This document shows, piece after piece, positions 1-64,000 of a stretch of 64,000 bases of DNA. The stretch spans positions 1 through 64,000 of IMG/VR virus record IMGVR_UViG_3300013233_000151; one strand, written 5' to 3'. The translations under genes were made by a program, and so were the position numbers. The stretch is from a virus. The notes below the pieces were generated by a model that ran no database searches, was not told where the DNA came from, and saw only the letters and a list, made by a program, of their open reading frames with translations. How positions within the stretch are numbered: position 1 is the stretch's first letter; every line of letters begins with the position of its first letter.

Positions 1-1
1 C

Positions 2-358
2 TTGGGAGTGGTGTTTGGATTCGGAACGAGGATCGTTGAGGTGAACGGCGTCCTGCTCCCGCCGCAGCTCGACCAAGAGATTGCGAGCCAGCCTCTCGGC
101 CAGGCCCTTCCGTGGAGCGACGCCGACACCGTGCAGATATACTTCCTGCTGCGCCGCTCTTGCGCGGGTCTCCCGCAGGACATCATCGACTCGATCATTG
201 AGCCCATCCGCGCCAAGGTGGCGTCCACGCAAGACCTGTCTCTCGTGACCGCGACGGAACGTGCGCAGGCCCGAACCCTCAACCGACGCTTCAATACGGA
301 CTTCGATGCGCTGGTGTCGATCGGAACCGTATCACCGCAGTTCGGACCCATCACATGA
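2..358 (+). CDS. Unknown protein, possibly 5'-truncated by window edge
   Basis: An open frame runs from the window edge to a TGA at 356-358. The first usable codon is TTG at 2, so the true start may lie upstream and the 118 residues seen may be only the C-terminal part. The protein has no cysteine cluster, signal peptide or recognisable motif apart from a helical, charged second half. Its stop overlaps the next start as ATGA, so the two are translationally coupled. I do not recognise a family. Confidence 0.6.
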   Translation: MGVVFGFGTRIVEVNGVLLPPQLDQEIASQPLGQALPWSDADTVQIYFLLRRSCAGLPQDIIDSIIEPIRAKVASTQDLSLVTATERAQARTLNRRFNTDFDALVSIGTVSPQFGPIT

Positions 359-606
359 TCCGCACCATCACGATCGGCATTGAAGTCACGACCGACGAGC
401 TAGATGAGACGCTGCTCGATCCGAAGCTGTGGGCGAAGGCCGTCGGTGTGTTCAAGAGTCGGTTCATCGTCAACTCTGTCGTGATTGGCGGCACCGACAA
501 GGGCGCAATGAAGAAGCCGCTCAAGAAGAAGGCCGGGACCAAGAAGCGCGCGACGAAGAAGAAGAAGAAGACATCAACCAAGAAGAAGAAGCCCGCCGAG
601 GATTAG
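355..606 (+). CDS. Small protein with histone-like lysine tail
   Basis: The gene starts at ATG 355 inside the stop of the preceding gene (ATGA). It encodes 83 residues. About the first 50 form a compact mixed domain (MIRTITIGIEVTTDELDE...). The remainder is almost pure Lys with Ala, Thr and Pro (repeated KK and TKK runs), like the disordered tails of H1-type or AlgP-like DNA-binding proteins. A role in DNA binding or condensation is inferred from composition only. The next gene begins 4 bases downstream. Confidence 0.7.
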   Translation: MIRTITIGIEVTTDELDETLLDPKLWAKAVGVFKSRFIVNSVVIGGTDKGAMKKPLKKKAGTKKRATKKKKKTSTKKKKPAED

Positions 607-610
607 CACG

Positions 611-1117
611 ATGCCGACGCCCAATGAGGCGACCACATGCGCAGAGGCCATCGCCTCGCAGGTCGTCGATCTGAAAGACACCGAGGTACTGGTCTTGAAG
701 TTGCCGCCCGAGATGGACACAGGCAGCGAAGAGTTCGACCGTCTGCGCACGGAGCTGCGACGCCTGCTCCCTCCAGAGGCCGGGACGATCCGCGCGATCG
801 TGTTACGCAGTGACATGGAGATGCAGGACTTCAACGCCGAGGCGTTGGCGCGCGTCGGGCTCTCGACACGGGAAGCTCCTCCAGGTCCGAGACCTGAGCT
901 GCTGTTCCCGGACGGACCGCTGCGCGCTGCCGCGCAAGCCGGGTGGGACTCGGCGATGGGCACAGATGCAGCGACGCAGGTGCATATCGCCAACGAGGGC
1001 CTGAGAGTCATCGTCCAGGCGAAGATCCTGGACCCAGCGTCCAGAGACGAGCCCGAGTACGTGATAGAGCACAGCCACCCGGACCCGAGGCCGCGCGGAG
1101 GCGGAGGTCCCTTCTGA
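611..1117 (+). CDS. Unknown protein (168 aa)
   Basis: ATG 611 follows GAGG nine bases upstream, within the end of the lysine-tail gene. The protein is acidic and soluble with a Pro/Gly-rich C-terminus (RPRGGGGPF). I do not recognise the family. The DNA for its C-terminal LDPASR stretch contains the first copy of the 17-bp dyad element (1028-1044). The stop at 1115-1117 abuts the HNH nuclease gene, and a CTG codon at 1114 could extend that gene into overlap. Confidence 0.7.
   Translation: MPTPNEATTCAEAIASQVVDLKDTEVLVLKLPPEMDTGSEEFDRLRTELRRLLPPEAGTIRAIVLRSDMEMQDFNAEALARVGLSTREAPPGPRPELLFPDGPLRAAAQAGWDSAMGTDAATQVHIANEGLRVIVQAKILDPASRDEPEYVIEHSHPDPRPRGGGGPF
1028..1044 (+). repeat. 17-bp dyad element, copy 1
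   Basis: CTGGACCCAGCGTCCAG: arms CTGGAC/GTCCAG around a 5-base centre, inside the 168-aa gene. The same 17-mer recurs exactly at 25611 and, inverted, at 4743; variants with centre CCGGT are at 15035 and 42690. Confidence 0.75.
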
Positions 1118-1149
1118 AAATCTACAAGCGACATGACCCGTCGGCCCTT

Positions 1150-1635
1150 ATGGCGAATGGGGGGCGCAGCATCGTTGGACCGAACGGGAAGAAGACGTGC
1201 CGGTGGTGTGGTGTCGAGGTCGCGCCGCCTCGACGATGCTGGTGCTCCGATGAGTGTGTGCACGAGTACAGCATTCGCGCGAACGCGGGCTACGCGCGCA
1301 CGCAGGTCTACCGGCGCGACCGTGGCAAGTGCTGTCTGTGCGGGCTCGATTGCTCGAAGCTGAGCGGACGGCTGAGGAAGCTCCCCTACCAGTGTCGCCG
1401 CACCTACCTTGCGATCCTGGGGCTCCGGGGCTGGCGCTCGACGCTGTGGGAGGTCGATCACACGATCCCGGTCGTCGAGGGCGGCGGCTCGTGCGGGCTC
1501 GATAATCTGCGGACTTTGTGTATTTTTTGTCACCGCAAGGAGACGAAGAAGCTCGCGGCCCGGCGTGCGATATGGCGACGACGCACGCCTAAGCCCTCGT
1601 GCGGGCTCAAGCGGCGTGCGCGTCTCAGTGACTAG
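1150..1635 (+). CDS. HNH endonuclease with zinc-binding N-terminus
   Basis: Nuclease of the HNH (beta-beta-alpha metal) fold, 161 aa from ATG 1150; the frame is open further upstream and CTG 1114 is an alternative start. An N-terminal CxxC / CxC / C cluster (C17, C20, C30, C32, C36) is followed by a second CxxC pair (C61/C62, C64) and the HNH core: D103-H104, N119 and H128, with C124/C127 before the last His. All key residues are present, so it should be active. Free-standing phage HNH genes often act as homing nucleases or assist DNA packaging. With no terminase visible, the role here is open. Its stop overlaps the stop of the reverse gene by 4 bases. Confidence 0.85.
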   Translation: MANGGRSIVGPNGKKTCRWCGVEVAPPRRCWCSDECVHEYSIRANAGYARTQVYRRDRGKCCLCGLDCSKLSGRLRKLPYQCRRTYLAILGLRGWRSTLWEVDHTIPVVEGGGSCGLDNLRTLCIFCHRKETKKLAARRAIWRRRTPKPSCGLKRRARLSD

Positions 1636-1808
1636 ACAGCACCTCCTCGCTCGACGATGAGCTTCTGAATGCGCTTCACGGCTGCCTCAACGACCTTCTG
1701 GTAGCCGGGCGTATTTGACAGCGGGGCCGTGGCCTCGATGCCGTCTCGGCTCTCTACGTGGGTGAAGCAGGCAAGGATGTCGTGGACGACGGTTTCGATA
1801 GGATCCAT
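1632..1808 (-). CDS. Small reverse-strand protein (58 aa)
   Basis: Read on the minus strand, ATG at 1808-1806 is preceded by a good AGGAGG site 9 bases upstream, which decides this start over the longer frame up to 1865. The product begins MDPIETVVHDILACF and is a mostly helical 58-residue protein with no known motif. It converges tail-to-tail with the HNH gene, with a 4-base overlap at 1632-1635. It is one of only two reverse genes in the window. A small regulator is possible but not shown. Confidence 0.6.
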   Translation of the reverse strand: MDPIETVVHDILACFTHVESRDGIEATAPLSNTPGYQKVVEAAVKRIQKLIVERGGAV

Positions 1809-1862
1809 AGGTGTGCCCTCCTTGGGCGATTGGTTTCGGGTCCAACCTGTAGGGGGTGCGAG

Positions 1863-1880
1863 CACTTCGATTCGGAAGTG
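1863..1880. promoter_or_regulatory. Inverted repeat in divergent intergenic region
   Basis: CACTTC-N6-GAAGTG is a perfect 6-bp dyad lying between the reverse gene (start 1808) and the forward promoter at 1921. The position fits an operator for divergent transcription. The 1809-2003 gap holds nothing else but the promoter. Confidence 0.35.
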
Positions 1881-1920
1881 ACAATCTCAGATTCTTTGCG
1901 ATAGGGCGCTCAGCATGGCT

Positions 1921-1950
1921 GTAGACCGCCCCCCGGGCGAGCGGTACGCT
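1921..1950 (+). promoter_or_regulatory. Promoter-like GTAGAC-N18-TACGCT
   Basis: GTAGAC at 1921-1926, an 18-base spacer, then TACGCT at 1945-1950. It fits the repeated motif of this window (GTAGAC, 18-19 bases, TAnnnT) and lies 53 bases before the 1987-aa gene. The -10 half is the second-weakest match to TANACT among the seven. Confidence 0.5.
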
Positions 1951-2003
1951 ACGCGCACCCTTCAAGGCCCTTCGGCTCGGCTGTTCAGCCCCGAGGCGCG
2001 CAC

Positions 2004-5000
2004 ATGACGCATACGACTTTCGACAGAGCGATCCTCTCGATCCACTACGCGCACGAGATCACCCTTGGCTCGCCCATGTCACAGACGGTCGATCGTGCGC
2101 GCGGTGCGTTCGAGGGTCCGGTCGAGATCGTGTATGAGGTCGATGGCGGATATGTCGTGCAGGGCGCTTCTGAGGCCGTCTTCATGGGTGACGACGGTGA
2201 GGTGGCGCTCACCGACATCTACGAGTCGCTCGACGAGACGAAGACGCATGACATCATGCGCGGAGGTCTCGGTATCCCTCGCACACGGATGCCGCAGATC
2301 CGTTCAGACCTCGTGCCAGAGTTCCTCGCATACCTGCGCGAGAACGGCGTGACGGTGCGCAAGGGGCGCGCGGCCGTCGGCACGTTGAAGCCGACGCAGG
2401 ATAAGGTGTCGATGGAGAAAGCGGAGGCGCTCGCCACCTCCGCGCCCGAAGCGAAGCTACGACTACCCGTGATCGTGAGCAGCGATCGGCACATCCTCGA
2501 CGGGCACCACCGCTGGGCCGCGCTGTACATGAAGGGCATCGACGAACAGATCGGAACCTACTCGGTGTCGGTCCCGATCAAGAAGCTCCTAGAACTCGCG
2601 CGCGGATTCGGGAAGGTCGGATACAAGGAGCAAGGCGAAGCGATAGAGGACGACGAGACCGACGAAGGGATCAACGACCGCTACATCCTCAAGGCCGTCT
2701 TTATGACGGGCGGTGCGGGAGCGGGAAAGAGCTTCATCTCCGACATCATGTTCGGAGGCACTGGACTCAAAGTCGTGAACTCCGACGAACAGCTCGAACG
2801 CGCGATGAAAAAGGCCGGGCTCGATCTCAAGAAGGACATGGCGTCCTTGCAGGTGCAGGCTCAGGGCGGGCTGCGCGCTCAAGCCAAGGCGACTACCAAC
2901 AAGCGACTCGACCTGTACGTGAAGGGGCGTCTCGGCCTCATCATCGACAGCACGGCCGCGAATGTCGCGTCGGTCCAGAAGAAGGTCAAAGGTCTGCGCG
3001 CTCTTGGATACGACGTGTCGATGGTCTTCGTGAACACGTCACTGGAGACTGCACTCGCGCGCAATCAAGAGCGACCGCGCACCGTTCCGGTTCAGGTAGC
3101 GACGACCGACTGGAAGAAGGTGCAGGGAAACCTCAAGACGTACCGTGCGCTCTTCGGCAGCTCCAACTTCCGCGAGATCAAGAACGACGAGGTGCTGTCG
3201 CCGCGCGAAATCGTTGCGAAGCTAACCCCACAACTCACGAGGGCTGCGATGCCGCTACTGAACAAGCCCGTCCAGAACCCGATCGGGAAGCAGTGGGTGG
3301 AGGATCAGCGAACGCAGCGTGCACAGCAGCTTGCGGCGAGCATTGAGGGCGAGAGGACGATGCTTGTCGAAGATCTGTTCCTCGCGTTAGGTCTGTTGGG
3401 TTCGACCGTTGCTGGTGCTGTGCTGAGCAAGCTCGCCATTGGGGCAAAGCGCACAGTTGAGAAGGCGATACAGCTCCACAAACAGGGGAAGACGAGCGCG
3501 GCCGAACGGGCATTGCTCAAGCTAAGCGCTGACGACCGCCGACAAATCGAGGCACTGCTTAGCCCTACGGGCGTGAAGTCAATTCAACGCACAAACTTTC
3601 GATCACATCGTTCAATGAAACGACAGAGGAATTTCATGCACGAAGAGGCATTGGACGAGAAGGGTGTCGGCCGTACTGACCTTGTGAGGATGCTTGACGC
3701 ACGCACCAAGAAGCTTGAATGGGAGGGTCCGTTGCGTCAGTTTGCGAAGGACAACGCCGACACGCCCGATGTCGTGAAGCAGGTCACGCGCCTTCGTCCG
3801 GGTCAGTCGGTGAAGATTGGAGGCGGGGCGTCGACTGAGTTCATCATCGTGCGCGAGGGCATCGACGAGTACGACGTGGAGACGGATCGCATTCCTGACT
3901 TGGAGGGTCGCTGGCGGCGTATGGTCGAGGGCGAAGTTGTGCACATCACGGATACCGAGTGGGATGAACTGTCCGACCGAGCGCCGGAGGGGACGCGCAT
4001 TCGATCGAATGCCGACGACTCCATCACGGACTGCGAGCTGTACCTTGCTCGATATGCGCCGATTGATGAGTACACTGCGCTCGGAAACTTCGAGGTGCAG
4101 CAGCATCGTCGGGATACGCCGCGCGAGTCGCATTGGGTCGGAGGCAACTTGAAGTCCGCGAAGGCAAAGGCGAAGGAGCTGAGCAAGAGTGACGTAGGCA
4201 CTGCGTATGTCGTCAACACCGCGAAGGTGTCGCCCCGCACTGGTCGCTCGAAGCCCGTGGCGGCGTTCAGTCAGGGCAAGTCGATCACGCCCGAGCAGGC
4301 TGCTTTTGGTGAGTCGTACGAGGAAGGAGAGATGTCGCTCGTGGAGATCGAGTGCCTCCACATGGACGACCTCGCAGATGCCCTCCAGGTTGCGATTCAG
4401 CAGAATCCTTCGGACGTGCATCTCGTTGGAGAGCACTTCGGTCAGTTAGAGGCTGCGGTCGAAGACGGCAACTTCGAGAAGGCCGAGTTGATCTTCGAGC
4501 AGATCATCAAGGCGCTGCCGCTCGACGAGGCGACGCGCATGAGCACGCACGCGCGGATCAGTCGCGTGCGCAACGCACGGCGCGGCTCCACGAAGTCCAT
4601 GCAGTCGGGCGCGAAGAACCGAGGTCAGGTCAGGCAGGAGAACCGCAAGAAGCGAATCGCACGCCGCTCGTTACCCACGAGTCGCATGAAGGCGCAGCGC
4701 ATGAGCAACGTCAAGCGCAGCCTCAGCATCGCGCGCGAAGCTCTGGACGCTGGGTCCAGGAATCGGCTCGAAGAGGCCGCGTTGTACTGGACGCGGAGTG
4801 GCGGGCTGGCTGATTTCGGTGACGACGACGACGCCGGTAAGGCTGCCGCTGCTCAGCTCCACAAAGGGCTGTTGAAGCTCGGATTCGAGTACGCGCGGAG
4901 AGTCCCGGGCGGCGGTCGGCTCGGAGCCATGTATCAGTACCGCTCCGGCAACTTCGAGGTGGGTTGCAGTCAGCTCGTTCCTCCTCATACCGCGTCGGTG

Positions 5001-7967
5001 ATCGGTCGTGGTTCCAAGACGTATCGCACCGGAGTAACCGCGACCGAGCGTTCGCTCGTTCAAGATCGTGACAGTTTCGCTGGTCGCAATCCGGCGAACG
5101 TGGTGAAGAAGACGCTTGCGTGGTGTGCGTCTGCGGTGAAGACCTACACGGCGGAATCGGTAGAAGAGACGATTTTGGAGAACCCACGGTTCTCTGTTGG
5201 AAGGAGCGCAGATGCGTTCGTGGCTTTGCTCAAGCAGAAGTTGGATGTTCCGTTCGTGAAGGTTCGTATATCGACCATTACAGTACCGTCTGAGGCGCTG
5301 TTGATGGTCAGCCTATCGCTTGATCCTCAAAACGAGTGGGCCAATCGGGTCTATGAAAATTCTCGCTTCTTGAAGTTTAGTCTTAGTCGAGACGGTAGGT
5401 TGCACAACTTCGCAAGTTGGTCTCGAAAGGCAAACATGCGGAAGCAGCAGTACAAGACGCCGGAAGATGCGGTCAAGAAGATCAATGCCTTTATCCATAA
5501 AGCCCGCGAGATCGAGGAGTCGATCGACGAGGGCAACTTTGGCCGCCCTTCTAATTGGCGCGGAGGCATGGCGAAAGCCGGTGAGGCGTTCCAGGCGAAA
5601 GGGTCGGCCAAGACGAAGGCCCGCCTCATCGCAACGCAGCTCGTGCGCGTAGGTGGGGGCGATACGCCCGCGTTCCTGTCGAATGTGGCGAAGCTCTCGA
5701 AGTCCATGAAGGCCCTGAAATACAAGGGCTCGCCCGGCGAGGCATACGAGGTCGTCTACCGTGGGAAGGTGCTCGGTACACTTACGTCGTCCGGCGGCGG
5801 CATGTTCCCGTGGCACGGCGAGAACAAGGCGGGACAGCGGGTCGATGGCGTGGGCTACGGCTCGCTGCACCTCGGGGTCACGCGGATGCTATCTGCCGCG
5901 TTGGGGGATGCGTGGAAGGGGGCCGAGGAGTCGCTCGAAGAGTCACCGCTCGGTCGCGTCAAGCGGTTCCTGCGCGGATCGCACTACACAGCGACCCGTG
6001 AGGTGAATCTCCGGCGCGCGTCGGCCGGGACGGTGGCGGGTGCGCTTGGGATCACGATCAAGAAGGGTGACGACATCCTCGTGACTGGCGTGCAGGGCAA
6101 CGAGGTGAGCTTCACGCACAACGGCACGAAGGCGCGGATGACCAAGAAGGCGTTCTCCAGCTTTGAGCTTGTGGACGAGTCTTTCAAGTCGCAGCTCAAG
6201 TCGAAGAGCTTAGGAAATCCTGGTGAGCAACTTTGGCTCGTTAGATATCCCAATGGTGGCTTTGCAGGAACAGTCCGAGCTGACGATTCTAAACGGGCAG
6301 CTCATCTTGCGGATCAGGCGTTCGGCAGACGGCAGCGCGGGAAGATCGGTGGTCGTGGGAAACTGACACTTATAAAGGAACGCGATGCTTTACCGTCCTT
6401 TCGGAATCGAAAGTATCGTATGTCGTTGGAGTCGCTTGAAGAGAAAGCGCCCCCCGGGTTCGAGGGAACCGTCAAGGCCATGAAGGCCAAAGGGATGCCG
6501 AAGGAGAAAGCCTTCGCGCTCGCGTGGTCGATGTACAACAAGGGGAACAAGTCGCACCGCAAGGACGACGGCTCTCCCAAGGACGAGTCGGTGGATGATG
6601 TTCTCGACGAAAACGTGGGTCAGACGATCCTTCAACAGCTCGGAGGCCGTCGCTTTATCGCCATGACGGGCGCGAAGAACTTTGTCAACCTCAACACCAA
6701 GGAGTACGGGCGAGGTGGGCTCGCGTTCAAGATCGGGCGCAATGCGAAGGGCGTCACTCATGTCCGCATCGTGCTGACCGGCGCTGATCTCTACAGCATC
6801 GACTACCTCGCGGTGCGGGGCACGAGCGAGCCGAAGACCAAGGCCACGTCGAAGGGTGTCTATGCCGAGGATCTGCGCGCCGACTTCACGCGCAAGACTG
6901 GGCTCGCAACCTCGCTTGGCACGATGGGTGAGAGCACCGACGAGGACACGAATGCCCACGGCATGGAGTTCAACGAGCGGCAGCTCTTGAGCATGTACGA
7001 CGACGAGGACGAGGCGACGAAGGGCACGTTCGAGGAGTGGCGGGCCGCGAACTTCACGCAGCTCGACGAGATGAAAGAGATCTCGCTCTCCAGTAAACAG
7101 ATGGCGAAGGCGAAGCGCGTCGTGAAGAAGCACTACGGCATGAGCCGCTTGCCGTCCGAGGACGAGGTGATGGCCGAGATCCGCAACGTCCAACGCAAGC
7201 ACAAGCAGGGCAGCCTCGACGACCGTGGCGAGATGCTCATGGCGGCGTTCGAGATCACGAACGGTGGGGCGATTCGCTTCGAGTCCGTGGACGAGGCGAC
7301 CGGCATCGTGCTCACGGTCGAGCACTCCAAGAAGAACCGTGGTCTGTATCGCATGAAGATCAGCGGATCGGTCGGCAAGATTGGGATTCGCGGCGAGGTG
7401 CGTCCCTTTCACATGGGCATTGAGAAGGAGGCGACGCTTCGCATCGCGGAGCAGCTCACGACCGTCAACCGTTCGGACGGCGGTGGCAAGGAGATGCCGT
7501 TCGGGGCCAAGCGCAAGGTCATCGCGGCCGTGCACGCCAAGCTCCAAGAGATTCACGACAAGCACGAGTCCGTGGACGAGCACGACACGCAGTACAAGAG
7601 CGTGAACGACGCCGCCCACTACGATCCGGGCTATGGCAAGGGCTCGACCGAGATCTGGTACATGCGCGACGCAACTCAGTTCACGTACGGGATGGGAATG
7701 GACTTTCTGATTCGCCACGAGTCGGAATCGGTTCCCACGAAGGCGACGGTCGCCTCCACGCACAAGCTGATCGGCAAGATCAAGCAGTCAAGTCCTGAGC
7801 GCGTTTTCGGCATGATGCAGGGTGAGCGGTGGAGCCCGGACGGCGAAGCCCGTACGATGCTCACCAAGCTAGGCATTCACCACACGTCGATGAGCGTCGG
7901 GGACATCATCAAGACCGGGACCCGCGTGCTGTTCGTAGACCGCAACGGATTCACTCCGCTGAGCTGA
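2004..7967 (+). CDS. Giant polyprotein A: ParB-like and zeta-kinase-like modules, internal head protein candidate
   Basis: 1987 aa. Modules in order: a leader ending in ESLDE (74-78); a ParB/Srx-like segment with DGHHR at 166-170; a zeta-toxin-like P-loop kinase with GGAGAGKS at 236-243 and a Walker-B-like D315 in LIIDST; a hydrophobic helix near 457-480; then many small unknown segments. A PPGFEGTVKAMKAKG module near 1482 and a C-terminal HTSMSVGD domain also occur in other phage proteins. Segments are separated by (L/I/V)DE motifs, for example at 550-552, 620-622, 840-842, 1174-1176, 1534-1536, 1762-1764 and 1857-1859. These match the (L/I)xE cleavage rule of T4 gp21, whose homologue is encoded at 29628. 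I infer a polyprotein cut in the prohead. ATG 2004 is chosen; ATG 2076 is an alternative. Confidence 0.8.
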   Translation: MTHTTFDRAILSIHYAHEITLGSPMSQTVDRARGAFEGPVEIVYEVDGGYVVQGASEAVFMGDDGEVALTDIYESLDETKTHDIMRGGLGIPRTRMPQIRSDLVPEFLAYLRENGVTVRKGRAAVGTLKPTQDKVSMEKAEALATSAPEAKLRLPVIVSSDRHILDGHHRWAALYMKGIDEQIGTYSVSVPIKKLLELARGFGKVGYKEQGEAIEDDETDEGINDRYILKAVFMTGGAGAGKSFISDIMFGGTGLKVVNSDEQLERAMKKAGLDLKKDMASLQVQAQGGLRAQAKATTNKRLDLYVKGRLGLIIDSTAANVASVQKKVKGLRALGYDVSMVFVNTSLETALARNQERPRTVPVQVATTDWKKVQGNLKTYRALFGSSNFREIKNDEVLSPREIVAKLTPQLTRAAMPLLNKPVQNPIGKQWVEDQRTQRAQQLAASIEGERTMLVEDLFLALGLLGSTVAGAVLSKLAIGAKRTVEKAIQLHKQGKTSAAERALLKLSADDRRQIEALLSPTGVKSIQRTNFRSHRSMKRQRNFMHEEALDEKGVGRTDLVRMLDARTKKLEWEGPLRQFAKDNADTPDVVKQVTRLRPGQSVKIGGGASTEFIIVREGIDEYDVETDRIPDLEGRWRRMVEGEVVHITDTEWDELSDRAPEGTRIRSNADDSITDCELYLARYAPIDEYTALGNFEVQQHRRDTPRESHWVGGNLKSAKAKAKELSKSDVGTAYVVNTAKVSPRTGRSKPVAAFSQGKSITPEQAAFGESYEEGEMSLVEIECLHMDDLADALQVAIQQNPSDVHLVGEHFGQLEAAVEDGNFEKAELIFEQIIKALPLDEATRMSTHARISRVRNARRGSTKSMQSGAKNRGQVRQENRKKRIARRSLPTSRMKAQRMSNVKRSLSIAREALDAGSRNRLEEAALYWTRSGGLADFGDDDDAGKAAAAQLHKGLLKLGFEYARRVPGGGRLGAMYQYRSGNFEVGCSQLVPPHTASVIGRGSKTYRTGVTATERSLVQDRDSFAGRNPANVVKKTLAWCASAVKTYTAESVEETILENPRFSVGRSADAFVALLKQKLDVPFVKVRISTITVPSEALLMVSLSLDPQNEWANRVYENSRFLKFSLSRDGRLHNFASWSRKANMRKQQYKTPEDAVKKINAFIHKAREIEESIDEGNFGRPSNWRGGMAKAGEAFQAKGSAKTKARLIATQLVRVGGGDTPAFLSNVAKLSKSMKALKYKGSPGEAYEVVYRGKVLGTLTSSGGGMFPWHGENKAGQRVDGVGYGSLHLGVTRMLSAALGDAWKGAEESLEESPLGRVKRFLRGSHYTATREVNLRRASAGTVAGALGITIKKGDDILVTGVQGNEVSFTHNGTKARMTKKAFSSFELVDESFKSQLKSKSLGNPGEQLWLVRYPNGGFAGTVRADDSKRAAHLADQAFGRRQRGKIGGRGKLTLIKERDALPSFRNRKYRMSLESLEEKAPPGFEGTVKAMKAKGMPKEKAFALAWSMYNKGNKSHRKDDGSPKDESVDDVLDENVGQTILQQLGGRRFIAMTGAKNFVNLNTKEYGRGGLAFKIGRNAKGVTHVRIVLTGADLYSIDYLAVRGTSEPKTKATSKGVYAEDLRADFTRKTGLATSLGTMGESTDEDTNAHGMEFNERQLLSMYDDEDEATKGTFEEWRAANFTQLDEMKEISLSSKQMAKAKRVVKKHYGMSRLPSEDEVMAEIRNVQRKHKQGSLDDRGEMLMAAFEITNGGAIRFESVDEATGIVLTVEHSKKNRGLYRMKISGSVGKIGIRGEVRPFHMGIEKEATLRIAEQLTTVNRSDGGGKEMPFGAKRKVIAAVHAKLQEIHDKHESVDEHDTQYKSVNDAAHYDPGYGKGSTEIWYMRDATQFTYGMGMDFLIRHESESVPTKATVASTHKLIGKIKQSSPERVFGMMQGERWSPDGEARTMLTKLGIHHTSMSVGDIIKTGTRVLFVDRNGFTPLS
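4743..4759 (-). repeat. 17-bp dyad element, copy 2 (reverse orientation)
   Basis: CTGGACGCTGGGTCCAG, the exact reverse complement of copies 1 and 4. It lies inside polyprotein A, coding ALDAGSR. Confidence 0.75.
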
Positions 7968-7977
7968 GGACCAACCA

Positions 7978-10900
7978 ATGAAGAAGCAAACCACCGGCTC
8001 GGGCATGGCGGGCGAGATCGCCACCTACGTCATGCGCGGCAACCGCACGCCCTACGATCTCCGCCAGCATTTCCGCCTCACGCTCCCGGCGGCTCAGAAG
8101 ATCATGGATCAGTCCAACTACGCCTTCGGCCCGGGCGGAAAGGGCTACGCCTGGTACATGAAGCAGGTCGGCAACGTGCTCAAGGGCGGAAACGTGTTCG
8201 AGGCCACGAACGCACAGAGCATCGCCGCAGGTGCGTTGGGCGCGATGAATCGAGGCCGCGACGCGAGCGTTCAATTCATCAACGAGGGTGTGCCGGAGAC
8301 GCACCAGCGCAAGATCGCAGTCGCCACGCTCAAGATGAGCGCGATGGGCGCGAAGATCGCGGGCGGCATGGATCACGCCGGAGCCGTAGCGGTGCTCAAG
8401 GACGCGGGCTGGTCCCCCGCGAAGATCGCTGCCCAGCTCAAGAAGGCCGGACATGACGCGGCTGACATCAAGAAGTGGATGCACGAGTCGCTGGATGAGG
8501 ACGAGAAGGCCAACGCTCGGAAGATGAAGGCGAAGGGTTACCGCTTCATCATCGAGTTCCCGAACAACAAGCCCGCGCCGCTGTACGCGAAGACGCTCTC
8601 GATGGCGACCGAGATCATCAAGGACCACGGTGCGCCGAAGGGCGTCAAGGGTCAGCCGATCGACAAATTCCTCAACGAAGACTCTGAGGACGACGAGCTG
8701 GACGAGGCGCTCGGAGCGAAGGACAAGAAGGTGATCGCGGCGTTCACGGACAAGAAGCCGATGGACGGTCCGAAGCTCTCCACGGATGGCGAGACGCTCG
8801 ACTTCAACGGCATGGGCGGTCGCGGTGTTGCGTCGTGGTCGAACGGCAAGATCTACATGGGCGACACCGGCAGCACGCAAGACGATGCGGTGCACCGCGC
8901 GATTCGCAAGACCGCGCCGCGTAACTGGATCGGTGAGTCCACCGACGAAGCGAGCCCGTCCGTGCTCGGCGACAAGCTCAAGGCGATGTTCGACGCGGAG
9001 TATTCGCTCAACCACGGCAAGGGCAAGGACGCGGCTGCGTCGGTCAAGAAGGCTCTCGAAGCGAAGGTCAAGAAGCTCGCTTCCGAGCTGGGGAAGGTAG
9101 GCGGCTACAAGTATCTCGTGAGCCCCGCGCTGAACAACGCGCGCAAGGGCACGAGCTGGTCGAAGTTCGCGCGCAACATGGTCACGTCGAACCTCGACAT
9201 GGGCGAGTCGCTCGATGAAGCCGTCCAGGTCACGGCTGCGTACGCGCTGGCGAACATGAAGCGCGGCGATCGCGTCGAGCTTTCGACGCCGCAGTCGGGC
9301 AACCAGACGCGCAAAGGCAAGGCCGTGATGCGCGGACCCCACGGATGGGCGGTCGATCTTGGAGGCAAGCATGGCACGCCCGGCGTTGCCACCGAACGCA
9401 ACCTCATCAAGTGGAAGGCTCACCCGGTTGTGAGCGAGGCGAGGGGAGCGGGTAAAGGTGAGTTGGCAGGTAGGCGCATCGGCGTCGGCACCGTCAAGAA
9501 GTCAGCGAGTGGTGCGAAGGATAGGGCCTCTGCTAAGCGCATCGTCGAGGGCGTGCTTGGAATTCAAGACCGTGCACACGCACGACAGCTTGGGATCGAC
9601 GAGAGCGTCTTGGGTCGTGCGAACGGTCTGCCGACTGCGCTGCGCAAGTATTCGCACGCGCTCCCCAAAGGTCTTGGTAAGCCGCAGAAGTACGAGACGC
9701 GAGACGGCGTGAAGGAGGGCTACTACCTCACACTCACCGACAACAAGCGCGGGCTATCCAATCGTCCCGGTTCGTCGAGCGGCAGCCTCACCGCCGTCTT
9801 CACGGTCGAGAACCTGCTCAGTCAGTTCAAGAAGGCGGAGGGTGAGCACGGTCAGCACGGTCACACGACGTTGACTTTCAAGAAGGGCGAGGGCAAGGCT
9901 CCGAAGATTGTTGAAGCCCGTCTCTCGGGCGGCAGCGGAGGCAGTTCCAAGAAGGCGTCACGCAAGGATGATCCCGAAGCCGCAGGTTCGAGTAGGTTCG
10001 CTGCTCAGGGCGTCGGAAAGAAGGCCAAGCGTGAGAGCGACCACGGCGAGCACCACAGCAACTACGAGTCTGTGGAAGAGGCCAAGGGAGACCCGGTGCG
10101 GCTCAAGGTCATAAGCGCCGTTCGTGTTTCGTCCGTGGTTCCCGGAGCGACGGCGGGGGTCACGCTTCAAGATCAGACGGTTCTTTTTCGATCGACCGAT
10201 TACGACGGGCGTGGTGGTGTGACGGGTCCGTTTGTCCTCGTGGACTCGACGGACGCGATGTTCGCGGTGCTGAACTTCGGATGGAACGTCGGTTTTGAGG
10301 AAGAGCGCGGTCTCAACAAGAAGGCCCACGCTGCGATGCGTAGGAATGCGGCGCGGGCGTTCAAGCAGTTCTTGAAACGGACCAACGAATCCAACGACGA
10401 CAACACCGACGACCTCTCCGCCAAGAAGGAGTCGGGTCTCAAGGCCAAGGCGAAGGAGATGGGAGCCATCAAGGTCTCGGGCAAGGGTCCTAGCGTGAAC
10501 GCCACCTTCAAGGACAAGGCCACGGCCGAGAAGTTCTATCGGCACGCCAAGACGGTCGGCAAGGCGTCGATGCGCCGCAGTGGCGACACCGAGTTCACGA
10601 TCAGCATCGACGAGTCCGAGGACTGCCCGGAGATCGTGGACATCGGCGATGGTCGCTACTACATCGAAGGCGTCGGCATGTGTGAGTCGCTCGATGAGGC
10701 GCAGGGTCATCTGCTGCTCGATGAGGACGTGCTCGACGAGATGAAGAAGTCCAAAGGACACGTCGCATTCCTGGGTGACTTCGAGTACGTGATCGTGAAC
10801 GGCGGCGAGGGCATGGTGCTGGGACGCGCCCCGACCTCCAATGCCTTCGACCAGACGGGTAACCGTCACGCGCGTTTCGAGGCCCCGGCGTGGCAGGCCG

Positions 10901-13900
10901 AGCAAGCGATGAAGCTCGCGTTCAGTGGCTTTCGGCAGAAGGTCGATCCGAAGGCGATGCAGAGGCTCAAGCGATTGCTCAAAGAAGACGTGGACGAAGG
11001 CGCGGAGACGCTGCGCGTCAAGATCCTCGACATCTTCGACAATGGTGAAGATTTTCATCCGCGCTACACCGTCAACATCGAGACCAACAACCGCGACATA
11101 TACACGTTTGGGATGTTCGAGCCCGGCACCGAGCCCGACTCACAACAGGGGAACGCGGTGGTGTCGAACTTCACCAACTTCCTCAAGGGTGGAGCGCGTC
11201 GCGGCGAGCACGCGATGAAGGTGTCGATGAAGCGTCTCCCGGCTTCGCTGCGCGGTCAGCTCGAAACGCTCATCGCCGACCCGAGCCCTTGGTGGGGAGA
11301 TCTGGAGTACGACGAAGATCTCGACGAGATGGGGCAGATTTACAGGATCGGAGCTGGGGGCCTCAAGCCCATCGACACCACGATCTTTCTCGCTCCCAAC
11401 TCGTCCTATTACCTCGGTGCGTCCACCACCCCACATCACATTGTCGTGACGGCGGTGTCGGATTCGCAGATTACATATTGTCAGTATCCGTACACGACAT
11501 CGCAGCGAATCGAGACGGAGATCGGCAAAGATCTGATTGCGCAAGGCACGAGCCGTTACATGAAGACGTACGCTGCCTATCTTGACCCCAAGCAGAAGGC
11601 GACGTGGGTGGCGAATCTCAAAGGCAAGAAGGGTCCTTTGAACGGCAAGCAGCCCGTCAAGGGCTTCCAGCGGGTGCTCGTTACCTGCGTCGCCAACGCG
11701 AAGACGCGCGATCTATACGGTCAGACGAAGAGCTATGGCGTCCTGACCGACTACTGGCAGAGTGGTAAGCCCGGTGCGAAGGGCGACAACGCCAGTAAGG
11801 AAACGAGCGTCATCAAGGTCGCGCGCAATATGGTCCCGGCCATGAAGTCGAGCGGTGACTTCGATATCGTGACGGTCGGTCGCAAAGTTGTGGAGTCGGA
11901 CGAGGATTACTGCGATTGGATCGACGAGAACGGTATCGACGAGTTCACGAGCGCCGCCATCCCGGCCATCGGCACCATGCACCCGTGGGTCAGTCCCTAC
12001 GGGAGCGAGATGTCGCTGATCGGTGGAGCCGATGACCTGGAGGACGACGAGGACGCAGACAACGAGTTCGCGCTCGACGAGAACGGAAACTTCGAGCTAG
12101 TAGATGAGGCCAAGTCCTCCAAGTTCTCGGTCAAGTGCCTGGAGTGCGGCAAGAAGTTCAAGACCGCCTCGATGAGCCCGACCTGTCCGAAGTGCAAGGG
12201 CTCCGACATCGAGCCCGACTACGACGCGCCCCGTCGTCGGAAGCGCAACGAGGACGTGGAAGACGAACTCGACGAATCCGTCAAGCCAACCGTCGAGGGC
12301 TTTCATTTTATCCTCACGGGTGCGCTGACTCAGTACGACGTGCAGCAGATGGCGCGTGCGGCGAAGAAGAGAGGCGGCTATCACAACGCGAATGCGTTAG
12401 GTCTGTACTTTCAAGCGTTAGAGCGGGCCGAGAAGGATCCGAAGATGCGCGGTGTCAAGAAGACATCTTCGGATCACGAGGATTTGCGTAAGCTCATCGC
12501 GGTGCTCTCAGATTACTTCGATCCGCATTTCCCTCCGATCAAGAAGACGATCAAGCAGATCCAAGCTTTCATCGACTCCGGAAAGCTTCCCAAGTACCCG
12601 ACGCCTCCCAAGAAGCGCAAGATCTCGGATAGCATCGAGATCCCAGAGGTCGATGAGGCGTGGCCGGTGCGTGGTACGGGCGGCGCGGGTGGCGGCAAGC
12701 CTAACCTCAAGGCAGAACGCAAGGGGCCTCGCGGGCAGGGAACCGACGATTTTGAATTCGCGGACGAGGATCTCGACGAAGGCTCGTCGCTCCACGACGC
12801 GCTCATCGCACTGTTCGTCAGCAATCGAGGACGCGCCTACACGGCGAGCACCATCGCCAAGCTCCAAACGGTCAGCCTCGCGGAAGCGATGCGGACGCTC
12901 ACGGTGCTGGTCCGAGAGGGCACGCTCCGGTTCAAGCGCGGCGAGGGCTATTCGCTACGCGGCAACCCTAACGCACTCAGGGTCGCGGGAGCTTCGGAGC
13001 CCAAGGCACCGCTGTCCTCTCGGCTCTACAATCAGCGTACGAACAGCTCGCCCGCGTCCATGCGCGAGGACGTGGATGAGGCTGTCGATCCGCTCAAGGC
13101 GTTCAAGGGACGCCCTCGTGACTGGACAGCAAAGCAGAACCGCGACGCTGTGGAGATGCTTTCTGGGTGGTCTCTCAAGAAGCTGCGTAAGCACCAAGAC
13201 CTGAACAAACGACAGATCGTCACAGCACATCGACAGGGGAATACCGAGGCGCTGGAGAATCTGCAAGCGATGGAGAACGTTTACATCGGTGCGATTATGC
13301 GGCGGGAGGTCGGAGAGTCCGTGGACGAGGATAGTTCTTCGAGCGGCACGCTCTACACGGGAACCGGGCGCACCGGACCCGCTGGGCCGAAGCTCCCTCG
13401 GCATCTTACGGCGTCCGACTTCTCGAAGGGTGACGCGGGCGGTAACGGCCCCGTGAACCACGAGCAGCTTAGAGGCCCGGCCCCGGATGCCAAGCGCAGC
13501 GCGATGGTGTTTGCCGAGGACGACGAAGACGACGTGGACGAAGGGTTGGGTCGGAAGGTCTTTTACACAGCGGACGGTATCGGCAAAGCGAAGTACATCG
13601 TCAACTTTCACGACGGGAAGAAGTCGCATGGCGACGGCAGCCCGTTCTACGACATCGCCATCTTTGCGAGCAAAGCCAAGCGTGCGACGAAGGTGAAGGA
13701 GCTGCTGAAACAGGGATACAAAGAGGTCAGTTCGGCGGTTCACGAGACCACTACGTCTGGTGGCGTCGGAGGCTTCTCCAGTGAGCCGATCGGCAGCTAC
13801 CCGGAGAACTGTGGTCGCACCGGAGGCATCCGTGATGACAGCAAGAAGAAGAAGGGGCCTCGCTCCGTCTTCGACAACGGAGCGATCGGTCGCGTGCTCG

Positions 13901-15489
13901 AACAGATGCGCGAGTCCATGCCGGGTAAGACGGACGAGGAGCTTATGGAGCTTCTCGATCTGGACGAAGGCGGCGAGCGTTTCAAGAAGCTGGAGAAGGA
14001 GATCGCTGCCAAGGGCGACGTGCGAGATCCCGGCGCGGTCGCGGCGGCGATCGGACGCAAGAAGTACGGCAAGAAGAAGTTTCAGAAGATGGCCGCTAAG
14101 GGCCGCGCGGAATCGACGGACGAGACGGGCACGTTGGAGATGACCGTCTACGCGAAGTCGAAGCGTGGACCTTGGGTCACGCTGGATCCCTACGGCGAAG
14201 AGGTTGAGTACCCGAACAAGCAAGAAGCGGTCGCGGCTGCGCGGGAGAAGGCTTCGGTCGAGAACTACGGGTTCGTGTACCGCGACGGCAAGGTGGCGAA
14301 AGAGGATGTGGGTGAGGCGATCGACGAAGCCGCGAAGAAGCTCAAGGTCGGCAAGGCTCCGAAGCTCGTGCAGGACACGCTGCGCAGCCTCATGCACAAG
14401 GTCACGTACGAGAAGGGCCGCTTCCTGACTGGCGACATCGTGCGCATGGACAAGGCCAAGAAGGAGGCGGTGATCCAGTGGGCTGTCGGCATGAACGATC
14501 CGCAGATGATGGAGCCGGGGACTATCGACGGTCACATCGAGCGACTCGCCAAGCGTCTCGTCGAGTCGGTCGCGGACAACAAGCGTCCCGTCAGCCTCAA
14601 CCCTGTCGAGCGCGCACTCCTGAGCGCCATTCGGATCGAGCGAGGAAAGCACGGCATCGAGGAGTTGATCGCAACCGACCGATTCCTACAGTCAGTCCCG
14701 TATGCGGACGTGTTGGTGGCGGCTGATAATCTCTCCACCCTCGGGCTCGTGGGTGGGAACGGACGTGGGATTATGACCACGTTCGGAGAGGGCGAAGACG
14801 GCGTGGACGAAGTGGAGTTTCGTACCCTTCGCTATCCCTACAAGGTCGAGACGGCCGTGGGGGCGCATGGTCAGCTCAACGGCGTGCGTTTCTACGAGGA
14901 CGACGCGCAGGCCAAGGCCGACATGCAGAAGCTCGTAAAGCGTGAAGGTCTCGGCAAGGTCACGCTCGTCAAGCGCATGACCGCAGCGGAAGCCAAAGCC
15001 GCACACGTCCCGTACCCGAACGAGTCCGAGGATCCTGGACCCGGTGTCCAGGATGAGCTGGTTGAGGCGGTCTTGAAGACCGGCAACCCGAGCGTGCCGA
15101 GGATCGGCTACGAGCAGGGGCGCTACTGGTATTCGACCGGCGGTGCTAAGAACGGACCCGCTGTCCCACCCTCGAAGCGCAAGGACCGTAGCTTCGCGCG
15201 CGAGAAGTTTCGCCACATGCTTAGTAACGAAGCTGGCGGCGGAATGGGCCAAGCGGCTGCCTCGAAGCTGATCGACAAGCTCGATGCGATGATTCCTGAG
15301 GACGCGGAGGAGACTGGCCCGCGCGAGCCCCTTCAGTTCCCCGAGTCCGCACTCGAACGCTACGTCTTGGCCGCTCAGGCGGCTGGGATTGACGAGGACG
15401 ACCCTTGTTTTGTCTTCGAGGACGGCATCTTCACGGTGGAGGTGCCCGCTGAAATGGCTCCGCGTCTGCGTGAGCTGGTCGGGGTGTAG
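7978..15489 (+). CDS. Giant polyprotein B (2503 aa), internal head protein candidate
   Basis: GAGG eight bases upstream supports ATG 7978, ten bases after polyprotein A. The protein is a chain of 60-150-residue segments divided by ES(L/V/T)DE or (L/I/V)DE motifs. Motif ends are near residues 174, 243, 324, 414, 907, 1007, 1117, 1322, 1433, 1601, 1701, 1784, 1855, 1997, 2049, 2117 and 2278. The next residue is usually Ala or Gly, as at T4 gp21 cut sites. Recognisable pieces are a CxxC-CxxC zinc ribbon (C1387, C1390, C1403, C1406) and a winged-helix-like segment just after 1601 (SLHDALIALF). The rest is unknown, Lys-rich and soluble. A virion-internal polyprotein is inferred. A cytoplasmic multidomain protein is the alternative. 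Confidence 0.8.
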   Translation: MKKQTTGSGMAGEIATYVMRGNRTPYDLRQHFRLTLPAAQKIMDQSNYAFGPGGKGYAWYMKQVGNVLKGGNVFEATNAQSIAAGALGAMNRGRDASVQFINEGVPETHQRKIAVATLKMSAMGAKIAGGMDHAGAVAVLKDAGWSPAKIAAQLKKAGHDAADIKKWMHESLDEDEKANARKMKAKGYRFIIEFPNNKPAPLYAKTLSMATEIIKDHGAPKGVKGQPIDKFLNEDSEDDELDEALGAKDKKVIAAFTDKKPMDGPKLSTDGETLDFNGMGGRGVASWSNGKIYMGDTGSTQDDAVHRAIRKTAPRNWIGESTDEASPSVLGDKLKAMFDAEYSLNHGKGKDAAASVKKALEAKVKKLASELGKVGGYKYLVSPALNNARKGTSWSKFARNMVTSNLDMGESLDEAVQVTAAYALANMKRGDRVELSTPQSGNQTRKGKAVMRGPHGWAVDLGGKHGTPGVATERNLIKWKAHPVVSEARGAGKGELAGRRIGVGTVKKSASGAKDRASAKRIVEGVLGIQDRAHARQLGIDESVLGRANGLPTALRKYSHALPKGLGKPQKYETRDGVKEGYYLTLTDNKRGLSNRPGSSSGSLTAVFTVENLLSQFKKAEGEHGQHGHTTLTFKKGEGKAPKIVEARLSGGSGGSSKKASRKDDPEAAGSSRFAAQGVGKKAKRESDHGEHHSNYESVEEAKGDPVRLKVISAVRVSSVVPGATAGVTLQDQTVLFRSTDYDGRGGVTGPFVLVDSTDAMFAVLNFGWNVGFEEERGLNKKAHAAMRRNAARAFKQFLKRTNESNDDNTDDLSAKKESGLKAKAKEMGAIKVSGKGPSVNATFKDKATAEKFYRHAKTVGKASMRRSGDTEFTISIDESEDCPEIVDIGDGRYYIEGVGMCESLDEAQGHLLLDEDVLDEMKKSKGHVAFLGDFEYVIVNGGEGMVLGRAPTSNAFDQTGNRHARFEAPAWQAEQAMKLAFSGFRQKVDPKAMQRLKRLLKEDVDEGAETLRVKILDIFDNGEDFHPRYTVNIETNNRDIYTFGMFEPGTEPDSQQGNAVVSNFTNFLKGGARRGEHAMKVSMKRLPASLRGQLETLIADPSPWWGDLEYDEDLDEMGQIYRIGAGGLKPIDTTIFLAPNSSYYLGASTTPHHIVVTAVSDSQITYCQYPYTTSQRIETEIGKDLIAQGTSRYMKTYAAYLDPKQKATWVANLKGKKGPLNGKQPVKGFQRVLVTCVANAKTRDLYGQTKSYGVLTDYWQSGKPGAKGDNASKETSVIKVARNMVPAMKSSGDFDIVTVGRKVVESDEDYCDWIDENGIDEFTSAAIPAIGTMHPWVSPYGSEMSLIGGADDLEDDEDADNEFALDENGNFELVDEAKSSKFSVKCLECGKKFKTASMSPTCPKCKGSDIEPDYDAPRRRKRNEDVEDELDESVKPTVEGFHFILTGALTQYDVQQMARAAKKRGGYHNANALGLYFQALERAEKDPKMRGVKKTSSDHEDLRKLIAVLSDYFDPHFPPIKKTIKQIQAFIDSGKLPKYPTPPKKRKISDSIEIPEVDEAWPVRGTGGAGGGKPNLKAERKGPRGQGTDDFEFADEDLDEGSSLHDALIALFVSNRGRAYTASTIAKLQTVSLAEAMRTLTVLVREGTLRFKRGEGYSLRGNPNALRVAGASEPKAPLSSRLYNQRTNSSPASMREDVDEAVDPLKAFKGRPRDWTAKQNRDAVEMLSGWSLKKLRKHQDLNKRQIVTAHRQGNTEALENLQAMENVYIGAIMRREVGESVDEDSSSSGTLYTGTGRTGPAGPKLPRHLTASDFSKGDAGGNGPVNHEQLRGPAPDAKRSAMVFAEDDEDDVDEGLGRKVFYTADGIGKAKYIVNFHDGKKSHGDGSPFYDIAIFASKAKRATKVKELLKQGYKEVSSAVHETTTSGGVGGFSSEPIGSYPENCGRTGGIRDDSKKKKGPRSVFDNGAIGRVLEQMRESMPGKTDEELMELLDLDEGGERFKKLEKEIAAKGDVRDPGAVAAAIGRKKYGKKKFQKMAAKGRAESTDETGTLEMTVYAKSKRGPWVTLDPYGEEVEYPNKQEAVAAAREKASVENYGFVYRDGKVAKEDVGEAIDEAAKKLKVGKAPKLVQDTLRSLMHKVTYEKGRFLTGDIVRMDKAKKEAVIQWAVGMNDPQMMEPGTIDGHIERLAKRLVESVADNKRPVSLNPVERALLSAIRIERGKHGIEELIATDRFLQSVPYADVLVAADNLSTLGLVGGNGRGIMTTFGEGEDGVDEVEFRTLRYPYKVETAVGAHGQLNGVRFYEDDAQAKADMQKLVKREGLGKVTLVKRMTAAEAKAAHVPYPNESEDPGPGVQDELVEAVLKTGNPSVPRIGYEQGRYWYSTGGAKNGPAVPPSKRKDRSFAREKFRHMLSNEAGGGMGQAAASKLIDKLDAMIPEDAEETGPREPLQFPESALERYVLAAQAAGIDEDDPCFVFEDGIFTVEVPAEMAPRLRELVGV
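15035..15051 (+). repeat. 17-bp dyad element, copy 3
   Basis: CTGGACCCGGTGTCCAG, with the dyad extended to 9-bp arms (ATCCTGGAC/GTCCAGGAT). It lies inside polyprotein B. Confidence 0.75.
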
Positions 15490-15516
15490 ACAGACACCCT
15501 CACATTCTTCTACCAT
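15486..15516 (+). promoter_or_regulatory. Promoter-like GTAGAC-N19-TACCAT
   Basis: GTAGAC at 15486-15491 contains the stop codon of polyprotein B. After 19 bases comes TACCAT at 15511-15516, 46 bases before the next ATG. The -10 half is the weakest match of the seven. Confidence 0.45.
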
Positions 15517-15523
15517 CACGACC

Positions 15524-15541
15524 CTGGACAGCACGTCCTAG
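15524..15541. repeat. Degenerate dyad element
   Basis: CTGGAC-N5-GTCCTAG differs from the five 17-bp dyads by one inserted base in the right arm. It is the only such element directly in a leader, 22 bases before the ATG of the 570-aa gene. Confidence 0.35.
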
Positions 15542-15562
15542 ACATACTCCTGGAGCCAAGCC

Positions 15563-17275
15563 ATGCCGATCGAACTGAAACCCAAGTCCTCTGTGCGCGA
15601 GGCCGCCCCTGAAGAGACTCAAGGGCTCATGCTGTTCAACGAGGACGGTGAGCTGACTCTCGCGGGAGAGACCATCGCGGACTTTCTGTCCACCGCCGAC
15701 TTCTCGGCCATCACCGAGTCGGAAGCAGCCTTGCCATTCCTCTCCAACCCCGCCGCTTGCGCCGACGATCCCTACGCGATCGACGAAGCCAAGAAGAAGA
15801 AGTCCAAGAAGAAGTCCAAGAAGGACGACATGGACATGGCCTACGAGGACAGTGAGGAGGAGGAAGAGGGTTTCGACGAAGCCAAGAAGAAGAAAAAGAA
15901 GAAGGCCGGGAAGGACTCGGACGGCGACTACGACGAGAGCCCTCCGGGCGAGATGGGTGAGGGCGACGCCGCCGACGATGAGGAGATCGCGGAGGTCGCG
16001 CTGCCCGGCGTGGTCGCGGCACGTCTCGTCGATGCGACGGACCTGACCGAGATGTTCGGCTACTATCTCGACCAACTGTCCTGGGTCGATGAGCCGAGCC
16101 TGCAAGAGCAGGCCACGCTGGCCGTGTTCGCGGACTACCGTGACGAAGATGGCGGCATCGCTGAGGACCGGCGTGAGGAAGTCGCTGCGCTTCTGACCTC
16201 TGTTCTCTCCGAGGGTGTCGTGTACGACGCCGCCGAGGAGATCTCCGAGAGGATCCTGACCAAGGGTCAGCGTCGCAAGGCGACGAGGATCCGCAACAAG
16301 CCCAAGTCGGGCAAGCGTCGTGCGGAACTCAGGCTCCGCCGTCGCGTCGAGGGTCGCGGCGCGAAGAAGCAGAAGATCGCGCGGCAGCACAAGATGCGTA
16401 ACCGAAGGAAGGTAGCGCGCATCGCGCAGCTCGCGCGCGAGAGCGAAGAGGGCACGCTGGTCTTCGGTCTCGGTGAGGGCATCAACGGAGCGAACTTCAA
16501 GATCGGTCTCGTGGAGGATCCGAACCTGGAGTTCACATCCGAGCAGCTCATCGAGTTCGATGCGTTGGGCGGCAACATCTTCGAGTGCCCGGACTGCTAC
16601 CACACCGCGCCCTACTTCGCATTCATCGACGAGATGAAGAAGAAGTCCAAGAAGAAGAAGTCCAAGAAGGACGACATGGACATGGCCGACGAAGCCAAGA
16701 AGAAGAAAAAGAAGAAGGCCGGGAAGGACTCGGACGGCGACTACGACGAGAGCCCTTCGGGTGAGATGGGTGAGGGCGTCGAAGAGATGACGGCTGGCGG
16801 ACCGCCCAAGGTCGGTATGATCGTCAAGTACGACGGCCCTCGCACGGTCAAGCGTCACGAGGGCGACGACGGCATCATCACGAAGATCTCGGGCAAGCGT
16901 ATATCGGTGAAGTGGGATCGTGGCACGACCGTCCACACCGTCGATGATCTCTACCTGACAGGCGAGTACGACGAGTCGATCGGTGAGGGCGCGTGCCCGG
17001 AGTGCGGCTGCGTCATCGAGTCCATGCTCGACGAGAAGGGCAAGGTCCCGCCCGCCTTCCTCAAGCACATGAAGGGCAAGAAAAAGGACGACGACGAAGG
17101 CATGAAGAAGGACATGAAGAAGAAGAAGGACGAATCGGTCGCTCCGTCGCACGTCCCCGGTGCCTTCGCGGTCGCGGCCGGTCGTCCCAACCTTTCCGAA
17201 GGACACAGCCTCGCGGCGGCGACGCTCGGCGTCCTGGGCGGGCGGAAGTCGGTCCTGACCGAAGACGAGGACTGA
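15563..17275 (+). CDS. Polyprotein C: lysine/acidic repeat protein with zinc-finger-like ends
   Basis: 570 aa from ATG 15563, with TGGAG nine bases upstream. It alternates basic runs (KKKSKK, KKKKKKK) with acidic runs (DDMDMA, EEEEE) and carries two copies of the same block (DNA repeat below). Other parts are a strongly basic RNA- or DNA-binding-like stretch (RRKATRIRNKPKSGKRR), CPDC and CPECGC cysteine pairs, and a KOW/SH3-like segment (VGMIVKYDG...ISVKWDRG). DEAKKKK, IDEMKKK and YDES motifs continue the pattern of the neighbouring polyproteins. T4 also packs small basic and acidic core proteins beside its protease, so an internal core or scaffold component is a reasonable inference. Confidence 0.75.
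   Translation: MPIELKPKSSVREAAPEETQGLMLFNEDGELTLAGETIADFLSTADFSAITESEAALPFLSNPAACADDPYAIDEAKKKKSKKKSKKDDMDMAYEDSEEEEEGFDEAKKKKKKKAGKDSDGDYDESPPGEMGEGDAADDEEIAEVALPGVVAARLVDATDLTEMFGYYLDQLSWVDEPSLQEQATLAVFADYRDEDGGIAEDRREEVAALLTSVLSEGVVYDAAEEISERILTKGQRRKATRIRNKPKSGKRRAELRLRRRVEGRGAKKQKIARQHKMRNRRKVARIAQLARESEEGTLVFGLGEGINGANFKIGLVEDPNLEFTSEQLIEFDALGGNIFECPDCYHTAPYFAFIDEMKKKSKKKKSKKDDMDMADEAKKKKKKKAGKDSDGDYDESPSGEMGEGVEEMTAGGPPKVGMIVKYDGPRTVKRHEGDDGIITKISGKRISVKWDRGTTVHTVDDLYLTGEYDESIGEGACPECGCVIESMLDEKGKVPPAFLKHMKGKKKDDDEGMKKDMKKKKDESVAPSHVPGAFAVAAGRPNLSEGHSLAAATLGVLGGRKSVLTEDED
15875..15965 (+). repeat. 91-bp direct repeat, copy 1
   Basis: Encodes DEAKKKKKKKAGKDSDGDY followed by DESPPGEMGEG. 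It matches 16688-16778 with two base differences. Confidence 0.85.
16688..16778 (+). repeat. 91-bp direct repeat, copy 2
   Basis: Second copy, 813 bases downstream of the first (271 codons, in frame). The upstream SKKDDMDMA stretch is also duplicated, but the YEDSEEEEE insert of copy 1 is absent. Confidence 0.85.
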
Positions 17276-17291
17276 GCCCACAACGAGCAAC

Positions 17292-17313
17292 GGCTGGGTA
17301 ACCAGCCTTCTTT
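17292..17313 (+). terminator. Possible terminator hairpin
   Basis: GGCTGG-GTAA-CCAGCC followed by TTCTTT, 17 bases after the stop of polyprotein C. The stem is 6 bp and the T tract is interrupted. Confidence 0.5.
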
Positions 17314-17324
17314 GCGCCATGCTC

Positions 17325-17354
17325 GGAGCCCTCGCTTTCGCCAGCGGGGGCTCC
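17325..17354 (+). terminator. Strong hairpin upstream of a TATACT
   Basis: GGAGCCC pairs with GGGCTCC, and inside it CGCT pairs with AGCG around TTCGCC, giving about 12 bp. There is no T run. A TATACT follows at 17360-17365, just before the next ATG. It may be a second terminator or a regulatory hairpin. Confidence 0.45.
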
Positions 17355-17368
17355 TCTCATATACTGCG

Positions 17369-17797
17369 ATGACCATGAGCGGACCCCAACACGTACTGCC
17401 CCCGGCGAGCACGACCAAGGTGGACCTGCGATCGCAGGCCGCCGGGTTCTTCGCGCAACGTCGTCGAGGCGCGAACGTCCATGAGGCGGCTCCGCCCCCG
17501 AAGGCCCGCAAGGCCCCACAGGGCCTCTACGACGACCCTGAGCCGGTCATCATCGCTGAGGCTTCCCAGAAGGCCCCTGAGCCCACCCAGCTCCCCGAGG
17601 CGTCAGAGCAGCGATACACGCTCGCGCAGCTCGTGGAGAAGATTCAGCAGCGTAGGGGGGCGCGTCAGGCGATCGTGGCGTCGGGAGACCCGGACGGCCC
17701 GGACGACACAGGTTGGGATCCAGGAGACCTCAAGATGCCCAAGCGGGGCGCGACGCTCGCGGCTGGGGTCCTCGCTTACCAGCGGAGGCAGCGGTGA
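17369..17797 (+). CDS. Unknown Pro/Ala/Arg-rich protein (142 aa)
   Basis: Starts are ATG 17369 or ATG 17375, both directly behind TATACT (17360-17365), with no Shine-Dalgarno site. The product is Pro/Ala-rich and basic (QRRRGANVHEAAPPPK..., ending AYQRRQR) and probably largely disordered. It overlaps the next gene as GTGA, which ties it to the polyprotein group. I do not recognise a family. Confidence 0.6.
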   Translation: MTMSGPQHVLPPASTTKVDLRSQAAGFFAQRRRGANVHEAAPPPKARKAPQGLYDDPEPVIIAEASQKAPEPTQLPEASEQRYTLAQLVEKIQQRRGARQAIVASGDPDGPDDTGWDPGDLKMPKRGATLAAGVLAYQRRQR

Positions 17798-19440
17798 GGC
17801 TCGTCGAGTACCTGTTCGGGGACCCCGGAGGACCGCCGCAGCCCGACTACGGCTACAGCACGATGGCCGTGGACGGTGAAGGGCTGAACGGTCTGGAGAC
17901 GCGCACCGAGCACCCGAGCGAGTACGGGTACGGCACGCCCGGCGTCGCGCACATGGATGGACGCCCGATCCCTCACCTCGCGCGTCCGTACGACCAAGGT
18001 ACGGCGATGCGTTACCGCGCCATGCTCGGCTTCCACGAGTCGATCGACGAAGCGGCGACGTGGAAGCGTGAGAGAGCGGGGCGGTACATATCCTCAGACG
18101 GTTGGATAGTGGAACAGTTTCAGGGGACGCTGCATCCGCGTTGGGGGGTTTGGCCTCCAGGTAGTGATACAGCGATAGACGAGCACGTTCTGTATGGGCG
18201 CACATTGCGAGAGGCGAAAGCAGCGGCGGACCGTGAGTCCAATGATGAGTCGATCGACGAGGTACGGATAGCCACCGACAAATGGCGCATCAACTACGGC
18301 CAAGGTCAGGTATCGCGTACGTTCAAGACGCGCAAGGATGTGAAGCGTGCATTTGGTCAGTTAGCGCAGCATCGGGCGGGGCGGAAGGGCGCGTTCATCG
18401 AGTGGTTTGACTACGCAACTGCTGACCAGGGAGACGGCGATTGGATCCCGCTGCGTGAGTCGATCGACGAGGTGCTCAAGAAGGGCGAGAACGTCCAGAG
18501 CGCCGGTGACAACAAGGCGATTGCTCGACTGGAGAAGGGCGCGTACCCCGCGAGAGCCGAGGACGGCATGGGCTTCTGCTTTCAGTGGGCGGACGGACGC
18601 GGCATCTGCGCGTTTAGGTTGAAGGCCGATGCGCTGCGCTGGGCTAAAGAGCAGCCGCGCGACATCGTGAAGTTCTGGTACGGCGAGCCCGTGCACTCGA
18701 ACGGCAAGTTCCGCATTCGGGTCGTGGACCACTACAGCAAAGAAGAGAGCTTGGACGAGACGTGGGCCTCGGACATCAAGAAGCTCAAGATGGCGAAGGA
18801 CGATGAAGCGATCCCGACCATGTGGAAGCTCGAAGCGCGCTTGCGTGCGTCGGGACACTTGCATGATGGGCTCAGCCTCACTTTCTTCTGCCCCGTCTAC
18901 TTCGCCGGTCAGATGATCGTCGAGGCGTTGCTAGATAAGACGGACGAGAACGGCGAACTGCTTGTCTTCTCGTTGCCCTCCATCACAGACCCGGAGCGCA
19001 TTCAGATCGGACTTGCGCAGATGCTCAGCCTCGGCATCAAGGACCCGGAGCGTCATCTCAAGCGGATCAAAAAGGGCAAGGACAAGGGCAAGCTGGCGTT
19101 GCGCTGCTACTCGATGCTTCCAGGTATCGAGGGCGTGGGGTCGGCCATCAACTACGCGCACATCGGACAAGAGGCCGTTCAGCTCGGCGCGTTCATGCTC
19201 GTGCCGGACGAGTGGGTAAACGAGGGCGATCCCTACAACAAGAGCTATCGCTTCCCGGGTGAGGTCGGCTACAGCCCGTACTGGCGAATCCCTCCGTTCA
19301 ACGAGATGCGGAAGATCCGTCCGAAGCTCGCGGCTGACTTTCTCAAGGGCGGCACCGTGAGGAGACCGGGAACTGTCAAGAACGAGTCGATAACGAAGTT
19401 CAGCGAGTTGCTGAACGAGCGATCCGGCAGTCTTTCGTGA
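17794..19440 (+). CDS. Polyprotein D with four ES(I/L)DE sites
   Basis: 548 aa from GTG 17794, which overlaps the previous TGA. Four near-identical sites, ESIDE at 82-86, 152-156, 222-226 and ESLDE at 318-322, cut the chain into pieces of about 70, 70, 96 and 226 residues. Three are almost identical in DNA (GAGTCGATCGACGA). The last piece is globular (FFCPVYFAGQMIVEALL...) with no known motif. Three of the four sites are followed by Ala, Val, Val; the fourth by Thr. It is the last member of the polyprotein block. A C-terminal NESITKFSELLNE looks like the peptide tails of other phage internal proteins. Confidence 0.75.
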   Translation: MRLVEYLFGDPGGPPQPDYGYSTMAVDGEGLNGLETRTEHPSEYGYGTPGVAHMDGRPIPHLARPYDQGTAMRYRAMLGFHESIDEAATWKRERAGRYISSDGWIVEQFQGTLHPRWGVWPPGSDTAIDEHVLYGRTLREAKAAADRESNDESIDEVRIATDKWRINYGQGQVSRTFKTRKDVKRAFGQLAQHRAGRKGAFIEWFDYATADQGDGDWIPLRESIDEVLKKGENVQSAGDNKAIARLEKGAYPARAEDGMGFCFQWADGRGICAFRLKADALRWAKEQPRDIVKFWYGEPVHSNGKFRIRVVDHYSKEESLDETWASDIKKLKMAKDDEAIPTMWKLEARLRASGHLHDGLSLTFFCPVYFAGQMIVEALLDKTDENGELLVFSLPSITDPERIQIGLAQMLSLGIKDPERHLKRIKKGKDKGKLALRCYSMLPGIEGVGSAINYAHIGQEAVQLGAFMLVPDEWVNEGDPYNKSYRFPGEVGYSPYWRIPPFNEMRKIRPKLAADFLKGGTVRRPGTVKNESITKFSELLNERSGSLS

Positions 19441-19504
19441 AACACCTTTGGAGGCTTCTCATGGCGCTCCTTCGGTTCGCCTCCGGGCGCGTGGAGACGA
19501 CTCC

Positions 19505-19705
19505 GTGAGCCGTCCTCTCGTGCGCTTGCGGGGCTGGTGGCGTCTCAAGCGCCGTCGCTGCCCCGAGTGCGGGGGGGCCGCGCATATCGTGCAACAGTGT
19601 CGCGTCTGCTACGGATGGTCCGGCCGAAGTGCAAACCAGGGCCGACAGCCCGCCCGGGAGCTGCTCCAGAATTGGCGCGAACGCTTCGCCGCCAAAGAAA
19701 AATGA
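19505..19705 (+). CDS. Small zinc-knuckle protein (66 aa)
   Basis: GTG 19505 has GGAG about 9 bases upstream, which fixes the start within a longer open frame. The product is basic (RLKRRR) followed by CPECGGAAHIVQQCRVC, a CxxC...CxxC zinc knuckle. It is probably a small nucleic-acid-binding protein; its role is unknown. It opens the accessory block after the polyproteins. Confidence 0.55.
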   Translation: MSRPLVRLRGWWRLKRRRCPECGGAAHIVQQCRVCYGWSGRSANQGRQPARELLQNWRERFAAKEK

Positions 19706-19721
19706 CGGCCCGGTGTAGACA

Positions 19722-19925
19722 TTGAGGTGTTTCCTTTGCAAAAAGGTAGTGCGTCCGGGCGAATCCCATACCCCGCACAAGGCACCGATTCAAGGTCGGC
19801 TTAGGGCAACCAACTCACACACGAGCTGCTTTGATGATGCTAAGCGCAGGGGGTACACGAGACCCAAATCCCCGATGATTCAAGCGCATGGCAAAAAAGA
19901 AGGCAAAGAAGAAGGCTCGACGTAA
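19722..19925 (+). CDS. Possible small Cys/His protein
   Basis: A TTG-started frame of 67 aa with CFLC near the N-terminus and two His plus a Cys (HTPHK...SHTSC), compatible with a zinc site. It overlaps the next gene by 38 bases and has no clear ribosome site; a lone GTAGAC lies at 19715 without a matching -10. The reading is plausible but weak. Confidence 0.35.
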   Translation: MRCFLCKKVVRPGESHTPHKAPIQGRLRATNSHTSCFDDAKRRGYTRPKSPMIQAHGKKEGKEEGST

Positions 19926-21138
19926 GGCCGCCCCCACCAAGTACGCGAGCGTAGTGGTCGAGACGCTCGCGCTCGACGAGATTGCGGACGCGCCGTACAA
20001 CGCGCGCCTGATCTCGCAAGAGGCATTGTCAGGGCTCACGCAGAGCCTCCTCGACTTCGGACTTCTCACGCACCCCGTCGTCAACAAGACGGACGACGGC
20101 TACGTGATGGTGAGCGGCCACCAACGCCGCAAGCTCCTACGCGACGCGGGCGTGACAGAAGTGGATTGCATCGTGGTCGAGTTCGACCCCGAGCAAGAGC
20201 GCCACGCCAACTACACGCTCAACAACCGCGAGATCCAGGGTGAGTTCGTTCCCGAACTGCTCAAGGATGTGTTGCAGCGGCTCAAGGAAGGCGCGGGCGA
20301 CGACTACAAGAAGATGTTCGAGCGCCTGCGCTTCGACACCTTGTACCGCTCGGTCACGCGACAGCTTGCCAAGAAGGTCGATCCGGCGAAGAACGGTAAG
20401 GTCTCACGCGGCAAGACGCGCGACGACGACATCCCGAACCTCGCGCGCTCAAAGGCCGTGTCGCAAGAGGGCGAAGTCTACCGGCTCGGCGATCACCTGC
20501 TCTACTGCGGCAAGGTGCGCGCGCCCGGTGCGCTCTCTATTTTCAACGTCGAGCAAGCCGACATCGCGTTCAGTTGGTACAGACAAGACGATCCGTTCAC
20601 GGAGGAGTTCCTCCAGGTCACGATCGGGCACACTCTCCAGAACACCGAAGGCGCGGTCTATCTGTCCACGCACTTTGATTCTCTAGCGGACGTGCAGAAC
20701 GCTTTCGACGCGATGGGCGGTCACTGGAGCAACACGCTCATGTGCACGTCGCCCACCACGAAGAAGGGGCTCAAGACGGATATCTACCGCGACGTGGTGG
20801 TGCCGGTCGTGTACGGGTGGCGCGAAGGAGCGCACCACACCTTTTTTGGTGGACGCCGCACGTCGAACCTCATGCCTCTGGAGACTTCACCGCTCAAGAC
20901 CGACGTAGCGGTTGAGATCGTGCTCGCGGCCTTGAAGAACAGCTCTCGTCCAGGCAACACGGTGCTCGACGCCTACATGGCGCACGGCGCGACGCTGATC
21001 GCAGCCGAGAAGTCCGGCCGCAAACTCATTGGCTACGTGGGTTCGGTCCGCGAGATGGACCGCATACGAAATCGTTGGACTCGTTTCGTTTACGGGCCGA
21101 GCGCCGATTGGAGAAAGAAGACGGAGGCACTTGGTTGA
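19888..21138 (+). CDS. ParB-like / degenerate DNA methyltransferase fusion
   Basis: 416 aa. A basic N-terminal tail (KKKAKKKARRK) is followed by a ParB/Srx-type domain with SGHQRRKLL, then a domain collinear with N4/N6 DNA methyltransferases. At the catalytic position, where its paralogue at 23882 has TDPPYN, this protein has ADIAFSWY (224-231). In the AdoMet loop it has DAYMAHGAT (361-369) instead of DPFAGSGTT. Both key motifs are therefore lost while the frame is intact, so it is probably a catalytically dead partner or DNA-binding subunit. The ribosome site is weak; the next gene overlaps as TTGA. Confidence 0.8.
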   Translation: MAKKKAKKKARRKAAPTKYASVVVETLALDEIADAPYNARLISQEALSGLTQSLLDFGLLTHPVVNKTDDGYVMVSGHQRRKLLRDAGVTEVDCIVVEFDPEQERHANYTLNNREIQGEFVPELLKDVLQRLKEGAGDDYKKMFERLRFDTLYRSVTRQLAKKVDPAKNGKVSRGKTRDDDIPNLARSKAVSQEGEVYRLGDHLLYCGKVRAPGALSIFNVEQADIAFSWYRQDDPFTEEFLQVTIGHTLQNTEGAVYLSTHFDSLADVQNAFDAMGGHWSNTLMCTSPTTKKGLKTDIYRDVVVPVVYGWREGAHHTFFGGRRTSNLMPLETSPLKTDVAVEIVLAALKNSSRPGNTVLDAYMAHGATLIAAEKSGRKLIGYVGSVREMDRIRNRWTRFVYGPSADWRKKTEALG

Positions 21139-21530
21139 ACGACATTCACGTCCTACGACATTTACTCTCTGAATTGCCGTTGTCAGACGAGCAGTTGGAG
21201 CCAGTAGCAGGAGTCGTGAATCGGATAGAAGAGGCGTTGCTCTCCACAGAAGCGACGCAGGCGCGCGTGCAGTCGATCGAGAACTTCGTTGACATGCGGT
21301 TCTTCAAGCAGGGCGAGCCGTGTCCCCTTTGCCATCGGAATTCCTACCACTCAAAGACGTGCTACCTGCGTTCGTCAACCGGGTGGGACTTGTTGGCTGA
21401 GCATGAAGCGACGCTGCACGAGAACGACGAGCTGAGGCAAGCACTCGCTATTCATCTCCCGCACAACGGGAAGACAGTCTTGTCGGGGGGCACGTATCGC
21501 GGTCTCAAGGCGCGCGCCCGCAGCGAATAG
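21135..21530 (+). CDS. Unknown zinc-binding-like protein (131 aa)
   Basis: TTG 21135 overlaps the preceding TGA and has GGAGG seven bases upstream, a strong site that decides this start. The protein is helical (LLSELPLSDEQLEPVAG...) with CPLCHRNSYHSKTC in the middle, a likely zinc site. It is translationally coupled to the pseudo-methyltransferase. No family recognised. Confidence 0.65.
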   Translation: MNDIHVLRHLLSELPLSDEQLEPVAGVVNRIEEALLSTEATQARVQSIENFVDMRFFKQGEPCPLCHRNSYHSKTCYLRSSTGWDLLAEHEATLHENDELRQALAIHLPHNGKTVLSGGTYRGLKARARSE

Positions 21531-21580
21531 CACGACGACCGGAACTTGCCGGTCGCCACTCTTGTTTTGAGGTATGTGCG

Positions 21581-23350
21581 TTGAAGAGGACGCTTTGTTT
21601 GCTCGTGCTGCTGTTCGCAGCACCGTTAGTGGTGGCGCAGTCCACCGATACTGATCCGACCGACTCACTGAGTCGGTACATACGCAAGCTTGAGGCGCGG
21701 GTGTCGGCACTCGAAGAGGCGATGTCCCGCTATCATCCGCAGGAGCCTCCGGTTGAGCCTCCGGTTGTGCCGCCGGTTGAGCCTCCGGTTGTGCCGCCTA
21801 TCGGTGGCTGGCCCGTCGCACCCACGGTGTCGCTCGTGTACGACAGCCGTGCCGACGATCCGGTGCCGTTCACCATAGCACCCGTGCAGTGGGAGGCTCG
21901 TGAGGGACGACGCTTTTGTAAGGCCGCGCAGACGGTTGAGCAGACGCAGTTCATCGTATGGTTCGAGCAGGTCGAGGGACTCGATGCCACGCGCGTCACC
22001 GTGGCGGCGATCAATGGGCTCTACGGGGTTGGTCCCGCTTACTTCGAGCACTACCGCGTGACAGTGGGGCATGAGCTGCTGGCCGACATCCGAGGTCGAA
22101 ACGTCATCCCGCCGCGCTTTGCGATCTTCCGCAGGCTCAGCGTTGGGCCGGACGCGGATGTGCTGGGCGGATGGACGTATCTGCCGACCGACCCGGCGCT
22201 CCCTCAGTGGGCAGCCTCCAAGGCTGCGAAAGATACTGCTAAGCGGACGGCGTTCCCGTTCCAGCGGCACAACGGAAAGCCGGTTGACATCGGCCCCTAC
22301 AATTTCTTCTGGCCTGATCATTCTCTCAGCGATTCACATGGCGGCTATGGGGTCGCGCCCTTCCACGGAGGTCCGGACGACTGGCTCGTGTGCCCCGAGG
22401 GACGGGCGAACCGTGAGGCCGAGATGCTGCTGGACTTCCAGCGTCCGATCTGGATGCTCAACGCCGACTACACGCCGTTCTCTCCGTTTGTTTCCTATTG
22501 GATGGGCCGTACGAGCGCGCACGAGCCTCCTGGCTATCGGTACACCGTGGACGACTGGTGCCCGTATGCGTCCGAGCTGATTACCTATAAGTTCTACGAT
22601 TTATCGCATCTCAGTCGAGGCACTTCGGGTGCCGCTGCGCTCGCCGCCTATGACATCGTGGGCGAGGCGTGCTTGGAGATGGTGTTCACGGACTTCAAGA
22701 CGGCGTACTCGCTCGATCCCAATCACCCGGGTAAGGACCAGGGCAACTTCTTGCTATTCCCGTTGTGGAAGAAGATCGAGGTCACGAACGGGCCGGGCAA
22801 CGGCGGCGACCGAAGCCTCGCTCACCTGTTGCGATTGCTTAGGTGGTGCCGACCGTACTTCGACACCGAGCCCTACGACGTGGCTATGCGTGCGTTCACG
22901 CGCAAGCTCAGCGACGCCTATGGGATGACGAACGCTGGTAGCGCTCCGTGGGCTGCAAACCCGGCGGTCATGTCGGACCCGCTTACGCAGCCCATTAACT
23001 ACACGTTCCATCAACAGCTTGTGCTTTACGAGGAAAGTCGCTTCGGCGGTCTCGACGATCTGGTGGCGAAGGCTCGGCGTTTCCTGACAAAACGACCGCC
23101 CGCAGCGTTCGAGGTTCGTTCGGGCGATTTGCAAGACACGGTGTTCGATCGGCACAACACCGCGACAGTTAGTCAGGACAGACCGAAGTGGGGCTATCCT
23201 TGCTACGGGCAGATGACGCATGGCGTGTGGGTGGGGTTCGACAACGCTCAGCAGTTCGCCGCTGCGATGGAAGCTCGGGGCGTGAACGGAAGTAGTCAGG
23301 ATTACGACTGCACGCCGCGATCGCTGTGGGCGGAAAATGAGGACAGATGA
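21581..23350 (+). CDS. Secreted protein with signal peptide and Pro-rich linker
   Basis: 589 aa from TTG 21581 (GAGG just upstream). The N-terminus KRTLCLLVLLFAAPLVVAQ is a textbook Sec signal peptide with a likely cut after VVA. Next come a short coiled coil (YIRKLEARVSALEEAM) and a linker of PPV repeats, then about 500 residues of Trp/Tyr-rich globular domain, helical in its second half. I cannot assign a fold; a sugar-active enzyme is a guess. Exported proteins are uncommon in phages and usually act in lysis or at the host surface. A single-pass mini membrane protein follows directly (ATGA overlap). Confidence 0.75.
   Translation: MKRTLCLLVLLFAAPLVVAQSTDTDPTDSLSRYIRKLEARVSALEEAMSRYHPQEPPVEPPVVPPVEPPVVPPIGGWPVAPTVSLVYDSRADDPVPFTIAPVQWEAREGRRFCKAAQTVEQTQFIVWFEQVEGLDATRVTVAAINGLYGVGPAYFEHYRVTVGHELLADIRGRNVIPPRFAIFRRLSVGPDADVLGGWTYLPTDPALPQWAASKAAKDTAKRTAFPFQRHNGKPVDIGPYNFFWPDHSLSDSHGGYGVAPFHGGPDDWLVCPEGRANREAEMLLDFQRPIWMLNADYTPFSPFVSYWMGRTSAHEPPGYRYTVDDWCPYASELITYKFYDLSHLSRGTSGAAALAAYDIVGEACLEMVFTDFKTAYSLDPNHPGKDQGNFLLFPLWKKIEVTNGPGNGGDRSLAHLLRLLRWCRPYFDTEPYDVAMRAFTRKLSDAYGMTNAGSAPWAANPAVMSDPLTQPINYTFHQQLVLYEESRFGGLDDLVAKARRFLTKRPPAAFEVRSGDLQDTVFDRHNTATVSQDRPKWGYPCYGQMTHGVWVGFDNAQQFAAAMEARGVNGSSQDYDCTPRSLWAENEDR
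21743..21799 (+). repeat. 12-bp tandem repeat (Pro-rich linker)
   Basis: Almost five units of GAGCCTCCGGTT or GTGCCGCCGGTT, encoding EPPV/VPPV. A slippage-prone linker. Confidence 0.85.
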
Positions 23351-23475
23351 TCCAGTATGAACTCGACGACGACGCTGACCGAGGCCCTTGGTCGCGTTGG
23401 TGTTGCGTCGGGTGCTTCCTATACTGCTCGGTAGTGATCGCGGGCGTCGTCTGGGCGCTGCGAGCCTTTCTCTGA
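23347..23475 (+). CDS. Mini membrane protein (42 aa)
   Basis: ATG 23347 overlaps the preceding stop (ATGA) and the frame ends at TGA 23473-23475. The product has an acidic, soluble first 17 residues (MIQYELDDDADRG...) and then one hydrophobic segment, CCVGCFLYCSVVIAGVVWAL, with four cysteines, ending RAFL. That is one transmembrane helix, probably N-in. Coupling to the secreted protein suggests a joint envelope role such as lysis or superinfection exclusion, but nothing in the sequence proves it. Confidence 0.55.
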   Translation: MIQYELDDDADRGPWSRWCCVGCFLYCSVVIAGVVWALRAFL

Positions 23476-23485
23476 TGATCGAGCC

Positions 23486-23854
23486 GTGAACCCCCTGGAG
23501 TACAGCTCCGTTGATTGGCAACTCCTCTTTGAGTTGCGGATCTCGCTCCTGCATGGCAAGCCTTTGCCGATGACTACGCTGCGGATCATGCGCGAGCGGG
23601 GGTGGATTGCACTTCCGCTTCCTGAGCAGTGGGTGTCGGTCCGCGCCGTGTTGTCTGACGACGTGTCACAGGAGACGATCGAGGCGTTCAGCTACGTGCT
23701 CGCCGTCCCGATCCTGTTGCCCGTCGGAGAGCGTGAGCTGAATCTCTTCACGAGCTTCTACGCCGATGAGGACATCGAGGCGCTGTACTCGGAAGAATTG
23801 GACGGGGAGGTGGACGACGTGGACATCGAAGACGAAGATGGAACGGAATACTGA
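23486..23854 (+). CDS. Unknown protein with acidic tail (122 aa)
   Basis: GTG 23486, ten bases after the mini membrane protein. The first 95 residues form a compact alpha/beta domain (WQLLFELRISLL...); the last 27 are almost all Asp/Glu (EELDGEVDDVDIEDEDG). An acidic tail of this kind is seen in DNA mimics and assembly factors. No family recognised. Confidence 0.65.
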   Translation: MNPLEYSSVDWQLLFELRISLLHGKPLPMTTLRIMRERGWIALPLPEQWVSVRAVLSDDVSQETIEAFSYVLAVPILLPVGERELNLFTSFYADEDIEALYSEELDGEVDDVDIEDEDGTEY

Positions 23855-23881
23855 AATCCCTTCCTACATCGAGGAGGCACC

Positions 23882-25126
23882 ATGACGAAGGCGCAGATCA
23901 AGTCAGAATTGAAGGTCGAGAAGTTCGACCTGCGCAAGCTGGAGTTCGCGGACTACAACCCGCGAATGATGACGCCCGAGGCCCGCACGGGCCTCAATGA
24001 GTCGCTTGACTCGCTCGGCCTCCTGGAGCTGCCGATCGTCAACGTGAGCCAGGACCCGCCCAGGATCATCGGCGGACACCAGCGCGTGCGCGAGATGCTC
24101 GAAGAGGGCTACACGCACGCCGACTGTGTGGTGACGCGCATGGACGACGTGGCGGAGATGGCGGCGAACATCGCGCTCAACAACTACGCGACGCAAGGCA
24201 CGTTCGACCCAGTGAAGGCGCTGCCAGATCTCGACCGCATAGCGAAGCGTCTGCCGAAGCCCAACTTCACGCGCTTCAACGAGATGGGGAACAAGCTGCG
24301 CGAGCAGGCGCGTCGCGTGCAGGCGAGCCTGAACCCCAAGGCGGGTGATTCGCTCACTAGCAAGCAGGCGACGTCGGACTCCGAGGCAGGGATCATCTAC
24401 AAGCTCGGTGAGCACCGCCTCTACTGCGGCGACTTCCACGAGGGCATCCCGGCGCTGCTAAAGCGCAAGAAGGCAGCGGTCACGATCACGGACCCGCCCT
24501 ACAACCTCGCGTACACGAGCGGCAAGTGGTTCCGTAACGACAAGCTGCGCGAGGAGATCTCGGGAGACGAACAGAGCCCCGAGGAGTGGGAAGACTTCGT
24601 GCGCGAGTTCTGCGCCGCGATCATCAAGGCCACGAAGGGCTCGATCTATTTGTTCACGGCGGCCAAGGAGCTGTCGGTCGTGCAGCGCGCGTTCGAGCGC
24701 GAGGGCGGCGACCTACACCGCTGGCTCGTGTGCGCCAAGAACGCGCACACGCTCTCGCCCGGTGATTACCACCCGCAGTACGAGCTGATCCTATGGGGCT
24801 CGAAGCACGGCATCGAGATCGACTACTACGGAGAGCCCAAGACGAACGTGATCCAGACGAAGCGTCCGTCCAAATCTCCGCTGCACCCGGCGCAGAAAAC
24901 GGTGGAGCTGGTACGCGAGCTGGTCGAAGATGCGACCGACGTGGGCGACCTGATCCTCGATCCGTTCGCTGGCTCGGGCACGACGTTGTGCGTGGCCGAA
25001 GAGGGTGAGCGCGTCTGCTACGCGGTCGAGATCGACCCTGAGCACTGCGACACGATCCGTCGTAGATGGGCTGAACAAGTCCACGGTGCAAACGCCAAGT
25101 GGAAGACCCTGACCCCTGAAATCTGA
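23882..25126 (+). CDS. ParB-like / DNA N4/N6 methyltransferase fusion (active copy)
   Basis: 414 aa, with GAGGAGG upstream of ATG 23882. The N-terminal ParB/Srx domain carries GGHQR at 64-68. The C-terminal methyltransferase has an intact catalytic TDPPYN (D204-Y207) and an AdoMet loop DPFAGSGTT (360-368), the order of beta-class N6-adenine/N4-cytosine enzymes. It should methylate phage or host DNA, protecting it from restriction or marking it. ParB-methylase fusions are known from phages and mobile elements. The degenerate paralogue at 19888 matches it along its length. Confidence 0.9.
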   Translation: MTKAQIKSELKVEKFDLRKLEFADYNPRMMTPEARTGLNESLDSLGLLELPIVNVSQDPPRIIGGHQRVREMLEEGYTHADCVVTRMDDVAEMAANIALNNYATQGTFDPVKALPDLDRIAKRLPKPNFTRFNEMGNKLREQARRVQASLNPKAGDSLTSKQATSDSEAGIIYKLGEHRLYCGDFHEGIPALLKRKKAAVTITDPPYNLAYTSGKWFRNDKLREEISGDEQSPEEWEDFVREFCAAIIKATKGSIYLFTAAKELSVVQRAFEREGGDLHRWLVCAKNAHTLSPGDYHPQYELILWGSKHGIEIDYYGEPKTNVIQTKRPSKSPLHPAQKTVELVRELVEDATDVGDLILDPFAGSGTTLCVAEEGERVCYAVEIDPEHCDTIRRRWAEQVHGANAKWKTLTPEI

Positions 25127-25129
25127 ACC

Positions 25130-25633
25130 ATGATCCTCATCGCAGGACTGCCTTCCAGCGGCAACCATCTTGTTTACACGCACGTTCGCAGGGGCGTGGC
25201 GGCGCGCGATGGTGAGCACAGCGTCGAGGGCGTGGACCGTGAGACGGTGCAGATCTGGCACGGCGACAACGAGAGCCCGAACCTCAAGCGCCCCGAGGGA
25301 GATCGCGTGGTGCTCGTCATACCTGTGCGCAACGAAGCGGTGCGTAAGCTGTCGCTACAGCTCCGCATGGAGACACAAAAGCGCGGACCCTTCCCGCTCG
25401 ATAATGATACGATGCGTCGCAACGTAGCGCGCCTTATCGTGCGCGAGGATGCGTGCTGGTACGGCGTCAGCTACGAGGGCCTGATTGTGGATTCGGAACG
25501 CCTTGGTCGGGACCTCTTCGACTGGTTAGGTCTCCCGTGGGTGGAGTGGCCGGACGATGGGAGGTCGCATCAAGGACCCGTTTTCGACGCCAATAAGGCA
25601 CATTCTTCGTCTGGACCCAGCGTCCAGACCTGA
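25130..25633 (+). CDS. Sulfotransferase-like P-loop protein
   Basis: 167 aa. GLPSSGNH at residues 6-13 is the PAPS-binding loop type of sulfotransferases; VIPVRNEAVRKLSL resembles the 3'-phosphate loop; VSYEGLI...DLFDWLGLPW matches the C-terminal YEDL...FLGLP signature. It is short for the family (usually 220-300 aa), so some of the substrate domain is missing. The substrate is unknown. It starts 4 bases after the methyltransferase. The last codons lie in a copy of the 17-bp dyad. Confidence 0.6.
   Translation: MILIAGLPSSGNHLVYTHVRRGVAARDGEHSVEGVDRETVQIWHGDNESPNLKRPEGDRVVLVIPVRNEAVRKLSLQLRMETQKRGPFPLDNDTMRRNVARLIVREDACWYGVSYEGLIVDSERLGRDLFDWLGLPWVEWPDDGRSHQGPVFDANKAHSSSGPSVQT
25611..25627 (+). 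repeat. 17-bp dyad element, copy 4
   Basis: CTGGACCCAGCGTCCAG, with the dyad extended to 8-bp arms (GTCTGGAC/GTCCAGAC). It sits at the 3' end of the sulfotransferase-like gene, 29 bases before the MazG-like start. Confidence 0.75.
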
Positions 25634-25655
25634 CCCCCCTACATCGAGGGACCCT

Positions 25656-26276
25656 ATGATCCAGTGGAACGAATACGCGGAAGCGGCTGCCAGCTCTGCT
25701 ATCTACCCCGGCCGAGGAATGAAACTCGGTCTCCTGTACGCGACGCAAGGACTGCGCGGCGAAGCCGGTGAGGTGTGTGAGCACGGAAAGAAGCTCTTGC
25801 GCGACGACGGAGGCCAGCTCACGAACGAACGTCGAGGCAAGTTCCAGAAGGAGCTGGGAGACGTGTGCTGGTACGCATCGGCCGTTGCGTTCGAGGCGCG
25901 GTTCCATTTAGGCGACGCCGTGATCCGTGATCCGCTCAACTACCCTGAGCAGCTCAACTACGTGGGGCGCGGCACTGCGATCGGCATCAACTACGCGACT
26001 GCACGGCTGCACAGCGCGACCGCGAAGGTCGGCGACTTCGCGCTGTACGTCATGCCGCACGTTCTTGAAGACGGCGTGGTGTGGTGCGATGTGATCGACC
26101 AGGGCCGCGTGATCCGCACGAACATCCGCACCGCGCTCAGTCACGTCATGTTCTGGGTCCAAGAGGCGTGCGTGAGCACCGATCTCTCGCTCGACATGGT
26201 GATGCGCGCCAACCTGGAGAAGCTGGCGGACCGCAAGGCACGCGGCGTACTACAAGGCGGCGGCAGCGAACGCTAG
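25656..26276 (+). CDS. MazG-like NTP pyrophosphatase
   Basis: 206 aa from ATG 25656 with GAGGG upstream. The all-alpha NTP-PPase signature is present: GEAGEV with E36/E39, KK at 45-46, and ELGDVCWY with E66/D69, the residues that bind Mg2+. A C-terminal part (MVMRANLEKLADRKARGVLQGGG) matches the usual MazG-like ending. These enzymes hydrolyse (d)NTPs to monophosphate and pyrophosphate, for nucleotide pool control or (p)ppGpp-related host control. A central 60-residue part is unusual and may contain a second helical pair. Confidence 0.85.
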   Translation: MIQWNEYAEAAASSAIYPGRGMKLGLLYATQGLRGEAGEVCEHGKKLLRDDGGQLTNERRGKFQKELGDVCWYASAVAFEARFHLGDAVIRDPLNYPEQLNYVGRGTAIGINYATARLHSATAKVGDFALYVMPHVLEDGVVWCDVIDQGRVIRTNIRTALSHVMFWVQEACVSTDLSLDMVMRANLEKLADRKARGVLQGGGSER

Positions 26277-26285
26277 TCTTTCGAC

Positions 26286-27398
26286 ATGCCGACCGTCCCG
26301 CGCGCAGTACGCGAGCAAGCGCAACGCGCTCTCAAGCTCCACCGACGCACGCCCGTCAACGGCGTCGGTGGAGCGTCGGTTGCGGAGCGTCTCGTGAACG
26401 ATACCTCTGTCGAGTTCGATACCGTGCAGCGGATGCGTCGTTTCTTCACCGTCAACGAACGGACGTATGCTGACTCTCTCCAGCTCCGGCACGGCGCGCA
26501 CAACAGTCCGCTCATGCGCTCGTGGGGTCTGCACGGCGGCGACGCAGGCAAGACGTGGGCGGAGGCGGCGTACCAGTCAGGACGCAAGGCGGGCGAGGTC
26601 GATGAAGACCCGTGGGTGACGCTCCTGCGGTTGGAGCCCGAGCGCCTGTACGAGCGACTCAACTTCGGTGCGTGGAAGTGGGAGTATGGGATGAGCGCCA
26701 TGAAGGCGGCACGCTTCGTCGAGGAGTACACGCGCACACATCGCATCGACTTCCGCTTCGACCGCGCGTTCGGTGATGGAGGGGCGTCGGTCAAGACTGC
26801 GCTGATCCGTAGAGTCGAAGGCGACAATCCGTTCAAGACCCTCGCGCGCGCGGTCACGCACCCGCGTCTCGTTGAGTGCGCGCGCACCGATCTGGTTGAG
26901 CACCGCGAGTCGCTCGGCTATACGTCGCTCAACTGGCCTGAGTTCATCGCCTACTTCGTGGTCGGCGCGCACGACTCGAAGGTCGGGTCGCAGCTCTCCG
27001 AGTCCTCGTCGTATCCGTGGCGTGGACGGGACGTTTGTTCGGTGATGGAGTACATCGACCCGGTGGCGAGCTATGTGACCTTCTTCCACCCCAAGGGATC
27101 GTGTTACCACAAGGACGCTCCGCAGGGCCTCTTGTCGGGAATCGACCAGCTTATGTGGCAGGTGCGCGAAGGAGAGCTGGTCAACGAGGTCTTGGCGCGC
27201 GAGACGCTGCACGCAGCGCGCTCGTGGACGGCGGGTCATCACCATGCACGAGGGCTCGGACACACGCTTCTTGAAGCTTGGGAGCGAAGAGAGTGGGATT
27301 GGTTCAGGGAGGCACTCCCTCTTGATTCGCCCATGCGCGCACCGTTCATGGCCTTCGTGTCGAAAACGGCTGGAACATGGCTTGACAAGGGGCAGTAG
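26286..27398 (+). CDS. Unknown protein (370 aa)
   Basis: ATG 26286 nine bases after the MazG-like gene, without a clear ribosome site. The protein is soluble and rich in His, Arg and Trp, with conserved-looking stretches QLRHGAHNSPLMRSWGLHGG and EYIDPVASYVTFFHPKGSCYH. No catalytic motif that I can name. Its stop codon is part of the GTAGAC of the next promoter. Confidence 0.75.
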   Translation: MPTVPRAVREQAQRALKLHRRTPVNGVGGASVAERLVNDTSVEFDTVQRMRRFFTVNERTYADSLQLRHGAHNSPLMRSWGLHGGDAGKTWAEAAYQSGRKAGEVDEDPWVTLLRLEPERLYERLNFGAWKWEYGMSAMKAARFVEEYTRTHRIDFRFDRAFGDGGASVKTALIRRVEGDNPFKTLARAVTHPRLVECARTDLVEHRESLGYTSLNWPEFIAYFVVGAHDSKVGSQLSESSSYPWRGRDVCSVMEYIDPVASYVTFFHPKGSCYHKDAPQGLLSGIDQLMWQVREGELVNEVLARETLHAARSWTAGHHHARGLGHTLLEAWERREWDWFREALPLDSPMRAPFMAFVSKTAGTWLDKGQ

Positions 27399-27424
27399 AC
27401 TCCGCCCAGGTGACCGCCTAGACT
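27395..27424 (+). promoter_or_regulatory. Promoter-like GTAGAC-N18-TAGACT
   Basis: GTAGAC 27395-27400, 18 bases, TAGACT 27419-27424. This is a best-consensus copy and precedes the head gene block; the ATG is 63 bases downstream. Confidence 0.65.
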
Positions 27425-27487
27425 TACTGATCGACCAGGGGCACCAGCCCTCGAACCCGAACTAGAAACTCCTCAAGGAGCTAAACC

Positions 27488-27961
27488 ATGCCGTCAACTC
27501 AAACCGCCCTGCGCGCCGTCTACGAATTCGGCGCTCCGTCCGCCGAGGGACTCGTCCTCGGCTTCCGCGTGCGTAACAACGCAGGCGGCAAGCTGGAGCT
27601 TCTCGTCGAGAACCCTGTCTCCTCGCGCCCTGCAACTCCGGGATTCGAGAACACTGGCCTCCAGCAACCCATCACCTACTCGATCCAGGTGGCCCCCGTT
27701 CTGGGGACGGGTCTTCCCGGAACATTCGCCGACACGACCGCTGCCGACAACCTCGAAGCTGTCGTGGACGTTGTGGTCGGACCCGGCCAGAACAACAGCC
27801 ATACTATTCTGCTCCGTCCCGACGTGGATGCGTTCGTGCTCATGGTCGCCTCCGGCGGCGCGCGCGGACAGCTCCAAGTCGTCGGCGACGAGAAGTGGGA
27901 CCTTTGGCGTTCGGCCGACGCGCGCGACGGTCGTGGATTCCCCGACTTCACGCCTGTCTGA
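27488..27961 (+). CDS. Probable virion (head decoration-like) protein
   Basis: 157 aa, AAGGAG upstream of ATG 27488. The sequence is beta-rich and Val/Gly-rich without charged clusters (LVLGFRVRNNAGGKLELLVENP), as in capsid decoration or fibre proteins. The next gene has a similar segment (LLHCCVRNAGSADFTLSVDQ), so the two may be paralogous. Transcribed from its own promoter and followed by a strong hairpin, which suggests high, separate expression. Confidence 0.65.
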   Translation: MPSTQTALRAVYEFGAPSAEGLVLGFRVRNNAGGKLELLVENPVSSRPATPGFENTGLQQPITYSIQVAPVLGTGLPGTFADTTAADNLEAVVDVVVGPGQNNSHTILLRPDVDAFVLMVASGGARGQLQVVGDEKWDLWRSADARDGRGFPDFTPV

Positions 27962-27999
27962 TCGGATTGGCTGCCTAGCAGCCTAGAAGCTGGTGCTCA

Positions 28000-28025
28000 T
28001 CCCCCGGGCCTTTGGGTCCGGGGGA
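28000..28025 (+). terminator. Strong GC hairpin
   Basis: TCCCCCGGGCC pairs with GGTCCGGGGGA around a TTTG loop (11 bp, one G-T pair), 38 bases after the 157-aa gene. It has no T run; it could terminate or protect the upstream mRNA end. Confidence 0.6.
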
Positions 28026-28084
28026 GTCCCCTCGGGAGCGCCTAAGATCAAGAGGGGTCTGACACTGAACCACGGAGCAAGACG

Positions 28085-28966
28085 ATGCCCGCAGCAAGCC
28101 AGCTTTATGAAGTCATCCCGCGACACACACAGTTTCAGATCGGGCGCGATCTGCTGCCGACGCAGTTGAACGACCCGTTGGTCGGCATCGTCAAACGTGA
28201 GGGCGTGCTCGAACGCACGGGAGGCGACCCCTCGCTGCCGAATCCGAATCCGCCGTCACGCATCTTGCTTCATTGTTGCGTGCGCAACGCGGGCTCTGCT
28301 GACTTTACCCTGTCGGTCGATCAGTCGGCCAACAACAACTCCGACGGGCTCGACCCCCGCAACCCAGCCGTCGGGCCTCTCACGCCCGACGCCTACGCCG
28401 ACATGCCGATCCGCGTGGACGGTGTGGATGTTGCGGCAGGTACAGTGGTGGTGCAGCCTGGAGGCGTCGCTGTGTTCGTGATCGAGTGGAACGAGACGCA
28501 CGACAACTACCTGCGATTCCAAGCACCTCCGGTGGGCAGCGCGCAAGCGACCGGCAACGTGGACCTCACCGGCCTTCCGGTCTCGGGCGAGCAGGTCATC
28601 ATCGACGATGGCGTGAACCCGGCCATCACCTATCAGTTCGGTGCGGGTGCCGACACGCCCACGTTGCAGCACGTAGCGATCGGCATCGACGCCGCCACTA
28701 CGATTGCCAGCTTCATCGCGTTGGTCAACACGCCGACCGCAGGCGCGATCATCGACATCACGGCGTCGGCGGGCGCGGCTGACTCGATGGATCTGGTCAA
28801 CGATCGCTTCGGTGAGGTGGGGAACGTGCTCATCACTGAGGCTGCCACCAACACGACCGCGACCGGCATGTCCGGCGGTGCCGATGCAGGTCAGCCATTC
28901 GGCGAGCTGACGCTCGCGCACTACAACGGCACGCTCGTCATCCGCGCCCGCGAAGGCATCATCTAG
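28085..28966 (+). CDS. Probable virion protein with shared beta module
   Basis: 293 aa, GGAG before ATG 28085. The N-terminal half is unknown and beta-rich. Residues from about 155 carry a module (VDLTGLPVSGEQVIIDDGVN...AITYQF..., ending TTATGMSGGADAG) that also occurs several times in the tail sheath and twice in the 1293-aa protein, with near-identical DNA at the IDDGVNPA part. It is therefore a virion surface protein, probably on the head given its neighbours. The family is not named. Confidence 0.7.
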   Translation: MPAASQLYEVIPRHTQFQIGRDLLPTQLNDPLVGIVKREGVLERTGGDPSLPNPNPPSRILLHCCVRNAGSADFTLSVDQSANNNSDGLDPRNPAVGPLTPDAYADMPIRVDGVDVAAGTVVVQPGGVAVFVIEWNETHDNYLRFQAPPVGSAQATGNVDLTGLPVSGEQVIIDDGVNPAITYQFGAGADTPTLQHVAIGIDAATTIASFIALVNTPTAGAIIDITASAGAADSMDLVNDRFGEVGNVLITEAATNTTATGMSGGADAGQPFGELTLAHYNGTLVIRAREGII

Positions 28967-28976
28967 GAGAACGACC

Positions 28977-29285
28977 GTGGCGAAGACCGGGATGACTCAG
29001 GGCCTAAAGAACGCTCTCTCGCGCGGGAGCGTGCACTCGATGTGCAAGGACTGCGGATTTCCGTTGCCTCGTTACCCCGGACGCTATCCGAAGGCGTGCC
29101 CGAGCTGCGGTGCCGAGAAGCCAGAGGTGGCTGCCGAAGAAGAGCTGGCGCTCGCCCCCGGCGAGGTCCCGGAGGTCGGCGACACGCTGACGATCGGGGA
29201 ACGCACCGCGACCGTCGTGGAGGTGGACGACAACGCCGCCTACCTGGAGTGGGAGGACGGCGAGGTGCAGACGCTCTCGCGGTGA
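28977..29285 (+). CDS. Zinc ribbon protein (102 aa)
   Basis: GTG 28977 with AGGAG upstream. CKDCG...CPSCGAEK is a CxxC-N-CxxC zinc ribbon of rubredoxin type near the N-terminus, followed by an acidic linker and a small beta domain (GDTLTIGERTATVVEVDDN). It overlaps the next start as TGATG. Role unknown; its position suggests head assembly or regulation. Confidence 0.7.
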   Translation: MAKTGMTQGLKNALSRGSVHSMCKDCGFPLPRYPGRYPKACPSCGAEKPEVAAEEELALAPGEVPEVGDTLTIGERTATVVEVDDNAAYLEWEDGEVQTLSR

Positions 29286-29680
29286 TGTTCGCCACCCGCA
29301 AAGGACAGGCCCCCGTGCCCGAAGTCCTGCCGGGCGCGTTCTTCGTCCTGGAGTTTTCTCGGGTCGATGACGCCTTTATCTTGCATGTAGACGACGGAGA
29401 TCACAGCACTTACGATCTGGGCGATGAAGTTTCTGCACTACAGATGCTCTTCCGCACCCACACGAACGCCGTCAATGGAGGCCCTCTCCAGCCGGAGATG
29501 ATCGACCGCACGATCGACATCGCTCGGGAGCTGGGCATGGCTCAGTACATTCCGACCTTGGGCGAGCTAGTCGAAGACCGCGTGCTTTCGATCGTTCCCA
29601 AAGATGCCGAAAAAGGGCTCAAGTTCGATGAAGACGAAGACCAAAAAAACTGGACCCACGGGCTCCGCCGACGAATCTGA
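29285..29680 (+). CDS. Unknown protein (131 aa)
   Basis: ATG 29285 shares its A with the TGA of the zinc ribbon gene. The product is acidic; FVLEFSRVDDAFILHVDDGD and a helical middle are visible. The 3' end overlaps the protease gene by about 50-80 bases, depending on the protease start. No family recognised. Confidence 0.6.
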   Translation: MFATRKGQAPVPEVLPGAFFVLEFSRVDDAFILHVDDGDHSTYDLGDEVSALQMLFRTHTNAVNGGPLQPEMIDRTIDIARELGMAQYIPTLGELVEDRVLSIVPKDAEKGLKFDEDEDQKNWTHGLRRRI

Positions 29681-31205
29681 TCTCCGCCTTCTCTGTGAAG
29701 GCTGGATCGAAGAAGGCTGCGAGGGCTCCAGTGTCTTTATTCCTGAGCGCGCGTACGTCGTGCAGGGCGACAAGGTGTGGTTCGCGTACGGCGCGACCGA
29801 CGCGATCGACGAGTCGGAGAACAAGAAGATCGTCGAGAGCTACGAAGATCTGGATCTGGAAGAGCGTCAGGTCAACGGCACGACGGTCAAGATGCCGAAG
29901 GGCGGCCGGTGGGTCGTGGAAGGTCCGGGTCAACGCTCGGACGTGAAGAACGCGAACCAGCGTACCTACAGCCGCAAGATCTGGGAGAAACTCGTTGCTG
30001 ACAAGAAGAGCTACGTGCAGCAGGCGATCACTGAGCGTCAGATGGTCGGCCACCTGGAGCACCCGAAGGACGGTCGCACCGACCTCAACAACGCTGCGAT
30101 TCTGACCACGAAAGCCGAGCTGCGCGAAGACGGCGTGGTGTGGAACCAGTTTGAGCTGCTCGACACTCCGGGCGGCATGATCCTCCAAGAGCTGACCCGC
30201 AAGGGCGTCAAGTGGGGCGTCAGCTCGCGCGGAACCGGCACGGTCGGCGACGACGGCCAAGTGTCCGAGGACGACTACACGCTCAAGACGTGGGACGCGG
30301 TTGCTTCCCCCAGCACGCCGGGCGCGCACCCGAAGCTCGTGCTTGGATACGGGAAGACGCGCAACGAGAACATCGACGAGGACGCACCTGTCCTGTCGGA
30401 AGAGGGAAGCCAAGCCCTCGAACACCTGACCGAACTGGTCGAGACCGAAGCTGACGGCATCTCGGAGTCCGTCGTGCTTCGCCAAGACATCCTCGCTGAC
30501 CTCGCTGACCTCGACGAGATGGATCTGCAAGCCATTCTCTTCCAGGACGCAGGCTGGTCGAAGATCCACGCCGCCGTCGAGCGCGCGCGTGAACTGTCAC
30601 AAGGCGGAGACATCGACGCGGCGATCGACGAAGCCCTCGCAAGCGGGGACGACGAGAACAGTGAGAGTGGTAACCTCTTGGCAACCGTTGAAGACCTGCA
30701 AGAGCAGGTGAGCGATTCTGTCAGCGAGACCATCGAGCTGCGGGATCAACTGGAAGCTGTCGAGTCCGAGCGCGATGCGCAGACGGAACGACTGGCTGCG
30801 GTGGAAGGGGAGCTGGCTCAACTACGAGTCGAGCGTGACCTTGCACGCGAGCTTCTGGCGGAGACCCCGGGACGTAACACCGGGGATGTGGCCGCTGCGG
30901 CGGACGAGGCAATCAGCGAGGAACCTGAGCTGGAACGCTTCCGCGATCTCATGGAGAGCGTGGAGTCGGTCGAGCAGGTCCGCACCCTTGCAGAACGTCT
31001 CGCCCCGGTCGTCGCCAAACCCGCTCTCGTCGAAGAGACGGAGGAGCCGGTGAAGCCGACCAAGCCAAAGCGAACCGCGCGGACCGCTCTACCCGTCGGT
31101 GTATCACTGGTCGAGACTCGCGTGAAGCGGTCGAAGCCTGTGCGTGCGATCGCGGAGTCCTCCGGGGCTCGGATCGTCGCCAAGATGCCCGGCTTCAAGA
31201 AGTAA
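29628..31205 (+). CDS. Prohead protease (T4 gp21-like) fused to scaffold
   Basis: 525 aa from ATG 29628 (AAGGG upstream; ATG 29604 possible). The protease part matches the T4 gp21/S77 serine family: a nearby conserved NANQRTYSRKIWEKL, HLEHP with H142/H145, and VSSRGTG with S199/S200 as likely catalytic residues. The C-terminal half is acidic and coiled-coil, as in a scaffold core (T4 gp22). Motifs IDE|S (60-62), IDE|D (249-251) and IDE|A (333-335) lie exactly at domain borders and suit self-cleavage. It acts in the prohead, cutting scaffold, capsid and internal proteins before packaging. Confidence 0.85.
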   Translation: MKTKTKKTGPTGSADESDLRLLCEGWIEEGCEGSSVFIPERAYVVQGDKVWFAYGATDAIDESENKKIVESYEDLDLEERQVNGTTVKMPKGGRWVVEGPGQRSDVKNANQRTYSRKIWEKLVADKKSYVQQAITERQMVGHLEHPKDGRTDLNNAAILTTKAELREDGVVWNQFELLDTPGGMILQELTRKGVKWGVSSRGTGTVGDDGQVSEDDYTLKTWDAVASPSTPGAHPKLVLGYGKTRNENIDEDAPVLSEEGSQALEHLTELVETEADGISESVVLRQDILADLADLDEMDLQAILFQDAGWSKIHAAVERARELSQGGDIDAAIDEALASGDDENSESGNLLATVEDLQEQVSDSVSETIELRDQLEAVESERDAQTERLAAVEGELAQLRVERDLARELLAETPGRNTGDVAAAADEAISEEPELERFRDLMESVESVEQVRTLAERLAPVVAKPALVEETEEPVKPTKPKRTARTALPVGVSLVETRVKRSKPVRAIAESSGARIVAKMPGFKK

Positions 31206-31248
31206 CCGTGTCGCCCCTCGGGGCGCAACCACAAGGACAAACACTACT

Positions 31249-32751
31249 ATGCTTCTCTCGAATCAAGGGATCTACGAAGGGATCCTGGAGGCGGGCGCAA
31301 GGCTCGCCGAGACGCCCGAGGCCGAAGGCGGCTGGGCCGAATACTTCATGGCGACCGACGAGGCCGACATGAGCATCGAGGATCCGATCCTCCGTGCGCA
31401 GACCTGCATCCTCCTGGAGAACGCCAAGCGTGAGATGGCCCGTGGCCTCCCGCGCGCGGTCGTCGAAGGCCGCGTGAGCCTCGACGAGACCACTCGGTCC
31501 GCGCTCGTCGGCGGGTTCTCGGACTACCTGTTCCCGATCATTCGGGCCGGGTTCCCGACCAACCCCATCAACGAGCTGGTCTCCGTCCAGCCCACGACCC
31601 GCCGCACTGCGACGATCGTGTACTGGAACTGGATCGTCGGCACCAGCAAGGGTCAGTTCACCCAAGGTCAAAAGCTCTTCGACGCCAACACAGGTAAGCA
31701 GACCCGTGACATCGACTTCTCGAACGAAGTCGTCAACGGCGAAGCGATCCCGGCCCTCGGCTCGGCGGCGGGAACCAACGCTGGCACGCTGGCGTTCCAC
31801 GACGGCGGGGGCATCCGTCCCGGCACCGTGGCGCTGACGCTACAGATCACGACCGGCACGGCCAACGTGACGTTCGTGGACAACGGCAACGGTGCTTTCA
31901 TCGCGGGCGGCGGCGTGACCATCACGGCCAGCTCGATCGACTACCAGACGGGTGCGTGGACCATCACGATCAACCTGGAGACCTTCACGACGGCGGCCAC
32001 CAACTCGGCCACCTACCGTTGGGACTCCGAGGGTTCGACGATGATCCCGCAGGTGGACATCCAGATCGTGACGAACACCGTTCAGACCGAACGGCGCGCG
32101 CTCAAGATCAACTACTCGAAGGAAGCGATGCAGGACGTGATGTCCGAATTCGGCGTCTCCTTGGAGCCCAACCTCGTCGCCGGTGCTGCCGAGCAGATGA
32201 ACTACGAGATCGCTCGTCAGGTCATCGCGGAAGTCTGGCAGGTGAGCCCCGTCGCCTCGACGTTCGACCTCAAGGTGCCGTCCGGTATCTCCCAACAGGA
32301 GCACTTCCGCGACATCATCTTCAACATCAACAGCGCGTCCAACTCCATCTGGGCTCGGACGCAGAAGGGCTACGGCAACTGGCTGGTCGTGGACGAGGGG
32401 TTCGCCAACCTCATCGAGTCCTTGCCCGCCTCGCTGTTCGTCGCGGCTCCGATGCCCCCGAGCGTGCACGGCCTGCACTTCATCGGGACGCTCCTGAACC
32501 GCTACCGGGTCTACAAGGACCTGCACCTGGACAAAGAGCCGGGTGCGCAGACCGTGGGCAACATGCTCATGGGATTCAAGGGTGCCAACTTTTTTGAGGC
32601 TGGGTTCGTGTGGGCTCCGTATCAGCTCATGTACACGACCTCCCCCCTGGAGACGGCGGACTTCCTCACGCAGCGCGGCCTAGCATCTCGCTACGCGACC
32701 AAGATGGTCAACCCGGACATGTACGCGAGGATTGACCTCATCACTACCTGA
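31249..32751 (+). CDS. Major capsid protein (T4 gp23-like)
   Basis: 500 aa from ATG 31249. Position after the protease/scaffold, length and sequence (FSDYLFPIIRAGFPTNPINELVSVQP, YSKEAMQDVMSEFG, and a C-terminal FVWAPYQLMYTTSPL) fit the HK97-fold capsid protein of T4-like phages. Residues 1-80 form a helical delta domain ending S77-L78-D79-E80 before T81, which is the expected protease cut; the mature subunit would have 420 residues. An inserted beta domain of about 90 residues (near 185-275, ANVTFVDNGNGAF) is typical of surface-exposed capsid insertions. A hairpin follows the gene. Confidence 0.9.
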   Translation: MLLSNQGIYEGILEAGARLAETPEAEGGWAEYFMATDEADMSIEDPILRAQTCILLENAKREMARGLPRAVVEGRVSLDETTRSALVGGFSDYLFPIIRAGFPTNPINELVSVQPTTRRTATIVYWNWIVGTSKGQFTQGQKLFDANTGKQTRDIDFSNEVVNGEAIPALGSAAGTNAGTLAFHDGGGIRPGTVALTLQITTGTANVTFVDNGNGAFIAGGGVTITASSIDYQTGAWTITINLETFTTAATNSATYRWDSEGSTMIPQVDIQIVTNTVQTERRALKINYSKEAMQDVMSEFGVSLEPNLVAGAAEQMNYEIARQVIAEVWQVSPVASTFDLKVPSGISQQEHFRDIIFNINSASNSIWARTQKGYGNWLVVDEGFANLIESLPASLFVAAPMPPSVHGLHFIGTLLNRYRVYKDLHLDKEPGAQTVGNMLMGFKGANFFEAGFVWAPYQLMYTTSPLETADFLTQRGLASRYATKMVNPDMYARIDLITT

Positions 32752-32785
32752 TCCTTACTGTCCGTAGGGTTTGAAGATGCCCTGC

Positions 32786-32820
32786 GGCTCTCTCCCGGGA
32801 GCCCTGCTCTCTTCACAGGG
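32786..32820 (+). terminator. Possible terminator after capsid gene
   Basis: Two competing hairpins: GGCTC/GAGCC (32786-32803) and CCCTG/CAGGG (32802-32820). There is no T run. Position after the most strongly expressed gene supports a terminator or attenuator. Confidence 0.45.
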
Positions 32821-32847
32821 GGTGGGGCTTCTTCGTAGCCTGAGTGC

Positions 32848-33243
32848 ATGACCGCCGTGATCTTCTTCATCGGTGAGACGCCCCACACGACGAATCGTTG
32901 GCCTACGCTCCTGCGCGCGATGGACGGCGTGACTTGTCACCCGGTCAAGAACGCCTACACGAGCGACGGCGTGATCGAGAAGGTGCTGACCCTATACCCG
33001 GACCACACGCCCGTCTACGTCGTCGTGGACAAGGCTGCGCAAGGCGCTACGCTACTCGACGACTACCAGCACCCCGAGAAGGCCGTGTACGTGTTTGGAC
33101 CAGACCACGGCGAGATCGTGCCGCCCGAGGACGCGGAGCGCGTGACAATCTTCATGTCCCCTTCTAGGCGTTCGCTGTTCAGCGACCAAGCTGGCGCGAT
33201 GGTGCTGTTCCACCGTCGGATGCAACGAGGAGACTGGACGTGA
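32848..33243 (+). CDS. SPOUT (SpoU/TrmH-like) RNA methyltransferase-like protein
   Basis: 131 aa. The stretch KAVYVFGPDHGEIVP resembles motif 2 of the SpoU family (A-x-Y-V-x-G-x-E-x-x-G), and SLFSDQAGAMVLFHR the C-terminal knot region. The catalytic N-terminal Asn/Arg motif is not obvious, and the protein is shorter than usual (150-250 aa). If active it would methylate tRNA or rRNA 2'-OH. No good ribosome site. It overlaps the next gene as GTGA. Confidence 0.5.
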   Translation: MTAVIFFIGETPHTTNRWPTLLRAMDGVTCHPVKNAYTSDGVIEKVLTLYPDHTPVYVVVDKAAQGATLLDDYQHPEKAVYVFGPDHGEIVPPEDAERVTIFMSPSRRSLFSDQAGAMVLFHRRMQRGDWT

Positions 33244-33656
33244 CGGAGAAGCAGACCTGCCCGAGTCGCGCTACGCACGGGCTCGTGGGCGCGCAAGACC
33301 TCGTGGACCACGACGAGTGGCGCGACAACCGATGGAGCGAGTTCCCGTGGAGCTGGACGCCGCGCGCTTGTTCGTTCTGCGGCGGACTTCATCCCGAGGA
33401 CGCGCTGCGTCTGGTCGCAGAGGGGTGGGAAGACGAGATGACGGACAAGCGGTACAAGGGCTACTTGCATCCGCCCGGTCACCGGCAGTCGATGGACGGC
33501 GCGTTCCGCAAGATGGATCGAGGCACCGACCCCATCACTGCGATGGAGCAGCGCCCGAGCATTCCGTCTGTGACGCCACCGGCGAAGTTCTACGGGTGGC
33601 ACTTCACGCCGAGTCAGCTCGCCGAGCTGAACGACAAGCGCAGCTCGAAGCCGTAG
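33240..33656 (+). CDS. Unknown protein (138 aa)
   Basis: GTG 33240 overlaps the previous TGA. Cys pair CSFCGG in a Trp-rich N-terminal part (WRDNRWSEFPWSWTPRAC), then a charged region and a C-terminal PPAKFYGWHFTPSQLAEL. Possibly zinc-binding. No family recognised. Confidence 0.6.
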   Translation: MTEKQTCPSRATHGLVGAQDLVDHDEWRDNRWSEFPWSWTPRACSFCGGLHPEDALRLVAEGWEDEMTDKRYKGYLHPPGHRQSMDGAFRKMDRGTDPITAMEQRPSIPSVTPPAKFYGWHFTPSQLAELNDKRSSKP

Positions 33657-33879
33657 CGATTACAGCGCGCTCGGCTCGTACCCTTTGATCTTCCAATCGC
33701 CGACCAGCCAGCGTCAGTACGGTGCGATAGTTATTTTTCAACGCGCAGGGGATGTTTTTCCTTATTCCTAGAAGCCTACTCTGTGCCCTCGTTAGGCGCG
33801 TGTAGACCGAAGCCTTTTCTCGGTTTACACTGACCTCAACTGGCGCGACAACGCGCGCCTCAGCCCTCAAGGAGTTCAG
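33657..33879 (+). other. Intergenic region with promoter
   Basis: The longest gene-free stretch of the window. Its middle is noticeably AT-rich (TTATTTTTC, GTTTTTCC). It contains the promoter-like motif at 33802 and, further on, a small GGCGCG/CGCGCC hairpin in the leader. I see no ORF, tRNA or repeat in it. Confidence 0.5.
33802..33831 (+). promoter_or_regulatory. Promoter-like GTAGAC-N18-TACACT
   Basis: GTAGAC 33802-33807, 18 bases, TACACT 33826-33831. It leaves a leader of about 40 bases before ATG 33880 and AAGGAG, a normal arrangement. Confidence 0.65.
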
Positions 33880-34677
33880 ATGACCACTACGGCAACCCAA
33901 CGGTTCGTCAACCTCGGCAAGTCCCGGACGCAGATCGTTGGACCGGAAGGAGAGCGCCTCATCGTGATGCCCTTCTCCGAGAGCTTGCACCCCTCGACTT
34001 TCAAGAAGGACGCGCTCTACGTGCTCGAAGGTGAGTTCTGGGGGAGGTACGTGTCCCAAGCGGGACCATTGTTTCCGTTTCCCATCCCCGCCGCCTTCGG
34101 GATCGAAGAGTTTCCGGCGCTTCGCGCGCGGCGCGAGGACGGCGTGCTGGTGGAGCTGGGTGGCGTTCCGCTGGTCTCTCAGGCTCCTGGCGTCGCTGTG
34201 GCGGCGCGCATGGGTGTCTATCGTATTGCGGCGGACGTACTGACGGCCGACGGCAAGATCAAGCGCACGTTGCCAAACGGCACGATCGAGTTGCTCGACG
34301 ACACGCCCGAGAACCGCACGCGGTTCGCCGACGCCGATCCGGTCAACGTCAAGAACCCGCAGATCAAGGACGGCATCGTCGCGTGGTTGGAGCGGATGCA
34401 CATCACGACGCTCGATGAGTTCATCGCACTGAACGACACGGTGATGCTCAAGATACCCGGCATCACTCCGCAGAGTCTTCCGCACATCCGCGAGAACATG
34501 AAGACGCTGTTCGCGGAGTCACCCAACGCGACCACGATCGACGACGTTCTGTCAGGCGACGAGTACGACTATGATCCTTCGTACGACGAGGACACTGACG
34601 AGGAGCGCGATCCTATCCCGTCGGTGTCGAAGACGTTGAAGCAGCGCGCACGCAAGGGCTCCGTCGCCAAGGACTAG
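33880..34677 (+). CDS. Unknown structural protein (265 aa)
   Basis: AAGGAG six bases before ATG 33880. The N-terminal half is beta-rich. Residues about 165-210 (VAWLERMHITTLDEFIALN...LKIPGITPQSLPHIRENM) look like a helix-hairpin-helix-type segment. The C-terminus is acidic, then basic. It heads the neck gene block, so a head or connector role is inferred only from place. Confidence 0.65.
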   Translation: MTTTATQRFVNLGKSRTQIVGPEGERLIVMPFSESLHPSTFKKDALYVLEGEFWGRYVSQAGPLFPFPIPAAFGIEEFPALRARREDGVLVELGGVPLVSQAPGVAVAARMGVYRIAADVLTADGKIKRTLPNGTIELLDDTPENRTRFADADPVNVKNPQIKDGIVAWLERMHITTLDEFIALNDTVMLKIPGITPQSLPHIRENMKTLFAESPNATTIDDVLSGDEYDYDPSYDEDTDEERDPIPSVSKTLKQRARKGSVAKD

Positions 34678-34681
34678 CTAG

Positions 34682-35461
34682 ATGCCGAATACTGCTCTGA
34701 CCGCCAAGAACATCAAGAAGCGGATCGAGATTCGTCTCGGTTCGTCGGGCGTGTTTATCGAGCTGGAAGACGACGACATCGACGAGGCGATCCGGGAGGC
34801 GATCGAGCTGTACAACCAGATCCGACCGGCCAAGCGCCGCGCGGGTGTGCAGGTCACGACGCAGCAGAACCGCTACGTGCTCGTGGACAGCGCGGGCGCG
34901 ACGAACTTCCCGGGAATCGCGGGCGTCGTGGATGTGCAGTTCATCACGCGCCGCACGCAGCCCGCGCAGGTCGATCCGTTCGACCCGTTTGACACCGCGC
35001 TCGCGGGCGTGACGTTAGGCAGCGGCTCGGGTGAGACATACGGCGAGATCGCGCAACGCCTCATGTACACTGAGGACGCGGCGCGCATCGTGGACTCGGA
35101 GCCGGATTGGGATGCACTTTGGGAAGGCCCGGAGCTGATTCTCTACCTGAGCATCCCGCGCTCGCACATCTTGGTCGGCATGGAGTACAGCGTCTACTAC
35201 GCGCCCGACAACAACAGCGACAACGGGATGCAACTCATCCCGAGCGGCGACGTGGAGATACTGCTGCGCTACATGACGGCGGTGTCGAAGGTGATCCTCG
35301 GCCGCATCCGCGTGAAGCACGGCGGCACCGTGAACCCCGAAGGCGGAGTGGACGAGATCGACGGCGCTGCACTCCTCCAGGAAGGCAGCGAGGACATCGG
35401 CTCAATCCGCGAAGAGATGGAGCGTCGTCGCGCGCCCTTGTCGCCCACGTCGCCCGAGTGA
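34682..35461 (+). CDS. Neck / head-tail adaptor protein
   Basis: 259 aa. The N-terminus (LTAKNIKKRIEIRLGSSGVFIELEDDDIDEAIREAIELYNQ) and the pattern of a helical start, a beta domain and a helical end resemble connector or neck proteins that bind beneath the portal in large myoviruses. Its position between the capsid and the HK97-gp10-like gene supports this. Confidence 0.65.
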   Translation: MPNTALTAKNIKKRIEIRLGSSGVFIELEDDDIDEAIREAIELYNQIRPAKRRAGVQVTTQQNRYVLVDSAGATNFPGIAGVVDVQFITRRTQPAQVDPFDPFDTALAGVTLGSGSGETYGEIAQRLMYTEDAARIVDSEPDWDALWEGPELILYLSIPRSHILVGMEYSVYYAPDNNSDNGMQLIPSGDVEILLRYMTAVSKVILGRIRVKHGGTVNPEGGVDEIDGAALLQEGSEDIGSIREEMERRRAPLSPTSPE

Positions 35462-35467
35462 TGGACC

Positions 35468-36055
35468 ATGCCGAAGCGCAAGCCCAAAGCCCCCAAGATT
35501 CCCGACGCGAAACTGCTGTTCAAGCGCGTCAAGGAGGTCATCACCGAGACTGTGGTGGATGAGCTGGAGCTGTGGGCTGAGGAGATCCGCGATGAGTTCG
35601 TGGGGCTGATCGAAAACCAAGCGTTCGCCTCCTTCCAGATCATCCTGTACCCGGAGAGCAACACGAACCTCTCCCCGCAGTGGCTCGCGCGCAAGGAGGC
35701 GGCGGACGCGGACGAGCGTACGATGATCGCCACCGGGCACTACACGCGCTCGATCAAGGTCTTCAAGAAGTACGACCGCAAGCAGAAGAAGTGGGTCATT
35801 CGCGTAGGCTTCCACCCACGCATTCAAGCGCGCGACCTCAAGAACCGCATCGTGTCAATCCTGCTCGACGACGTGGCGCTCGTGCAGGAGTTGGGCAGCA
35901 TCAAGGCGCATGTTCCGGCACGCCCGCACTGGCGGCCCCACCGTGACACTGTGAAGAAGGCAGCACCGGCGAAGCGCAAGGAGTTGGTCAGGACGACGTT
36001 GCGGGTAATCGAGCATGACCGCAGGCTCAAGAAGCTCGCCGTGGGGGTCCGATAG
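35468..36055 (+). CDS. HK97 gp10-like neck/tail-completion protein
   Basis: 195 aa. Basic N-terminus, then RSIKVFKK, a short beta meander, and a C-terminal DVALVQELGSIKAHVPARPH motif with Pro-Ala-Arg-Pro, the hallmark of HK97-gp10/neck type proteins that join head and tail. Its stop directly abuts the next ATG. Confidence 0.75.
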   Translation: MPKRKPKAPKIPDAKLLFKRVKEVITETVVDELELWAEEIRDEFVGLIENQAFASFQIILYPESNTNLSPQWLARKEAADADERTMIATGHYTRSIKVFKKYDRKQKKWVIRVGFHPRIQARDLKNRIVSILLDDVALVQELGSIKAHVPARPHWRPHRDTVKKAAPAKRKELVRTTLRVIEHDRRLKKLAVGVR

Positions 36056-36688
36056 ATGTCAAGCACAGTAAATGCTCCCTACCTGCCCCCGAAGTACACG
36101 CAGGGCACCGAGTTCCCGAAGGCGTTTGGGCGCGACCTACATACTCAGATCAGGCTCATTGAAGAGCGGTGGAAGCGGTACTTCCCTGAGATCGACTACT
36201 ACCCGCGCTTGCAGAATATTGGCATCGCAGACGCGACGCCCGACACACGCAACCCAGAGATCGCTGCACCTGTGTCGCCGACCGACCCGGCGGCAGGTGG
36301 CTTCGATCGCCTGTGGGGTGAGAGCGTCGATCGGCAGATGGCCGACGTGGACCAGTGGGACCAACCGCACCTCAGCGGCACCCTCGACGCGACGACGGAG
36401 GCGGAGGGTTTCCAGGCACCCGTCAAGATCCATGCGCAGATCAAGCGCGAGGTGGACAAGAAGCGCGCGTTGGAGCTGTACGGCTTCGACGACGTGCGCG
36501 ACATCATCGCCGTCATCCCTGCGAGCGTCCTCGATGCTTGCGGGTTCCGGGTCAAGGAAGGTGACAAGTTCATCTGGGACGGGCAGGAGTACGACGTGTA
36601 TCAGAACGCCGGGGGCGGCTGGTGGAAGAATTCGAATATCCGTCTGTTTCGTGTTCTCAACTGTGAGTCGAAGAGGCTGGGCTCGTGA
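36056..36688 (+). CDS. Neck / connector protein
   Basis: 210 aa. The C-terminal half (SVLDACGFRVKEGDKFIWDGQEYDVYQNAGGGWWKNSNIRLF) has the small beta-barrel look of head-tail stopper proteins. The first half is extended and probably wraps neighbours. It is coupled to the next gene (TGATG/GTGATG junction). Function is inferred from context. Confidence 0.6.
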   Translation: MSSTVNAPYLPPKYTQGTEFPKAFGRDLHTQIRLIEERWKRYFPEIDYYPRLQNIGIADATPDTRNPEIAAPVSPTDPAAGGFDRLWGESVDRQMADVDQWDQPHLSGTLDATTEAEGFQAPVKIHAQIKREVDKKRALELYGFDDVRDIIAVIPASVLDACGFRVKEGDKFIWDGQEYDVYQNAGGGWWKNSNIRLFRVLNCESKRLGS

Positions 36689-37128
36689 TGCAGACCGTCG
36701 CACGCATATTTCAGGGCAAGACCCTCAAGATCCATTCGATCGACCGAGTGGAGATCCTGCTCGAACTCGACTTCGATTTCCTCGCCCGCAAGATCTTCTC
36801 GTTGGAGTTGGAGTTCGACCCCGAGGATCTGGAAGAGGACGACTATGGCCGCGCGCAACACTGCCTCGTCGTATTGCTCGGCGGCAAGCGTGTCGTGGTC
36901 GAGCCCGAGATCTCGGTGCGTGAGCATTGGGGCCGCCGCACCGAGATCCCCTCGCGCGTGTACCTGACCGAGCGCGTGCACGGTCAGCCGATCGGCTACA
37001 CGGAAGGTGTGCCGGGACGTGCTGAGCCCGTGCTTGAAGTCGCTCCCTTCTACAACAGCCTGTTCCCCATGTTCGACGTGCAGGCCGTGAAGTCAGTGCT
37101 CAACGGAAGAGGTGGTCACCGTGGCTGA
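36685..37128 (+). CDS. Probable tail-completion or neck protein
   Basis: 147 aa from GTG 36685 or ATG 36688, overlapping the previous stop. Acidic N-terminal half (LELEFDPEDLEEDDYG), then a beta-rich half. The size and place, between stopper-like and tail proteins, fit a tail-completion role. No specific motif. Confidence 0.55.
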   Translation: MMQTVARIFQGKTLKIHSIDRVEILLELDFDFLARKIFSLELEFDPEDLEEDDYGRAQHCLVVLLGGKRVVVEPEISVREHWGRRTEIPSRVYLTERVHGQPIGYTEGVPGRAEPVLEVAPFYNSLFPMFDVQAVKSVLNGRGGHRG

Positions 37129-38788
37129 TCGACTTGGACATTCGTACGAGGATACGATCCGACAGCACGATGCGGCCTTCTTCTCGTTCTGGGATGCGCT
37201 GCATGTGGACTACGGAGCGCTCGGGCTCGGGATCGAAGACAACGTGAACTCTCCGTTTTCGGCGATCGACCGCAATGATTTTCCCATCCTCAAGGTGTTC
37301 GCAACGCCTCAGCGCGCTGTCGCGCGCGTGGTGGATGAGCTGGTGATGAGCGGATGGCTCGCAGGGGCGGATGCTACCGCACAGGCGGCGAACGCTGAGG
37401 TACTCCGCACAAAGGCGGGGGAAGATTTTGGTGTCCTGCCCCTGCCTCTTATCACGGTCACGCGAGAGGAGCCGGGACAGAACCCGCAAGACTCGGGCGT
37501 GCCGAAGGTGTTCCGAAAGCAGTGTTTCGACGAGACCAATCAGGCGTATCAGACGCAACGCTGGCCGGGCGCGTGGGAGATTAGCTACCGCGTGACCGTG
37601 TGGGGCATCAAGCGCGCCACGATGGCGTTCATCCGTGAGTGGGTGATGAGTCAGGTCGGCGTAGTGGGCGGCACCGAAGGTGAGCTGTTTCTTCCAGTCC
37701 GGCACGCAGACCCGTGGGGCATCATCAACCAAGCGATGAGCCTCGATACGATCACGGACCAGAGCCAGCTTGAAGGCAGCGATGACGCGCGGATGCTCCG
37801 TCAGGAGTATTCGTTCACGCTCAAGATGTGGCATTTCAAGAGGCCGGATCCTCCGGATGGCGTGGACCCCGGACAGCCCGGATACAGCGCGGGTCAGATC
37901 CAAACAGTTGATGGATTCAACTTGGAGGAGGTGGTGTTCATGCCGGGCGCTGCGCTTGGCATCGAGTTGGATCCCGGCGACTTCGCCACCGACCCGACGA
38001 CGATCGCGCCGAGTCCTCTCGGGCTCAATATGTTCTCGTTCTTCTTGAGCGACGCTCAGATCAAGACGCAATGGCCCAAGACGGGCAACGCGACGGTGCG
38101 TCGGGGAAGTAGGTCGCCGCTCGGTATTGCGCCGCATCCGACGCTGCGGATCGTCGTGAAGGACGTGACGGATGAGGTGCTGATCTCGAATCGCACCATC
38201 ACGCTCGACGCGGATAGCCTCGCCGTAATCACGACGGCATTCGACTATAAGTCCACAGGCTCGGTCGAGATGCTACTCGCGCAGAAGGCGGCGGGAGTCG
38301 GAAATTCGTTTACCAATACCTACCGGCAGGCGATGCCGCTCGCTGTCAACTGGACACACGGACAATTCTTTGCGCTCACGGATCAGTCGGTCTTCTCGAT
38401 GAGCGTGCTCGGCACCGGCACCGCGCAGCTCGAACAGGTGGACGTGTCGCAGATCAACATGCGCCACGTTCGCTCGCCCGCCGTCAAGACGCTGCCCGAT
38501 AGCGCGACGCCCGGGGGCGGTGTGACGGTCTACCAGTGGAATAGTCTCATGGCCGCGCGTACGCACCTCGCGGTCATTCAGTTTGGCACCCCGACGGGCT
38601 CTGGCACCATCGACGTGAACGGCGAGATCTACACCGTGAATCCTGCCGACCAGAGCGCGGGCTTCGTTGGCATTCTCGCTACGCCCTTCGGGGGCGGCTC
38701 CGTCACCGTCACGGTGGACGATGCTCTGAACCCCTTGCTCGTGTACGTGCAGGAGTACAAGGGCTTTTGGGACGGCACGGAGGTCTAG
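37121..38788 (+). CDS. Tail-terminator-like protein with C-terminal beta domains
   Basis: 555 aa from GTG 37121 (AGAGGTG upstream; GTG 37112 possible). The first 260 residues (ITVTREEPGQNPQDSG, WEISYRVTVWGIKRATMAFI) resemble tail terminator or completion proteins. The rest contains repeated beta segments, the last with SGTIDVNGEIYTVNPADQSAG, reminiscent of the module shared by other virion proteins. It is long for a terminator, so a fusion is likely. Coupled to both neighbours. Confidence 0.55.
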   Translation: MADRLGHSYEDTIRQHDAAFFSFWDALHVDYGALGLGIEDNVNSPFSAIDRNDFPILKVFATPQRAVARVVDELVMSGWLAGADATAQAANAEVLRTKAGEDFGVLPLPLITVTREEPGQNPQDSGVPKVFRKQCFDETNQAYQTQRWPGAWEISYRVTVWGIKRATMAFIREWVMSQVGVVGGTEGELFLPVRHADPWGIINQAMSLDTITDQSQLEGSDDARMLRQEYSFTLKMWHFKRPDPPDGVDPGQPGYSAGQIQTVDGFNLEEVVFMPGAALGIELDPGDFATDPTTIAPSPLGLNMFSFFLSDAQIKTQWPKTGNATVRRGSRSPLGIAPHPTLRIVVKDVTDEVLISNRTITLDADSLAVITTAFDYKSTGSVEMLLAQKAAGVGNSFTNTYRQAMPLAVNWTHGQFFALTDQSVFSMSVLGTGTAQLEQVDVSQINMRHVRSPAVKTLPDSATPGGGVTVYQWNSLMAARTHLAVIQFGTPTGSGTIDVNGEIYTVNPADQSAGFVGILATPFGGGSVTVTVDDALNPLLVYVQEYKGFWDGTEV

Positions 38789-39072
38789 TGGACGCCAAGC
38801 GGTGCATCTGCAAGGGGCAGGACTTCACGCGGCTCCTAGCGGCGTGGTACGGCCGCACCCGCTCTAGGATCGTTGACGGCGCGGAGGGCAAGGAGGCTCC
38901 GTCGTGGAGCTACCGAGATCTCCAGATGGCCGTGACGCTCATTCGCACGCTGTCGGAGTACCAGGGCCAGAAAGCCCCCTTCCTCGGCAAGTTCCAGCAC
39001 CTTGACCACCACCTCGCGGAGTGCCCGTGTTCGTTTCGGTACGTGGCTCCGAAAGCGGACGCGGAGGCTTGA
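38788..39072 (+). CDS. Small Cys-containing protein (94 aa)
   Basis: GTG 38788 shares a base with the TAG of the preceding gene. Two CxC pairs (CIC near the start, CPC near the end) with two His (LDHHLAEC) could form a zinc site. Mostly helical and basic. Function unknown. Confidence 0.6.
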   Translation: MDAKRCICKGQDFTRLLAAWYGRTRSRIVDGAEGKEAPSWSYRDLQMAVTLIRTLSEYQGQKAPFLGKFQHLDHHLAECPCSFRYVAPKADAEA

Positions 39073-39081
39073 CTCCCGCCT

Positions 39082-39112
39082 GTAGACATCCCCTACCCTC
39101 GCCACCTAGACT
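39082..39112 (+). promoter_or_regulatory. Promoter-like GTAGAC-N19-TAGACT
   Basis: GTAGAC 39082-39087, 19 bases, TAGACT 39107-39112. The ATG of the next gene begins only 6 bases after the -10 half, so the transcript would start at or near the start codon. Confidence 0.65.
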
Positions 39113-39118
39113 ACGACC

Positions 39119-39457
39119 ATGAACGACGGAGATTACGCCGAGCAAGGGGACGAGGTTCCCGAGCCCACCGAGAGCACACGTCCTTCGCGCCGTAAGGGCA
39201 AGAAGAGCGCGGTCTCGACCCCCCGGACTGCCGCGCGGCCTGCCCCTTCATCGAAGGGCGCTCTGCGCGTGCGACTCCTGCCGCTTCGCAACCGAAGTGG
39301 GACCCTCCTCTTCCTGCCCGTCCTCAACGATGACGGAACCAAGAAGTCGCTCAGGATGGGCGCGAACGCCACGGTAGAGGTAGCCGAAGATTGCCTCACC
39401 GACTACGCGCGTCGCCTACTCAGCCAGGGCCAGATCTCGATCGACCCGCATCGGTAA
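39119..39457 (+). CDS. Unknown protein before tail sheath (112 aa)
   Basis: ATG 39119 without a ribosome site, directly behind the promoter, so probably leaderless. The first 50 residues are disordered and basic. The rest is a small domain (LRVRLLPLRNRSGTLLFLPVLN) with a Gly/Ala beta pattern. Its link to the sheath gene 19 bases downstream suggests a tail role. Confidence 0.6.
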   Translation: MNDGDYAEQGDEVPEPTESTRPSRRKGKKSAVSTPRTAARPAPSSKGALRVRLLPLRNRSGTLLFLPVLNDDGTKKSLRMGANATVEVAEDCLTDYARRLLSQGQISIDPHR

Positions 39458-39475
39458 AGCACACGAGGACACGTC

Positions 39476-42088
39476 ATGGCACAGAGCCCCGGAATCATCA
39501 CCAACGAACTCACGTTCATCAAGACCAACCCCACACTGGGGGTTACGCTGCCGGTGATCGTCGGCGGAGCGACGAAAGGCCCGGTGGGCTCTCCGTTGCT
39601 TCTTCAAAACGAGACCGACCTGATCCGTGAGTTTGGGCAACCGTTCGCAAGCGACTTCGGTTTGCTATCGGCGATCGAGTATCTCAAGCAAGGCACGCAG
39701 ATGTTCTTTCTGCGCGTTGCTGACGGGACTGAATTGGCCGCGACCGTGGAGTCCACAGGACCCGAGGGCATCGCGGCTACTGGTTCGATCGCGCTTTCGG
39801 GTCAGCCGAACGACGCCGACAACGTGGTGATTTCTGACGGCGTGCTACCGGCGGTGACGTTCGAGTTCGATGTGGCAACGGCCGCGACGGGCGACATCAC
39901 GTTCTCGGGCCTGCCGGTCGCCACCGAGACGCTCACGATCGACGACGGCGTGAACCCAGCCGTCGTCTTCGAGTTCGACACTGCGAACGAAGCGGCCGGT
40001 ACGCTCGTCCTCGGAGGTCAGCCTTCCGACGCTGATACGTGGCGCATTTCGGACGGCACGAACATCGTGGACTTCGAGTTCGACAATAACAGCTCGGTGG
40101 TCGAAACCCAGACGCTCCGACAAGTCGTCATTGGCGCGACGCTCTCCGATACGCTCAACAACCTGCAAGCGGCCATCAATAACGCGGCTTTCACGTTCAA
40201 CATCACGGCCGACAACCCGACGCTCGGTACGACCGTTGCGATCACGAACGACAACGTGGGTGTGGCGGGCAACGTGGCGATCGTCGAGCAGGTCAACGTC
40301 TCGACTAACCTTAGCTCGACCGGCATGTTGGGCGGCGACGATCTCACGGCTGGCGGCGGCAACATCCCGGTCCGCATCGGTGTGGACGGCCAAGAGACCC
40401 GCGACTTTCTGATCGCTGCGATTCAAGGCGTAGCCTCCTTCGCGGTCACGGCCGTCGCTAATGGCGCGCTGGTTATTGACCTCACCAACGACGCTGCGGG
40501 TACGGCGGGCAACGTGGCGATCACGGGTACGCCCACGAACGTCGCCCACACTGGTATGGCGGGCGGCACGGACGCGGGCGTCGGCGTCGGTAACGTCGCG
40601 GTCGCCGTCGGTTCCACCACGGCGATCACGGTCGAGAACCTGCGCCAAGCCATCAACAACAACGCCTTCGCGGTCACGGCTGCTCCCGGAGCGGGCTCGA
40701 TCGTCTCGCTCTCGAACATCGTCGCCAACGGTGCGGTCGGGAACGTCACGATCACCGGCACCGATATCGCGGGCGTGCAGACGCTCGCTGGCATGGGCTC
40801 CGGCGTCGCCGCTGGGTCGCTGGTTGGCATGACCGTCACGGCCATCACGCCCGGCACATGGGGCAACTCGGTCTCGGTCGTGTTCCGGGCGACACAGATC
40901 TCGGGCGCGGCTGCGGGCGCGTTCGACATGGACGTGATCGCTCCTGTCGGGACCAGCGGCGCGTTCCAAGTCGTCGAGACGTTCTTCAACCTCTCGACCA
41001 CGAGCACAGACGCCAACTTCATCGAGACGCTGGTGAACACGGGCGTCGTCAACCAGTCGAACCCGAGCCGCTACGTCAACGTCACGGTTACGATTGACCA
41101 GACGCCGGTGGCGGGTACGCTCGCGCTCGGCACCACGCAGGCGGGCACAGACGGGATCAGTGCGCTCGACGACGCCGACTATATCGGCACCTCGACCGGC
41201 ACATCTGCGACGGGCCTCCAGTCGCTTCGCAACTCCGAGTCTGTTCAGTTCAATCTGCTGGCGATCCCGGGCATCACGACCAACGCCGTGATCCTGGAGG
41301 GCATCGACGTGTGCGAGACACGACAGGACGCGCTATACGTCGTCGATCCACCGCCGAATCTCACCGTTCAAGAAGTAGCCGACTGGCACAACGGCTTGTC
41401 AGTGCTGCCCAGCGCCCCGGTCGCTCAGCTCGACAGCTCATACGCGGTCATCTACTGGAGCCACCCTACGACGGCGAGCCAGTACCTCCAACAGAATGTC
41501 AAGCTGCCTCCCAGCGCCTTCGTGCTCGCTCAGTACGCGCTCGCGGACCGTCAGGTAGGTCACTCGTGGCGGGCAGTCGCGGGCGCGCAGCGCGGCAAGA
41601 TCGACGCCCTCACGGTTGAGTTTTCGCCTGATCTCACGCAGCGTAACCTGTTGCTCGGTGGCTCGAACGCCGTGAACCCGATCGTGGAGTTCAGTGGTGG
41701 ACAGGGCGTACAGATCTTCGGCAACGAGACACTCCAGAGGACGCCCGGCCCCACCGATGCCGTTCACATTCGTCGCGGTATGCTCGAACTCAAGCGGGCA
41801 TCCGTTGAGGTCACGCGCGACATTCAGTTCGAGCCCAACGATCCGCAGACGTGGAGGAACGTCGAGCAGAAGATTCAACCCCTGCTCGACTTTCTCGTAG
41901 GTGTGCGTGCGATCGAGCCCGGTGCGACGGTCGTGTCGAACGCCGACACGAACCCGCCTGAGGCGCAAGCGCAGAAGACCGTCAATGCTCGGATATTCAT
42001 CAAGCCCATCGGCGCGGCGGAAACGCTCGTTCTCGGCTTCGTGCTTGAGGCTATCGGCGCGGGATCTCTGTCCATTATCAACGCCTGA
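39476..42088 (+). CDS. Tail sheath protein with inserted beta modules
   Basis: 870 aa, GAGGA before ATG 39476. The N-terminus (GVTLPVIVGGATKGPVGSP, TDLIREFGQP, FFLRVADG) and the C-terminus (RRGMLELKRASVEVTRDIQF...TWRNVEQKIQPLLDFLVG) are typical of contractile tail sheaths. Between them, from about 98 to 460, lie several copies of a beta module (ALSGQPNDADNVVISDG, TFSGLPVATETLTIDDG, VLGGQPSDADTWRISDG and related), which would decorate the outer surface. Sheaths usually have 400-700 residues; these insertions explain the length. Confidence 0.9.
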   Translation: MAQSPGIITNELTFIKTNPTLGVTLPVIVGGATKGPVGSPLLLQNETDLIREFGQPFASDFGLLSAIEYLKQGTQMFFLRVADGTELAATVESTGPEGIAATGSIALSGQPNDADNVVISDGVLPAVTFEFDVATAATGDITFSGLPVATETLTIDDGVNPAVVFEFDTANEAAGTLVLGGQPSDADTWRISDGTNIVDFEFDNNSSVVETQTLRQVVIGATLSDTLNNLQAAINNAAFTFNITADNPTLGTTVAITNDNVGVAGNVAIVEQVNVSTNLSSTGMLGGDDLTAGGGNIPVRIGVDGQETRDFLIAAIQGVASFAVTAVANGALVIDLTNDAAGTAGNVAITGTPTNVAHTGMAGGTDAGVGVGNVAVAVGSTTAITVENLRQAINNNAFAVTAAPGAGSIVSLSNIVANGAVGNVTITGTDIAGVQTLAGMGSGVAAGSLVGMTVTAITPGTWGNSVSVVFRATQISGAAAGAFDMDVIAPVGTSGAFQVVETFFNLSTTSTDANFIETLVNTGVVNQSNPSRYVNVTVTIDQTPVAGTLALGTTQAGTDGISALDDADYIGTSTGTSATGLQSLRNSESVQFNLLAIPGITTNAVILEGIDVCETRQDALYVVDPPPNLTVQEVADWHNGLSVLPSAPVAQLDSSYAVIYWSHPTTASQYLQQNVKLPPSAFVLAQYALADRQVGHSWRAVAGAQRGKIDALTVEFSPDLTQRNLLLGGSNAVNPIVEFSGGQGVQIFGNETLQRTPGPTDAVHIRRGMLELKRASVEVTRDIQFEPNDPQTWRNVEQKIQPLLDFLVGVRAIEPGATVVSNADTNPPEAQAQKTVNARIFIKPIGAAETLVLGFVLEAIGAGSLSIINA

Positions 42089-42130
42089 TTCTCGAATCAA
42101 CCTACACCTCCTTGAGCCAGGAGATTTACC

Positions 42131-42670
42131 ATGCCCCTCGACACTCTGAATGCTGACCATATCGGTCAGGTCGGCGGCGGCTTCGAGCCGCAGCGGACTA
42201 ATAACATCCTCTTCACCGTCACGGGTCTGGCGGGTAACGACAACGATGTCATCACGTTGTCGTTCACTTCGGGTCCGCTACCGAAGATGAGCATCACTCC
42301 GATTGAGGTTCGCTACCTCAATCAGACGCGGAAGTTCGCCGGTACGGTGGTCTACGAGGATGTCCCGATGATCTTCAACGACTACGTGGATCAGGAGACG
42401 GCGACCGTCCTCGCCAACTGGTTCTACCTGGCGCACAACCCGCTCAGCGGCAAGACCGCCTTGGCGAGGGACTACAAGAAAAACGGTCGCCTGACCCTGT
42501 ACGGTCCTCAAGGTACGTTCGACCGCGAGTGGGAGATTCAGGGCGCGTGGATCAGCAACTACGACCCGGGCGACGCTGACATGGAAGGCGAAGACCGCGT
42601 GCGCATCACCGCGACCATCACGATCGACAAGGCCGTTTACATCCCGTCCAACCTGTCGGCGACGGGCTAG
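42131..42670 (+). CDS. Tail tube protein (T4 gp19-like)
   Basis: 179 aa, AGGAG before ATG 42131. Length, position after the sheath and the sequence (VYEDVPMIFNDYVDQETATVLANWF..., YGPQGTFDREWEIQGAWISN) fit a gp19/T4-like tube protomer that stacks in hexamers on the baseplate. A dyad hairpin follows the gene. Confidence 0.9.
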   Translation: MPLDTLNADHIGQVGGGFEPQRTNNILFTVTGLAGNDNDVITLSFTSGPLPKMSITPIEVRYLNQTRKFAGTVVYEDVPMIFNDYVDQETATVLANWFYLAHNPLSGKTALARDYKKNGRLTLYGPQGTFDREWEIQGAWISNYDPGDADMEGEDRVRITATITIDKAVYIPSNLSATG

Positions 42671-42689
42671 TGCCCCCTGACCGCAATCT

Positions 42690-42706
42690 CTGGACCCGGT
42701 GTCCAG
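42690..42706 (+). repeat. 17-bp dyad element, copy 5
   Basis: CTGGACCCGGTGTCCAG in the 83-base gap between the tube and chaperone genes. The arms extend to 10 bp (ATCTCTGGAC/GTCCAGAGAT). It is the only exact copy in an intergenic region. Confidence 0.8.
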
Positions 42707-42753
42707 AGATCCGATAACCTAACCATCCCTCCTGACACCGCAGGAGTTTCGAC

Positions 42754-43747
42754 ATGACCGAACTAGGCTGGAATAGCTACACGCTTCCGTCCCGTGGGCA
42801 GCTCTATCAGGGACGCCTTCCCGACGGAATCGTTCAGATTCGACCCCTGCGAGCGCGCGAACAGGCGAAGCTCATGCAGCAAGGCGGGGGCATTGTGGGA
42901 AAGGTGGATTCCATCATTTCCACCTGCCTCAAGCTCCCCGAGGGGATCAAGTCGAAGGAACTGCTCCTCGTCGATCGCTTCGCGGTGCTGCTTGCGCTCA
43001 GGACCAAAACTTTTGGACCAGAGTACACGTTCGACTACCGTTGTCAGGACTGTGGTGAGCAGCAGAAGGGTCACATCAACATCGTCGAGGACTTCGATGA
43101 GCGGACCCCCGACAGTGATCTCGCTGAGCCATTCGATATCGAGCTGCCCGATGAAGGCAAGGTGGTGAAGATGCGATTTCTCCGAGGGGAGGACGAGGAT
43201 CAGATCGCCAAGAACTCCAAGCGGGTCAAGATGCAGTCGAACGACTCCGCTGATCCGAGCTATCTGATCCGCCTTGCGATGCAGATCATGGCGATCGACG
43301 GCGAGGACCCGGAGAAGATGCGGTCGCTTGTGGATCGACAGAAATTCATCGAGGGGATTTCGGCGGGCGACCTATGCGTATTGGAGGACGCGATGAACGA
43401 CCTGGAGCCGGGTATCGACACGAGGATTTACCCCGAGTGCAGCAAGTGTGCCTATGTCAACGAAATGACGATGCCGTTTTCGGCAGAGTTTTTTCGTCCG
43501 AGACGGAGGAGTCGATCTCGAAACACTTGAGGCGAACGTCTTCTTCCTTGTGTACGGCAGCCACGGTGGATTCACCAAGGCCGACATTGATGCGATGGAT
43601 CAAGCAGAGGTGTTCCGCTACACCCAACGTCTTGCGGAGCAGCGCAAGAAGGAGAATGAGGCGCGTGACGAGGCCAACCGCAAAGCCGCGAAGGGCGCTA
43701 AGAAGAATCAGACTCCGCTGTGGAAACGGCTCACCGGCCACCGCTGA
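42754..43747 (+). CDS. Baseplate/tail assembly chaperone (T4 gp26/gp51 type), frameshifted
   Basis: AGGAG before ATG 42754. The first frame gives 258 aa (stop 43528-43530): a T4 baseplate-hub chaperone pattern with CxxC pairs (CQDCG and CSKC). Its last 12 residues (RPRRRSRSRNT) look out of frame. From the six T at 43489-43494, the +1 frame reads on as VRDGGVDLETLEANVFFLVYG, then HGGFTKADIDAM... to a TGA at 43745-43747. That C-terminal part is typical of the family. The downstream frame has no good start of its own. So this is either programmed frameshifting, as in tail chaperones of other phages, or a T-run indel. The position after the tube fits a tail chaperone. Confidence 0.75.
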
Positions 43748-43754
43748 GAGCTGC

Positions 43755-43784
43755 GTAGACGAATCCTTCGGAGGTCTCTAAACT
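43755..43784 (+). promoter_or_regulatory. Promoter-like GTAGAC-N18-TAAACT
   Basis: GTAGAC 43755-43760, 18 bases, TAAACT 43779-43784, 8 bases after the chaperone stop. The leader to GTG 43872 is about 80 bases. Confidence 0.65.
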
Positions 43785-43871
43785 CAACCCCAACGAGGAG
43801 GCCGCCACGCCCCTACAACTCATGCGTCATTTGTCGAAGTCTACTACAGACCTAGCAGCAGGAGGTGCTCC

Positions 43872-45128
43872 GTGAGTGCCGAATGGAACTCGTCCACTTT
43901 TCAGTTCGATCCTGTTGGCCAGTCACACACGTTCTCGTTCATCATGGACAAGATCGAAAACTTCCTCACGATGTCTGGATGGCAGCGCCCCTCGTGGGAT
44001 GGCGGGTCCTTCGGTCCAGGAACCAATGGGGGTCCGGACTCTGCTTCGACGGACGTGAGGCATTTTCTACGGACCGATCGCGCGACGCAAGATCGGTGGC
44101 GCTTCACTGGAGATCTCATTACGCAGCACGGTGGAATCGTGGTGTGGTATAACGCAGATCCGACGGCTGGACCTTACGGTCCGAACCTTGGCGGTACTAC
44201 TGACGCAGGAGAGAGCGGCCCTCAGATTGTCATCCAGACTTTCTTGGAGAATACAACGACGGATGGTGTGCAGGTCTACACGCCCGATCACGACGTTACG
44301 GTTTCTGGCATCGCTCGCTTTGGTTCGATTCGTGTTTTGATCGACAACCTCGTGGTCAACAACTGGTTGCTCTATGGGGGTGAAGACGGATTCTACTTGG
44401 AATCGGGACGCGACACCTTCAACGCGAGCCTCGGTCACGGGGCCGTGATGACGTTCGGAGAGATCCCGGAGTTCAACGGCACGCGCGATGCAGCTCGTCA
44501 ATGGACGGCGCAAGGTCTCGTGTGCGACATGCGCGGGAACTGTCGATTCACAGAGGACCGCAACGATCGTTTCGTCTCCAATGACGGGACGAATAAGAAC
44601 ATGACGGCTTCTCTCCAGCCGTTCAGCCCACGAGGTACTGCGAGTATTGACTCGCTATCTGGAAACGTCTTTGATGCGCGTCCCTATTACATCGGGTGCC
44701 GCGACAACTTTTTGTCCGCGACCCCCTACGGCGCGACCTCGTTGTCTCAGGAGATCTTTCAAGGATCCGGCAACGGTCTCTCCGCTAGGTACGCCGCGTC
44801 CTTTGGCCTTATCAACACGCCTAAGAATGATCGGATTAGGATCTCTCCGTTGTTTATGGTGCAGCAGATAACCCATGTAAATTCGGGTGTAACGAGCGTC
44901 TCTGCTCTGAACAACATTGTGGCATCCGTCAACGCATGTCCTCAACTTGATGTGCGAACCATGCGTCAAGTCTTTCGCTTCGTAGGTGCTGACCACACGC
45001 TCATTCCGTTCTTGAGTGTGGTGGATTCGGTTAGTGGAGCTACATATCGAATTGCTCGCATGGCCGACAATGGGCGATTCTCGCAGTTTGGTGTGGAGGT
45101 TCCTTCGACGGTCCTAACACTTCCGTAG
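43872..45128 (+). CDS. Unknown virion protein (418 aa)
   Basis: AGGAGGTG just before GTG 43872. Sequence is beta-rich, Asn/Thr/Gly-rich and Lys-poor, as in fibre or baseplate proteins (IMDKIENFLTMSGWQRPSWDGG...). No motif. Base composition is less GC-rich than the polyprotein block. It pairs with the following gene of the same style. Confidence 0.65.
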   Translation: MSAEWNSSTFQFDPVGQSHTFSFIMDKIENFLTMSGWQRPSWDGGSFGPGTNGGPDSASTDVRHFLRTDRATQDRWRFTGDLITQHGGIVVWYNADPTAGPYGPNLGGTTDAGESGPQIVIQTFLENTTTDGVQVYTPDHDVTVSGIARFGSIRVLIDNLVVNNWLLYGGEDGFYLESGRDTFNASLGHGAVMTFGEIPEFNGTRDAARQWTAQGLVCDMRGNCRFTEDRNDRFVSNDGTNKNMTASLQPFSPRGTASIDSLSGNVFDARPYYIGCRDNFLSATPYGATSLSQEIFQGSGNGLSARYAASFGLINTPKNDRIRISPLFMVQQITHVNSGVTSVSALNNIVASVNACPQLDVRTMRQVFRFVGADHTLIPFLSVVDSVSGATYRIARMADNGRFSQFGVEVPSTVLTLP

Positions 45129-45137
45129 GAGAATGAC

Positions 45138-46970
45138 ATGACGGAGTTTGGACAGAACATCGTCCCTGCAATCTACGAGGACAATACCTTACGTACATTC
45201 TCGAAGGCGGGGTTCTTGAGCCATTTGGTTCGGGCGCTTGAAACCGTCGGAATGGTATCGCTGCATAGTCTGTGGCCTTACGATCCGTTCTCGACTCCTG
45301 AGTTCCCGATTCAAGAGGGCCAAACATATCTGTTCCCGTTTGACTTCCCGAACGATGGTGGGACGATGACGTGGAACGTGAATGGTACGTTGTATCGACC
45401 ATGCTTCGTGGTGGCGATGTATCACGGAAACGAGAACTCCATCATCAATCCGACACGTCTTGAGACACACATCCTCGTCGAGAACGCGATTCGTCTCGAC
45501 GGAGCCCCGGTGCTCAACAACATTTTTTCGATGAGTCGCACCCGAGGGTCTACAGGACTCATCGGCTTTGGGGTGCCCACCAACGGATACACGACTGTCT
45601 TTCCGAATCAAGCAGGACAGGAACTTCAAAAGGAGGATTGGCTGCCGTATGTAGGTTCGGCTGCTTCTAACCAATCAATCCTCCCTGTTGGTCACTGGTT
45701 CGTGTATCTAGGGCCTGCGGGACTACAGGTCTACGCCGGATCTAACAACACACGACTCGCGTACGGAGACCTCATTGCTGCGGGGTGTTTGTTCGCAGGC
45801 GCGCGCCTTCCCGGACGTGCGCGACCCGTCACCGAAGACGGAAACCTAAACCGCATCAACCCGATCCTTCCGATGTATTGGAAGGAGACCAATACGGTCA
45901 CTACCGGGAGTACCTTCTGGTCAACCAGTACGCTTGACGCTAACGCTCTTTACTTCGAGAGGTTTAGACCGAAGATCCACCGGATGCAGGCGGACATCAA
46001 GTCCACGGATGAGATCGTGGATAGTTGGCTATTCAATTTAGAGAACGTCGAGTATCCAATCTTCCCGCTCTACCAACCAGATACGCGCCCCAGCCCTCGT
46101 GCGATCACGGGCGGTGGTGGCGGACATATCCTTGCGTTCGGCGTACAAGTCCCTGATTCGCGCGAGAACGATGCTACTGATAAGTTCGGTCCGGTGGTGC
46201 CTGAGCTGAACGCGAGTGAGGTGCGCCCCAAATTTGAGGATCTGTTCACAGGGGAGGGTTTTCGATTTTGCGACCAGAACGCGCCCATCGGAATTCACAC
46301 GGATCCCAACACACTGCTTGATTGGTACTTGGTCCCGACCTACAACTCAAATCAGCTTGTTGGCCTGTTGCATGATAGCGGAACGACGGTTGATACACTG
46401 TCGGTCGTCGTGCTGACTTCGACTGATACCGATAGGTACGATCTCACTGGCGCTAACGGATGGGGCAACACGTTTCCGACGGCGGTGACGGTTACGGAAA
46501 CTGGAAGCGGAACGACCGTTTGGGACGACGCGAGTACGTTGGACGAACAGGTATTCGCGGTGCCGACACAGAATAACGTCCAGGCGTATGAGGTCCAGTG
46601 GGACATCGCTGTTAGCGGATCTGATCCGAGCGACACCCTCTATCAGATTTCGTTCACGGCAAACAACCGCGACGACCCGCAGGGCGGTCTGTTCTCGTCG
46701 GAGGGCTTCAATGATCTTACCTTGGAGTTTTTATTCGCCGGTGCGTGGGTTCCGGTTCTCACGATCGAGTGCGCGGGCACCAACACGGCGTTTGTGAACT
46801 CAGAGGGCAAGCTCAGCTACTCGACACAGACCTACGCTGCTTTTGTTCAGAAGGATACGAGTACAGGGACGCCGCAACTTACGGTGCGGTGGCAGGCCGA
46901 CGGTGACGACGACCGATCAAGCAACGGATCCGTAGGGGTTATTAGCATCAACAAGTTCCGCTACATGTGA
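45138..46970 (+). CDS. Unknown virion protein (610 aa)
   Basis: AGGAG before ATG 45138, nine bases after the previous gene. The protein is rich in Asn, Thr, Trp and Gly with long beta stretches, the C-terminal third being carbohydrate-binding-like (EVQWDIAVSGSDPSDTLYQI). It is in the tail-fibre style but has no named motif. Partner of the 418-aa protein by context. Confidence 0.65.
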   Translation: MTEFGQNIVPAIYEDNTLRTFSKAGFLSHLVRALETVGMVSLHSLWPYDPFSTPEFPIQEGQTYLFPFDFPNDGGTMTWNVNGTLYRPCFVVAMYHGNENSIINPTRLETHILVENAIRLDGAPVLNNIFSMSRTRGSTGLIGFGVPTNGYTTVFPNQAGQELQKEDWLPYVGSAASNQSILPVGHWFVYLGPAGLQVYAGSNNTRLAYGDLIAAGCLFAGARLPGRARPVTEDGNLNRINPILPMYWKETNTVTTGSTFWSTSTLDANALYFERFRPKIHRMQADIKSTDEIVDSWLFNLENVEYPIFPLYQPDTRPSPRAITGGGGGHILAFGVQVPDSRENDATDKFGPVVPELNASEVRPKFEDLFTGEGFRFCDQNAPIGIHTDPNTLLDWYLVPTYNSNQLVGLLHDSGTTVDTLSVVVLTSTDTDRYDLTGANGWGNTFPTAVTVTETGSGTTVWDDASTLDEQVFAVPTQNNVQAYEVQWDIAVSGSDPSDTLYQISFTANNRDDPQGGLFSSEGFNDLTLEFLFAGAWVPVLTIECAGTNTAFVNSEGKLSYSTQTYAAFVQKDTSTGTPQLTVRWQADGDDDRSSNGSVGVISINKFRYM

Positions 46971-46979
46971 GCGCTGCTC

Positions 46980-49900
46980 ATGGGGGACTTCACTCTATCT
47001 GGTTTTCCGATCGGCAACGCGGGTGAGTTTTCACTCGAAGCTGAACAGCAACTCACTGGAGCGTTCACGCTTCAACTAACCATCGGAGATGGTGTGGGGA
47101 GCGAATTGCTGGTCGCACAGGCGACGGCCAATATGTCGGGTCTGGTTACAACGACCATCATCGGCGTCATTACCGGAACGTCGAATCTCGTCGTGCAGGG
47201 TGGTGTGATTCTTGCGGCCTCGATCCCTGCGGGATTCTTTCCGTACGCGCAGGCGGAGTTGGTGAGCGGTCAGGCGATCTTCGATGGCAACTTATCGAAC
47301 AATGATGGCACGAACGACTTCGGAGAGTGGCATCCTTTCCCCATCTACGCGGCCGGGGAGGTGACGGGCGGCTTCGTCGTGGATGCTCGGATCGGTTCGA
47401 GCGCGCTCGCGCGGGAGCTGATCGCGCAGGCGTCCGCCAACATGACGGGCAGCCCGCAGGTCGATCAGTTCATCGGCATCGCGGACGTGTCGGGCAACGA
47501 GTTGCTCAGCGCCGCCGCGACGGCGAACATGACGGGGCAGCCCGACTTGCTCAAGGACGGCGGCTCGCCTCCGTTCGTGATTCTCAACGGCACGGACCAG
47601 TACCTCAGCCACCCGGTTGTCACGGACAGTGACTTGCGCGGGGGCGCGAACTTCTCGTGCGTGATCGTTTTCGACCCCGAGGTCGTGGAGCAGGGCGGGA
47701 CGGGAGTGCTGTGCGGCAAGCACGACCCGAACGCTACTACGGCGGATTGGGGCTGGAGGGCCTTGTGGGACGCGACCACGGGCGAAATCACGGTGACGGT
47801 CTCCAGCTCCTCCACGGGTGCGGACCGTGCTGAGCGCACGACGGCCGTAGGGGGCACGGGGATCCGCGTCAGGACCGTCTTCGCGTTCACCTGGGACAGT
47901 ACGACCTTGAGTCTGTACGTCGCAGGCAGCGCCTCTCAGGGCGTCCAGACGAACTTCGGCATCGTGGGTGTGATGGTGGCGAGCACGGCTCGGTTCGCCG
48001 TGGGGGCGGACGATACGCTCTCGACGCCCGCCAACTTCTTCCAGGGCGCGATCCACGCCATCTACATCTTCGATGACGTGCTCAGTGGGGCGGAGGTCGG
48101 GACGATCGACCAGTCGGGCTACATCCCTTCGGCGCTCGATGACGCGAACTTTGTGGTGGCGTGGCGACCCGACCGCATCGAGGGATCGACCGTTGGCTTT
48201 CAGGTTACGAAGTGGCTCGATGAGAAGGCGAACCGACAGCTAGATCGTAGTGACGGAACGATCGTTTGCTTCCCGGGCTTCCTCGATCACCTTCGGTTCC
48301 TCTCCGACGAGTGGGACATGGATTTCCTCAATGCGCAGATTGCGGGCGTCAGCCTCGGCCAGAACCTCGCGTCGGACTTTGTTCTATCGGCCAGCACCAC
48401 CAACTTTGTTGAGTCGGGTGGATTCCGTCTATTTGTTCCGGTCACGGGCACGGCAGAGCCGGAGATCGTCTCAGGATTCCGCACGAACGCCAACGACATC
48501 ACGGTCTTTTGGGGAGGTCGAAAGGACGATGCGTCTGCAAACGATGTCGTTTACTTTGAGCTGCTCGCGCAGGGGCTCCAGGTTTTTTTTGATGCAGCGA
48601 CGCTCGACCTCTTCGTCTATCAAGACACGGGTACGACGACGCGCTACGAGTTCGGGCAGTCGGTCCCCGGTATGGAAACGACTGTGCCGGATGGACCGGG
48701 AACCGTTTTTGCGATTCGATACAACAGTCAGACGGCGCTGTTCACGCTCTTTATCAACGGCGTCAAGATGTTCGAGGAGGGCACGACCGTTACCGGGCCG
48801 AACCTCGTGGGATCGGGGATGCGCTTCTGCGAGTTTGGGAATTGGGCGGCCATCAACGCTTCGGCCAGTCAGACGGATCGCCGAGCGGCCTTCGTGCTGC
48901 CCTCTTGCTTGCCTGATATCCTGATGGAACGAGTGCTCGCAGGTGTGATATCGCCGGTCTTCGGTATGGACAATGCGTCTCCGATCGGACGAACGCTGCG
49001 CGCCGCATTGCGACGTAATCCGGTCCCTTCGCTTCCGTTCGGATTGAACTTCTTTGAGTACGATGCGATTGACGCTGCCGACGATGATCCTCCGAATCCG
49101 CAGCCCGATAGGTTGCGTCCGTATCCGACGGGATCCGGTACGGTCGAGATTTTGGGGCAGCCCCTCGATGGTGAACAGTTCACGCTCTCAGATGGCACAA
49201 CTACCCTTACGTTTGAGATTGAGATCGCGGGAGGGATCACAGGTGACGTGTCGGTGTTCTTGGGAGCCAATGTGCTCGGTACACTCGTCAACATCGCTAC
49301 TGCTATCAACATTTCGGCCCTTCGTCTGACGGCGGGAGCCCCCGTGGTGTTTCAACCTGACGGAGCAAACGATCGAGGGTACGTACGGATTACTCAAGAC
49401 GACTTACACGATGGCGACTTGCCGCTGGCAGTTGTCAATACCTCACACTTGATTGTGGGAGGACAGGTTCGCGTCACAGGACCGTACCGCGTCGATGGTC
49501 CTAGCGGATCGGTGGGCTTGGTGGACGGTCAACCGAATGACGGAGATCAGTTTGTCATATCGGACGGCATCAATACGGTAACCTTCGAGTTTGATACTGC
49601 GGGTGGTGTGGCGGTCGGTTCAACGGCTGTTCCGATTGGGGCGACCATGACGTTGACGATGGATAATCTGGTCACGGCCATCAACGCTTCGGTGCTGCTT
49701 TTGACAGCAGACCCGACGCAGGCATTCAACCGCTTTGAGATTACGGCTATCGACGCCGTACAGAGTATTCTGACGGCACGCCGGTCGAGTAATCCGACCG
49801 ACTACGCGAATCGGGTCGATCGGCCCATCATTATTCCCGTCAACGCCTCTGGAAATTTGGTGGCCTCTACGAACTTTGCGCAGCCTGCTCCGTTTGAGGA

Positions 49901-50861
49901 GTCGATCGCATCCGGTCTTGGAGGGCTTGTTTACGGGACCGTCAATACGGATACGACGCTGACGTTTGTGGACAATCCGTATTCGGTCTTAGAGCCCGAA
50001 GCGCTAACGGTAGGTGTTGGGACTTTGCCTCCGTTCATCAACCCTACTCCGAGCATCTCGTCCGTCACAGCCGACTTGGCAAAAAACGTGACGGCCGTTG
50101 CTCTGGCTGGACCGACGGACGCAGGCGATGTGAGATCTTGGTGGGAGATTGAGCTGGTGTCGGACGATCCACAGTTCAACCTGCGCATCGACGAGCAAGA
50201 CAACAACTTTTCGATCAACAAAATCCAGTCGGATACGTTTTCGATTCCGCTAGGTCAGGATTGGGATGATCTTCGGATTCGTTTTGTCATCCAATCGCAG
50301 CTCGATCCGAATCAGCTTTGGTTCTCGCTGTACGTGCGCATGACAGGAGAGAACTTCAATAACGGAACCGTAGAGACCATTATCCTTCCAGGCGTGGGCG
50401 CTCCAGAGCCTCCCCCGACGATTGAGCTGGAGATCTCTACAACTCAACAAGCCTTCGTGGTGCAGGAAGCTTCGGCCGCTGCTGCGCGTCAGCTTGCTCT
50501 CTCAAACCGTTCTCGTTACAAGCTTACGCGACTCTTCGTCAATGCTAAGACGGACCCACGTATCGTGGGCCGCAACGAAGATGGGTTGGAGTTCGGTCTC
50601 CTTTCCGTTCTTGACGACTTCCTTGCTTTGGGAACCGATGTGAGAACCTACAAGGTCAGGTCGGGTGATATCGGGTTCTTGGATCAGATCTCTGTGAAGT
50701 TCTACGGAGCAGGCTTCGAGGACTTCTGGTGGGTGATCGCTTACGCGAATGGGATTGCGGATCCCGATGCCGATATGTTCGTGGGTCAGAACCTCGTGAT
50801 CCCTCCGCGCGAAACCGTTACCGCGTTCTTGTCTCGTAAGCCCACGGGGGATGGTCGTTAG
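46980..50861 (+). CDS. Large virion protein: LamG-like domains and C-terminal LysM/gp53-like wedge
   Basis: 1293 aa; ATG 46980 without a strong ribosome site. The N-terminus has short ATANMTG units. Residues about 195-370 look like a concanavalin/LamG lectin fold (YLSHPVVTDSDLRGGANFSCVIVF, then FAVGADD), and a second follows at about 460-660. Two copies of the beta module shared with the sheath lie near 720 and 845 (VEILGQPLDGEQFTLSDG, VDGQPNDGDQFVISDG). The C-terminal 100 residues (YKVRSGDIGFLDQISVKFYG...WVIAYANGIADPD) match LysM/T4 gp53-type baseplate wedge proteins. It is probably a baseplate protein with surface-binding domains. Confidence 0.75.
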   Translation: MGDFTLSGFPIGNAGEFSLEAEQQLTGAFTLQLTIGDGVGSELLVAQATANMSGLVTTTIIGVITGTSNLVVQGGVILAASIPAGFFPYAQAELVSGQAIFDGNLSNNDGTNDFGEWHPFPIYAAGEVTGGFVVDARIGSSALARELIAQASANMTGSPQVDQFIGIADVSGNELLSAAATANMTGQPDLLKDGGSPPFVILNGTDQYLSHPVVTDSDLRGGANFSCVIVFDPEVVEQGGTGVLCGKHDPNATTADWGWRALWDATTGEITVTVSSSSTGADRAERTTAVGGTGIRVRTVFAFTWDSTTLSLYVAGSASQGVQTNFGIVGVMVASTARFAVGADDTLSTPANFFQGAIHAIYIFDDVLSGAEVGTIDQSGYIPSALDDANFVVAWRPDRIEGSTVGFQVTKWLDEKANRQLDRSDGTIVCFPGFLDHLRFLSDEWDMDFLNAQIAGVSLGQNLASDFVLSASTTNFVESGGFRLFVPVTGTAEPEIVSGFRTNANDITVFWGGRKDDASANDVVYFELLAQGLQVFFDAATLDLFVYQDTGTTTRYEFGQSVPGMETTVPDGPGTVFAIRYNSQTALFTLFINGVKMFEEGTTVTGPNLVGSGMRFCEFGNWAAINASASQTDRRAAFVLPSCLPDILMERVLAGVISPVFGMDNASPIGRTLRAALRRNPVPSLPFGLNFFEYDAIDAADDDPPNPQPDRLRPYPTGSGTVEILGQPLDGEQFTLSDGTTTLTFEIEIAGGITGDVSVFLGANVLGTLVNIATAINISALRLTAGAPVVFQPDGANDRGYVRITQDDLHDGDLPLAVVNTSHLIVGGQVRVTGPYRVDGPSGSVGLVDGQPNDGDQFVISDGINTVTFEFDTAGGVAVGSTAVPIGATMTLTMDNLVTAINASVLLLTADPTQAFNRFEITAIDAVQSILTARRSSNPTDYANRVDRPIIIPVNASGNLVASTNFAQPAPFEESIASGLGGLVYGTVNTDTTLTFVDNPYSVLEPEALTVGVGTLPPFINPTPSISSVTADLAKNVTAVALAGPTDAGDVRSWWEIELVSDDPQFNLRIDEQDNNFSINKIQSDTFSIPLGQDWDDLRIRFVIQSQLDPNQLWFSLYVRMTGENFNNGTVETIILPGVGAPEPPPTIELEISTTQQAFVVQEASAAAARQLALSNRSRYKLTRLFVNAKTDPRIVGRNEDGLEFGLLSVLDDFLALGTDVRTYKVRSGDIGFLDQISVKFYGAGFEDFWWVIAYANGIADPDADMFVGQNLVIPPRETVTAFLSRKPTGDGR

Positions 50862-50906
50862 ATGGCACTCAGCGACAACGCCAATCGGTTAGGCTACTCG
50901 GTATGA
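50862..50906 (+). other. Orphan upstream copy of tape-measure start (MALSDNA...)
   Basis: ATG 50862 directly after the TAG of the 1293-aa gene reads MALSDNANRLGYSV and stops at TGA 50904-50906, overlapping the GIY-YIG start. Its first seven residues equal those at 51603 but use other codons. I read it as the remnant of the original tape-measure start. Confidence 0.65.
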
Positions 50907-51613
50907 CAGCCATCAAGCCGGGCTCGACCGTGACGATCTATGCCATCCGCTGTAAGCGTAATGGCTATCGGTACGTTGGCGCGACGGGTACTTCGGTTCG
51001 CCGACGTTGGAGTAACCACAAGTCCAAGCTACGAGGTCGGCAGAACCACGGGACGGTGAAGTTGCAAGAGGCGTGGGATCGTTTTGGCGAAGGCTCTTTT
51101 GTCGTCGAGGTTCTGGAAGAGGGTGTGTCGTATTCGGATGCTGCTGAGCGCGAGGCATTTTGGATCGGTCAGTTTAGGCGGATCTTCAACACCGGCGATC
51201 CTCTTGACCTCGGGACCCATGCGGAGAAGGACTACATCGTGACTCCTCCGGGCGGGCCTGAGCGCGCGGTGCGTAACCTACGGCGATATTGTCAGGAGAA
51301 CCGTCTGGGTTCGGCCAATATGGTGCTGGTTGCGCAGGGCGTTGCAGTCCATCATCGAGGGTGGCTGTGCAGATACGCGGGGGATGCTGCGCCGAAGGTG
51401 AAGAGGGAGCGATACACGGGGGGCTATTGGGTTGATTGGGTCGGCGGAGGGCGCGAGTTCGTCTCTTCGTTGAAGGGTTGGTGTCGGACGCAAGGATTTG
51501 ATCCCGATACGATACGCCGCTTGGTGGATGATCTTCCGGTTCGGAAGGACTTTGAGTTTACGATCGAGGTTGCGCGTCCGCGCTTGAGAAAGGAGGTGCA
51601 ACGTGGCTCTTAG
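50903..51613 (+). CDS. GIY-YIG homing endonuclease
   Basis: 236 aa from ATG 50903 (ATGA overlap with the orphan MALSDNA frame). Y13-A14-I15 and Y24-V25-G26 form the GIY-YIG motif, followed by R33-R35, H39 and a Glu-rich EVLEEG region; a C-terminal DNA-binding part is likely. The gene stands free between a baseplate gene and the tape measure. Its last codons contain the ribosome site (AAAGGAGG) and GTG of the MALSDNA copy at 51603. This fits a homing endonuclease gene inserted in the first codons of the tape-measure gene. No group I intron structure was seen. Confidence 0.85.
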   Translation: MTAIKPGSTVTIYAIRCKRNGYRYVGATGTSVRRRWSNHKSKLRGRQNHGTVKLQEAWDRFGEGSFVVEVLEEGVSYSDAAEREAFWIGQFRRIFNTGDPLDLGTHAEKDYIVTPPGGPERAVRNLRRYCQENRLGSANMVLVAQGVAVHHRGWLCRYAGDAAPKVKRERYTGGYWVDWVGGGREFVSSLKGWCRTQGFDPDTIRRLVDDLPVRKDFEFTIEVARPRLRKEVQRGS

Positions 51614-51638
51614 CGACAATGCCGTGGGTTTTATTTAG
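51603..51638 (+). other. Recoded tape-measure start (MALSDNAVGFI) with frameshift heptamer
   Basis: GTG 51603, 7 bases after AAAGGAGG, reads MALSDNAVGFI and stops at TAG 51636-51638. The heptamer GGGTTTT (51626-51632) has the X-XXY-YYZ form of -1 slippery sites. A -1 shift there gives VGF-YLEAEDVSLSK and enters the tape-measure frame without a stop. Confidence 0.55.
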
Positions 51639-51649
51639 AAGCGGAGGAT

Positions 51650-54385
51650 GTGAGCCTATCGAAGACGCTCAAGACCGCCGCTGGGAACTACGAGAAGTAC
51701 ACGAAGTCTCTGGAGGATTACAACCAGCGCGCCTTCAAGAGCGCGCAGCATGGGATGGGCAGCGTCAAACAGCTCATCAAGTCGGTGAAGGATCTTCCGG
51801 GTGCGGTTGAGCAGTCGATGAAGAAGGCGAGTGGCACGATCCAAAAAGGTCTCCGCCCGATCATGCAGAAGGTGGACCTTTCGATCTCGGTCGGCAGCGC
51901 GTCGAAGCTCAAGAAGCTGTTCGGTCAGGCGGTCGCTAACGCGATGGCGGGCGCGAACGTGCGCATGACGGCTTCGCTTCCCCAGCGTCGCATGGCGATG
52001 TTCCAACGAGGTGTGGGTCTGCGCGCACAGTACCACGACGTGGTGCAGCCGCCCGATATGCAGGGCAAGATCCGGCCGCTCAAGAAGTTCGCCAAGGGTG
52101 GCGTCGTCGATGGACCGGCGGGCATCGACAAGATTCTTGGTCTACTCACCAAGGATGAGATGGTCCTGCCCGCTGACGTGTCGAAGGATCTGCAAAAGGC
52201 TGCGGGAGGCAAGTTGAAAACAGCGGGCGGTAAATTCGCCTCTGCGAAGGAGTTGGGCAAGATGGTCGCGGAGGTTACAAACCTCGCGGACGCACTCAAG
52301 AAGATGAAGGGCGGGTTGGAGGCAGGCGTCGGGACTGAGAAGGATCAGAAGGCGTACGTGCAGGGCGTTGAGGAGCTAGAGCGTAAGGTTGGTACTTTGA
52401 GCGAGGCTCAGAACGATCTGAGCTTCACGACTAAGGTTAGGCTCGGCCCGTCGATCCTCCAGGCAACGAATCGTCTGGAGGATTTCAAGGATGCAGGTGA
52501 GGACACCGGCGGTGTGATGGAGAATCTGCTGGGGAAGATCATTGGACCGGCGCGCTTCCTCGCCATCACGAAGGGGATCGAGACGTTGCAAGACGGGGTG
52601 AATTCCTTACGTGCGGGAGCAGGTAGCGCGTTCAGTACGCTTGGTGGTGAGGAGATTGCTAGTGGGATCGACTCGATCAACCAGATGAATCAATTTCTTG
52701 GTATCAGCAGAGATGAGTTGGCTAAGGTCAAACTTCGCGCTGGTGCCGTAGCTAATGAGATTGAAGGTGTCACGTTCGACGAGCTATCGAACGGTCTTCG
52801 CGTTGCGGCAGAGTTGGGAATTCGAGATACAGACGTGATGTTCGATCTCGCTACGGCGGCTTCGGCTGTTGCTAAAGGGACGGATATTGCACAAGAGTCT
52901 GCGGTGACGTTAGGCTTCGAGTTGACAAAATCGTTGAACGTGAGTCAGAAGGGTTTTGAGGCGACACTTGGTTCAATGGCGCAGCTTTCGGATAGTACCT
53001 CTGGATTCAACATTTCAGCCGGGAAACTGTTTGAGCAGACGACGGCCGACGTGGATGTGTTGAACACTTCACTGCGTAACATGAGCGGTGAGGAGTCACA
53101 GAAGCTTATAGGATCGTTCAACCAAATTGGTGCAGTGCTGGAGAGCACGTTCATTAGTAACGCAGGAGAGATTCGACAGGTACTCGCTAAAGCCTTTGAG
53201 GGCGGGGCGGCTAATCAGGAGGCAATCGCCACCGCTATCAACCTGACAGGTCTTGCGCAGGAAGACCTGCGTAAGAAGTTGAAGTCGGGAGACTTGGAAG
53301 GACTATTCGATCGTATCGGTAAGCAAGTGCAAGGTATGCGTCCGGACGAGATCAACGCGCTTTCGTCTGCGATTGGAATTAGCGCGAACGAACTAGGCAA
53401 GTTCGGTAGTGAAATGGATTCGGTGAACGCAGGGTTTGAGACATCGAAGACGCGCATAGTAGCGGAAGGTGCTGGAATGAACGTGCTGAAAACTCGTGCG
53501 TTGAATGTTCGCACAGAATTTGAGCAAGTGCAGGAAAAAGTTACCGACGGTAGTGCGGCGTTCACTGCGTATGGGATTTCGGGTGTGCAAGTCCTTGACT
53601 TCTTCAAGGAGTTCAACCTTACGTCGCTTGCAAGCATTGCCGTCTTGGGAAAAATGACGCTCAGCGCATTAGGAACTGCGAAGGGGTTTCTGAGTGTTGG
53701 CGGAGCGGTATCTGGGTCCGGAGAGGCGCTGGCGGCCACCGGAGGTATCGCGTCGAAGCTTGGGCCGATGCTTGGAAAACTTGCGTTGTCGGTCGGTCCT
53801 ATTTTGCTCGTGGGCGCTGCTGTTGCGGGACTGACGAAGTTGGCGATCGACTCGATTGAAAAGACCAACGCGATCAATAAAGAGACTGCGGAGAAGGGAG
53901 CGAAGATCGGCCTCACGGAGTTCGGGGCCGTGGGTTTCGACATCCAGAAAAAGAAGAAGAGTATTGCTAATGTTCAGAAGCAGATCGACTTAGATAAGGA
54001 TGTCGGTCAGGAAGTCAACCCGTCCTCTTTGAAGTTGCTTGAACGCTACAACAAACAACTTGCAGAACTCGAAGCGAGGTCGCAAGCGCTGGCGGACGCG
54101 GGGAAGGCGAGTAAGACAGGGGGCGTCGAGAATCTGTCTCAGAACTTAGGTACGCCCCCGGTGTCGCAGGCTGAGATCGCAGCATTGAGCACTAACGTCC
54201 AGGTATCCACAGGGGCCACGGAGGAGAAGCTCGATCGCAACAACGAACTCATGGAACAGGTAGTGAGTCTTATGCGCGAGCAAGTTCAGCAGGGTCGTTC
54301 AGGCCCCGCCCCGACACAAACTCAACAGGGGGTTTCGACTGGTATCTCAAGTTTCGGAAGGGACGTTGCGGGAGGTGGTTTGTAA
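51650..54385 (+). CDS. Tape measure protein
   Basis: 911 aa from GTG 51650, or about 925 aa if read from 51603 by a frameshift. The helical N-terminus (LKTAAGNYEKYTKSLEDYNQRAF), a FAKGGVVDGPAGIDKILGLL segment, long helical stretches, a hydrophobic part near 690-725 (SVGPILLVGAAVAGLTKLAI) and a C-terminal coiled coil are typical of tape measures. At about 1.5 angstrom per residue the tail would be near 135 nm. GGAGG is only 2-3 bases from GTG 51650, too close for a normal start, which supports the upstream start. The stop overlaps the next ATG as TAATG. Confidence 0.85.
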   Translation: MSLSKTLKTAAGNYEKYTKSLEDYNQRAFKSAQHGMGSVKQLIKSVKDLPGAVEQSMKKASGTIQKGLRPIMQKVDLSISVGSASKLKKLFGQAVANAMAGANVRMTASLPQRRMAMFQRGVGLRAQYHDVVQPPDMQGKIRPLKKFAKGGVVDGPAGIDKILGLLTKDEMVLPADVSKDLQKAAGGKLKTAGGKFASAKELGKMVAEVTNLADALKKMKGGLEAGVGTEKDQKAYVQGVEELERKVGTLSEAQNDLSFTTKVRLGPSILQATNRLEDFKDAGEDTGGVMENLLGKIIGPARFLAITKGIETLQDGVNSLRAGAGSAFSTLGGEEIASGIDSINQMNQFLGISRDELAKVKLRAGAVANEIEGVTFDELSNGLRVAAELGIRDTDVMFDLATAASAVAKGTDIAQESAVTLGFELTKSLNVSQKGFEATLGSMAQLSDSTSGFNISAGKLFEQTTADVDVLNTSLRNMSGEESQKLIGSFNQIGAVLESTFISNAGEIRQVLAKAFEGGAANQEAIATAINLTGLAQEDLRKKLKSGDLEGLFDRIGKQVQGMRPDEINALSSAIGISANELGKFGSEMDSVNAGFETSKTRIVAEGAGMNVLKTRALNVRTEFEQVQEKVTDGSAAFTAYGISGVQVLDFFKEFNLTSLASIAVLGKMTLSALGTAKGFLSVGGAVSGSGEALAATGGIASKLGPMLGKLALSVGPILLVGAAVAGLTKLAIDSIEKTNAINKETAEKGAKIGLTEFGAVGFDIQKKKKSIANVQKQIDLDKDVGQEVNPSSLKLLERYNKQLAELEARSQALADAGKASKTGGVENLSQNLGTPPVSQAEIAALSTNVQVSTGATEEKLDRNNELMEQVVSLMREQVQQGRSGPAPTQTQQGVSTGISSFGRDVAGGGL

Positions 54386-54975
54386 TGCTTGTGGAAGGTA
54401 ACCTTGGCGATCGTTTGACTATAACGATCGACCCGTTGTGGCCTCATCAGTCATTGTGGCGTCATCCTTTGGGGAATACGCTGCGCGTGACCTTCGTGGA
54501 TTTTGATGCGGGTATTCAGGAGAATGCTGCGCCCAACTACGTCAACACGGAGGTCGTCGGTCGCGCCGAAGCTTACAAGGCGTTTATCAATACGCAGAAT
54601 CGACAGATTCAGATTCCGTTCAAATTCCGCGTGCAGGGACAGACCTCGGCGGATTCGCGCACGGCGATTGAAGCAGAGGTCGTCAATCCAGCACGCTTTT
54701 TGGATGCGCTAAAGTATCCGGTTTACGATGCGAATCAGAATCTTTCGTTCCCGCCCCCGACTGTGCTCGTGCACGTCGGTCAACTGTTCACGGCGCGGTG
54801 TATCCTTACAGGAGGCGACATCAACTGGCTGCATAATCCGTTGGAGATCGACACGTTATTGCCTCATGGATGCGACTTCAATGCGCAGTTCGAGGTAGTG
54901 CGTACATTCCGAGCTGACTTGAGCTACTTCCCGTCGGGACAGACGGGCGGTCCTGTTTCTGGAGATTGGCTGTGA
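54385..54975 (+). CDS. Baseplate protein (hub/tube-initiator-like)
   Basis: 196 aa; ATG 54385 shares bases with the TAA of the tape-measure gene and has GGAGG upstream. EVVGRAEAYKAFINTQNRQIQIPF and the C-terminal PPPTVLVHVGQLFTARCIL pattern occur in baseplate proteins between tape measure and hub in many myoviruses. It overlaps the next gene as GTGA. Confidence 0.7.
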   Translation: MLVEGNLGDRLTITIDPLWPHQSLWRHPLGNTLRVTFVDFDAGIQENAAPNYVNTEVVGRAEAYKAFINTQNRQIQIPFKFRVQGQTSADSRTAIEAEVVNPARFLDALKYPVYDANQNLSFPPPTVLVHVGQLFTARCILTGGDINWLHNPLEIDTLLPHGCDFNAQFEVVRTFRADLSYFPSGQTGGPVSGDWL

Positions 54976-56204
54976 GCACTAATAGCAATGTCTTCACAAC
55001 AGGCTCGATCAACTTGCTATCGGCAGGTCAGATAGTTGCGCTTCCGTTTCGAGAGTTCTTGCAGGAGATGGAAGTAGACATCACCTCACGAGGATCCTGG
55101 ACGGCTTCTATCAAGCTCTTCGATAATCAGGGCGACCGCTTGGAGAAGATACTGATCGCAGCAGGTAAGGACCGTGACATCGACTTTCAATGGGGGTGGG
55201 ACGATCCCGTCGTTAGCTTTCAGCGGAAGTTTTTAGGTTCGGTCACACAGTACGTGCCGGAGTTCATGCCGCACGGCGTACTGTTGAATCTGGAGGTGGT
55301 GGGCCGGTCCGCCTTCCAGCAGGTCATCGACCGCAAGATTCGTTCCTTCGAGGAGGGGATGACAATCTCGGATATCGTTCGCGCGATTGCAGGAGATCGA
55401 GGATGGACATCCGTGATCGAGGATTCGGAGGGTACGTCTGAGCAGCCGTTTAGCTCGAAGGGTGAGAGCGACCTTAGTTTCATCATCAACACGTTGTTGC
55501 CGCACGCCGTCAACGCGAACGGATCAGATTTCAAGGCGCGATTTGACGAGAACGACGTGTTCCATTTTCATTCTCCCGGCTTTCAAGGATCAACGCCGCT
55601 GAATCAGCACACGTACCGATTCACCAGTGACGTTTCTGGCGATGTGATCTCCTTCGTACCGCAGGACAGTCAGCTCTTCGGCACCCTATACGGAGGAGGC
55701 AACAGCCTCTACAGCTCGCCTAATTCGGCGATGGGGGGTCAAGAAGAGCAGAAGACCGATCAGGGTACGGGCCTATCGGGAATCGGTACCCCGGCAGCAG
55801 TAGACGCTTCGTCTCAGATTGACATGGGGGATGGGGTGCATTCCTACAACAACATCACAGCTCGGGACTCGGCTGAGGTGGAGAGGCTTACGAAGGCGCG
55901 TTTTGCCGATATGCGTCGATATGCTTTCAATGCGCATTTGCGGGTGCACGGGACGCATCGTGCGCGCGCGTTCGACTACATCAACGTGGACTACACGAAG
56001 ACCGACGGGACCACGCACTATCTGTCCGGCAATTTTCAGGCGTTTAGAATCAAGCATGTCGTTGGCGTGGGGATCGGATGGACGACAGAGTTTGAGCTGT
56101 ATCGTCAAGGAATCGAACAGCTTCCTGGGACCCGTCCCATTACGGTTTCGCAGGCGATTACGCCGAGTGGATCCGACAACGACGGCCTTACGATCAGCAC
56201 ATGA
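54972..56204 (+). CDS. Baseplate hub protein (late control D/gp27-like)
   Basis: 410 aa from GTG 54972 (TTG 54966 possible); GGAG eight bases upstream and GTGA overlap fix the start. The pattern of early FREFLQEMEVDITSRGSWTASIKLFD, GMTISDIVRAIAGDRGW, and C-terminal ARAFDYINVDYTKTDG matches hub proteins of the gpD family, trimers at the end of the tube. The context between a hub partner and the spike agrees. Confidence 0.8.
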   Translation: MSTNSNVFTTGSINLLSAGQIVALPFREFLQEMEVDITSRGSWTASIKLFDNQGDRLEKILIAAGKDRDIDFQWGWDDPVVSFQRKFLGSVTQYVPEFMPHGVLLNLEVVGRSAFQQVIDRKIRSFEEGMTISDIVRAIAGDRGWTSVIEDSEGTSEQPFSSKGESDLSFIINTLLPHAVNANGSDFKARFDENDVFHFHSPGFQGSTPLNQHTYRFTSDVSGDVISFVPQDSQLFGTLYGGGNSLYSSPNSAMGGQEEQKTDQGTGLSGIGTPAAVDASSQIDMGDGVHSYNNITARDSAEVERLTKARFADMRRYAFNAHLRVHGTHRARAFDYINVDYTKTDGTTHYLSGNFQAFRIKHVVGVGIGWTTEFELYRQGIEQLPGTRPITVSQAITPSGSDNDGLTIST

Positions 56205-57457
56205 AACGAGACCTTCGCCCAGGACAACCTGTTGAGCTGTTCCCCGGTATTTATCGGGGAGTTGTGGAGGACGTGAATGATCCAGAACTGCGCAAGCGGT
56301 ATCGCGTCCGCGTCGTGAATGTGCACCCCGCTGCCGTCGAAACTCAGCACCTTCCGTGGTCTGAGCTGGGTGGTGGCTTTGGAGGTCAGACGTTCGGCGA
56401 TGTTCCGGCCTACGCACTCGACGATGAGGTGTGGGTAATGTTCGAGGCTGGCAACCGACGCTTCCCTGTCATAATGGGCGGCATAATGAACTTCGCTGGG
56501 GGTCTTACTCCGATCCCTCCTGAGCAGACGGGAGACGATTATCCGGAGACACAACAGCGATGGATCCGCGTCGATCGCGCGGGTAACAAGATTGAGATGA
56601 GCCCGCTCGATGAGGAGTTATGGGTGAAGATCCTCACGCCCGACGGCTCGTTCGTGCAAGTGTCGGCTGCCGACGGCTCCGTACAGATCTCTGGCGAAGG
56701 CCGTGTGCAGATTACGGCTCCGAATTTGCAGATCGTTGCAGATGAGGAGATGAATGTCACTACGGCGAAGCTGGTCGCCGACGTGGCGTCTGAGTGTACG
56801 ATTCGAGGCGGAGGCGTGGTGAATATCAAGGGCGCGGACGTTATCAACGTCGGCGAATACACACCGCCTGACACGAGTGGCGGCTTGATTCCCTCTGTGC
56901 CTGAGACCTCGGGAGTCGTCAACATCAAGGCCGTCGATCTCGTGAAGATCGAGAGCGCCGACGTGATTGACGTGGATGCGGGCGGCGCGATGACCGTGGA
57001 TGTCGTGGACAAGATTACGGTTACGGGCGGCGCTGATCTTGATCTGACGGTTGCGGGTAACGTGCTGCTCGATGTGGAAGGCAACGTCGATGCAGACATT
57101 GAAGGGACGCTCACCGCTAACGCCGCTAAGAAAATTCTGATCGACGGTCAGGCAGACATCGAAGTCAATGCGCAGTCTAACTTCACGCTCACGAATGCTG
57201 GAGCGACCTTCGACATCAACGCACAGACGCAATTCAACTTGCACGCGGGGGCGACGATGGCGATCGACGCCGACGCTAACCTCACGATTGACGCCACCGC
57301 GAACCTCGATATCACTTGTACGGCGTCGATGTCTCTCAAGGCGAACGCACAGCTCACGCTTGATGCTTCGATCATCAGCATTTCAGCAACGTCGTTGCTG
57401 GATATTTCGGCGGGGTCGCTCGCACAGATCGACGGTTCTATAATCCTTATTGGGTGA
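56201..57457 (+). CDS. Baseplate spike (gpV/VgrG-like)
   Basis: 418 aa from ATG 56201 (ATGA overlap). Residues 1-110 form the OB-fold of gpV/gp5 spikes (GIYRGVVEDVNDPELRKRYRVRV..., ALDDEVWVMFEAGN...). From about 150 the chain becomes regular beta repeats with ID/VD/AD steps (ITAPNLQIVADEEMNV, IDVDAGGAMTVDVVDKI), the triple-stranded beta-helix needle. No lysozyme domain is present. It pierces the outer membrane when the tail contracts. Confidence 0.85.
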   Translation: MKRDLRPGQPVELFPGIYRGVVEDVNDPELRKRYRVRVVNVHPAAVETQHLPWSELGGGFGGQTFGDVPAYALDDEVWVMFEAGNRRFPVIMGGIMNFAGGLTPIPPEQTGDDYPETQQRWIRVDRAGNKIEMSPLDEELWVKILTPDGSFVQVSAADGSVQISGEGRVQITAPNLQIVADEEMNVTTAKLVADVASECTIRGGGVVNIKGADVINVGEYTPPDTSGGLIPSVPETSGVVNIKAVDLVKIESADVIDVDAGGAMTVDVVDKITVTGGADLDLTVAGNVLLDVEGNVDADIEGTLTANAAKKILIDGQADIEVNAQSNFTLTNAGATFDINAQTQFNLHAGATMAIDADANLTIDATANLDITCTASMSLKANAQLTLDASIISISATSLLDISAGSLAQIDGSIILIG

Positions 57458-57461
57458 TCGC

Positions 57462-58127
57462 ATGTCCTGCGGAACTTGTCCCGATACCGTCATCTCAGTT
57501 CTGCGCACCATCGTCCGTAAGGAGTTGGATAAGCTGACTGCGATTGTCCGTATGACTAGCTTCTTCAACGATGCGATTGGAGACGTGGCGAGCGTTGGCG
57601 TATCTGATGTGAACGCTGCCGTGACTGCAATTCCCTCTCCGGTATCCATCAACTTCATCGACATTCTTGGATACCTAACTTGTCCGCTCACGCCGTTGGC
57701 TCTCGGAATCGGGGAACTCGCGGATCTTACGAGCGGAGACCTCAATAATCAGCTCAAGGCATTGCAGGCGTTGCAAACGGGAACGATCGACAAAGCACGC
57801 CGGAGCTATGAGACGGCACTCAATGGGAGCGTAAACGCTAAGTTGATTCGACAGTCACGCAAGTACGAGAAGAGCCTGCGTCAGATCAACTTCGATCCTA
57901 CGTCATTCGCCAACGCGGTACTCATCACAGCTACCGTTCAGAGCGTGTGCGACCAGCAAGAATTCGACGATGTGTTCACCACGTTCGCTACGCTCTCATC
58001 TAGTTTCTCGTTCACGGGCGGAGTTCCGGCTACGCTCAACAGCAACCTCGCAGCAATGATTCAGAAGCTTGGAAACGGTGAAGCTAAGTTCGCCGCGCTT
58101 CGCAAGTCGCTGCATAGCTTAGGATAG
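57462..58127 (+). CDS. Baseplate-associated protein (221 aa)
   Basis: ATG 57462 with GGGTGAT upstream, chosen over the TTG at 57450. The chain is helical with CGTC near the start and a hydrophobic middle (FIDILGYLTCPLTPLALGIG). Located between spike and PAAR-like genes. No family recognised. Confidence 0.6.
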   Translation: MSCGTCPDTVISVLRTIVRKELDKLTAIVRMTSFFNDAIGDVASVGVSDVNAAVTAIPSPVSINFIDILGYLTCPLTPLALGIGELADLTSGDLNNQLKALQALQTGTIDKARRSYETALNGSVNAKLIRQSRKYEKSLRQINFDPTSFANAVLITATVQSVCDQQEFDDVFTTFATLSSSFSFTGGVPATLNSNLAAMIQKLGNGEAKFAALRKSLHSLG

Positions 58128-58131
58128 TTCG

Positions 58132-58434
58132 ATGGGCATCCCCATTTTGACAGGCGACATCAGTGCCCCGTTCACGTTTCCGAGCGTTCCTCCTCTTCTT
58201 GCTCCCGCGATCATGTTGCTGGGGACCACGAAGGTCTTGATAGCAGGGAGATCCGTGATGACCTTGGGAGCGGCTCAGACGAGCCTCGGTGCGATCGTCG
58301 TCAGCACGCTCTTCACCACCAAGACGTTCATCGAGGGTTCTCCCGCGCACCTCGCTGGAGCGGTAGCCATCACGTCGTCAGGGTGGCTCAATGGGGTTCT
58401 ACAAGGTACGACGGTGACGGTTCTCATCAATTGA
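58132..58434 (+). CDS. PAAR-like spike tip candidate
   Basis: 100 aa, AGGA before ATG 58132. It is a Gly/Thr/Val-rich, beta-type protein with KVLIAGRSVMTLGAAQTS and TKTFIEGSPAHLAGAV, reminiscent of PAAR-repeat tip proteins. It has the usual size and the usual place between spike and gp25-like gene. The His/Cys zinc ligands of PAAR are not evident, so this is tentative. Confidence 0.5.
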   Translation: MGIPILTGDISAPFTFPSVPPLLAPAIMLLGTTKVLIAGRSVMTLGAAQTSLGAIVVSTLFTTKTFIEGSPAHLAGAVAITSSGWLNGVLQGTTVTVLIN

Positions 58435-58445
58435 TTCAGCTACCT

Positions 58446-58475
58446 GTAGAGGGTCGGCTTTGCCTTCGGTAGACT
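58446..58475 (+). promoter_or_regulatory. Promoter-like GTAGAG-N18-TAGACT
   Basis: GTAGAG 58446-58451, 18 bases, TAGACT 58470-58475. ATG 58489 is 13 bases on and has no ribosome site, so the leader would be a few bases at most. Confidence 0.55.
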
Positions 58476-58488
58476 GCTCCCGCGTATC

Positions 58489-58929
58489 ATGGCAAGCTCA
58501 GACCTACAGACCTCGAAGGAGATTCGAGGACTCGCTCTCCCGGCCGTCAAGGGTCCGGGAGGCTACTTCGAGTCCAAGAGTGTCGGCGACGTGTCATGGG
58601 GGGACCTACTGCTCACGCTCTTCACGCCACTCGGGGGACGGGTGATGCGACGGAGCTTCGGTAGCTCGCTCTACGATCTTCTCTTCGAGCCTCTGATTCC
58701 AGGTGAGTTTCAGCTCATCGGATCTACCATTAGAGACATCGCGGCGCGACAGCTCCCGCATGTAACGGTGACGCGGGTGGAGATCCGCGAGCTTTCTAGC
58801 GGGATTGGTATGGAGATAACCGTCTTCTTCCGCGTTGATACCAATCGAGAGGTCGAGCAGCAGCAGACCGTTCTAATTCCCAAGACTTTCATCTCGCCGA
58901 CAATAGCGGCCGTCAATTCGGGAGTGTAA
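58489..58929 (+). CDS. Baseplate wedge protein (gp25/gpW-like)
   Basis: 146 aa. The LLLTLFTPLGGRVMRRSFGSSLYDLLFEPL segment is the gp25-type lysozyme-like baseplate fold with its hallmark GxRxxxPxFG-like turn (GRVMRRSFGS), followed by IRDIAARQLPHVTVTRVEI. It joins the wedge with the gp6-like protein of the next gene, 2 bases downstream. Probably translated leaderless from the promoter above. Confidence 0.85.
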   Translation: MASSDLQTSKEIRGLALPAVKGPGGYFESKSVGDVSWGDLLLTLFTPLGGRVMRRSFGSSLYDLLFEPLIPGEFQLIGSTIRDIAARQLPHVTVTRVEIRELSSGIGMEITVFFRVDTNREVEQQQTVLIPKTFISPTIAAVNSGV

Positions 58930-58931
58930 CG

Positions 58932-60599
58932 ATGCCTGACTCAAGCCCCCCGAGGTTGTCCTATACGGGCCGTGACTTCACGCTCATCCGAAACGATCTG
59001 GAGGCGTTCGTCCAGGCGACGCGCCCCGACGACTTCACGGACTTCTTCGACTCCAACCTCGGGGTCACGATCATCGACCTGTTGGCCTACGTGGGAGACC
59101 TGCTCAGCTACGGACAGGACATCGTGGCGCAAGAGGTTTTTCTGGCTACTGCGCGCCGTCTGGAGAGCGCTCTGCGCTTCGCGCGGTCGGTGGGCTTCGT
59201 TCCCCGCTCCGCCACCGCCGCGACCGTGGTGGCCGTCTCAGGGGCGCTACCGGCCAACGTCGTGTCGTTTGGTGCGATCGTGCGCGCGGGCAGTTTCGTC
59301 ACCGGAGCCAACGGGCTGCGCTATTCCCTCGATTCGGATCAGACGATCGTGCCCGGCAGCTCGATCGCTTCATTCACACTGAGCGAGGGTCAGAGGTTCA
59401 CGGAGGCGTTCGAGCCCTCGAAGCTACCGAATCAGTCGTTCACGGTGGCGCGAGGCGTCGTTGAGGAGGACTCGTGGGACGTGTTCGTTGGTGACGCCAC
59501 GAATCCTCTCAACGAGTGGACGCAAGTGTCCAACGTGCTGTTCGAGACTACCGAATCTCAGACGTACGAAGTGTTCTTCGACGGGCAGGGTCGCCTCTCT
59601 GTCATCTTTGGCAACGGCACCTCGGGGCAGATTCCTCCCTCGAAGGTTACGATCACTTACCGCACCACCAACGGGCTGACCGGCAACGCGGGCATCAATA
59701 CGATTCGCGGCACCATGCAGGCTGAGGTGGTGGGGACGCAGACGACGGCTGCGCTGTCGGTGCTCAACTCGTCCGGCGCAGCTACGGGTGGACAGGATCG
59801 GGAGAGCGTTGAGGAGCTGCGCGTTTCCGTCCCGGCATTTATCCGAACGCTCGACAAAGCGATAACGCTTGTAGACTACGAGCAGATCGTCGCCACGCAG
59901 GCGGGCGTTGCGCTTGCGTTCGCGGACGTACCGATTTCGGGCCTCAATGGAAACATCGTTCGCGTGCACATTTGGGACACCGAACAGTTCACGTTTGTCT
60001 CGACGAGTCCCGGACAAGGCACCACCACGGCAGTCAATTATCAGCGGTACACACAGGTTCCGACCGCGCGCATCTTCACCGTGCAGCAGTTCCTCCGCAC
60101 GCGCACGATGGCGACGGCGCACAATGTTGTGATCCGACCCGACATGGCGCAGGTGGACCTCAATCTTGGGCAGGTCAAGTTCGACACGTTGAACAAGAAC
60201 GAGGACGTGCACCGAGGGATCGTGGAGGCATTGGTCTCGCTATTCGAGACCGGATCGGGATTCCTGATCCGCATGTCCGACATCTACAACGTCGTGAACA
60301 GTGTGCCGGGAGTTGTAGGGTTCACGATCTTTCAAGTCACGTTCGATCACATCGACTTCAATGATCCGACGCTCGGCACGGTGATCGAAGTGTTCCGGAC
60401 CGACCAGGATATCTTCGGTGCACAGGGAGGCCCGTTCAATCCGCTCCAGGATCTAACGATCCCGGCGGCGATCGAGCGCAAGTTCTACGACGATACGTTC
60501 CTGTTCAACAACGAGATCCTCTTCGACTCCGAGATTGACTCGACGACCTTGCAGGCTATCAACCTGCGTTCTCTTGTCTTCACTCTCGTTGCGGGATGA
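58932..60599 (+). CDS. Baseplate wedge protein (gp6/gpJ-like)
   Basis: 555 aa, GGAG before ATG 58932. The opening LSYTGRDFTLIRNDLEAFVQ and the FFDSNLGVTIIDLLAYVGDLLSYGQD segment are standard for baseplate J/gp6 wedges, as is the later VVPGSSIASFTLSEGQ/NAGINTIRGT middle. Two subunits per wedge close the baseplate ring. The reverse HNH gene ends 6 bases downstream. Confidence 0.85.
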   Translation: MPDSSPPRLSYTGRDFTLIRNDLEAFVQATRPDDFTDFFDSNLGVTIIDLLAYVGDLLSYGQDIVAQEVFLATARRLESALRFARSVGFVPRSATAATVVAVSGALPANVVSFGAIVRAGSFVTGANGLRYSLDSDQTIVPGSSIASFTLSEGQRFTEAFEPSKLPNQSFTVARGVVEEDSWDVFVGDATNPLNEWTQVSNVLFETTESQTYEVFFDGQGRLSVIFGNGTSGQIPPSKVTITYRTTNGLTGNAGINTIRGTMQAEVVGTQTTAALSVLNSSGAATGGQDRESVEELRVSVPAFIRTLDKAITLVDYEQIVATQAGVALAFADVPISGLNGNIVRVHIWDTEQFTFVSTSPGQGTTTAVNYQRYTQVPTARIFTVQQFLRTRTMATAHNVVIRPDMAQVDLNLGQVKFDTLNKNEDVHRGIVEALVSLFETGSGFLIRMSDIYNVVNSVPGVVGFTIFQVTFDHIDFNDPTLGTVIEVFRTDQDIFGAQGGPFNPLQDLTIPAAIERKFYDDTFLFNNEILFDSEIDSTTLQAINLRSLVFTLVAG

Positions 60600-60604
60600 A
60601 CCGA

Positions 60605-61156
60605 CTACTTCACATGACCCCACAGCACGCCACGGCATATCTTGCTGACGTGGAACTCGCTGAGCCCAAGCTGCTCGGCGATGCTGCGTTGTGTCTGCCC
60701 GGTTCGCTTGAGGCGGCGGATCTCTCGCACGTCCGCCTCCGTGATGGTGGCGTGTCCGTGAGCTTCGCCGTGAGCTTTGTGCATGAGGCCCGCTTCTTGT
60801 GCGCGGCGGTAGTTCTCACGCGGAGTTACATACTCAAGGTTGTCGAGGCGATTGTTCGTCTTGTGCGTATCAATGTGATCGACTTCGCGTCCGCGCTTTG
60901 GTCCCACGAACGCACGCATGACGATGTTGTGGACCAAAGCGGAACGTCGGGTGTCGTTTCGGCACAGGCTGACCCCGAGGTATCCCTTGCCCGCACGCCC
61001 CATTTCACTCGCAAGGAGAACGTGTCCGACCTGACGGCTGTGCCCGTGCAGGCTTTGGATGCGTCCCAGATCACTCACTTCGTACAGGCCACGATAGCCG
61101 ACCACCGGCTTCCACGTCTCTTGGAGGGCGTTGCCTCTCCGCTTCGTCTTCTTCAT
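60605..61156 (-). CDS. Antisense HNH homing endonuclease (NUMOD4-HNH-HTH)
   Basis: 183 aa on the minus strand. Modules: NUMOD4 (ETWKPVVGYRGLYEVSDLGRI, near 13-33), HNH nuclease with VDHIDTHKTNNRLDNLEYVT (D93-H94, N102, N106, N115), and a C-terminal helix-turn-helix (TQRSIAEQLGLSEFHVSKI). All parts of a working homing nuclease are present. It sits exactly between two forward tail genes, with its start 18 bases from the next start, which fits insertion into an intergenic spot without harm to the operon. Confidence 0.85.
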   Translation of the reverse strand: MKKTKRRGNALQETWKPVVGYRGLYEVSDLGRIQSLHGHSRQVGHVLLASEMGRAGKGYLGVSLCRNDTRRSALVHNIVMRAFVGPKRGREVDHIDTHKTNNRLDNLEYVTPRENYRRAQEAGLMHKAHGEAHGHATITEADVREIRRLKRTGQTQRSIAEQLGLSEFHVSKICRGVLWGHVK

Positions 61157-61174
61157 CTCTAAAGGATACTACAA

Positions 61175-61633
61175 ATGCCCAGCCTAACAAACTACGGACA
61201 ACAGATCGGACTTTACGACGACACCCGAACCATCCTGCCAGGCACTCTCGCCGGGACAGCAGCGGCTCAAGGTGGCATCGCGCACATCGCGGACCGCATC
61301 GACCTTTACAGCGGCCTGCTTGGTAACGTCGAGGACAAGGATGCGTCGTTGTCCTCGTTCAGCGACCCGGCGGGCGGCGGCTACCTCGGTAGTCAGACCA
61401 TCACGAAGGGCGGATCGTGGTCGCTCCCCTCGGCCACGTCGGGCGATACGCAGATCGTCCTCACCCCCAACATCACGTTCACGGCGACCGGCAACCCCAT
61501 CAACGACGTGGGCGGTGCGGTGATCCGCGACGAAGCAGACAACGTGATCGCGTGGTGGGAACGGTCGAGCGATATCACTCTCGCCACCAACGACACCATC
61601 ACGGCCGACCAACTCACGATCCGCATCGTCTGA
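61175..61633 (+). CDS. Unknown tail protein (152 aa)
   Basis: AAGGA before ATG 61175, inside the 5' side of the reverse HNH leader. Beta-rich with GSQTITKGGSWSLPSATSG and ITFTATGNPINDVGG; Thr/Asn-rich and without Cys, as in tail fibre parts. Function not recognised. Confidence 0.6.
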   Translation: MPSLTNYGQQIGLYDDTRTILPGTLAGTAAAQGGIAHIADRIDLYSGLLGNVEDKDASLSSFSDPAGGGYLGSQTITKGGSWSLPSATSGDTQIVLTPNITFTATGNPINDVGGAVIRDEADNVIAWWERSSDITLATNDTITADQLTIRIV

Positions 61634-61651
61634 TCGCCTAGAGGTTAGCGC

Positions 61652-63247
61652 GTGGTCCTAATCACTGGCGACGTTGCTGCTGATTCGGCAGTAGCGACAG
61701 CAACTATTTTCGGGGACGGTCCGAGCGGAGACTTCCGCATCGGTGCCGGTGAACTCCCCGGGAATGAGCTGCTGTCTGCCGGGACGTTCTTGGAGTGGTA
61801 CTTCGAGACGGCCGGTGGCGGCGGTGATTTTGGATCTAGTCCACCGGCCAACCCGCGCGCGGGCGGCCACGCGACCCTGACGGGTAATCCGCTACTCGGG
61901 GCGATGGTTGCGGCTGATCCACTCCTCTCTGCCGCAGCGACGGCCAACATGACGGGTGGCTTCATCGTCGGAGCCGTCATCACGAATCCCCTCGTCTTAG
62001 GGGCTTCGCTACTCACCGGAGGATCGCAGATCGCGGTCTCGGTCGTCGGTGATGTTACGGCCGCGTCGTTCCTGTTCGGTGAGGTGCGCGAGTCGCTCTT
62101 CCCAGAGCTATCGCCTAATGCACGAGCGGATGCGAATGGTGGCATCAAGCCGTGCTTGCCTCTGCTAATCTACATCGACGACGTGAGCCATATCGGCAAC
62201 CTGAACGAAGCGGACGGCGTGACGCCGAAGCTCGCGCTCAATCAGGCGTTCCGAATGTCCTCGACATACGCAGGTGGTGATCGTCTCGCGGTCTTTGGCG
62301 CGAGCGCCAACGCGATCGGGATGCGAATCTTGACTGATCTGCAAGGCGATGGGGTAGAGGAAGAAGCGACGCTGTTTCGCCGTCCGCTGGAGAACGAGAC
62401 CGTGGTGCTGCTTGATGGAACGGTCGAGAAGTACGACGCGACGCTCGATACGTGGGTGGGGTTCACGACCCTTCCCCAGCGCGTACTACTCGGAATGCGT
62501 GTCTTCGAGATTCTCGACCCGGATATGATCTGGGACTACTACGCGAAGCTGGTCGGTCTCAAGTATGCACAGCTTGCGCGTGACACGCGCGAGATCCTCG
62601 ACTTCATCGACCCCGATAAGTGTCCGATAGATCAGCTACCGTTGCTCTCGGAGAACTTTGGAGTTGACACGATTGCCGATCTGTCGGAGCGCACGCAGCG
62701 TGAAACGATCCGTCAGTGGTCGCCGCTTATGAAGCTCAAGGGTCTGCCGCAGGCGGTCGTGATCGCGCTTCGCACGCTGGGATTCTCTGGACACGCGACG
62801 CAGATTTGGACTAAGCCTAATGCACTCGCGACCGAGTTCATCGAGCGCCCCTTTGGATACTCGAATGAGTTCCCGGATCAGACGGATCCGCTCGCGTTCT
62901 TCCCGAGCCCGAGCGTTGCGATTCACCTCAATGAGTTGGATGGGACGCCTTTGGTCGTGATTGACGCTACCACGAAGGATCTCGTTGCCACGTTTCTCAA
63001 GCGCAACATTCTCCCCGCGCACGTTCAGATCCGTACTTTCGTCACAGACATCGGTGTGGGTGACGACGACGTGACGGCCACCGACGCCGTGACGGTCGTG
63101 ACCAATGTGCGCTCCGGAACAGCACTCGTGCAGGCCGGTCCTGCGACGACGGTGTTCAGCGTTTCTATCCTTCCGGTCCGGGCCACGATGGCCGTTCAAG
63201 CCAATCCCGCGACCACGATCATCTCGGTAACCGTCACCGCGCCATGA
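61652..63247 (+). CDS. Tail protein I-like with N-terminal repeats
   Basis: 531 aa from GTG 61652 (AGAGG upstream). The first 150 residues are Gly/Ala-rich and contain SAAATANMTG, also found in the 1293-aa protein. The middle (YAKLVGLKYAQLARDTREILDFIDPDKCPIDQLPLLSENFGVDTIADLSERTQRETI..., MKLKGLPQAVVIALRTLGF) matches P2 gpI-type tail proteins that link baseplate and fibres. The ending (VTVVTNVRSGTALVQAGP) is beta-rich. The next gene overlaps as ATGA. Confidence 0.75.
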   Translation: MVLITGDVAADSAVATATIFGDGPSGDFRIGAGELPGNELLSAGTFLEWYFETAGGGGDFGSSPPANPRAGGHATLTGNPLLGAMVAADPLLSAAATANMTGGFIVGAVITNPLVLGASLLTGGSQIAVSVVGDVTAASFLFGEVRESLFPELSPNARADANGGIKPCLPLLIYIDDVSHIGNLNEADGVTPKLALNQAFRMSSTYAGGDRLAVFGASANAIGMRILTDLQGDGVEEEATLFRRPLENETVVLLDGTVEKYDATLDTWVGFTTLPQRVLLGMRVFEILDPDMIWDYYAKLVGLKYAQLARDTREILDFIDPDKCPIDQLPLLSENFGVDTIADLSERTQRETIRQWSPLMKLKGLPQAVVIALRTLGFSGHATQIWTKPNALATEFIERPFGYSNEFPDQTDPLAFFPSPSVAIHLNELDGTPLVVIDATTKDLVATFLKRNILPAHVQIRTFVTDIGVGDDDVTATDAVTVVTNVRSGTALVQAGPATTVFSVSILPVRATMAVQANPATTIISVTVTAP

Positions 63248-63813
63248 AAGCCAACGACTTACTCAGCATCCGGGGTTCTCTTCGCATCGTTCACGTTCCC
63301 GGGCACTGCTACGAAGATGGCTGCGCGGCGTTGTCTCCCGAGCGCGTGGACGTGCTTTGCGCACAGGGAGTCGCACACGCGAGCCACGTCTTCGAGAACC
63401 TCGTCGTGGACGTGGGGTTGGAGATCATCCGCGCGCTGCTGGGCTTCGGCCAGGGCTTCCCGACGACCGGCGCGTTCGGCGCGCAGGCTGCCTCAGATTT
63501 ACAGATCGCCACCATGCGTATCGGGAACGCCACGACACCGCCCGCGCCCGTCGCCGCAGACATTGACATCTCGGTGGTGCCCGCGACGTTTACGATCCCG
63601 TCTGTCTCCGCCTTCTACCCTACGGCTGCATCCACTACTCTCGTCGGAGTGGTGCCACAAGCTCAGTCTTCACTCGACGGCGTAGGGATTACGGAGGAGG
63701 GACTGTTCGCGTTCAACGGCGCTATGCTGGCACGAGTTACGTTCCCCGCTGAGGTGAAGATTCCGACACATGCAATCCAGTTCGAGCATCAGATTACCGT
63801 TGCGAGGCCCTAG
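63244..63813 (+). CDS. Unknown tail protein (189 aa)
   Basis: ATG 63244 overlaps the previous TGA. N-terminal part with two Cys and two His (HVPGHCYEDGCAAL), then ASDLQIATMRIGNATTPPAP and a long beta region. By context a tail-fibre-linked protein. The stop abuts the next ATG. Confidence 0.6.
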   Translation: MKANDLLSIRGSLRIVHVPGHCYEDGCAALSPERVDVLCAQGVAHASHVFENLVVDVGLEIIRALLGFGQGFPTTGAFGAQAASDLQIATMRIGNATTPPAPVAADIDISVVPATFTIPSVSAFYPTAASTTLVGVVPQAQSSLDGVGITEEGLFAFNGAMLARVTFPAEVKIPTHAIQFEHQITVARP

Positions 63814-64000
63814 ATGACGGAGATTCCGGAGCTGCCCCTGACCGCGATCCCGGATCCGACCTCCACGGATCTGACGGACACCACGAATACGTACCCGCTG
63901 CTCGAAGCCATTCAAGGTACACCGAGCCCCGACAGCGTAGGCCCGGAGGCGGGCAACCGGCAGCCGCGCGCGCTGGATGACCGCACTGAGGCGCTTCGTG
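63814..64000 (+). CDS. Start of probable tail fibre gene (runs off window)
   Basis: ATG 63814 directly after TAG. The 62 codons present give TEIPELPLTAIPDPTSTDLT... and then GNRQPRALDDRTEALR, the N-terminal pattern of many phage fibre and adhesin genes. Incomplete at the 3' end. Confidence 0.65.
   Translation, partial: MTEIPELPLTAIPDPTSTDLTDTTNTYPLLEAIQGTPSPDSVGPEAGNRQPRALDDRTEALR

Follow-up and report, generated by a model that had tools for sequence, protein, structure and literature searches.

The stretch analysed here, referred to as the window, comprises positions 1 to 64,000 of the viral record IMGVR_UViG_3300013233_000151. It contains five exact copies of the 17-bp dyad CTGGAC-N5-GTCCAG, one of them inverted, at the positions where an earlier note on this DNA had placed them. 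These copies, together with one imperfect match, are as follows.

1028..1044, plus strand: exact site copy (CTGGACCCAGCGTCCAG) within gene 611-1117, with GATC on the left flank.
4743..4759, minus strand: exact site copy, inverted, within the 1987-aa gene 2004-7967.
15035..15051, plus strand: exact site copy (CTGGACCCGGTGTCCAG) within the 2503-aa gene, ∼440 bp from the gene end, with GATC on the left flank.
15524..15540, plus strand: imperfect match with 2 mismatches, probably due to chance.
25611..25627, plus strand: exact site copy at a gene junction, just 5' of the stop codon of gene 25130-25633.
42690..42706, plus strand: exact site copy at the junction upstream of a T4-baseplate-family gene at 42754.

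None of 100 dinucleotide-shuffled versions of the window contained an exact match, and the number expected per 64 kb from a Markov simulation was 0.017, in agreement with the earlier estimate of far fewer than one by chance. When two mismatches were tolerated, 10 matches (including the five exact ones) were found and ∼4 were expected by chance; the match at 15524, previously counted as a sixth copy, is therefore probably noise.

The full record (71,961 bp) held seven exact copies, with the two beyond the window located at 66299 and 71617. Across IMG/VR, the motif turned up in 13 stretches distributed over 10 contigs, nine of which had one copy each. The contig with four exact copies (G001, 74,460 bp) overlapped both ends of the record in inverted orientation, over 139 bp at 97% identity and 85 bp at 98%. 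A 156-kb relative, G012, spans both contigs, being collinear over 25-90 kb with the record and over 101-156 kb and 0-9 kb with G001 once this is reversed. On the basis of the end overlaps and the collinearity, the record and G001 were treated as one circular genome of ∼146.3 kb, designated genome C; given overlaps of 97-98%, the two contigs may stem from close strains rather than from a single clone. The search of the complete genome that the earlier note had proposed yielded 11 exact sites plus one near copy with a single outer mismatch (C 94780), so that enrichment was seen in the rest of the genome as well; its counterpart in relatives is described below. The 12 sites lie in both orientations, ∼12 kb apart on average. 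Pfam matches to the Gp23 capsid protein, a prohead protease, and a T4 baseplate protein identify genome C as a T4-superfamily myovirus. Megablast of window positions 1-25000 against isolated phages gave no match, and the capsid proteins of isolated relatives (SP-15, LIS04) were only ∼30% identical. In the other half of the genome, L030:7266-8933 combines Hint, LAGLIDADG, and PDDEXK domains and corresponds to an intein or intein-like element.

The central 5 bp read CCRGY in all copies when these were viewed in one orientation. An outward extension of the palindrome, reported earlier for three copies, was present at 15035, 25611, and 42690 (arms of 9, 8, and 10 bp, respectively) but did not hold genome-wide, where the first flanking pairs matched in 4 of 12 copies. 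GATC adjoined an arm in 8 of the 12 copies versus an expectation of 3.3% per site (p=6e-10). These GATC flanks, for example at 1024-1027 and 15031-15034, could belong to a longer half-site or have to do with methylation.

The relatives identified by their capsid proteins almost all lacked CTGGAC-N5-GTCCAG. The sole exception was G011 (88% identity), which carried the motif three times in the form CTGGAC[AG]C[AT]GTGTCCAG. We scanned blindly, enumerating all gapped palindromes with no sequence assumed. Of the 14 IMG/VR genomes or contigs scanned from the phage group, 12 had this architecture as their leading palindrome, with bases that were genome-specific, each relative having its own dominant palindrome in the same register as that of genome C. 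The dispersed palindrome was weak in G032, and G033 had no convincing one; both are short ParB-bearing fragments. The palindromes of the relatives were the following.

G012: AGTGACA-N3-TGTCACT, with 17 copies of GTGACA-N3-TGTCAC.
G028: TTGACGC-N-GCGTCAA, 25 copies out of 27 of TTGAC-N5-GTCAA.
G023 and G029: TTGAC-N5-GTCAA, 20 copies in G023 and 8 in G029.
G034, G019, and G024: TGACA-N3-TGTCA, 12 copies in G034, 7 in G019, and 4 in G024.
G022: GTGAC-N5-GTCAC, 10 copies.
G015: TAACAC-N-GTGTTA, 5 copies.
G026: CAACAA-N-TTGTTG, 5 copies.

Genome C stood alone in having the half-site TGGAC in place of TGAC.

Site positions of genome C were mapped onto G012 by using blastn anchors. Eight of the 12 sites fell within 75 bp (3 to 71 bp) of a G012 site of differing sequence; as a control, 1.7% of random genome C positions and 6% of intergenic positions were within 60 bp of a G012 site. 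The conserved positions include 25611, which matches G011 position 14959 (CTGGACACTGTGTCCAG) and lies within 3 bp of G012 position 49040 (AGTGACAGCGTGTCACT), and the palindrome keeps its place there when the three genomes are aligned. Of 11 genomes, 9 (C, G011, G012, G019, G023, G024, G026, G028, and G029) had a palindrome of their own type in the junction ahead of the baseplate gene (42690), whereas G015 had only a degenerate palindrome and G022 none of its own type. Not conserved in G012 were the in-gene sites at 1028, 4743, and 15035: the closest mapped G012 site was 935 bp away from the first, none was near the second, and the third had its closest one at a distance of 450 bp, where the same 2503-aa gene ends. 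Retention of position combined with coordinated replacement of sequence is the trace expected of a co-evolving DNA-binding protein.

The sites also favored gene junctions. With gene calls from a simple purpose-made gene caller, the fractions located between genes or no more than 25 bp from a gene end were 8/12 in C, 15/17 in G012, 18/27 in G028, 12/20 in G023, 6/8 in G015, and 6/7 in G019, compared with 9-18% expected; G022 exhibited no such preference. The earlier description of four copies as lying inside genes is correct for the window, but the copy at 25611 is 7 bp before a stop codon, and most copies in the whole genome are at junctions. Sites were spaced more evenly than expected at random in G012, G028, and G019; for genome C the effect was borderline (p=0.06), and in G023, G015, G029, G034, and G022 it was not significant.

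Two other elements were noted. A TGTAGAC box followed after ∼17 bases by a TANNCT-like box occurs at 1920, 15485, 33801, and 39081 of the window and at 66339 and 132500 in genome C; the pair recurs at several corresponding positions in G012 and looks like a promoter family of the phage group. The baseplate gene at 42754 has its ribosome-binding site within a hairpin at 42729-42746 (CTCCTGACACCGCAGGAG), which is kept with other letters in several relatives (for example, CTCCTTTCAGCGGAAGGAG and CTCCTTCTAACGTTGGAG); its conservation suggests translational control.

A candidate reader of the sites is encoded in the other half of genome C.

L030:16349-17593 (C 108744-109988), minus strand: parB, encoding 414 aa, with ParB_N and HTH_ParB domains (Pfam).

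The Pfam scan covered most genes of genome C, leaving out several very large genes and two cut by locus boundaries, and a DNA-binding helix-turn-helix domain was confidently recognized in just one product of the scanned genes, ParB. The ParB_N (CTPase) domain (PF02195) scored over the cut-off (E=3.5e-15), and HTH_ParB (PF17762) scored E=5.1e-5, with 23.8 bits against a cut-off of 22.6 and with agreement from the fold matches. A profile search of the PDB with this protein returned Spo0J (E=1e-24), Noc (1e-22), and KorB (1e-7), as well as ParB. Its AlphaFold model (mean pLDDT 69, core >80) matched Noc, ParB, and the KorB-KorA structure 8qa9, the last having the highest target-normalised TM-score among the top matches (TMt 0.79). 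The CTP-pocket motifs GERR and AENSxxxRxNL were kept in all 10 aligned family members. The N-terminal tail is Lys/Ala-rich and resembles HC2. We conclude that the 414-aa protein is a member of the ParB/Spo0J family, for which CTP binding, clamp closure, and sliding are predicted. The ParA-binding motif [LFI]G[KR]G[LFI] was absent from all 10 aligned members, and no ParA family member was found among the scanned genes of genome C, several large genes being outside the scan. A scan of bacterial genomes for ParB retrieved only distant ParBs and pointed to no host.

Two other candidates were rejected: C 111561-112544 as ParB, since the Pfam match belongs to C 108744-109988, and the minus-strand gene 60605-61156 as a regulator, since it looks like a NUMOD4/HNH homing endonuclease gene, with related genes elsewhere in G012, G015, G022, and G023. 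A second ParB-fold protein of the genome is encoded at 19888-21138, where a weak ParB_N is fused to an N6/N4 DNA methyltransferase with no HTH_ParB. One phage contig (L124) has a tandem pair of genes of this ParB family, at 8624-9877 and 9881-10906.

Several observations connect ParB to the palindromes. In four relatives (G015, G034, L123, and G028), a copy of the palindrome overlaps the -35 box upstream of parB, and in L123 this copy, found blind, is one of just two in 13 kb. The chance of a parB-promoter site in four such genomes is ∼3e-4, a rough estimate that allows for the intergenic preference. A site follows parB by 57 bp in C and by 68 bp in G012, ahead of a 5'-3' exonuclease gene, and L124 has a site in front of what appears by eye to be the same exonuclease gene. 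A centromere-like site near parB, as looked for in ParABS systems, was thus present in C, G012, G015, G028, G034, and L123. The most divergent site (CAACAA-N-TTGTTG) accompanies the most divergent ParB helix-turn-helix, that of the tandem ParBs of L124/L125; L125, which encodes those ParBs, and G026, a capsid-gene contig of the same metagenome, have this site in common. The ParB-site pairs (n=7) were too few for a statistical test of covariation. In the recognition helix, the genome C ParB (KKVQRS) has Q where 8 of the 9 other aligned ParBs have R, but the L123 ParB also has Q and yet keeps TGAC; the difference between TGGAC and TGAC can therefore not be put down to this residue alone. Among other phages, Gordonia phage Schnabeltier (ParB_N+HTH_ParB) had no strong dispersed dyad, and Citrobacter phage K1M, which encodes an HTH_ParB protein, offered nothing convincing, its repeated GCCCC-N4-GGGGC looking terminator-like.

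The results are best explained by the palindromes being parS/OB/NBS-like loading sites for the phage's own ParB-family protein, a reading to which we assign a probability of roughly 0.7. A ParB dimer would use its helix-turn-helix domain to recognize both half-sites; with CTP bound, it would then close as a clamp and slide off along the adjacent DNA, a load-close-slide mechanism that we modeled on the characterized ParB, Noc, and KorB proteins (PMC7053999, PMC8429893, PMC11790492). Twelve sites ∼12 kb apart would allow loading all around the ∼146-kb genome. The sites on the parB promoters suggest autorepression, and those at parB itself most likely serve autoregulation; the other junction sites would probably modulate transcription and/or organize the replicating phage DNA. 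Classical partition is an unlikely role because no ParA partner was found. Of the functions considered in the earlier note, a partition-protein-type site doubling as an operator is the one favored by the presence of a phage ParB and of the palindrome on the relatives' parB promoter, whereas stoperators and RNA hairpins are not, and nothing speaks for packaging. More tentatively, a ParA-less viral ParB clamp might load at spaced sites genome-wide and coat or organize the replicating phage chromosome. It would then serve as a global regulator and as a viral chromatin switched by CTP, and the specificities of protein and site would diverge jointly between related phages, each phage marking only its own DNA; we regard this wider proposal as speculative and less likely than not.

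The most serious competitor, although a distinctly less probable one, is that the palindromes are operators of another, unrecognized dimeric phage transcription factor that represses or activates junction promoters without involvement of ParB. Many genome C genes have no Pfam match, and some sites have promoter-like surroundings: in G023, 5 of 20 sites form the -35 region of sigma-70 promoters (TTGACA/TATACT-like, with at least 5/6 matches in the -10 box; control 0.7%), and in G012, a site precedes 4 of the 10 promoter-like TGTAGAC boxes by 24-59 bp. Many sites, however, are distant from recognizable promoters or deep within giant genes. Among the scanned proteins, ParB alone has a confident DNA-binding domain of the helix-turn-helix type, and the parB promoter carries a site in four relatives.

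An action in the transcript, as terminators or as processing or attenuation signals, would fit the capacity of every copy to form a stem-loop, the proximity of most copies to stop codons, and the presence of an unrelated G+C-rich hairpin at some junctions. The stems lack a following T-run, however, sites also occur inside long genes, and the arm bases are invariant within each genome but switched between genomes. At the ±2 position from the center, each half-site tolerates A or G (G022, G023, G028, G029, and G034), and on the sense strand A..C (12) was about as frequent as G..T (13) when the five genomes were summed; since the G-U-compatible arrangement is not commoner, RNA pairing appears not to be selected. 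We consider the RNA hairpins suggested in the earlier note improbable. Packaging, recombination, or mobile-element sites, or recently spread repeat copies, would account for identical copies across the genome but are very improbable, given that packaging signals are usually few, that the flanks of the copies are not homologous save for GATC, and that orthologous positions with coordinated sequence replacement are unexpected for a mobile repeat. Equally hard to sustain are stoperators in the strict sense, at which the lysogeny repressor of Cluster A mycobacteriophages blocks elongation: these too are dispersed at short intergenic intervals but lack symmetry and are recognized by a repressor monomer (PMC9283540), whereas the present sites are symmetric and lie in both orientations, with no integrase or immunity repressor family among the scanned genes.

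The assignment of the palindromes to ParB offers dispersed phage dyads, seen before and left unexplained, a candidate partner in an orphan CTPase of the ParB family. Together with sites placed as for autoregulation and a sequence that clearly switches from relative to relative, this turns an unexplained repeat into a testable system. The relatives provide natural protein-site pairs for the study of how ParB specificity evolves, and the findings suggest that some large phages mark or regulate their own genome with a DNA clamp of the bacterial-chromosome type. The earlier dyads, TGTTCGG-N3-CCGAACA, are 17 bp long and occur in 34 dispersed copies in Cluster O mycobacteriophages; the authors judged a transcriptional role unlikely, gave no function, and proposed no link to ParB (PMC4351075). 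Like the sites of genome C, these dyads are odd-centered, mostly conserved in position, and in many cases intergenic, and a protein with a ParB-like domain (Smooch gp92) is encoded in the same genome. The Cluster O phages differ in being unrelated siphoviruses, and in Smooch gp92 only ParB_N is recognized, not HTH_ParB. A 2025 survey catalogs numerous orphan proteins with a ParB fold, some of them from phages; the portion of it considered here makes no link to dispersed sites (PMC12704722); among open-licence papers, we found no report tying dispersed phage dyads to a phage ParB.

By E-value, the best profile and fold matches were to the Noc-NBS and Spo0J/ParB-parS systems (PMC8429893, PMC7053999), which likewise use short palindromic nucleation sites, and the drift of site specificity between relatives seen here is also known for ParB/Noc (PMC7383237). 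In contrast to the 16-bp parS and NBS, the phage site is odd-centered, and the sites are spread across the whole viral genome, unlike their chromosomal counterparts. The phage ParB differs from Noc and Spo0J in lacking the ParA motif and in having the Lys/Ala-rich N-terminal tail. The KorB-OB system of plasmid RK2 offers a further parallel: KorB is a ParB-family CTPase clamp that silences genes over long range from OB and, by loading and sliding, reaches promoters up to 1.5 kb away (PMC11790492). The phage system departs from it in being viral rather than plasmid-borne, in using other palindromes, and in matching KorB less strongly in sequence than Spo0J or Noc; it resembles KorB-OB in combining a ParB-fold protein with dispersed palindromic sites located both near and far from promoters.

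Follow-up and report, generated by a model that had tools for sequence, protein, structure and literature searches.

A T4-type phage that appears to make dozens of small head proteins as a few giant chains

The virus represented by this stretch of DNA (the window, 64,000 nucleotides in all) appears to be a T4-type phage that makes dozens of small head proteins as a few giant chains. Three of its proteins, A, B and D, and possibly a fourth, C, are in our estimate (probability about 85%) polyproteins that the prohead protease processes into internal, probably injected, proteins of the head. The first-pass annotation had proposed this reading from the letters alone, and it is supported by the enrichment of a cleavage-type motif, by the families of the protease and capsid protein together with the predicted capsid site, by module borders that lie at motifs, and by free-standing homologues with leaders ending in LxE.

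Results

Four long open reading frames of the sizes described in the first-pass annotation were found, the last of them with two possible starts.

2004..7967, + strand: putative polyprotein A, 1987 aa, about 17 segments of at least 40 aa
7978..15489, + strand: putative polyprotein B, 2503 aa, about 22 segments of at least 40 aa
15563..17275, + strand: protein C, 570 aa, with Lys-rich/acidic repeats
17713 (TTG, 575 aa) or 17794 (548 aa) to 19440, + strand: putative polyprotein D, about 6 segments

Together these hold 45 [LIV]DE and 15 ES[LIVT]DE motifs in 5638 aa, compared with 12 and 0 in the 12983 aa of 39 other window genes, a set that leaves out the protease and the major capsid protein (P = 4 × 10−14 and P = 2 × 10−8, respectively). 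Motif density in A, B and D was about 9-fold that of the other window genes, and the unspecific control pattern [LIV][^D]E did not differ (1.28 per 100 aa in A–D v 1.17 in the other genes). The [LIV]DE counts were 12 in A, 24 in B and 5 in D (which also carries 4 ESxDE), against 1.5, 2.1 and 0.5 in shuffled proteins, and were reached in 0/500, 0/500 and 9/500 dipeptide-preserving shuffles, respectively. The shuffles and the comparison with other genes thus exclude chance as the source of the motifs. An origin as a DNA repeat is also excluded, because the motif is encoded by differing codons (CTCGACGAG, ATCGACGAA and GTGGATGAG, among others). The earlier claim that all four proteins are motif-rich, for which counts against shuffled proteins had been suggested as a check, therefore holds for A, B and D, which lie far above their shuffles, and not for C, which has no ESxDE and four [LIV]DE, a marginal count reached in 34/500 dipeptide shuffles. 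Protein C is accordingly put forward only tentatively, as a candidate substrate or core protein.

The spacing of the motifs and the small residues that follow them, both pointed out beforehand, were borne out. Inter-motif segments in A–D had a median length of 83 aa (interquartile range 56–128). The P1′ residue was Ala or Gly at 18/51 sites in A–D, and Ala at 26/60 ES-type sites when related polyproteins were included with those of this phage (P = 4 × 10−11). In a set of 476 open reading frames longer than 500 aa, the highest content of [LIVM]xE[AGST] occurred mainly in protease–scaffold fusions and in these polyproteins.

The window also encodes the protease and the capsid protein (↓, predicted cut).

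29604..31205, + strand: gp21-family prohead protease fused to a scaffold-like C-terminal region (PF03420, phrog_207, PDB 5jbl)
~29913-30329, + strand: S77 domain of the protease, with H153 and S207/S208
31249..32751, + strand: Gp23-family major capsid protein (Pfam PF07068, 159 bits; phrog_138)
31477..31488, + strand: predicted capsid propeptide cleavage site SLDE↓, motif invariant in capsid proteins

The protease matched Pfam PF03420 (Peptidase_S77) at 55 bits, above the cut-off of 27, and PDB 5jbl with E = 2.3 × 10−12. Its H153 and S207/S208 align to the catalytic H85 and S140 of T4 gp21, and the catalytic His was invariant (22/22). It is thus a genuine member of the T4 gp21 family with predicted protease activity, as the first-pass annotation had it, with the open reading frame starting at 29604 rather than 29628. 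The scaffold-like C-terminal region is rich in LxE sites. In the 22 capsid proteins of relatives that cover the propeptide boundary, [LI][DN]E↓ was invariant at that boundary, with [LI]NE in four. This capsid motif is the same as that of the polyproteins.

We compared the segments of A with relatives (G numbers) and with protein families.

2004..2237, + strand: A 1–78, acidic leader ending in ESLDE↓, conserved with the N-termini of G2a and G6b
2238..2666, + strand: A 79–221, ParB-like (DdrB/DarB-type) module, ESLDE↓...ETDE↓, phrog_2859
2667..3362, + strand: A 222–453, AAA_33/zeta-toxin-like P-loop kinase module (Pfam AAA_33, E = 1.6 × 10−12)
5169..5531, + strand: A 1056–1176, module matching phrog_3308 (5–87 of 88)
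5532..5942, + strand: A 1177–1313, module present in a different polyprotein (G2b) of a relative
6444..6611, + strand: A 1481–1536, small module KAPPGF..., also in G6a (78%) and G2a
6612..6944, + strand: A 1537–1647, module matching phrog_9437 over its whole length (3–98 of 98; E = 8 × 10−20)

The conserved 78-aa leader of A is a candidate targeting propeptide, of a type other than the MKTF/MKSF leaders described below. By eye, the N-terminus of the protease and the leaders of the polyproteins seemed to share a targeting element, but a profile search gave no significant similarity. Blocks of A are colinear but shuffled in G2a and G2b; A 1177–1313 is 52% identical to its G2b counterpart, with the match ending at ESIDE↓/ESLEE↓. 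Several inter-motif segments are complete free-standing proteins in other genomes. The ParB-like module corresponds to whole proteins of 133–150 aa in Straboviridae, Ackermannviridae and others, and its homologue LIMEstone1 ORF101 is a virion protein confirmed by mass spectrometry. The AAA_33 module has free-standing counterparts of 220–222 aa, and [LIVM]xE↓G immediately precedes it in 65/65 distinct contexts, often with a leader upstream that resembles the T4 capsid-targeting sequence (MKTYQEFIAE↓A). For two modules the free-standing homologues carry such T4-like leaders, of MKTF/MKSF type and ending in [LI]xE↓ (MKTFDQIRYQDLTE↓G, MKTFRQFLKE↓D). Queried as one piece, the ParB and AAA stretch gave no relatives in IMG/VR, in a search that depends on exact short patterns.

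Relatives of B are G1b and G2b, and tblastn of B against named phages gave no matches.

9220..9603, + strand: B 415–542, module lying ~1800 residues further on in G2b
10081..10614, + strand: B 702–879, conserved module (G1b 80% over the C-terminal half, G2b 55%)
11329..11928, + strand: B 1118–1317, 200-aa module, present motif to motif in G1b
12109..12276, + strand: B 1378–1433, zinc-ribbon module, present or absent in relatives
12781..13080, + strand: B 1602–1701, winged-helix-like module, weak Rrf2 match, conserved in G1b and G2b
13969..14124, + strand: B 1998–2049, basic module of 52 aa that stands alone in other phages

The alignment of B 415–542 begins at ESLDE (B 410) and ESIDE (G2b 2197), and G2b holds another module in place of B 1118–1317. 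The zinc-ribbon module is cleanly missing at this place in both relatives, with the break at the motif junction, and occurs elsewhere in G2b; a small fold was predicted for it (pLDDT 56–68). An AlphaFold model of B 1003–1601 from three sequences was poor (mean pLDDT 39.7), and only the zinc ribbon and the helical module after it emerged, each of them between motif sites. B 1998–2049 is 69–79% identical to small open reading frames in other phages (L002–L007). D has a relative in G1d, a segment of which also lies within G2a.

In relatives, then, these segments recur in a different order and within different polyproteins, and the breaks fall at motifs. Alignment ends fell within 5 residues of a motif in 31% of cases against 9% expected, a value reached in 0/3000 rotations, and control patterns gave weaker results. 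With breakpoints at motifs and units matching free-standing genes, the functional units are bounded by motif sites. Segment borders matched motifs where segments were shuffled, gained, lost or free-standing, so the domain boundaries crossing motifs that the first-pass annotation had named as counting against it were absent, except for single motifs attributable to chance; a few motifs sit within intact domains, for example at A residue 181 inside the ParB-like domain. Large fused open reading frames with an AAA_33 module in four other loci (L095, L102, L104 and L108) had no clear motif excess, so module fusion without cleavage may also occur.

Discussion

The cleavage, packaging and injection of these proteins, and the targeting role of the leader, are the parts of the polyprotein reading that we infer. 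Each chain would consist of successive small modules, most of them basic. ParB-like, AAA_33/zeta-like kinase, zinc-ribbon and winged-helix types are represented, besides many of unknown type, and the modules would be joined by acidic linkers ending in [E-S]-[LIV]-D-E↓(A). The chains would be incorporated in the prohead core together with the scaffold. The gp21-family protease, for which the capsid propeptide and the attached scaffold domain are further predicted substrates, would then cut the chains after [LIV]DE. That would leave tens of separate proteins packed alongside the DNA, and these would probably be injected upon infection. One leader would target a whole chain, with the inter-module LxE sites freeing the cargo, and modules bounded by motifs would be exchanged among phages as cassettes.

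The system would be a modified T4 internal-protein system, conceptually akin to polyvalent proteins. Like this phage, T4 has a gp21-family protease, an L/I-x-E motif and a Gp23 capsid protein, and its internal proteins (IPI, IPII, IPIII and Alt, whose capsid-targeting sequences gp21 cleaves) are small, basic and located in the head interior, as most modules of this phage would be. In T4, however, one gene has one capsid-targeting leader and each protein one or two cuts, whereas here there are tens of modules per chain. The phiKZ/SPN3US protease (gp175/gp245), a distant relative of gp21, cuts ejection proteins after S/A-x-E, mainly removing N-terminal propeptides and sometimes making several cuts, but without producing many mature proteins from a single chain (PMC10052503). 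Also comparable is gp053 of the Agrobacterium jumbo phage Atu_ph07 (phrog_12810), a 778-aa open reading frame also with an AAA_33 module and with LxE↓ ahead of its segments (VTE↓GVND, LTE↓LFDT, LNE↓LFDT); it is smaller and its motif differs. Many virion proteins are encoded in the gene cluster to which gp053 belongs.

Polyvalent proteins of phages and conjugative elements are likewise multidomain, mosaic and apparently injected, include a DdrB-like ParB, and have been likened by their authors to RNA-virus polyproteins (Iyer et al. 2017, PMC5512222). The combination of ParB-like, AAA_33, zinc-ribbon and winged-helix domains in A and B may be of that type, and the ParB-like module sits in giant open reading frames of other phages, one of them verified in the virion by mass spectrometry. 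A–D could on this basis be giant effectors injected whole, uncleaved or partly cleaved, with the motif as a flexible linker. We consider this unlikely, as the linker matches the phage's own predicted capsid cleavage site, E↓A preference included, and the same LxE occurs on free-standing homologues as a removable leader. Moreover, polyvalent proteins are described as processed by peptidase domains within the chain, either a metallopeptidase or a C-terminal domain of assemblin-like type (PMC5512222), whereas A–D have no HExxH metallopeptidase motif, the commonest polyvalent hub, and no embedded peptidase was seen; a separate prohead protease and regular inter-module sites are implicated instead.

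No better a chance is given to the possibility that A–D are scaffold or core chains like T4 gp22, gp67 and gp68, cut mainly for removal from the head, with the folded modules incidental. T4 core proteins do receive many gp21 cuts and mostly exit the head (PMC9026906), protease–scaffold fusions show equal LxE enrichment, and C resembles this type more. However, the modules are conserved domains of folded type, among which enzyme families and homologues of virion proteins are represented, the protease open reading frame already contains a scaffold-like region, and segments of 80–200 aa are unlikely to escape readily. Targeting and cleavage reside within the same 10 residues in T4 (PMC9026906), so the motif might instead be a repeated capsid-targeting tag that binds scaffold, with cutting secondary. 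This is the least probable of the alternatives: in T4, residues 4 and 7, which precede the cut, make up the targeting half, and no residue is conserved upstream of ESxDE, so only the cleavage half of the T4 signal recurs.

We found no earlier report of the polyprotein strategy, familiar in RNA viruses, for phage head proteins. We lean slightly towards the broader view that a DNA phage lineage uses such an RNA-virus-like strategy for its head cargo, and others independently (ESLGE↓ in locus L082, LxE↓LFDT in Atu_ph07), with some 40–50 proteins derived from one or a few chains, packaged and injected in a fixed ratio, and protease sites acting as cassette borders for effector swaps between phages. 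If the polyprotein reading is true, a T4-type phage would load dozens of proteins with one targeting event and at fixed ratios, and its head cargo would be exchangeable between phages as cassettes. The protease motif would then serve as a decoder, splitting giant 'hypothetical proteins' into candidate injected effectors, and what T4-like phages inject would become a list open to mass spectrometry.

Candidate polyproteins and the head genes

The window covers the first 64,000 bases of a 71,961-base IMG/VR virus record and includes four long ORFs, A to D, upstream of the protease and capsid protein genes.

2004-7967, +: A, ORF of 1987 aa
7978-15489, +: B, ORF of 2503 aa
15563-17275, +: C, ORF of 570 aa
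17713/17794-19440, +: D, ORF of 575/548 aa
29604-31205: head maturation protease, about 10-12 kb downstream of A-D
about 31249-32751: Gp23-type capsid protein, about 10-12 kb downstream of A-D

Sheath, tube and baseplate genes follow next. The stretch from the polyproteins to the head genes contains two ParB-methyltransferase fusion genes (phrog_498; 19888-21138 and 23882-25126) and a MazG-like gene (25557-26276). A 370-aa ORF (26286-27398) is possibly another cut substrate: its residues 3-105 match phrog_2859, a family also containing the ParB-like module, and the match stops just upstream of AGEVDE↓107 (arrow, predicted cut point). A homing endonuclease (GIY-YIG/HNH type; 50903-51613) sits amid the tail genes.

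The motif is genuine. Counts in A-D are 45 [LIV]DE and 15 ES[LIVT]DE, against 12 and 0 in 39 other window genes, protease and capsid protein excluded, of more than twice the length of A-D (P = 4 × 10−14 and 2 × 10−8); the control pattern [LIV][^D]E did not differ between these sets. The first-pass annotation had read all four ORFs as motif-rich chains. This held for A, B and D, whose counts were almost never matched by shuffled or dipeptide-shuffled versions, and was only marginal for C. C, which may be either cargo or a core protein, contains the Lys-rich/acidic repeat DE↓AKKKKKKKAGKDSDGDYDESPxGEMGEG twice. Motif codons vary between sites. At the P1' position, though it is free to vary, 26 of 60 ES-type sites have Ala (P = 4 × 10−11). 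No position upstream of the five motif residues is conserved.

The same annotation had placed a gp21-like protease in this phage, as we confirm. The gene product matches Peptidase_S77, the T4 gp21 family (55 bits; cut-off 27), and its profile retrieves the T4 structure 5jbl (E = 2.3 × 10−12). The catalytic H85 and S140 of T4 gp21 align with H153, invariant across 22 relatives, and S207 (or, with HMMER, the serine after S207). In T4, gp21 cleaves after L/I-x-E (PMC9026906). An invariant [LI][DN]E↓ stands between the propeptide and the beginning of the Gp23 fold in every capsid protein, from the window or its relatives, whose sequence covers this position. Genes 21 and 22 of T4 are distinct, adjacent genes, whereas here and in the relatives examined (L008-L027) one ORF (29604-31205) runs from the protease into a coiled-coil, scaffold-like region rich in LxE sites. 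Among 476 ORFs >500 aa scanned across all loci, the strongest [LIVM]xE[AGST] enrichment was almost confined to such protease-scaffold fusions and the polyproteins described here.

Modules shuffle at the motifs and occur as free-standing proteins

Segments of A, B and D recur in different order, at ~40-80% identity, in polyproteins of the relatives G002 (156 kb; G2a, 2325 aa; G2b, 2620 aa) and G001 (G1b, 1656 aa). ParB-like and AAA_33 modules, adjacent in A and joined at ETDE↓221, are ~420 residues apart in G2a with a D-type module in between; A 1159-1312, B 410-478 and the B zinc ribbon have counterparts in G2b (the latter two at 2197-2272 and 1052-1099). Alignments recurrently start at the first residue of ESxDE. 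Of 184 alignment ends, 31% are no more than 5 residues from a motif, where 9% would be expected (0/3000 rotations); proximity was weaker for two control patterns. The zinc-ribbon site in B reads GNFELVDE↓[56-aa module ending DELDE]↓SVKPT; G1b and G2b, lacking the module at this site, read through as GNVEILTE↓AVHPT and GNIEPIDE↓AIQPT.

A 79-221 corresponds to 133-150 aa proteins of Aeromonas phage 65, Vi01, Menlow, and Dickeya and Stenotrophomonas phages. The homologue in Dickeya phage LIMEstone1 (30% identity, E = 2 × 10−21) is annotated in its record as a confirmed structural protein, drawing on a mass spectrometry study that lists a 17.31-kDa unknown structural protein (PMC3296691; ORF numbering in record and paper is off by one). 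A 222-453 corresponds to 220-222 aa proteins of HTVC008M and Melnitz, A 1537-1647 covers phrog_9437 wholly, A 1056-1176 covers phrog_3308 nearly so, and B 1998-2049 is a small ORF elsewhere, in other phages.

Eighty IMG/VR loci with the AAA_33 module gave 65 distinct contexts, and [LIVM]xE immediately precedes the module's first Gly in 65/65 (neighbouring positions, 0-5). These are mostly short leaders at the N-terminus, for example MKTFDQIRYQDLTE↓G and MKSFEQILSE↓G; free-standing ParB modules carry MKTFRQFLKE↓D and MKTFRSFINE↓Q, and T4 IPII and IPIII begin MKTYQEFIAE↓A. In the Pelagibacter phage HTVC008M (L063), a gene run at 1185-8544 encodes products whose short N-terminal leaders end in LSE↓A, LVE↓D and LKE↓G, a putative group of genes for T4-type internal head proteins.

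Other phages and proposed mechanism

More ESxDE polyproteins occur in the genomes G003 and G006. A 2687-aa ORF of another virus (L082:2808-10868), with repeated ESLGE↓[AG] sites and an AAA_33 module, appears from its sequence to be a second, differently tagged polyprotein. The gene for Atu_ph07 gp053, a protein with LxE↓LFDT sites, belongs to a cluster with many virion protein genes (PMC6102473). In certain other fused ORFs that contain the AAA_33 module there is no clear motif excess.

Polyvalent proteins are the closest concept, for which the RNA-virus analogy was already drawn; they have embedded peptidases (PMC5512222), and no metallopeptidase motif was seen in A-D. SPN3US and phiKZ proteases remove propeptides (PMC10052503). 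A search of the open-access literature turned up no phage in which the prohead protease cuts multi-module polyproteins into head cargo.

Our functional model is the T4 internal proteins with gp21. Two other polyproteins conserve residues 1-78 of A, a putative targeting leader; we tested for a link between this leader and the protease N-terminus and found none. Most simply, the chains would enter the prohead core, where the S77 protease would cut between modules. Cutting during capsid maturation would release about 50 segments of at least 40 aa each; many such segments are basic, and those that persist would stay with the DNA and then be injected.

Follow-up and report, generated by a model that had tools for sequence, protein, structure and literature searches.

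Two paralogous genes of the phage analysed here, designated P and A, encode fusions of a ParB-like domain with a DNA methyltransferase domain. Judged by its sequence, P is catalytically dead, the catalytic and SAM motifs being gone from all eight copies, and its dead domain is under purifying selection; P is not decaying. By analogy with methyltransferases whose subunits do different jobs, it seems reasonably probable that A and P form an obligate heterodimer in which catalysis and DNA handling are divided between the chains.

Two ParB-methyltransferase fusions in one phage

The window, i.e., the whole stretch of 64,000 nucleotides that was analysed, comes from a 72-kb phage record that has genes for a head and a contractile tail (sheath, baseplate, protease, and major head protein). 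The products of the open frames P (416 aa) and A (414 aa) are paralogues that align over their full length (BLASTP 27% identity, E = 8e-43), and both chains combine an N-terminal ParB-like domain with a beta-class N6/N4 DNA methyltransferase domain (Table 1). The preliminary description had placed two ParB-methyltransferase fusions at 19888 and 23882, and the open reading frames, their coordinates and both domains were confirmed.

Table 1 Features of the P and A loci (positions in the window)
Feature	Position	Strand	Remarks
P, ParB-like/pseudo-methyltransferase fusion	19888..21138	+	416 aa
P, basic N-terminal tail MAKKKAKKKARRKAAPTK	19888..19941	+	direct reading
P, ParB-like domain	19945..20241	+	residues 20-118; conserved GHQR box
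P, pseudo-methyltransferase domain	20473..21135	+	residues 196-416; predicted fold retained, motifs gone
P, ADIAFSWY	20557..20580	+	at the place of motif IV (DPPY)
P, DAYMAHGAT	20968..20994	+	at the place of motif I (DPFxGSGTT)
A, ParB-like/methyltransferase fusion	23882..25126	+	414 aa; motifs complete
A, ParB-like domain	23903..24199	+	residues 8-106
A, beta-class N6/N4 methyltransferase domain	24395..25123	+	residues 172-414
A, motif IV TDPPYN	24488..24505	+	residues 203-208
A, HPAQK box	24884..24898	+	without counterpart in P
A, motif I DPFAGSGTT	24959..24985	+	residues 360-368
370-aa gene 3' of A	26286..27398	+	conserved flank; marks the site of the pair with or without the pair

A matched PF01555 (N6_N4_Mtase) with E = 9e-27 and has the beta-class layout, with TDPPYN located ahead of DPFAGSGTT and the HPAQK box present; it is an ordinary member of the phage ParB-methyltransferase fusions (PHROG 498). 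Neither P nor A matched MT-A70 in the Pfam scan, which returned PF01555 instead, and the defence libraries gave generic type II methyltransferase matches only. The ParB_N (PF02195) match to P was weak (24.0 bits vs the Pfam gathering cut-off of 26.3). At the same time, PF02195 was matched in all seven P members scanned, and the GH(Q/M)R arginine box was found in 16 of 16 proteins (eight P and eight A). A Lys/Arg-rich tail before the ParB domain, similar to that of P, is present in most P-type relatives and absent from A, a distribution that, as far as the sequences go, would fit a DNA-holding role of P.

Loss of the catalytic motifs in P

A reads TDPPYN where P reads ADIAFSWY, DPFAGSGTT where P reads DAYMAHGAT, and EIDP where P reads YVGS, and the HPAQK of A falls opposite a gap in P. 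The contrast between TDPPYN/DPFAGSGTT in one copy and ADIAFSWY/DAYMAHGAT in the other had been pointed out previously and is exact at the homologous places, but the loss in P is wider than was stated then: P has a deletion of approximately 24 residues behind motif IV, and it is without the entire HPxQKP box, the acidic (SAM-ribose) residue of EIDP, and a Lys at the position of CcrM K118. In a 16-protein alignment, motif IV, the FxGxG SAM loop, the HPxQKP box, and the EIDP acid were absent from eight of eight P proteins and present in eight of eight A proteins. Because the same losses recur in all eight P-type proteins, which come from separate contigs, they are due neither to chance nor to sequencing error. 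The replacements of motif I vary among the P proteins (DAYMAHGAT, DIDVGRGAS, DPNMGTGAT, and DTNVESGAS); this position is thus freed from its former function, whereas the strands around it are conserved.

According to sequence alignment, on which all mapping of CcrM residues onto P and A is based, the target-base residues Y34, K118, and E135 of CcrM are retained in A and lost in P, and the E135 equivalent is an acid in nearly all copies of A.

Predicted structure of P

An AlphaFold2 model of P, built from a 14-sequence alignment, had a mean pLDDT of 74, with values mostly of about 85–95 in the methyltransferase core and weaker loops. Its closest fold matches were M1.HpyAVI (Z 19.5), CcrM (19.4), TTHA0409, M.BceJIV, and EcoP15I Mod (15.6), followed by METTL3 and MTA1 at Z of about 13; the N-terminal part gave a weak match to ParB-CDP structures, and the BFVD fold search returned generic methyltransferase and ParB entries only. 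P is thus predicted to retain the beta-class fold without its chemistry.

The methyltransferase domains of CcrM share a large interface, and the contributions of its subunits are unequal; the aromatic F130 plugs into the partner subunit, Ile110 acts on DNA in trans, and D113 lies within the dimer interface (PMC6787082). The F130 equivalent is Tyr in all eight P proteins (Y300), and in A it is Tyr in the window and Tyr or Phe in the seven relatives. The equivalents of D113 and H134 differ in both P and A, and a conserved run specific to P, W280-S281-x-T283, aligns to CcrM residues 110–113. The conservation of the presumed-interface segment of P (0.45) was not above that of the whole methyltransferase domain. 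Clustering of the P-specific conserved residues at the dimer surface was also considered and received no statistical support, with 3 of 19 such residues falling in the presumed interface.

Selection and origin of the pair

The dN/dS ratios were estimated by NG86 with bootstrap between the window and the relatives G001 and G002. They were 0.166–0.186 for the methyltransferase domain of P (bootstrap 95% about 0.10–0.28) and 0.244–0.252, i.e., slightly higher, for the live domain of A, the absolute values being rough because dS is high in distant pairs. The dead domain of P was constrained as strongly as its ParB domain. Mean pairwise identity over 28 genome pairs was 0.463 for P and 0.456 for A, and the two sets were correlated (r = 0.945); this correlation arises partly from the shared phage phylogeny, so the equal levels are the more telling figure.

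In a maximum-likelihood tree that included 12 ParB-methyltransferases of other phages as the outgroup, P, A, and the outgroup each formed one clade with approximately 100% support, and P and A were sister clades when the tree was rooted on the proteins of other phages. Such separate, fully supported sister clades point to one old duplication before these phages diverged, followed by one loss of catalysis. DPPY and HPxxKP are present in 12 of 12 outgroup homologues, and a clear glycine-rich motif I was recognised by pattern in 11 of 12.

Joint presence and absence in related phages

All of the contigs compared came from the IMG/VR collection, and most of them are fragments. Single-protein pattern scans of viral contigs yielded one close relative only, and the family was reached via the major capsid protein (MCP), which retrieved 21 related contigs. 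Six of these carry the pair; together with the window and the later-found contig L090, this makes eight contigs with both genes, i.e., the window and seven relatives, and hence eight natural pairs of 35–81% identity. Five relatives that span the site, with the genes for the 370-aa flank, protease, and capsid present, have neither gene, and no contig with only P or only A was found among the relatives examined. L090 provided a semi-blind test of joint occurrence, being retrieved by the A family alone and carrying a P-type protein too, with no upstream DPPY. In the reverse search by P, every contig recovered also had A. A search of genome contigs with P and then with a seven-member alignment gave no relative in either scan.

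P and A adjoin in four contigs (G005, G014, G016, and G020), where they overlap or are separated by less than about 240 bp; in the other four (the window, G001, G002, and L090), they have about 2.5 kb of other genes between them, so the pair is not always one tight operon. On the MCP tree, contigs that have both genes are intermingled with contigs lacking both, a pattern suggesting that P and A move, or are lost, together; at least four gain/loss changes are required on the best tree, of which the starred branches force just one.

Discussion

That P is a preserved dead partner with a regulatory or DNA-binding role, as the preliminary description had proposed, is strongly supported by conservation, co-occurrence, and selection, and the proposal as a whole is supported in part. 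Note that the conserved location in cis and the equal rates would also fit proteins of one pathway that act without physical contact.

The relaxed selection in relatives that had been named as speaking against a partner role was looked for and is not seen: with dN/dS of 0.17–0.19 in the dead domain, frames intact in eight divergent contigs, and a divergence equal to that of A, the view of P as a decaying duplicate, which motif loss by itself might suggest, is refuted. P could also be an enzyme still, its altered residues serving another reaction or ligand, and P does still have an invariant Asp361 and Gly367 as well as invariant hydrophobic strands in the cofactor pocket. Nevertheless, the flipping motif, the glycine-rich loop, the SAM-ribose acid, HPxQKP, and the equivalents of CcrM K118 and E135 are all gone, and the replacing letters differ between P members; we consider such a retained activity very improbable.

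A more serious alternative, although still a rather unlikely one, is that P is independent of A and functions as an NTP-switched ParB-like protein that binds DNA (a clamp, genome organiser, nickase, or repressor), with its pseudo-methyltransferase domain serving as a mere dimerisation or DNA-contact module. The arginine of the GHQR box in the ParB domain is invariant in eight of eight P proteins, P bears the basic tail, and ParB-fold proteins, including related fusions, bind ATP, CTP, or GTP (PMC12704722); moreover, nicking-associated activity was reported for the prophage fusion BCE_0392 (PMC3459991, PMC5512222). Against this, P is always accompanied by A in the contigs found, and the dead domain is held as tightly as the ParB domain. 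A ParA-type ATPase (PF13614) was found in none of the seven records searched, which are perhaps incomplete, and this disfavours a ParABS partition role in particular. There is, finally, a slim chance that P is a reader or brake that binds the target of A, the methylated site, or A itself and so limits methylation; the predicted fold of P, which is the same as that of A, and the constant coexistence of the two proteins agree with this, but joint gain and loss suit a subunit role no less well.

The obligate heterodimer, which we prefer among these readings, may be compared with dimers already described. In CcrM, catalysis falls to one subunit, and its partner grips the non-target strand and supplies residues in trans (PMC6787082); in EcoP15I, DNA is read by one Mod subunit and methylated by the other (PMC4490356). 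A homodimer whose chains have different jobs would be a natural start for duplication, after which the recognition chain can drop its catalytic residues. The scheme that we infer, comprising the heterodimer, its division of labour, the methylated base, and the biological role, would begin with one phage ParB-methyltransferase gene that was duplicated long ago into the two-gene module of P and A. P would then have lost catalysis and SAM binding and been retained as a non-catalytic partner dedicated to A, the two chains most likely pairing via their methyltransferase domains in place of the usual beta-class homodimer. A would flip and methylate the target base of the phage genome (probably adenine N6), and P would add contacts to DNA by way of its pseudo-active surface, its basic tail, and its ParB-like domain, the last possibly NTP-gated, thereby deciding the site or strand for A or loading and holding A on DNA. 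The probable benefit would be phage DNA that is shielded from host restriction or marked for replication or packaging. Nucleotide control is conceivable by analogy with the NTP binding of related ParB-fold fusions mentioned above. We put forward more tentatively, as something short of an even prospect, that within such an obligate heterodimer the dead chain determines which site or strand is methylated, with nucleotide control exerted by the ParB-like domains, which would make the pair an independent phage counterpart of METTL3-METTL14.

A search of open-access papers brought up no earlier description of a ParB-methyltransferase pair with one dead and one live member, which is weak evidence of absence. 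That methyltransferase subunits can divide the work between them has so far been inferred from homodimers (EcoP15I and CcrM) and from eukaryotic complexes, and here this division may be written into two phage genes. The eight natural P/A pairs are material to express and mix and could reveal directly the contribution of a dead subunit; for a fusion as widespread as this one, they could also show the role of ParB-like domains in the modification of phage DNA.

Among known systems, the PHROG 498 fusions share domain order and full-length homology with P and A, examples being the Wolbachia phage WO methylase with ParB_N_Srx, the B. cereus prophage protein BCE_0392, and proteins of Streptococcus Javan phages. 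The 12 sampled keep DPPY/HPxxKP, whereas P has neither motif and occurs together with an intact paralogue. Acidithiobacillus phage AcaML1 likewise has two ParB-methyltransferase fusions, gp24 and gp25, in tandem in one phage; however, the PPY and GSG motifs are present in both copies, and hence they are not a dead/live pair. CcrM, M1.HpyAVI, and EcoP15I Mod2 have the same fold as that predicted for P, and the CcrM and EcoP15I homodimers split DNA contact and catalysis. All three are homodimers of one active chain, whereas the split between P and A would be a two-gene one with one chain dead.

METTL3-METTL14 is a paired writer of RNA marks in human cells. In METTL3-METTL14 and MTA1-MTA9, paralogous chains are combined, one catalytic and the other with a decayed cofactor pocket (PMC9174199), as appears to be the case for P and A. 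The trait shared with METTL3-METTL14 is that live and dead paralogues are retained together; P and A are so retained in 8/8 contigs, in separate clades and under purifying selection. At the same time, both eukaryotic complexes belong to MT-A70 and have no ParB domain, and the likeness to P and A would be convergent. The comparison with METTL3/METTL14 drawn in the preliminary description accordingly holds in the sense of "works like" and not as membership, given the beta-class PF01555 assignment and the missing MT-A70 match, and the closer structural neighbours of P are CcrM, M1.HpyAVI, and EcoP15I Mod. By this analogy, the phage pair resembles METTL3-METTL14 and MTA1-MTA9 in its logic while standing outside the MT-A70 family.

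Gene content at and around the pair

The 370-aa gene that adjoins the pair, formed by the ParB-like/pseudo-methyltransferase fusion P and the motif-complete ParB-like/methyltransferase fusion A, is a stand-alone ORF in the window, whereas in relatives without the pair (L080-L084) the homologous stretch constitutes the beginning of giant ORFs of ~2580-3300 aa. This difference is a split or fusion of the gene, coupled to the site of the pair.

Both genes that follow A are kept in two of the compared phage contigs, G001 and G002. The 167-aa ORF, for which no family match was found, may be sulfotransferase-like, judging from its sequence. The cargo genes located between P and A in the window and in L001, another phage stretch, are unrelated, and differ in position; the product of the former looks secreted and carries proline-rich repeats.

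Separate parts of the 1987-aa ORF matched several unrelated PHROGs, one stretch being ATPase/kinase-like, and this ORF is possibly a polyvalent protein. No PHROG match was obtained for the 2503-aa ORF.

Positions of the features described
Feature	Stretch	Position	Setting
1987-aa ORF	window	2004-7967	
2503-aa ORF	window	7978-15489	
589-aa ORF	window	21581-23350	between P and A
167-aa ORF, uncharacterised	window	25130-25633	after A
MazG-like protein	window	25557-26276	after A
370-aa gene	window	26286-27398	adjoining the pair
469-aa ORF	L001	11582-12991	between P and A
gp24/gp25	L072 (AcaML1)	1-2736	tandem
ParB-like and DNA methyltransferase genes	L169 (G018)	1007-3185	separate genes

Comparison with other ParB/methyltransferase arrangements

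In G018, a relative without the pair, the separate ParB-like gene overlaps the beginning of the DNA methyltransferase gene, and a RecA-like ORF adjoins. In Acidithiobacillus phage AcaML1, gp24 and gp25 are ParB-methyltransferase fusions, both with catalytic motifs, and this arrangement is a possible parallel for the origin of a pair such as P/A.
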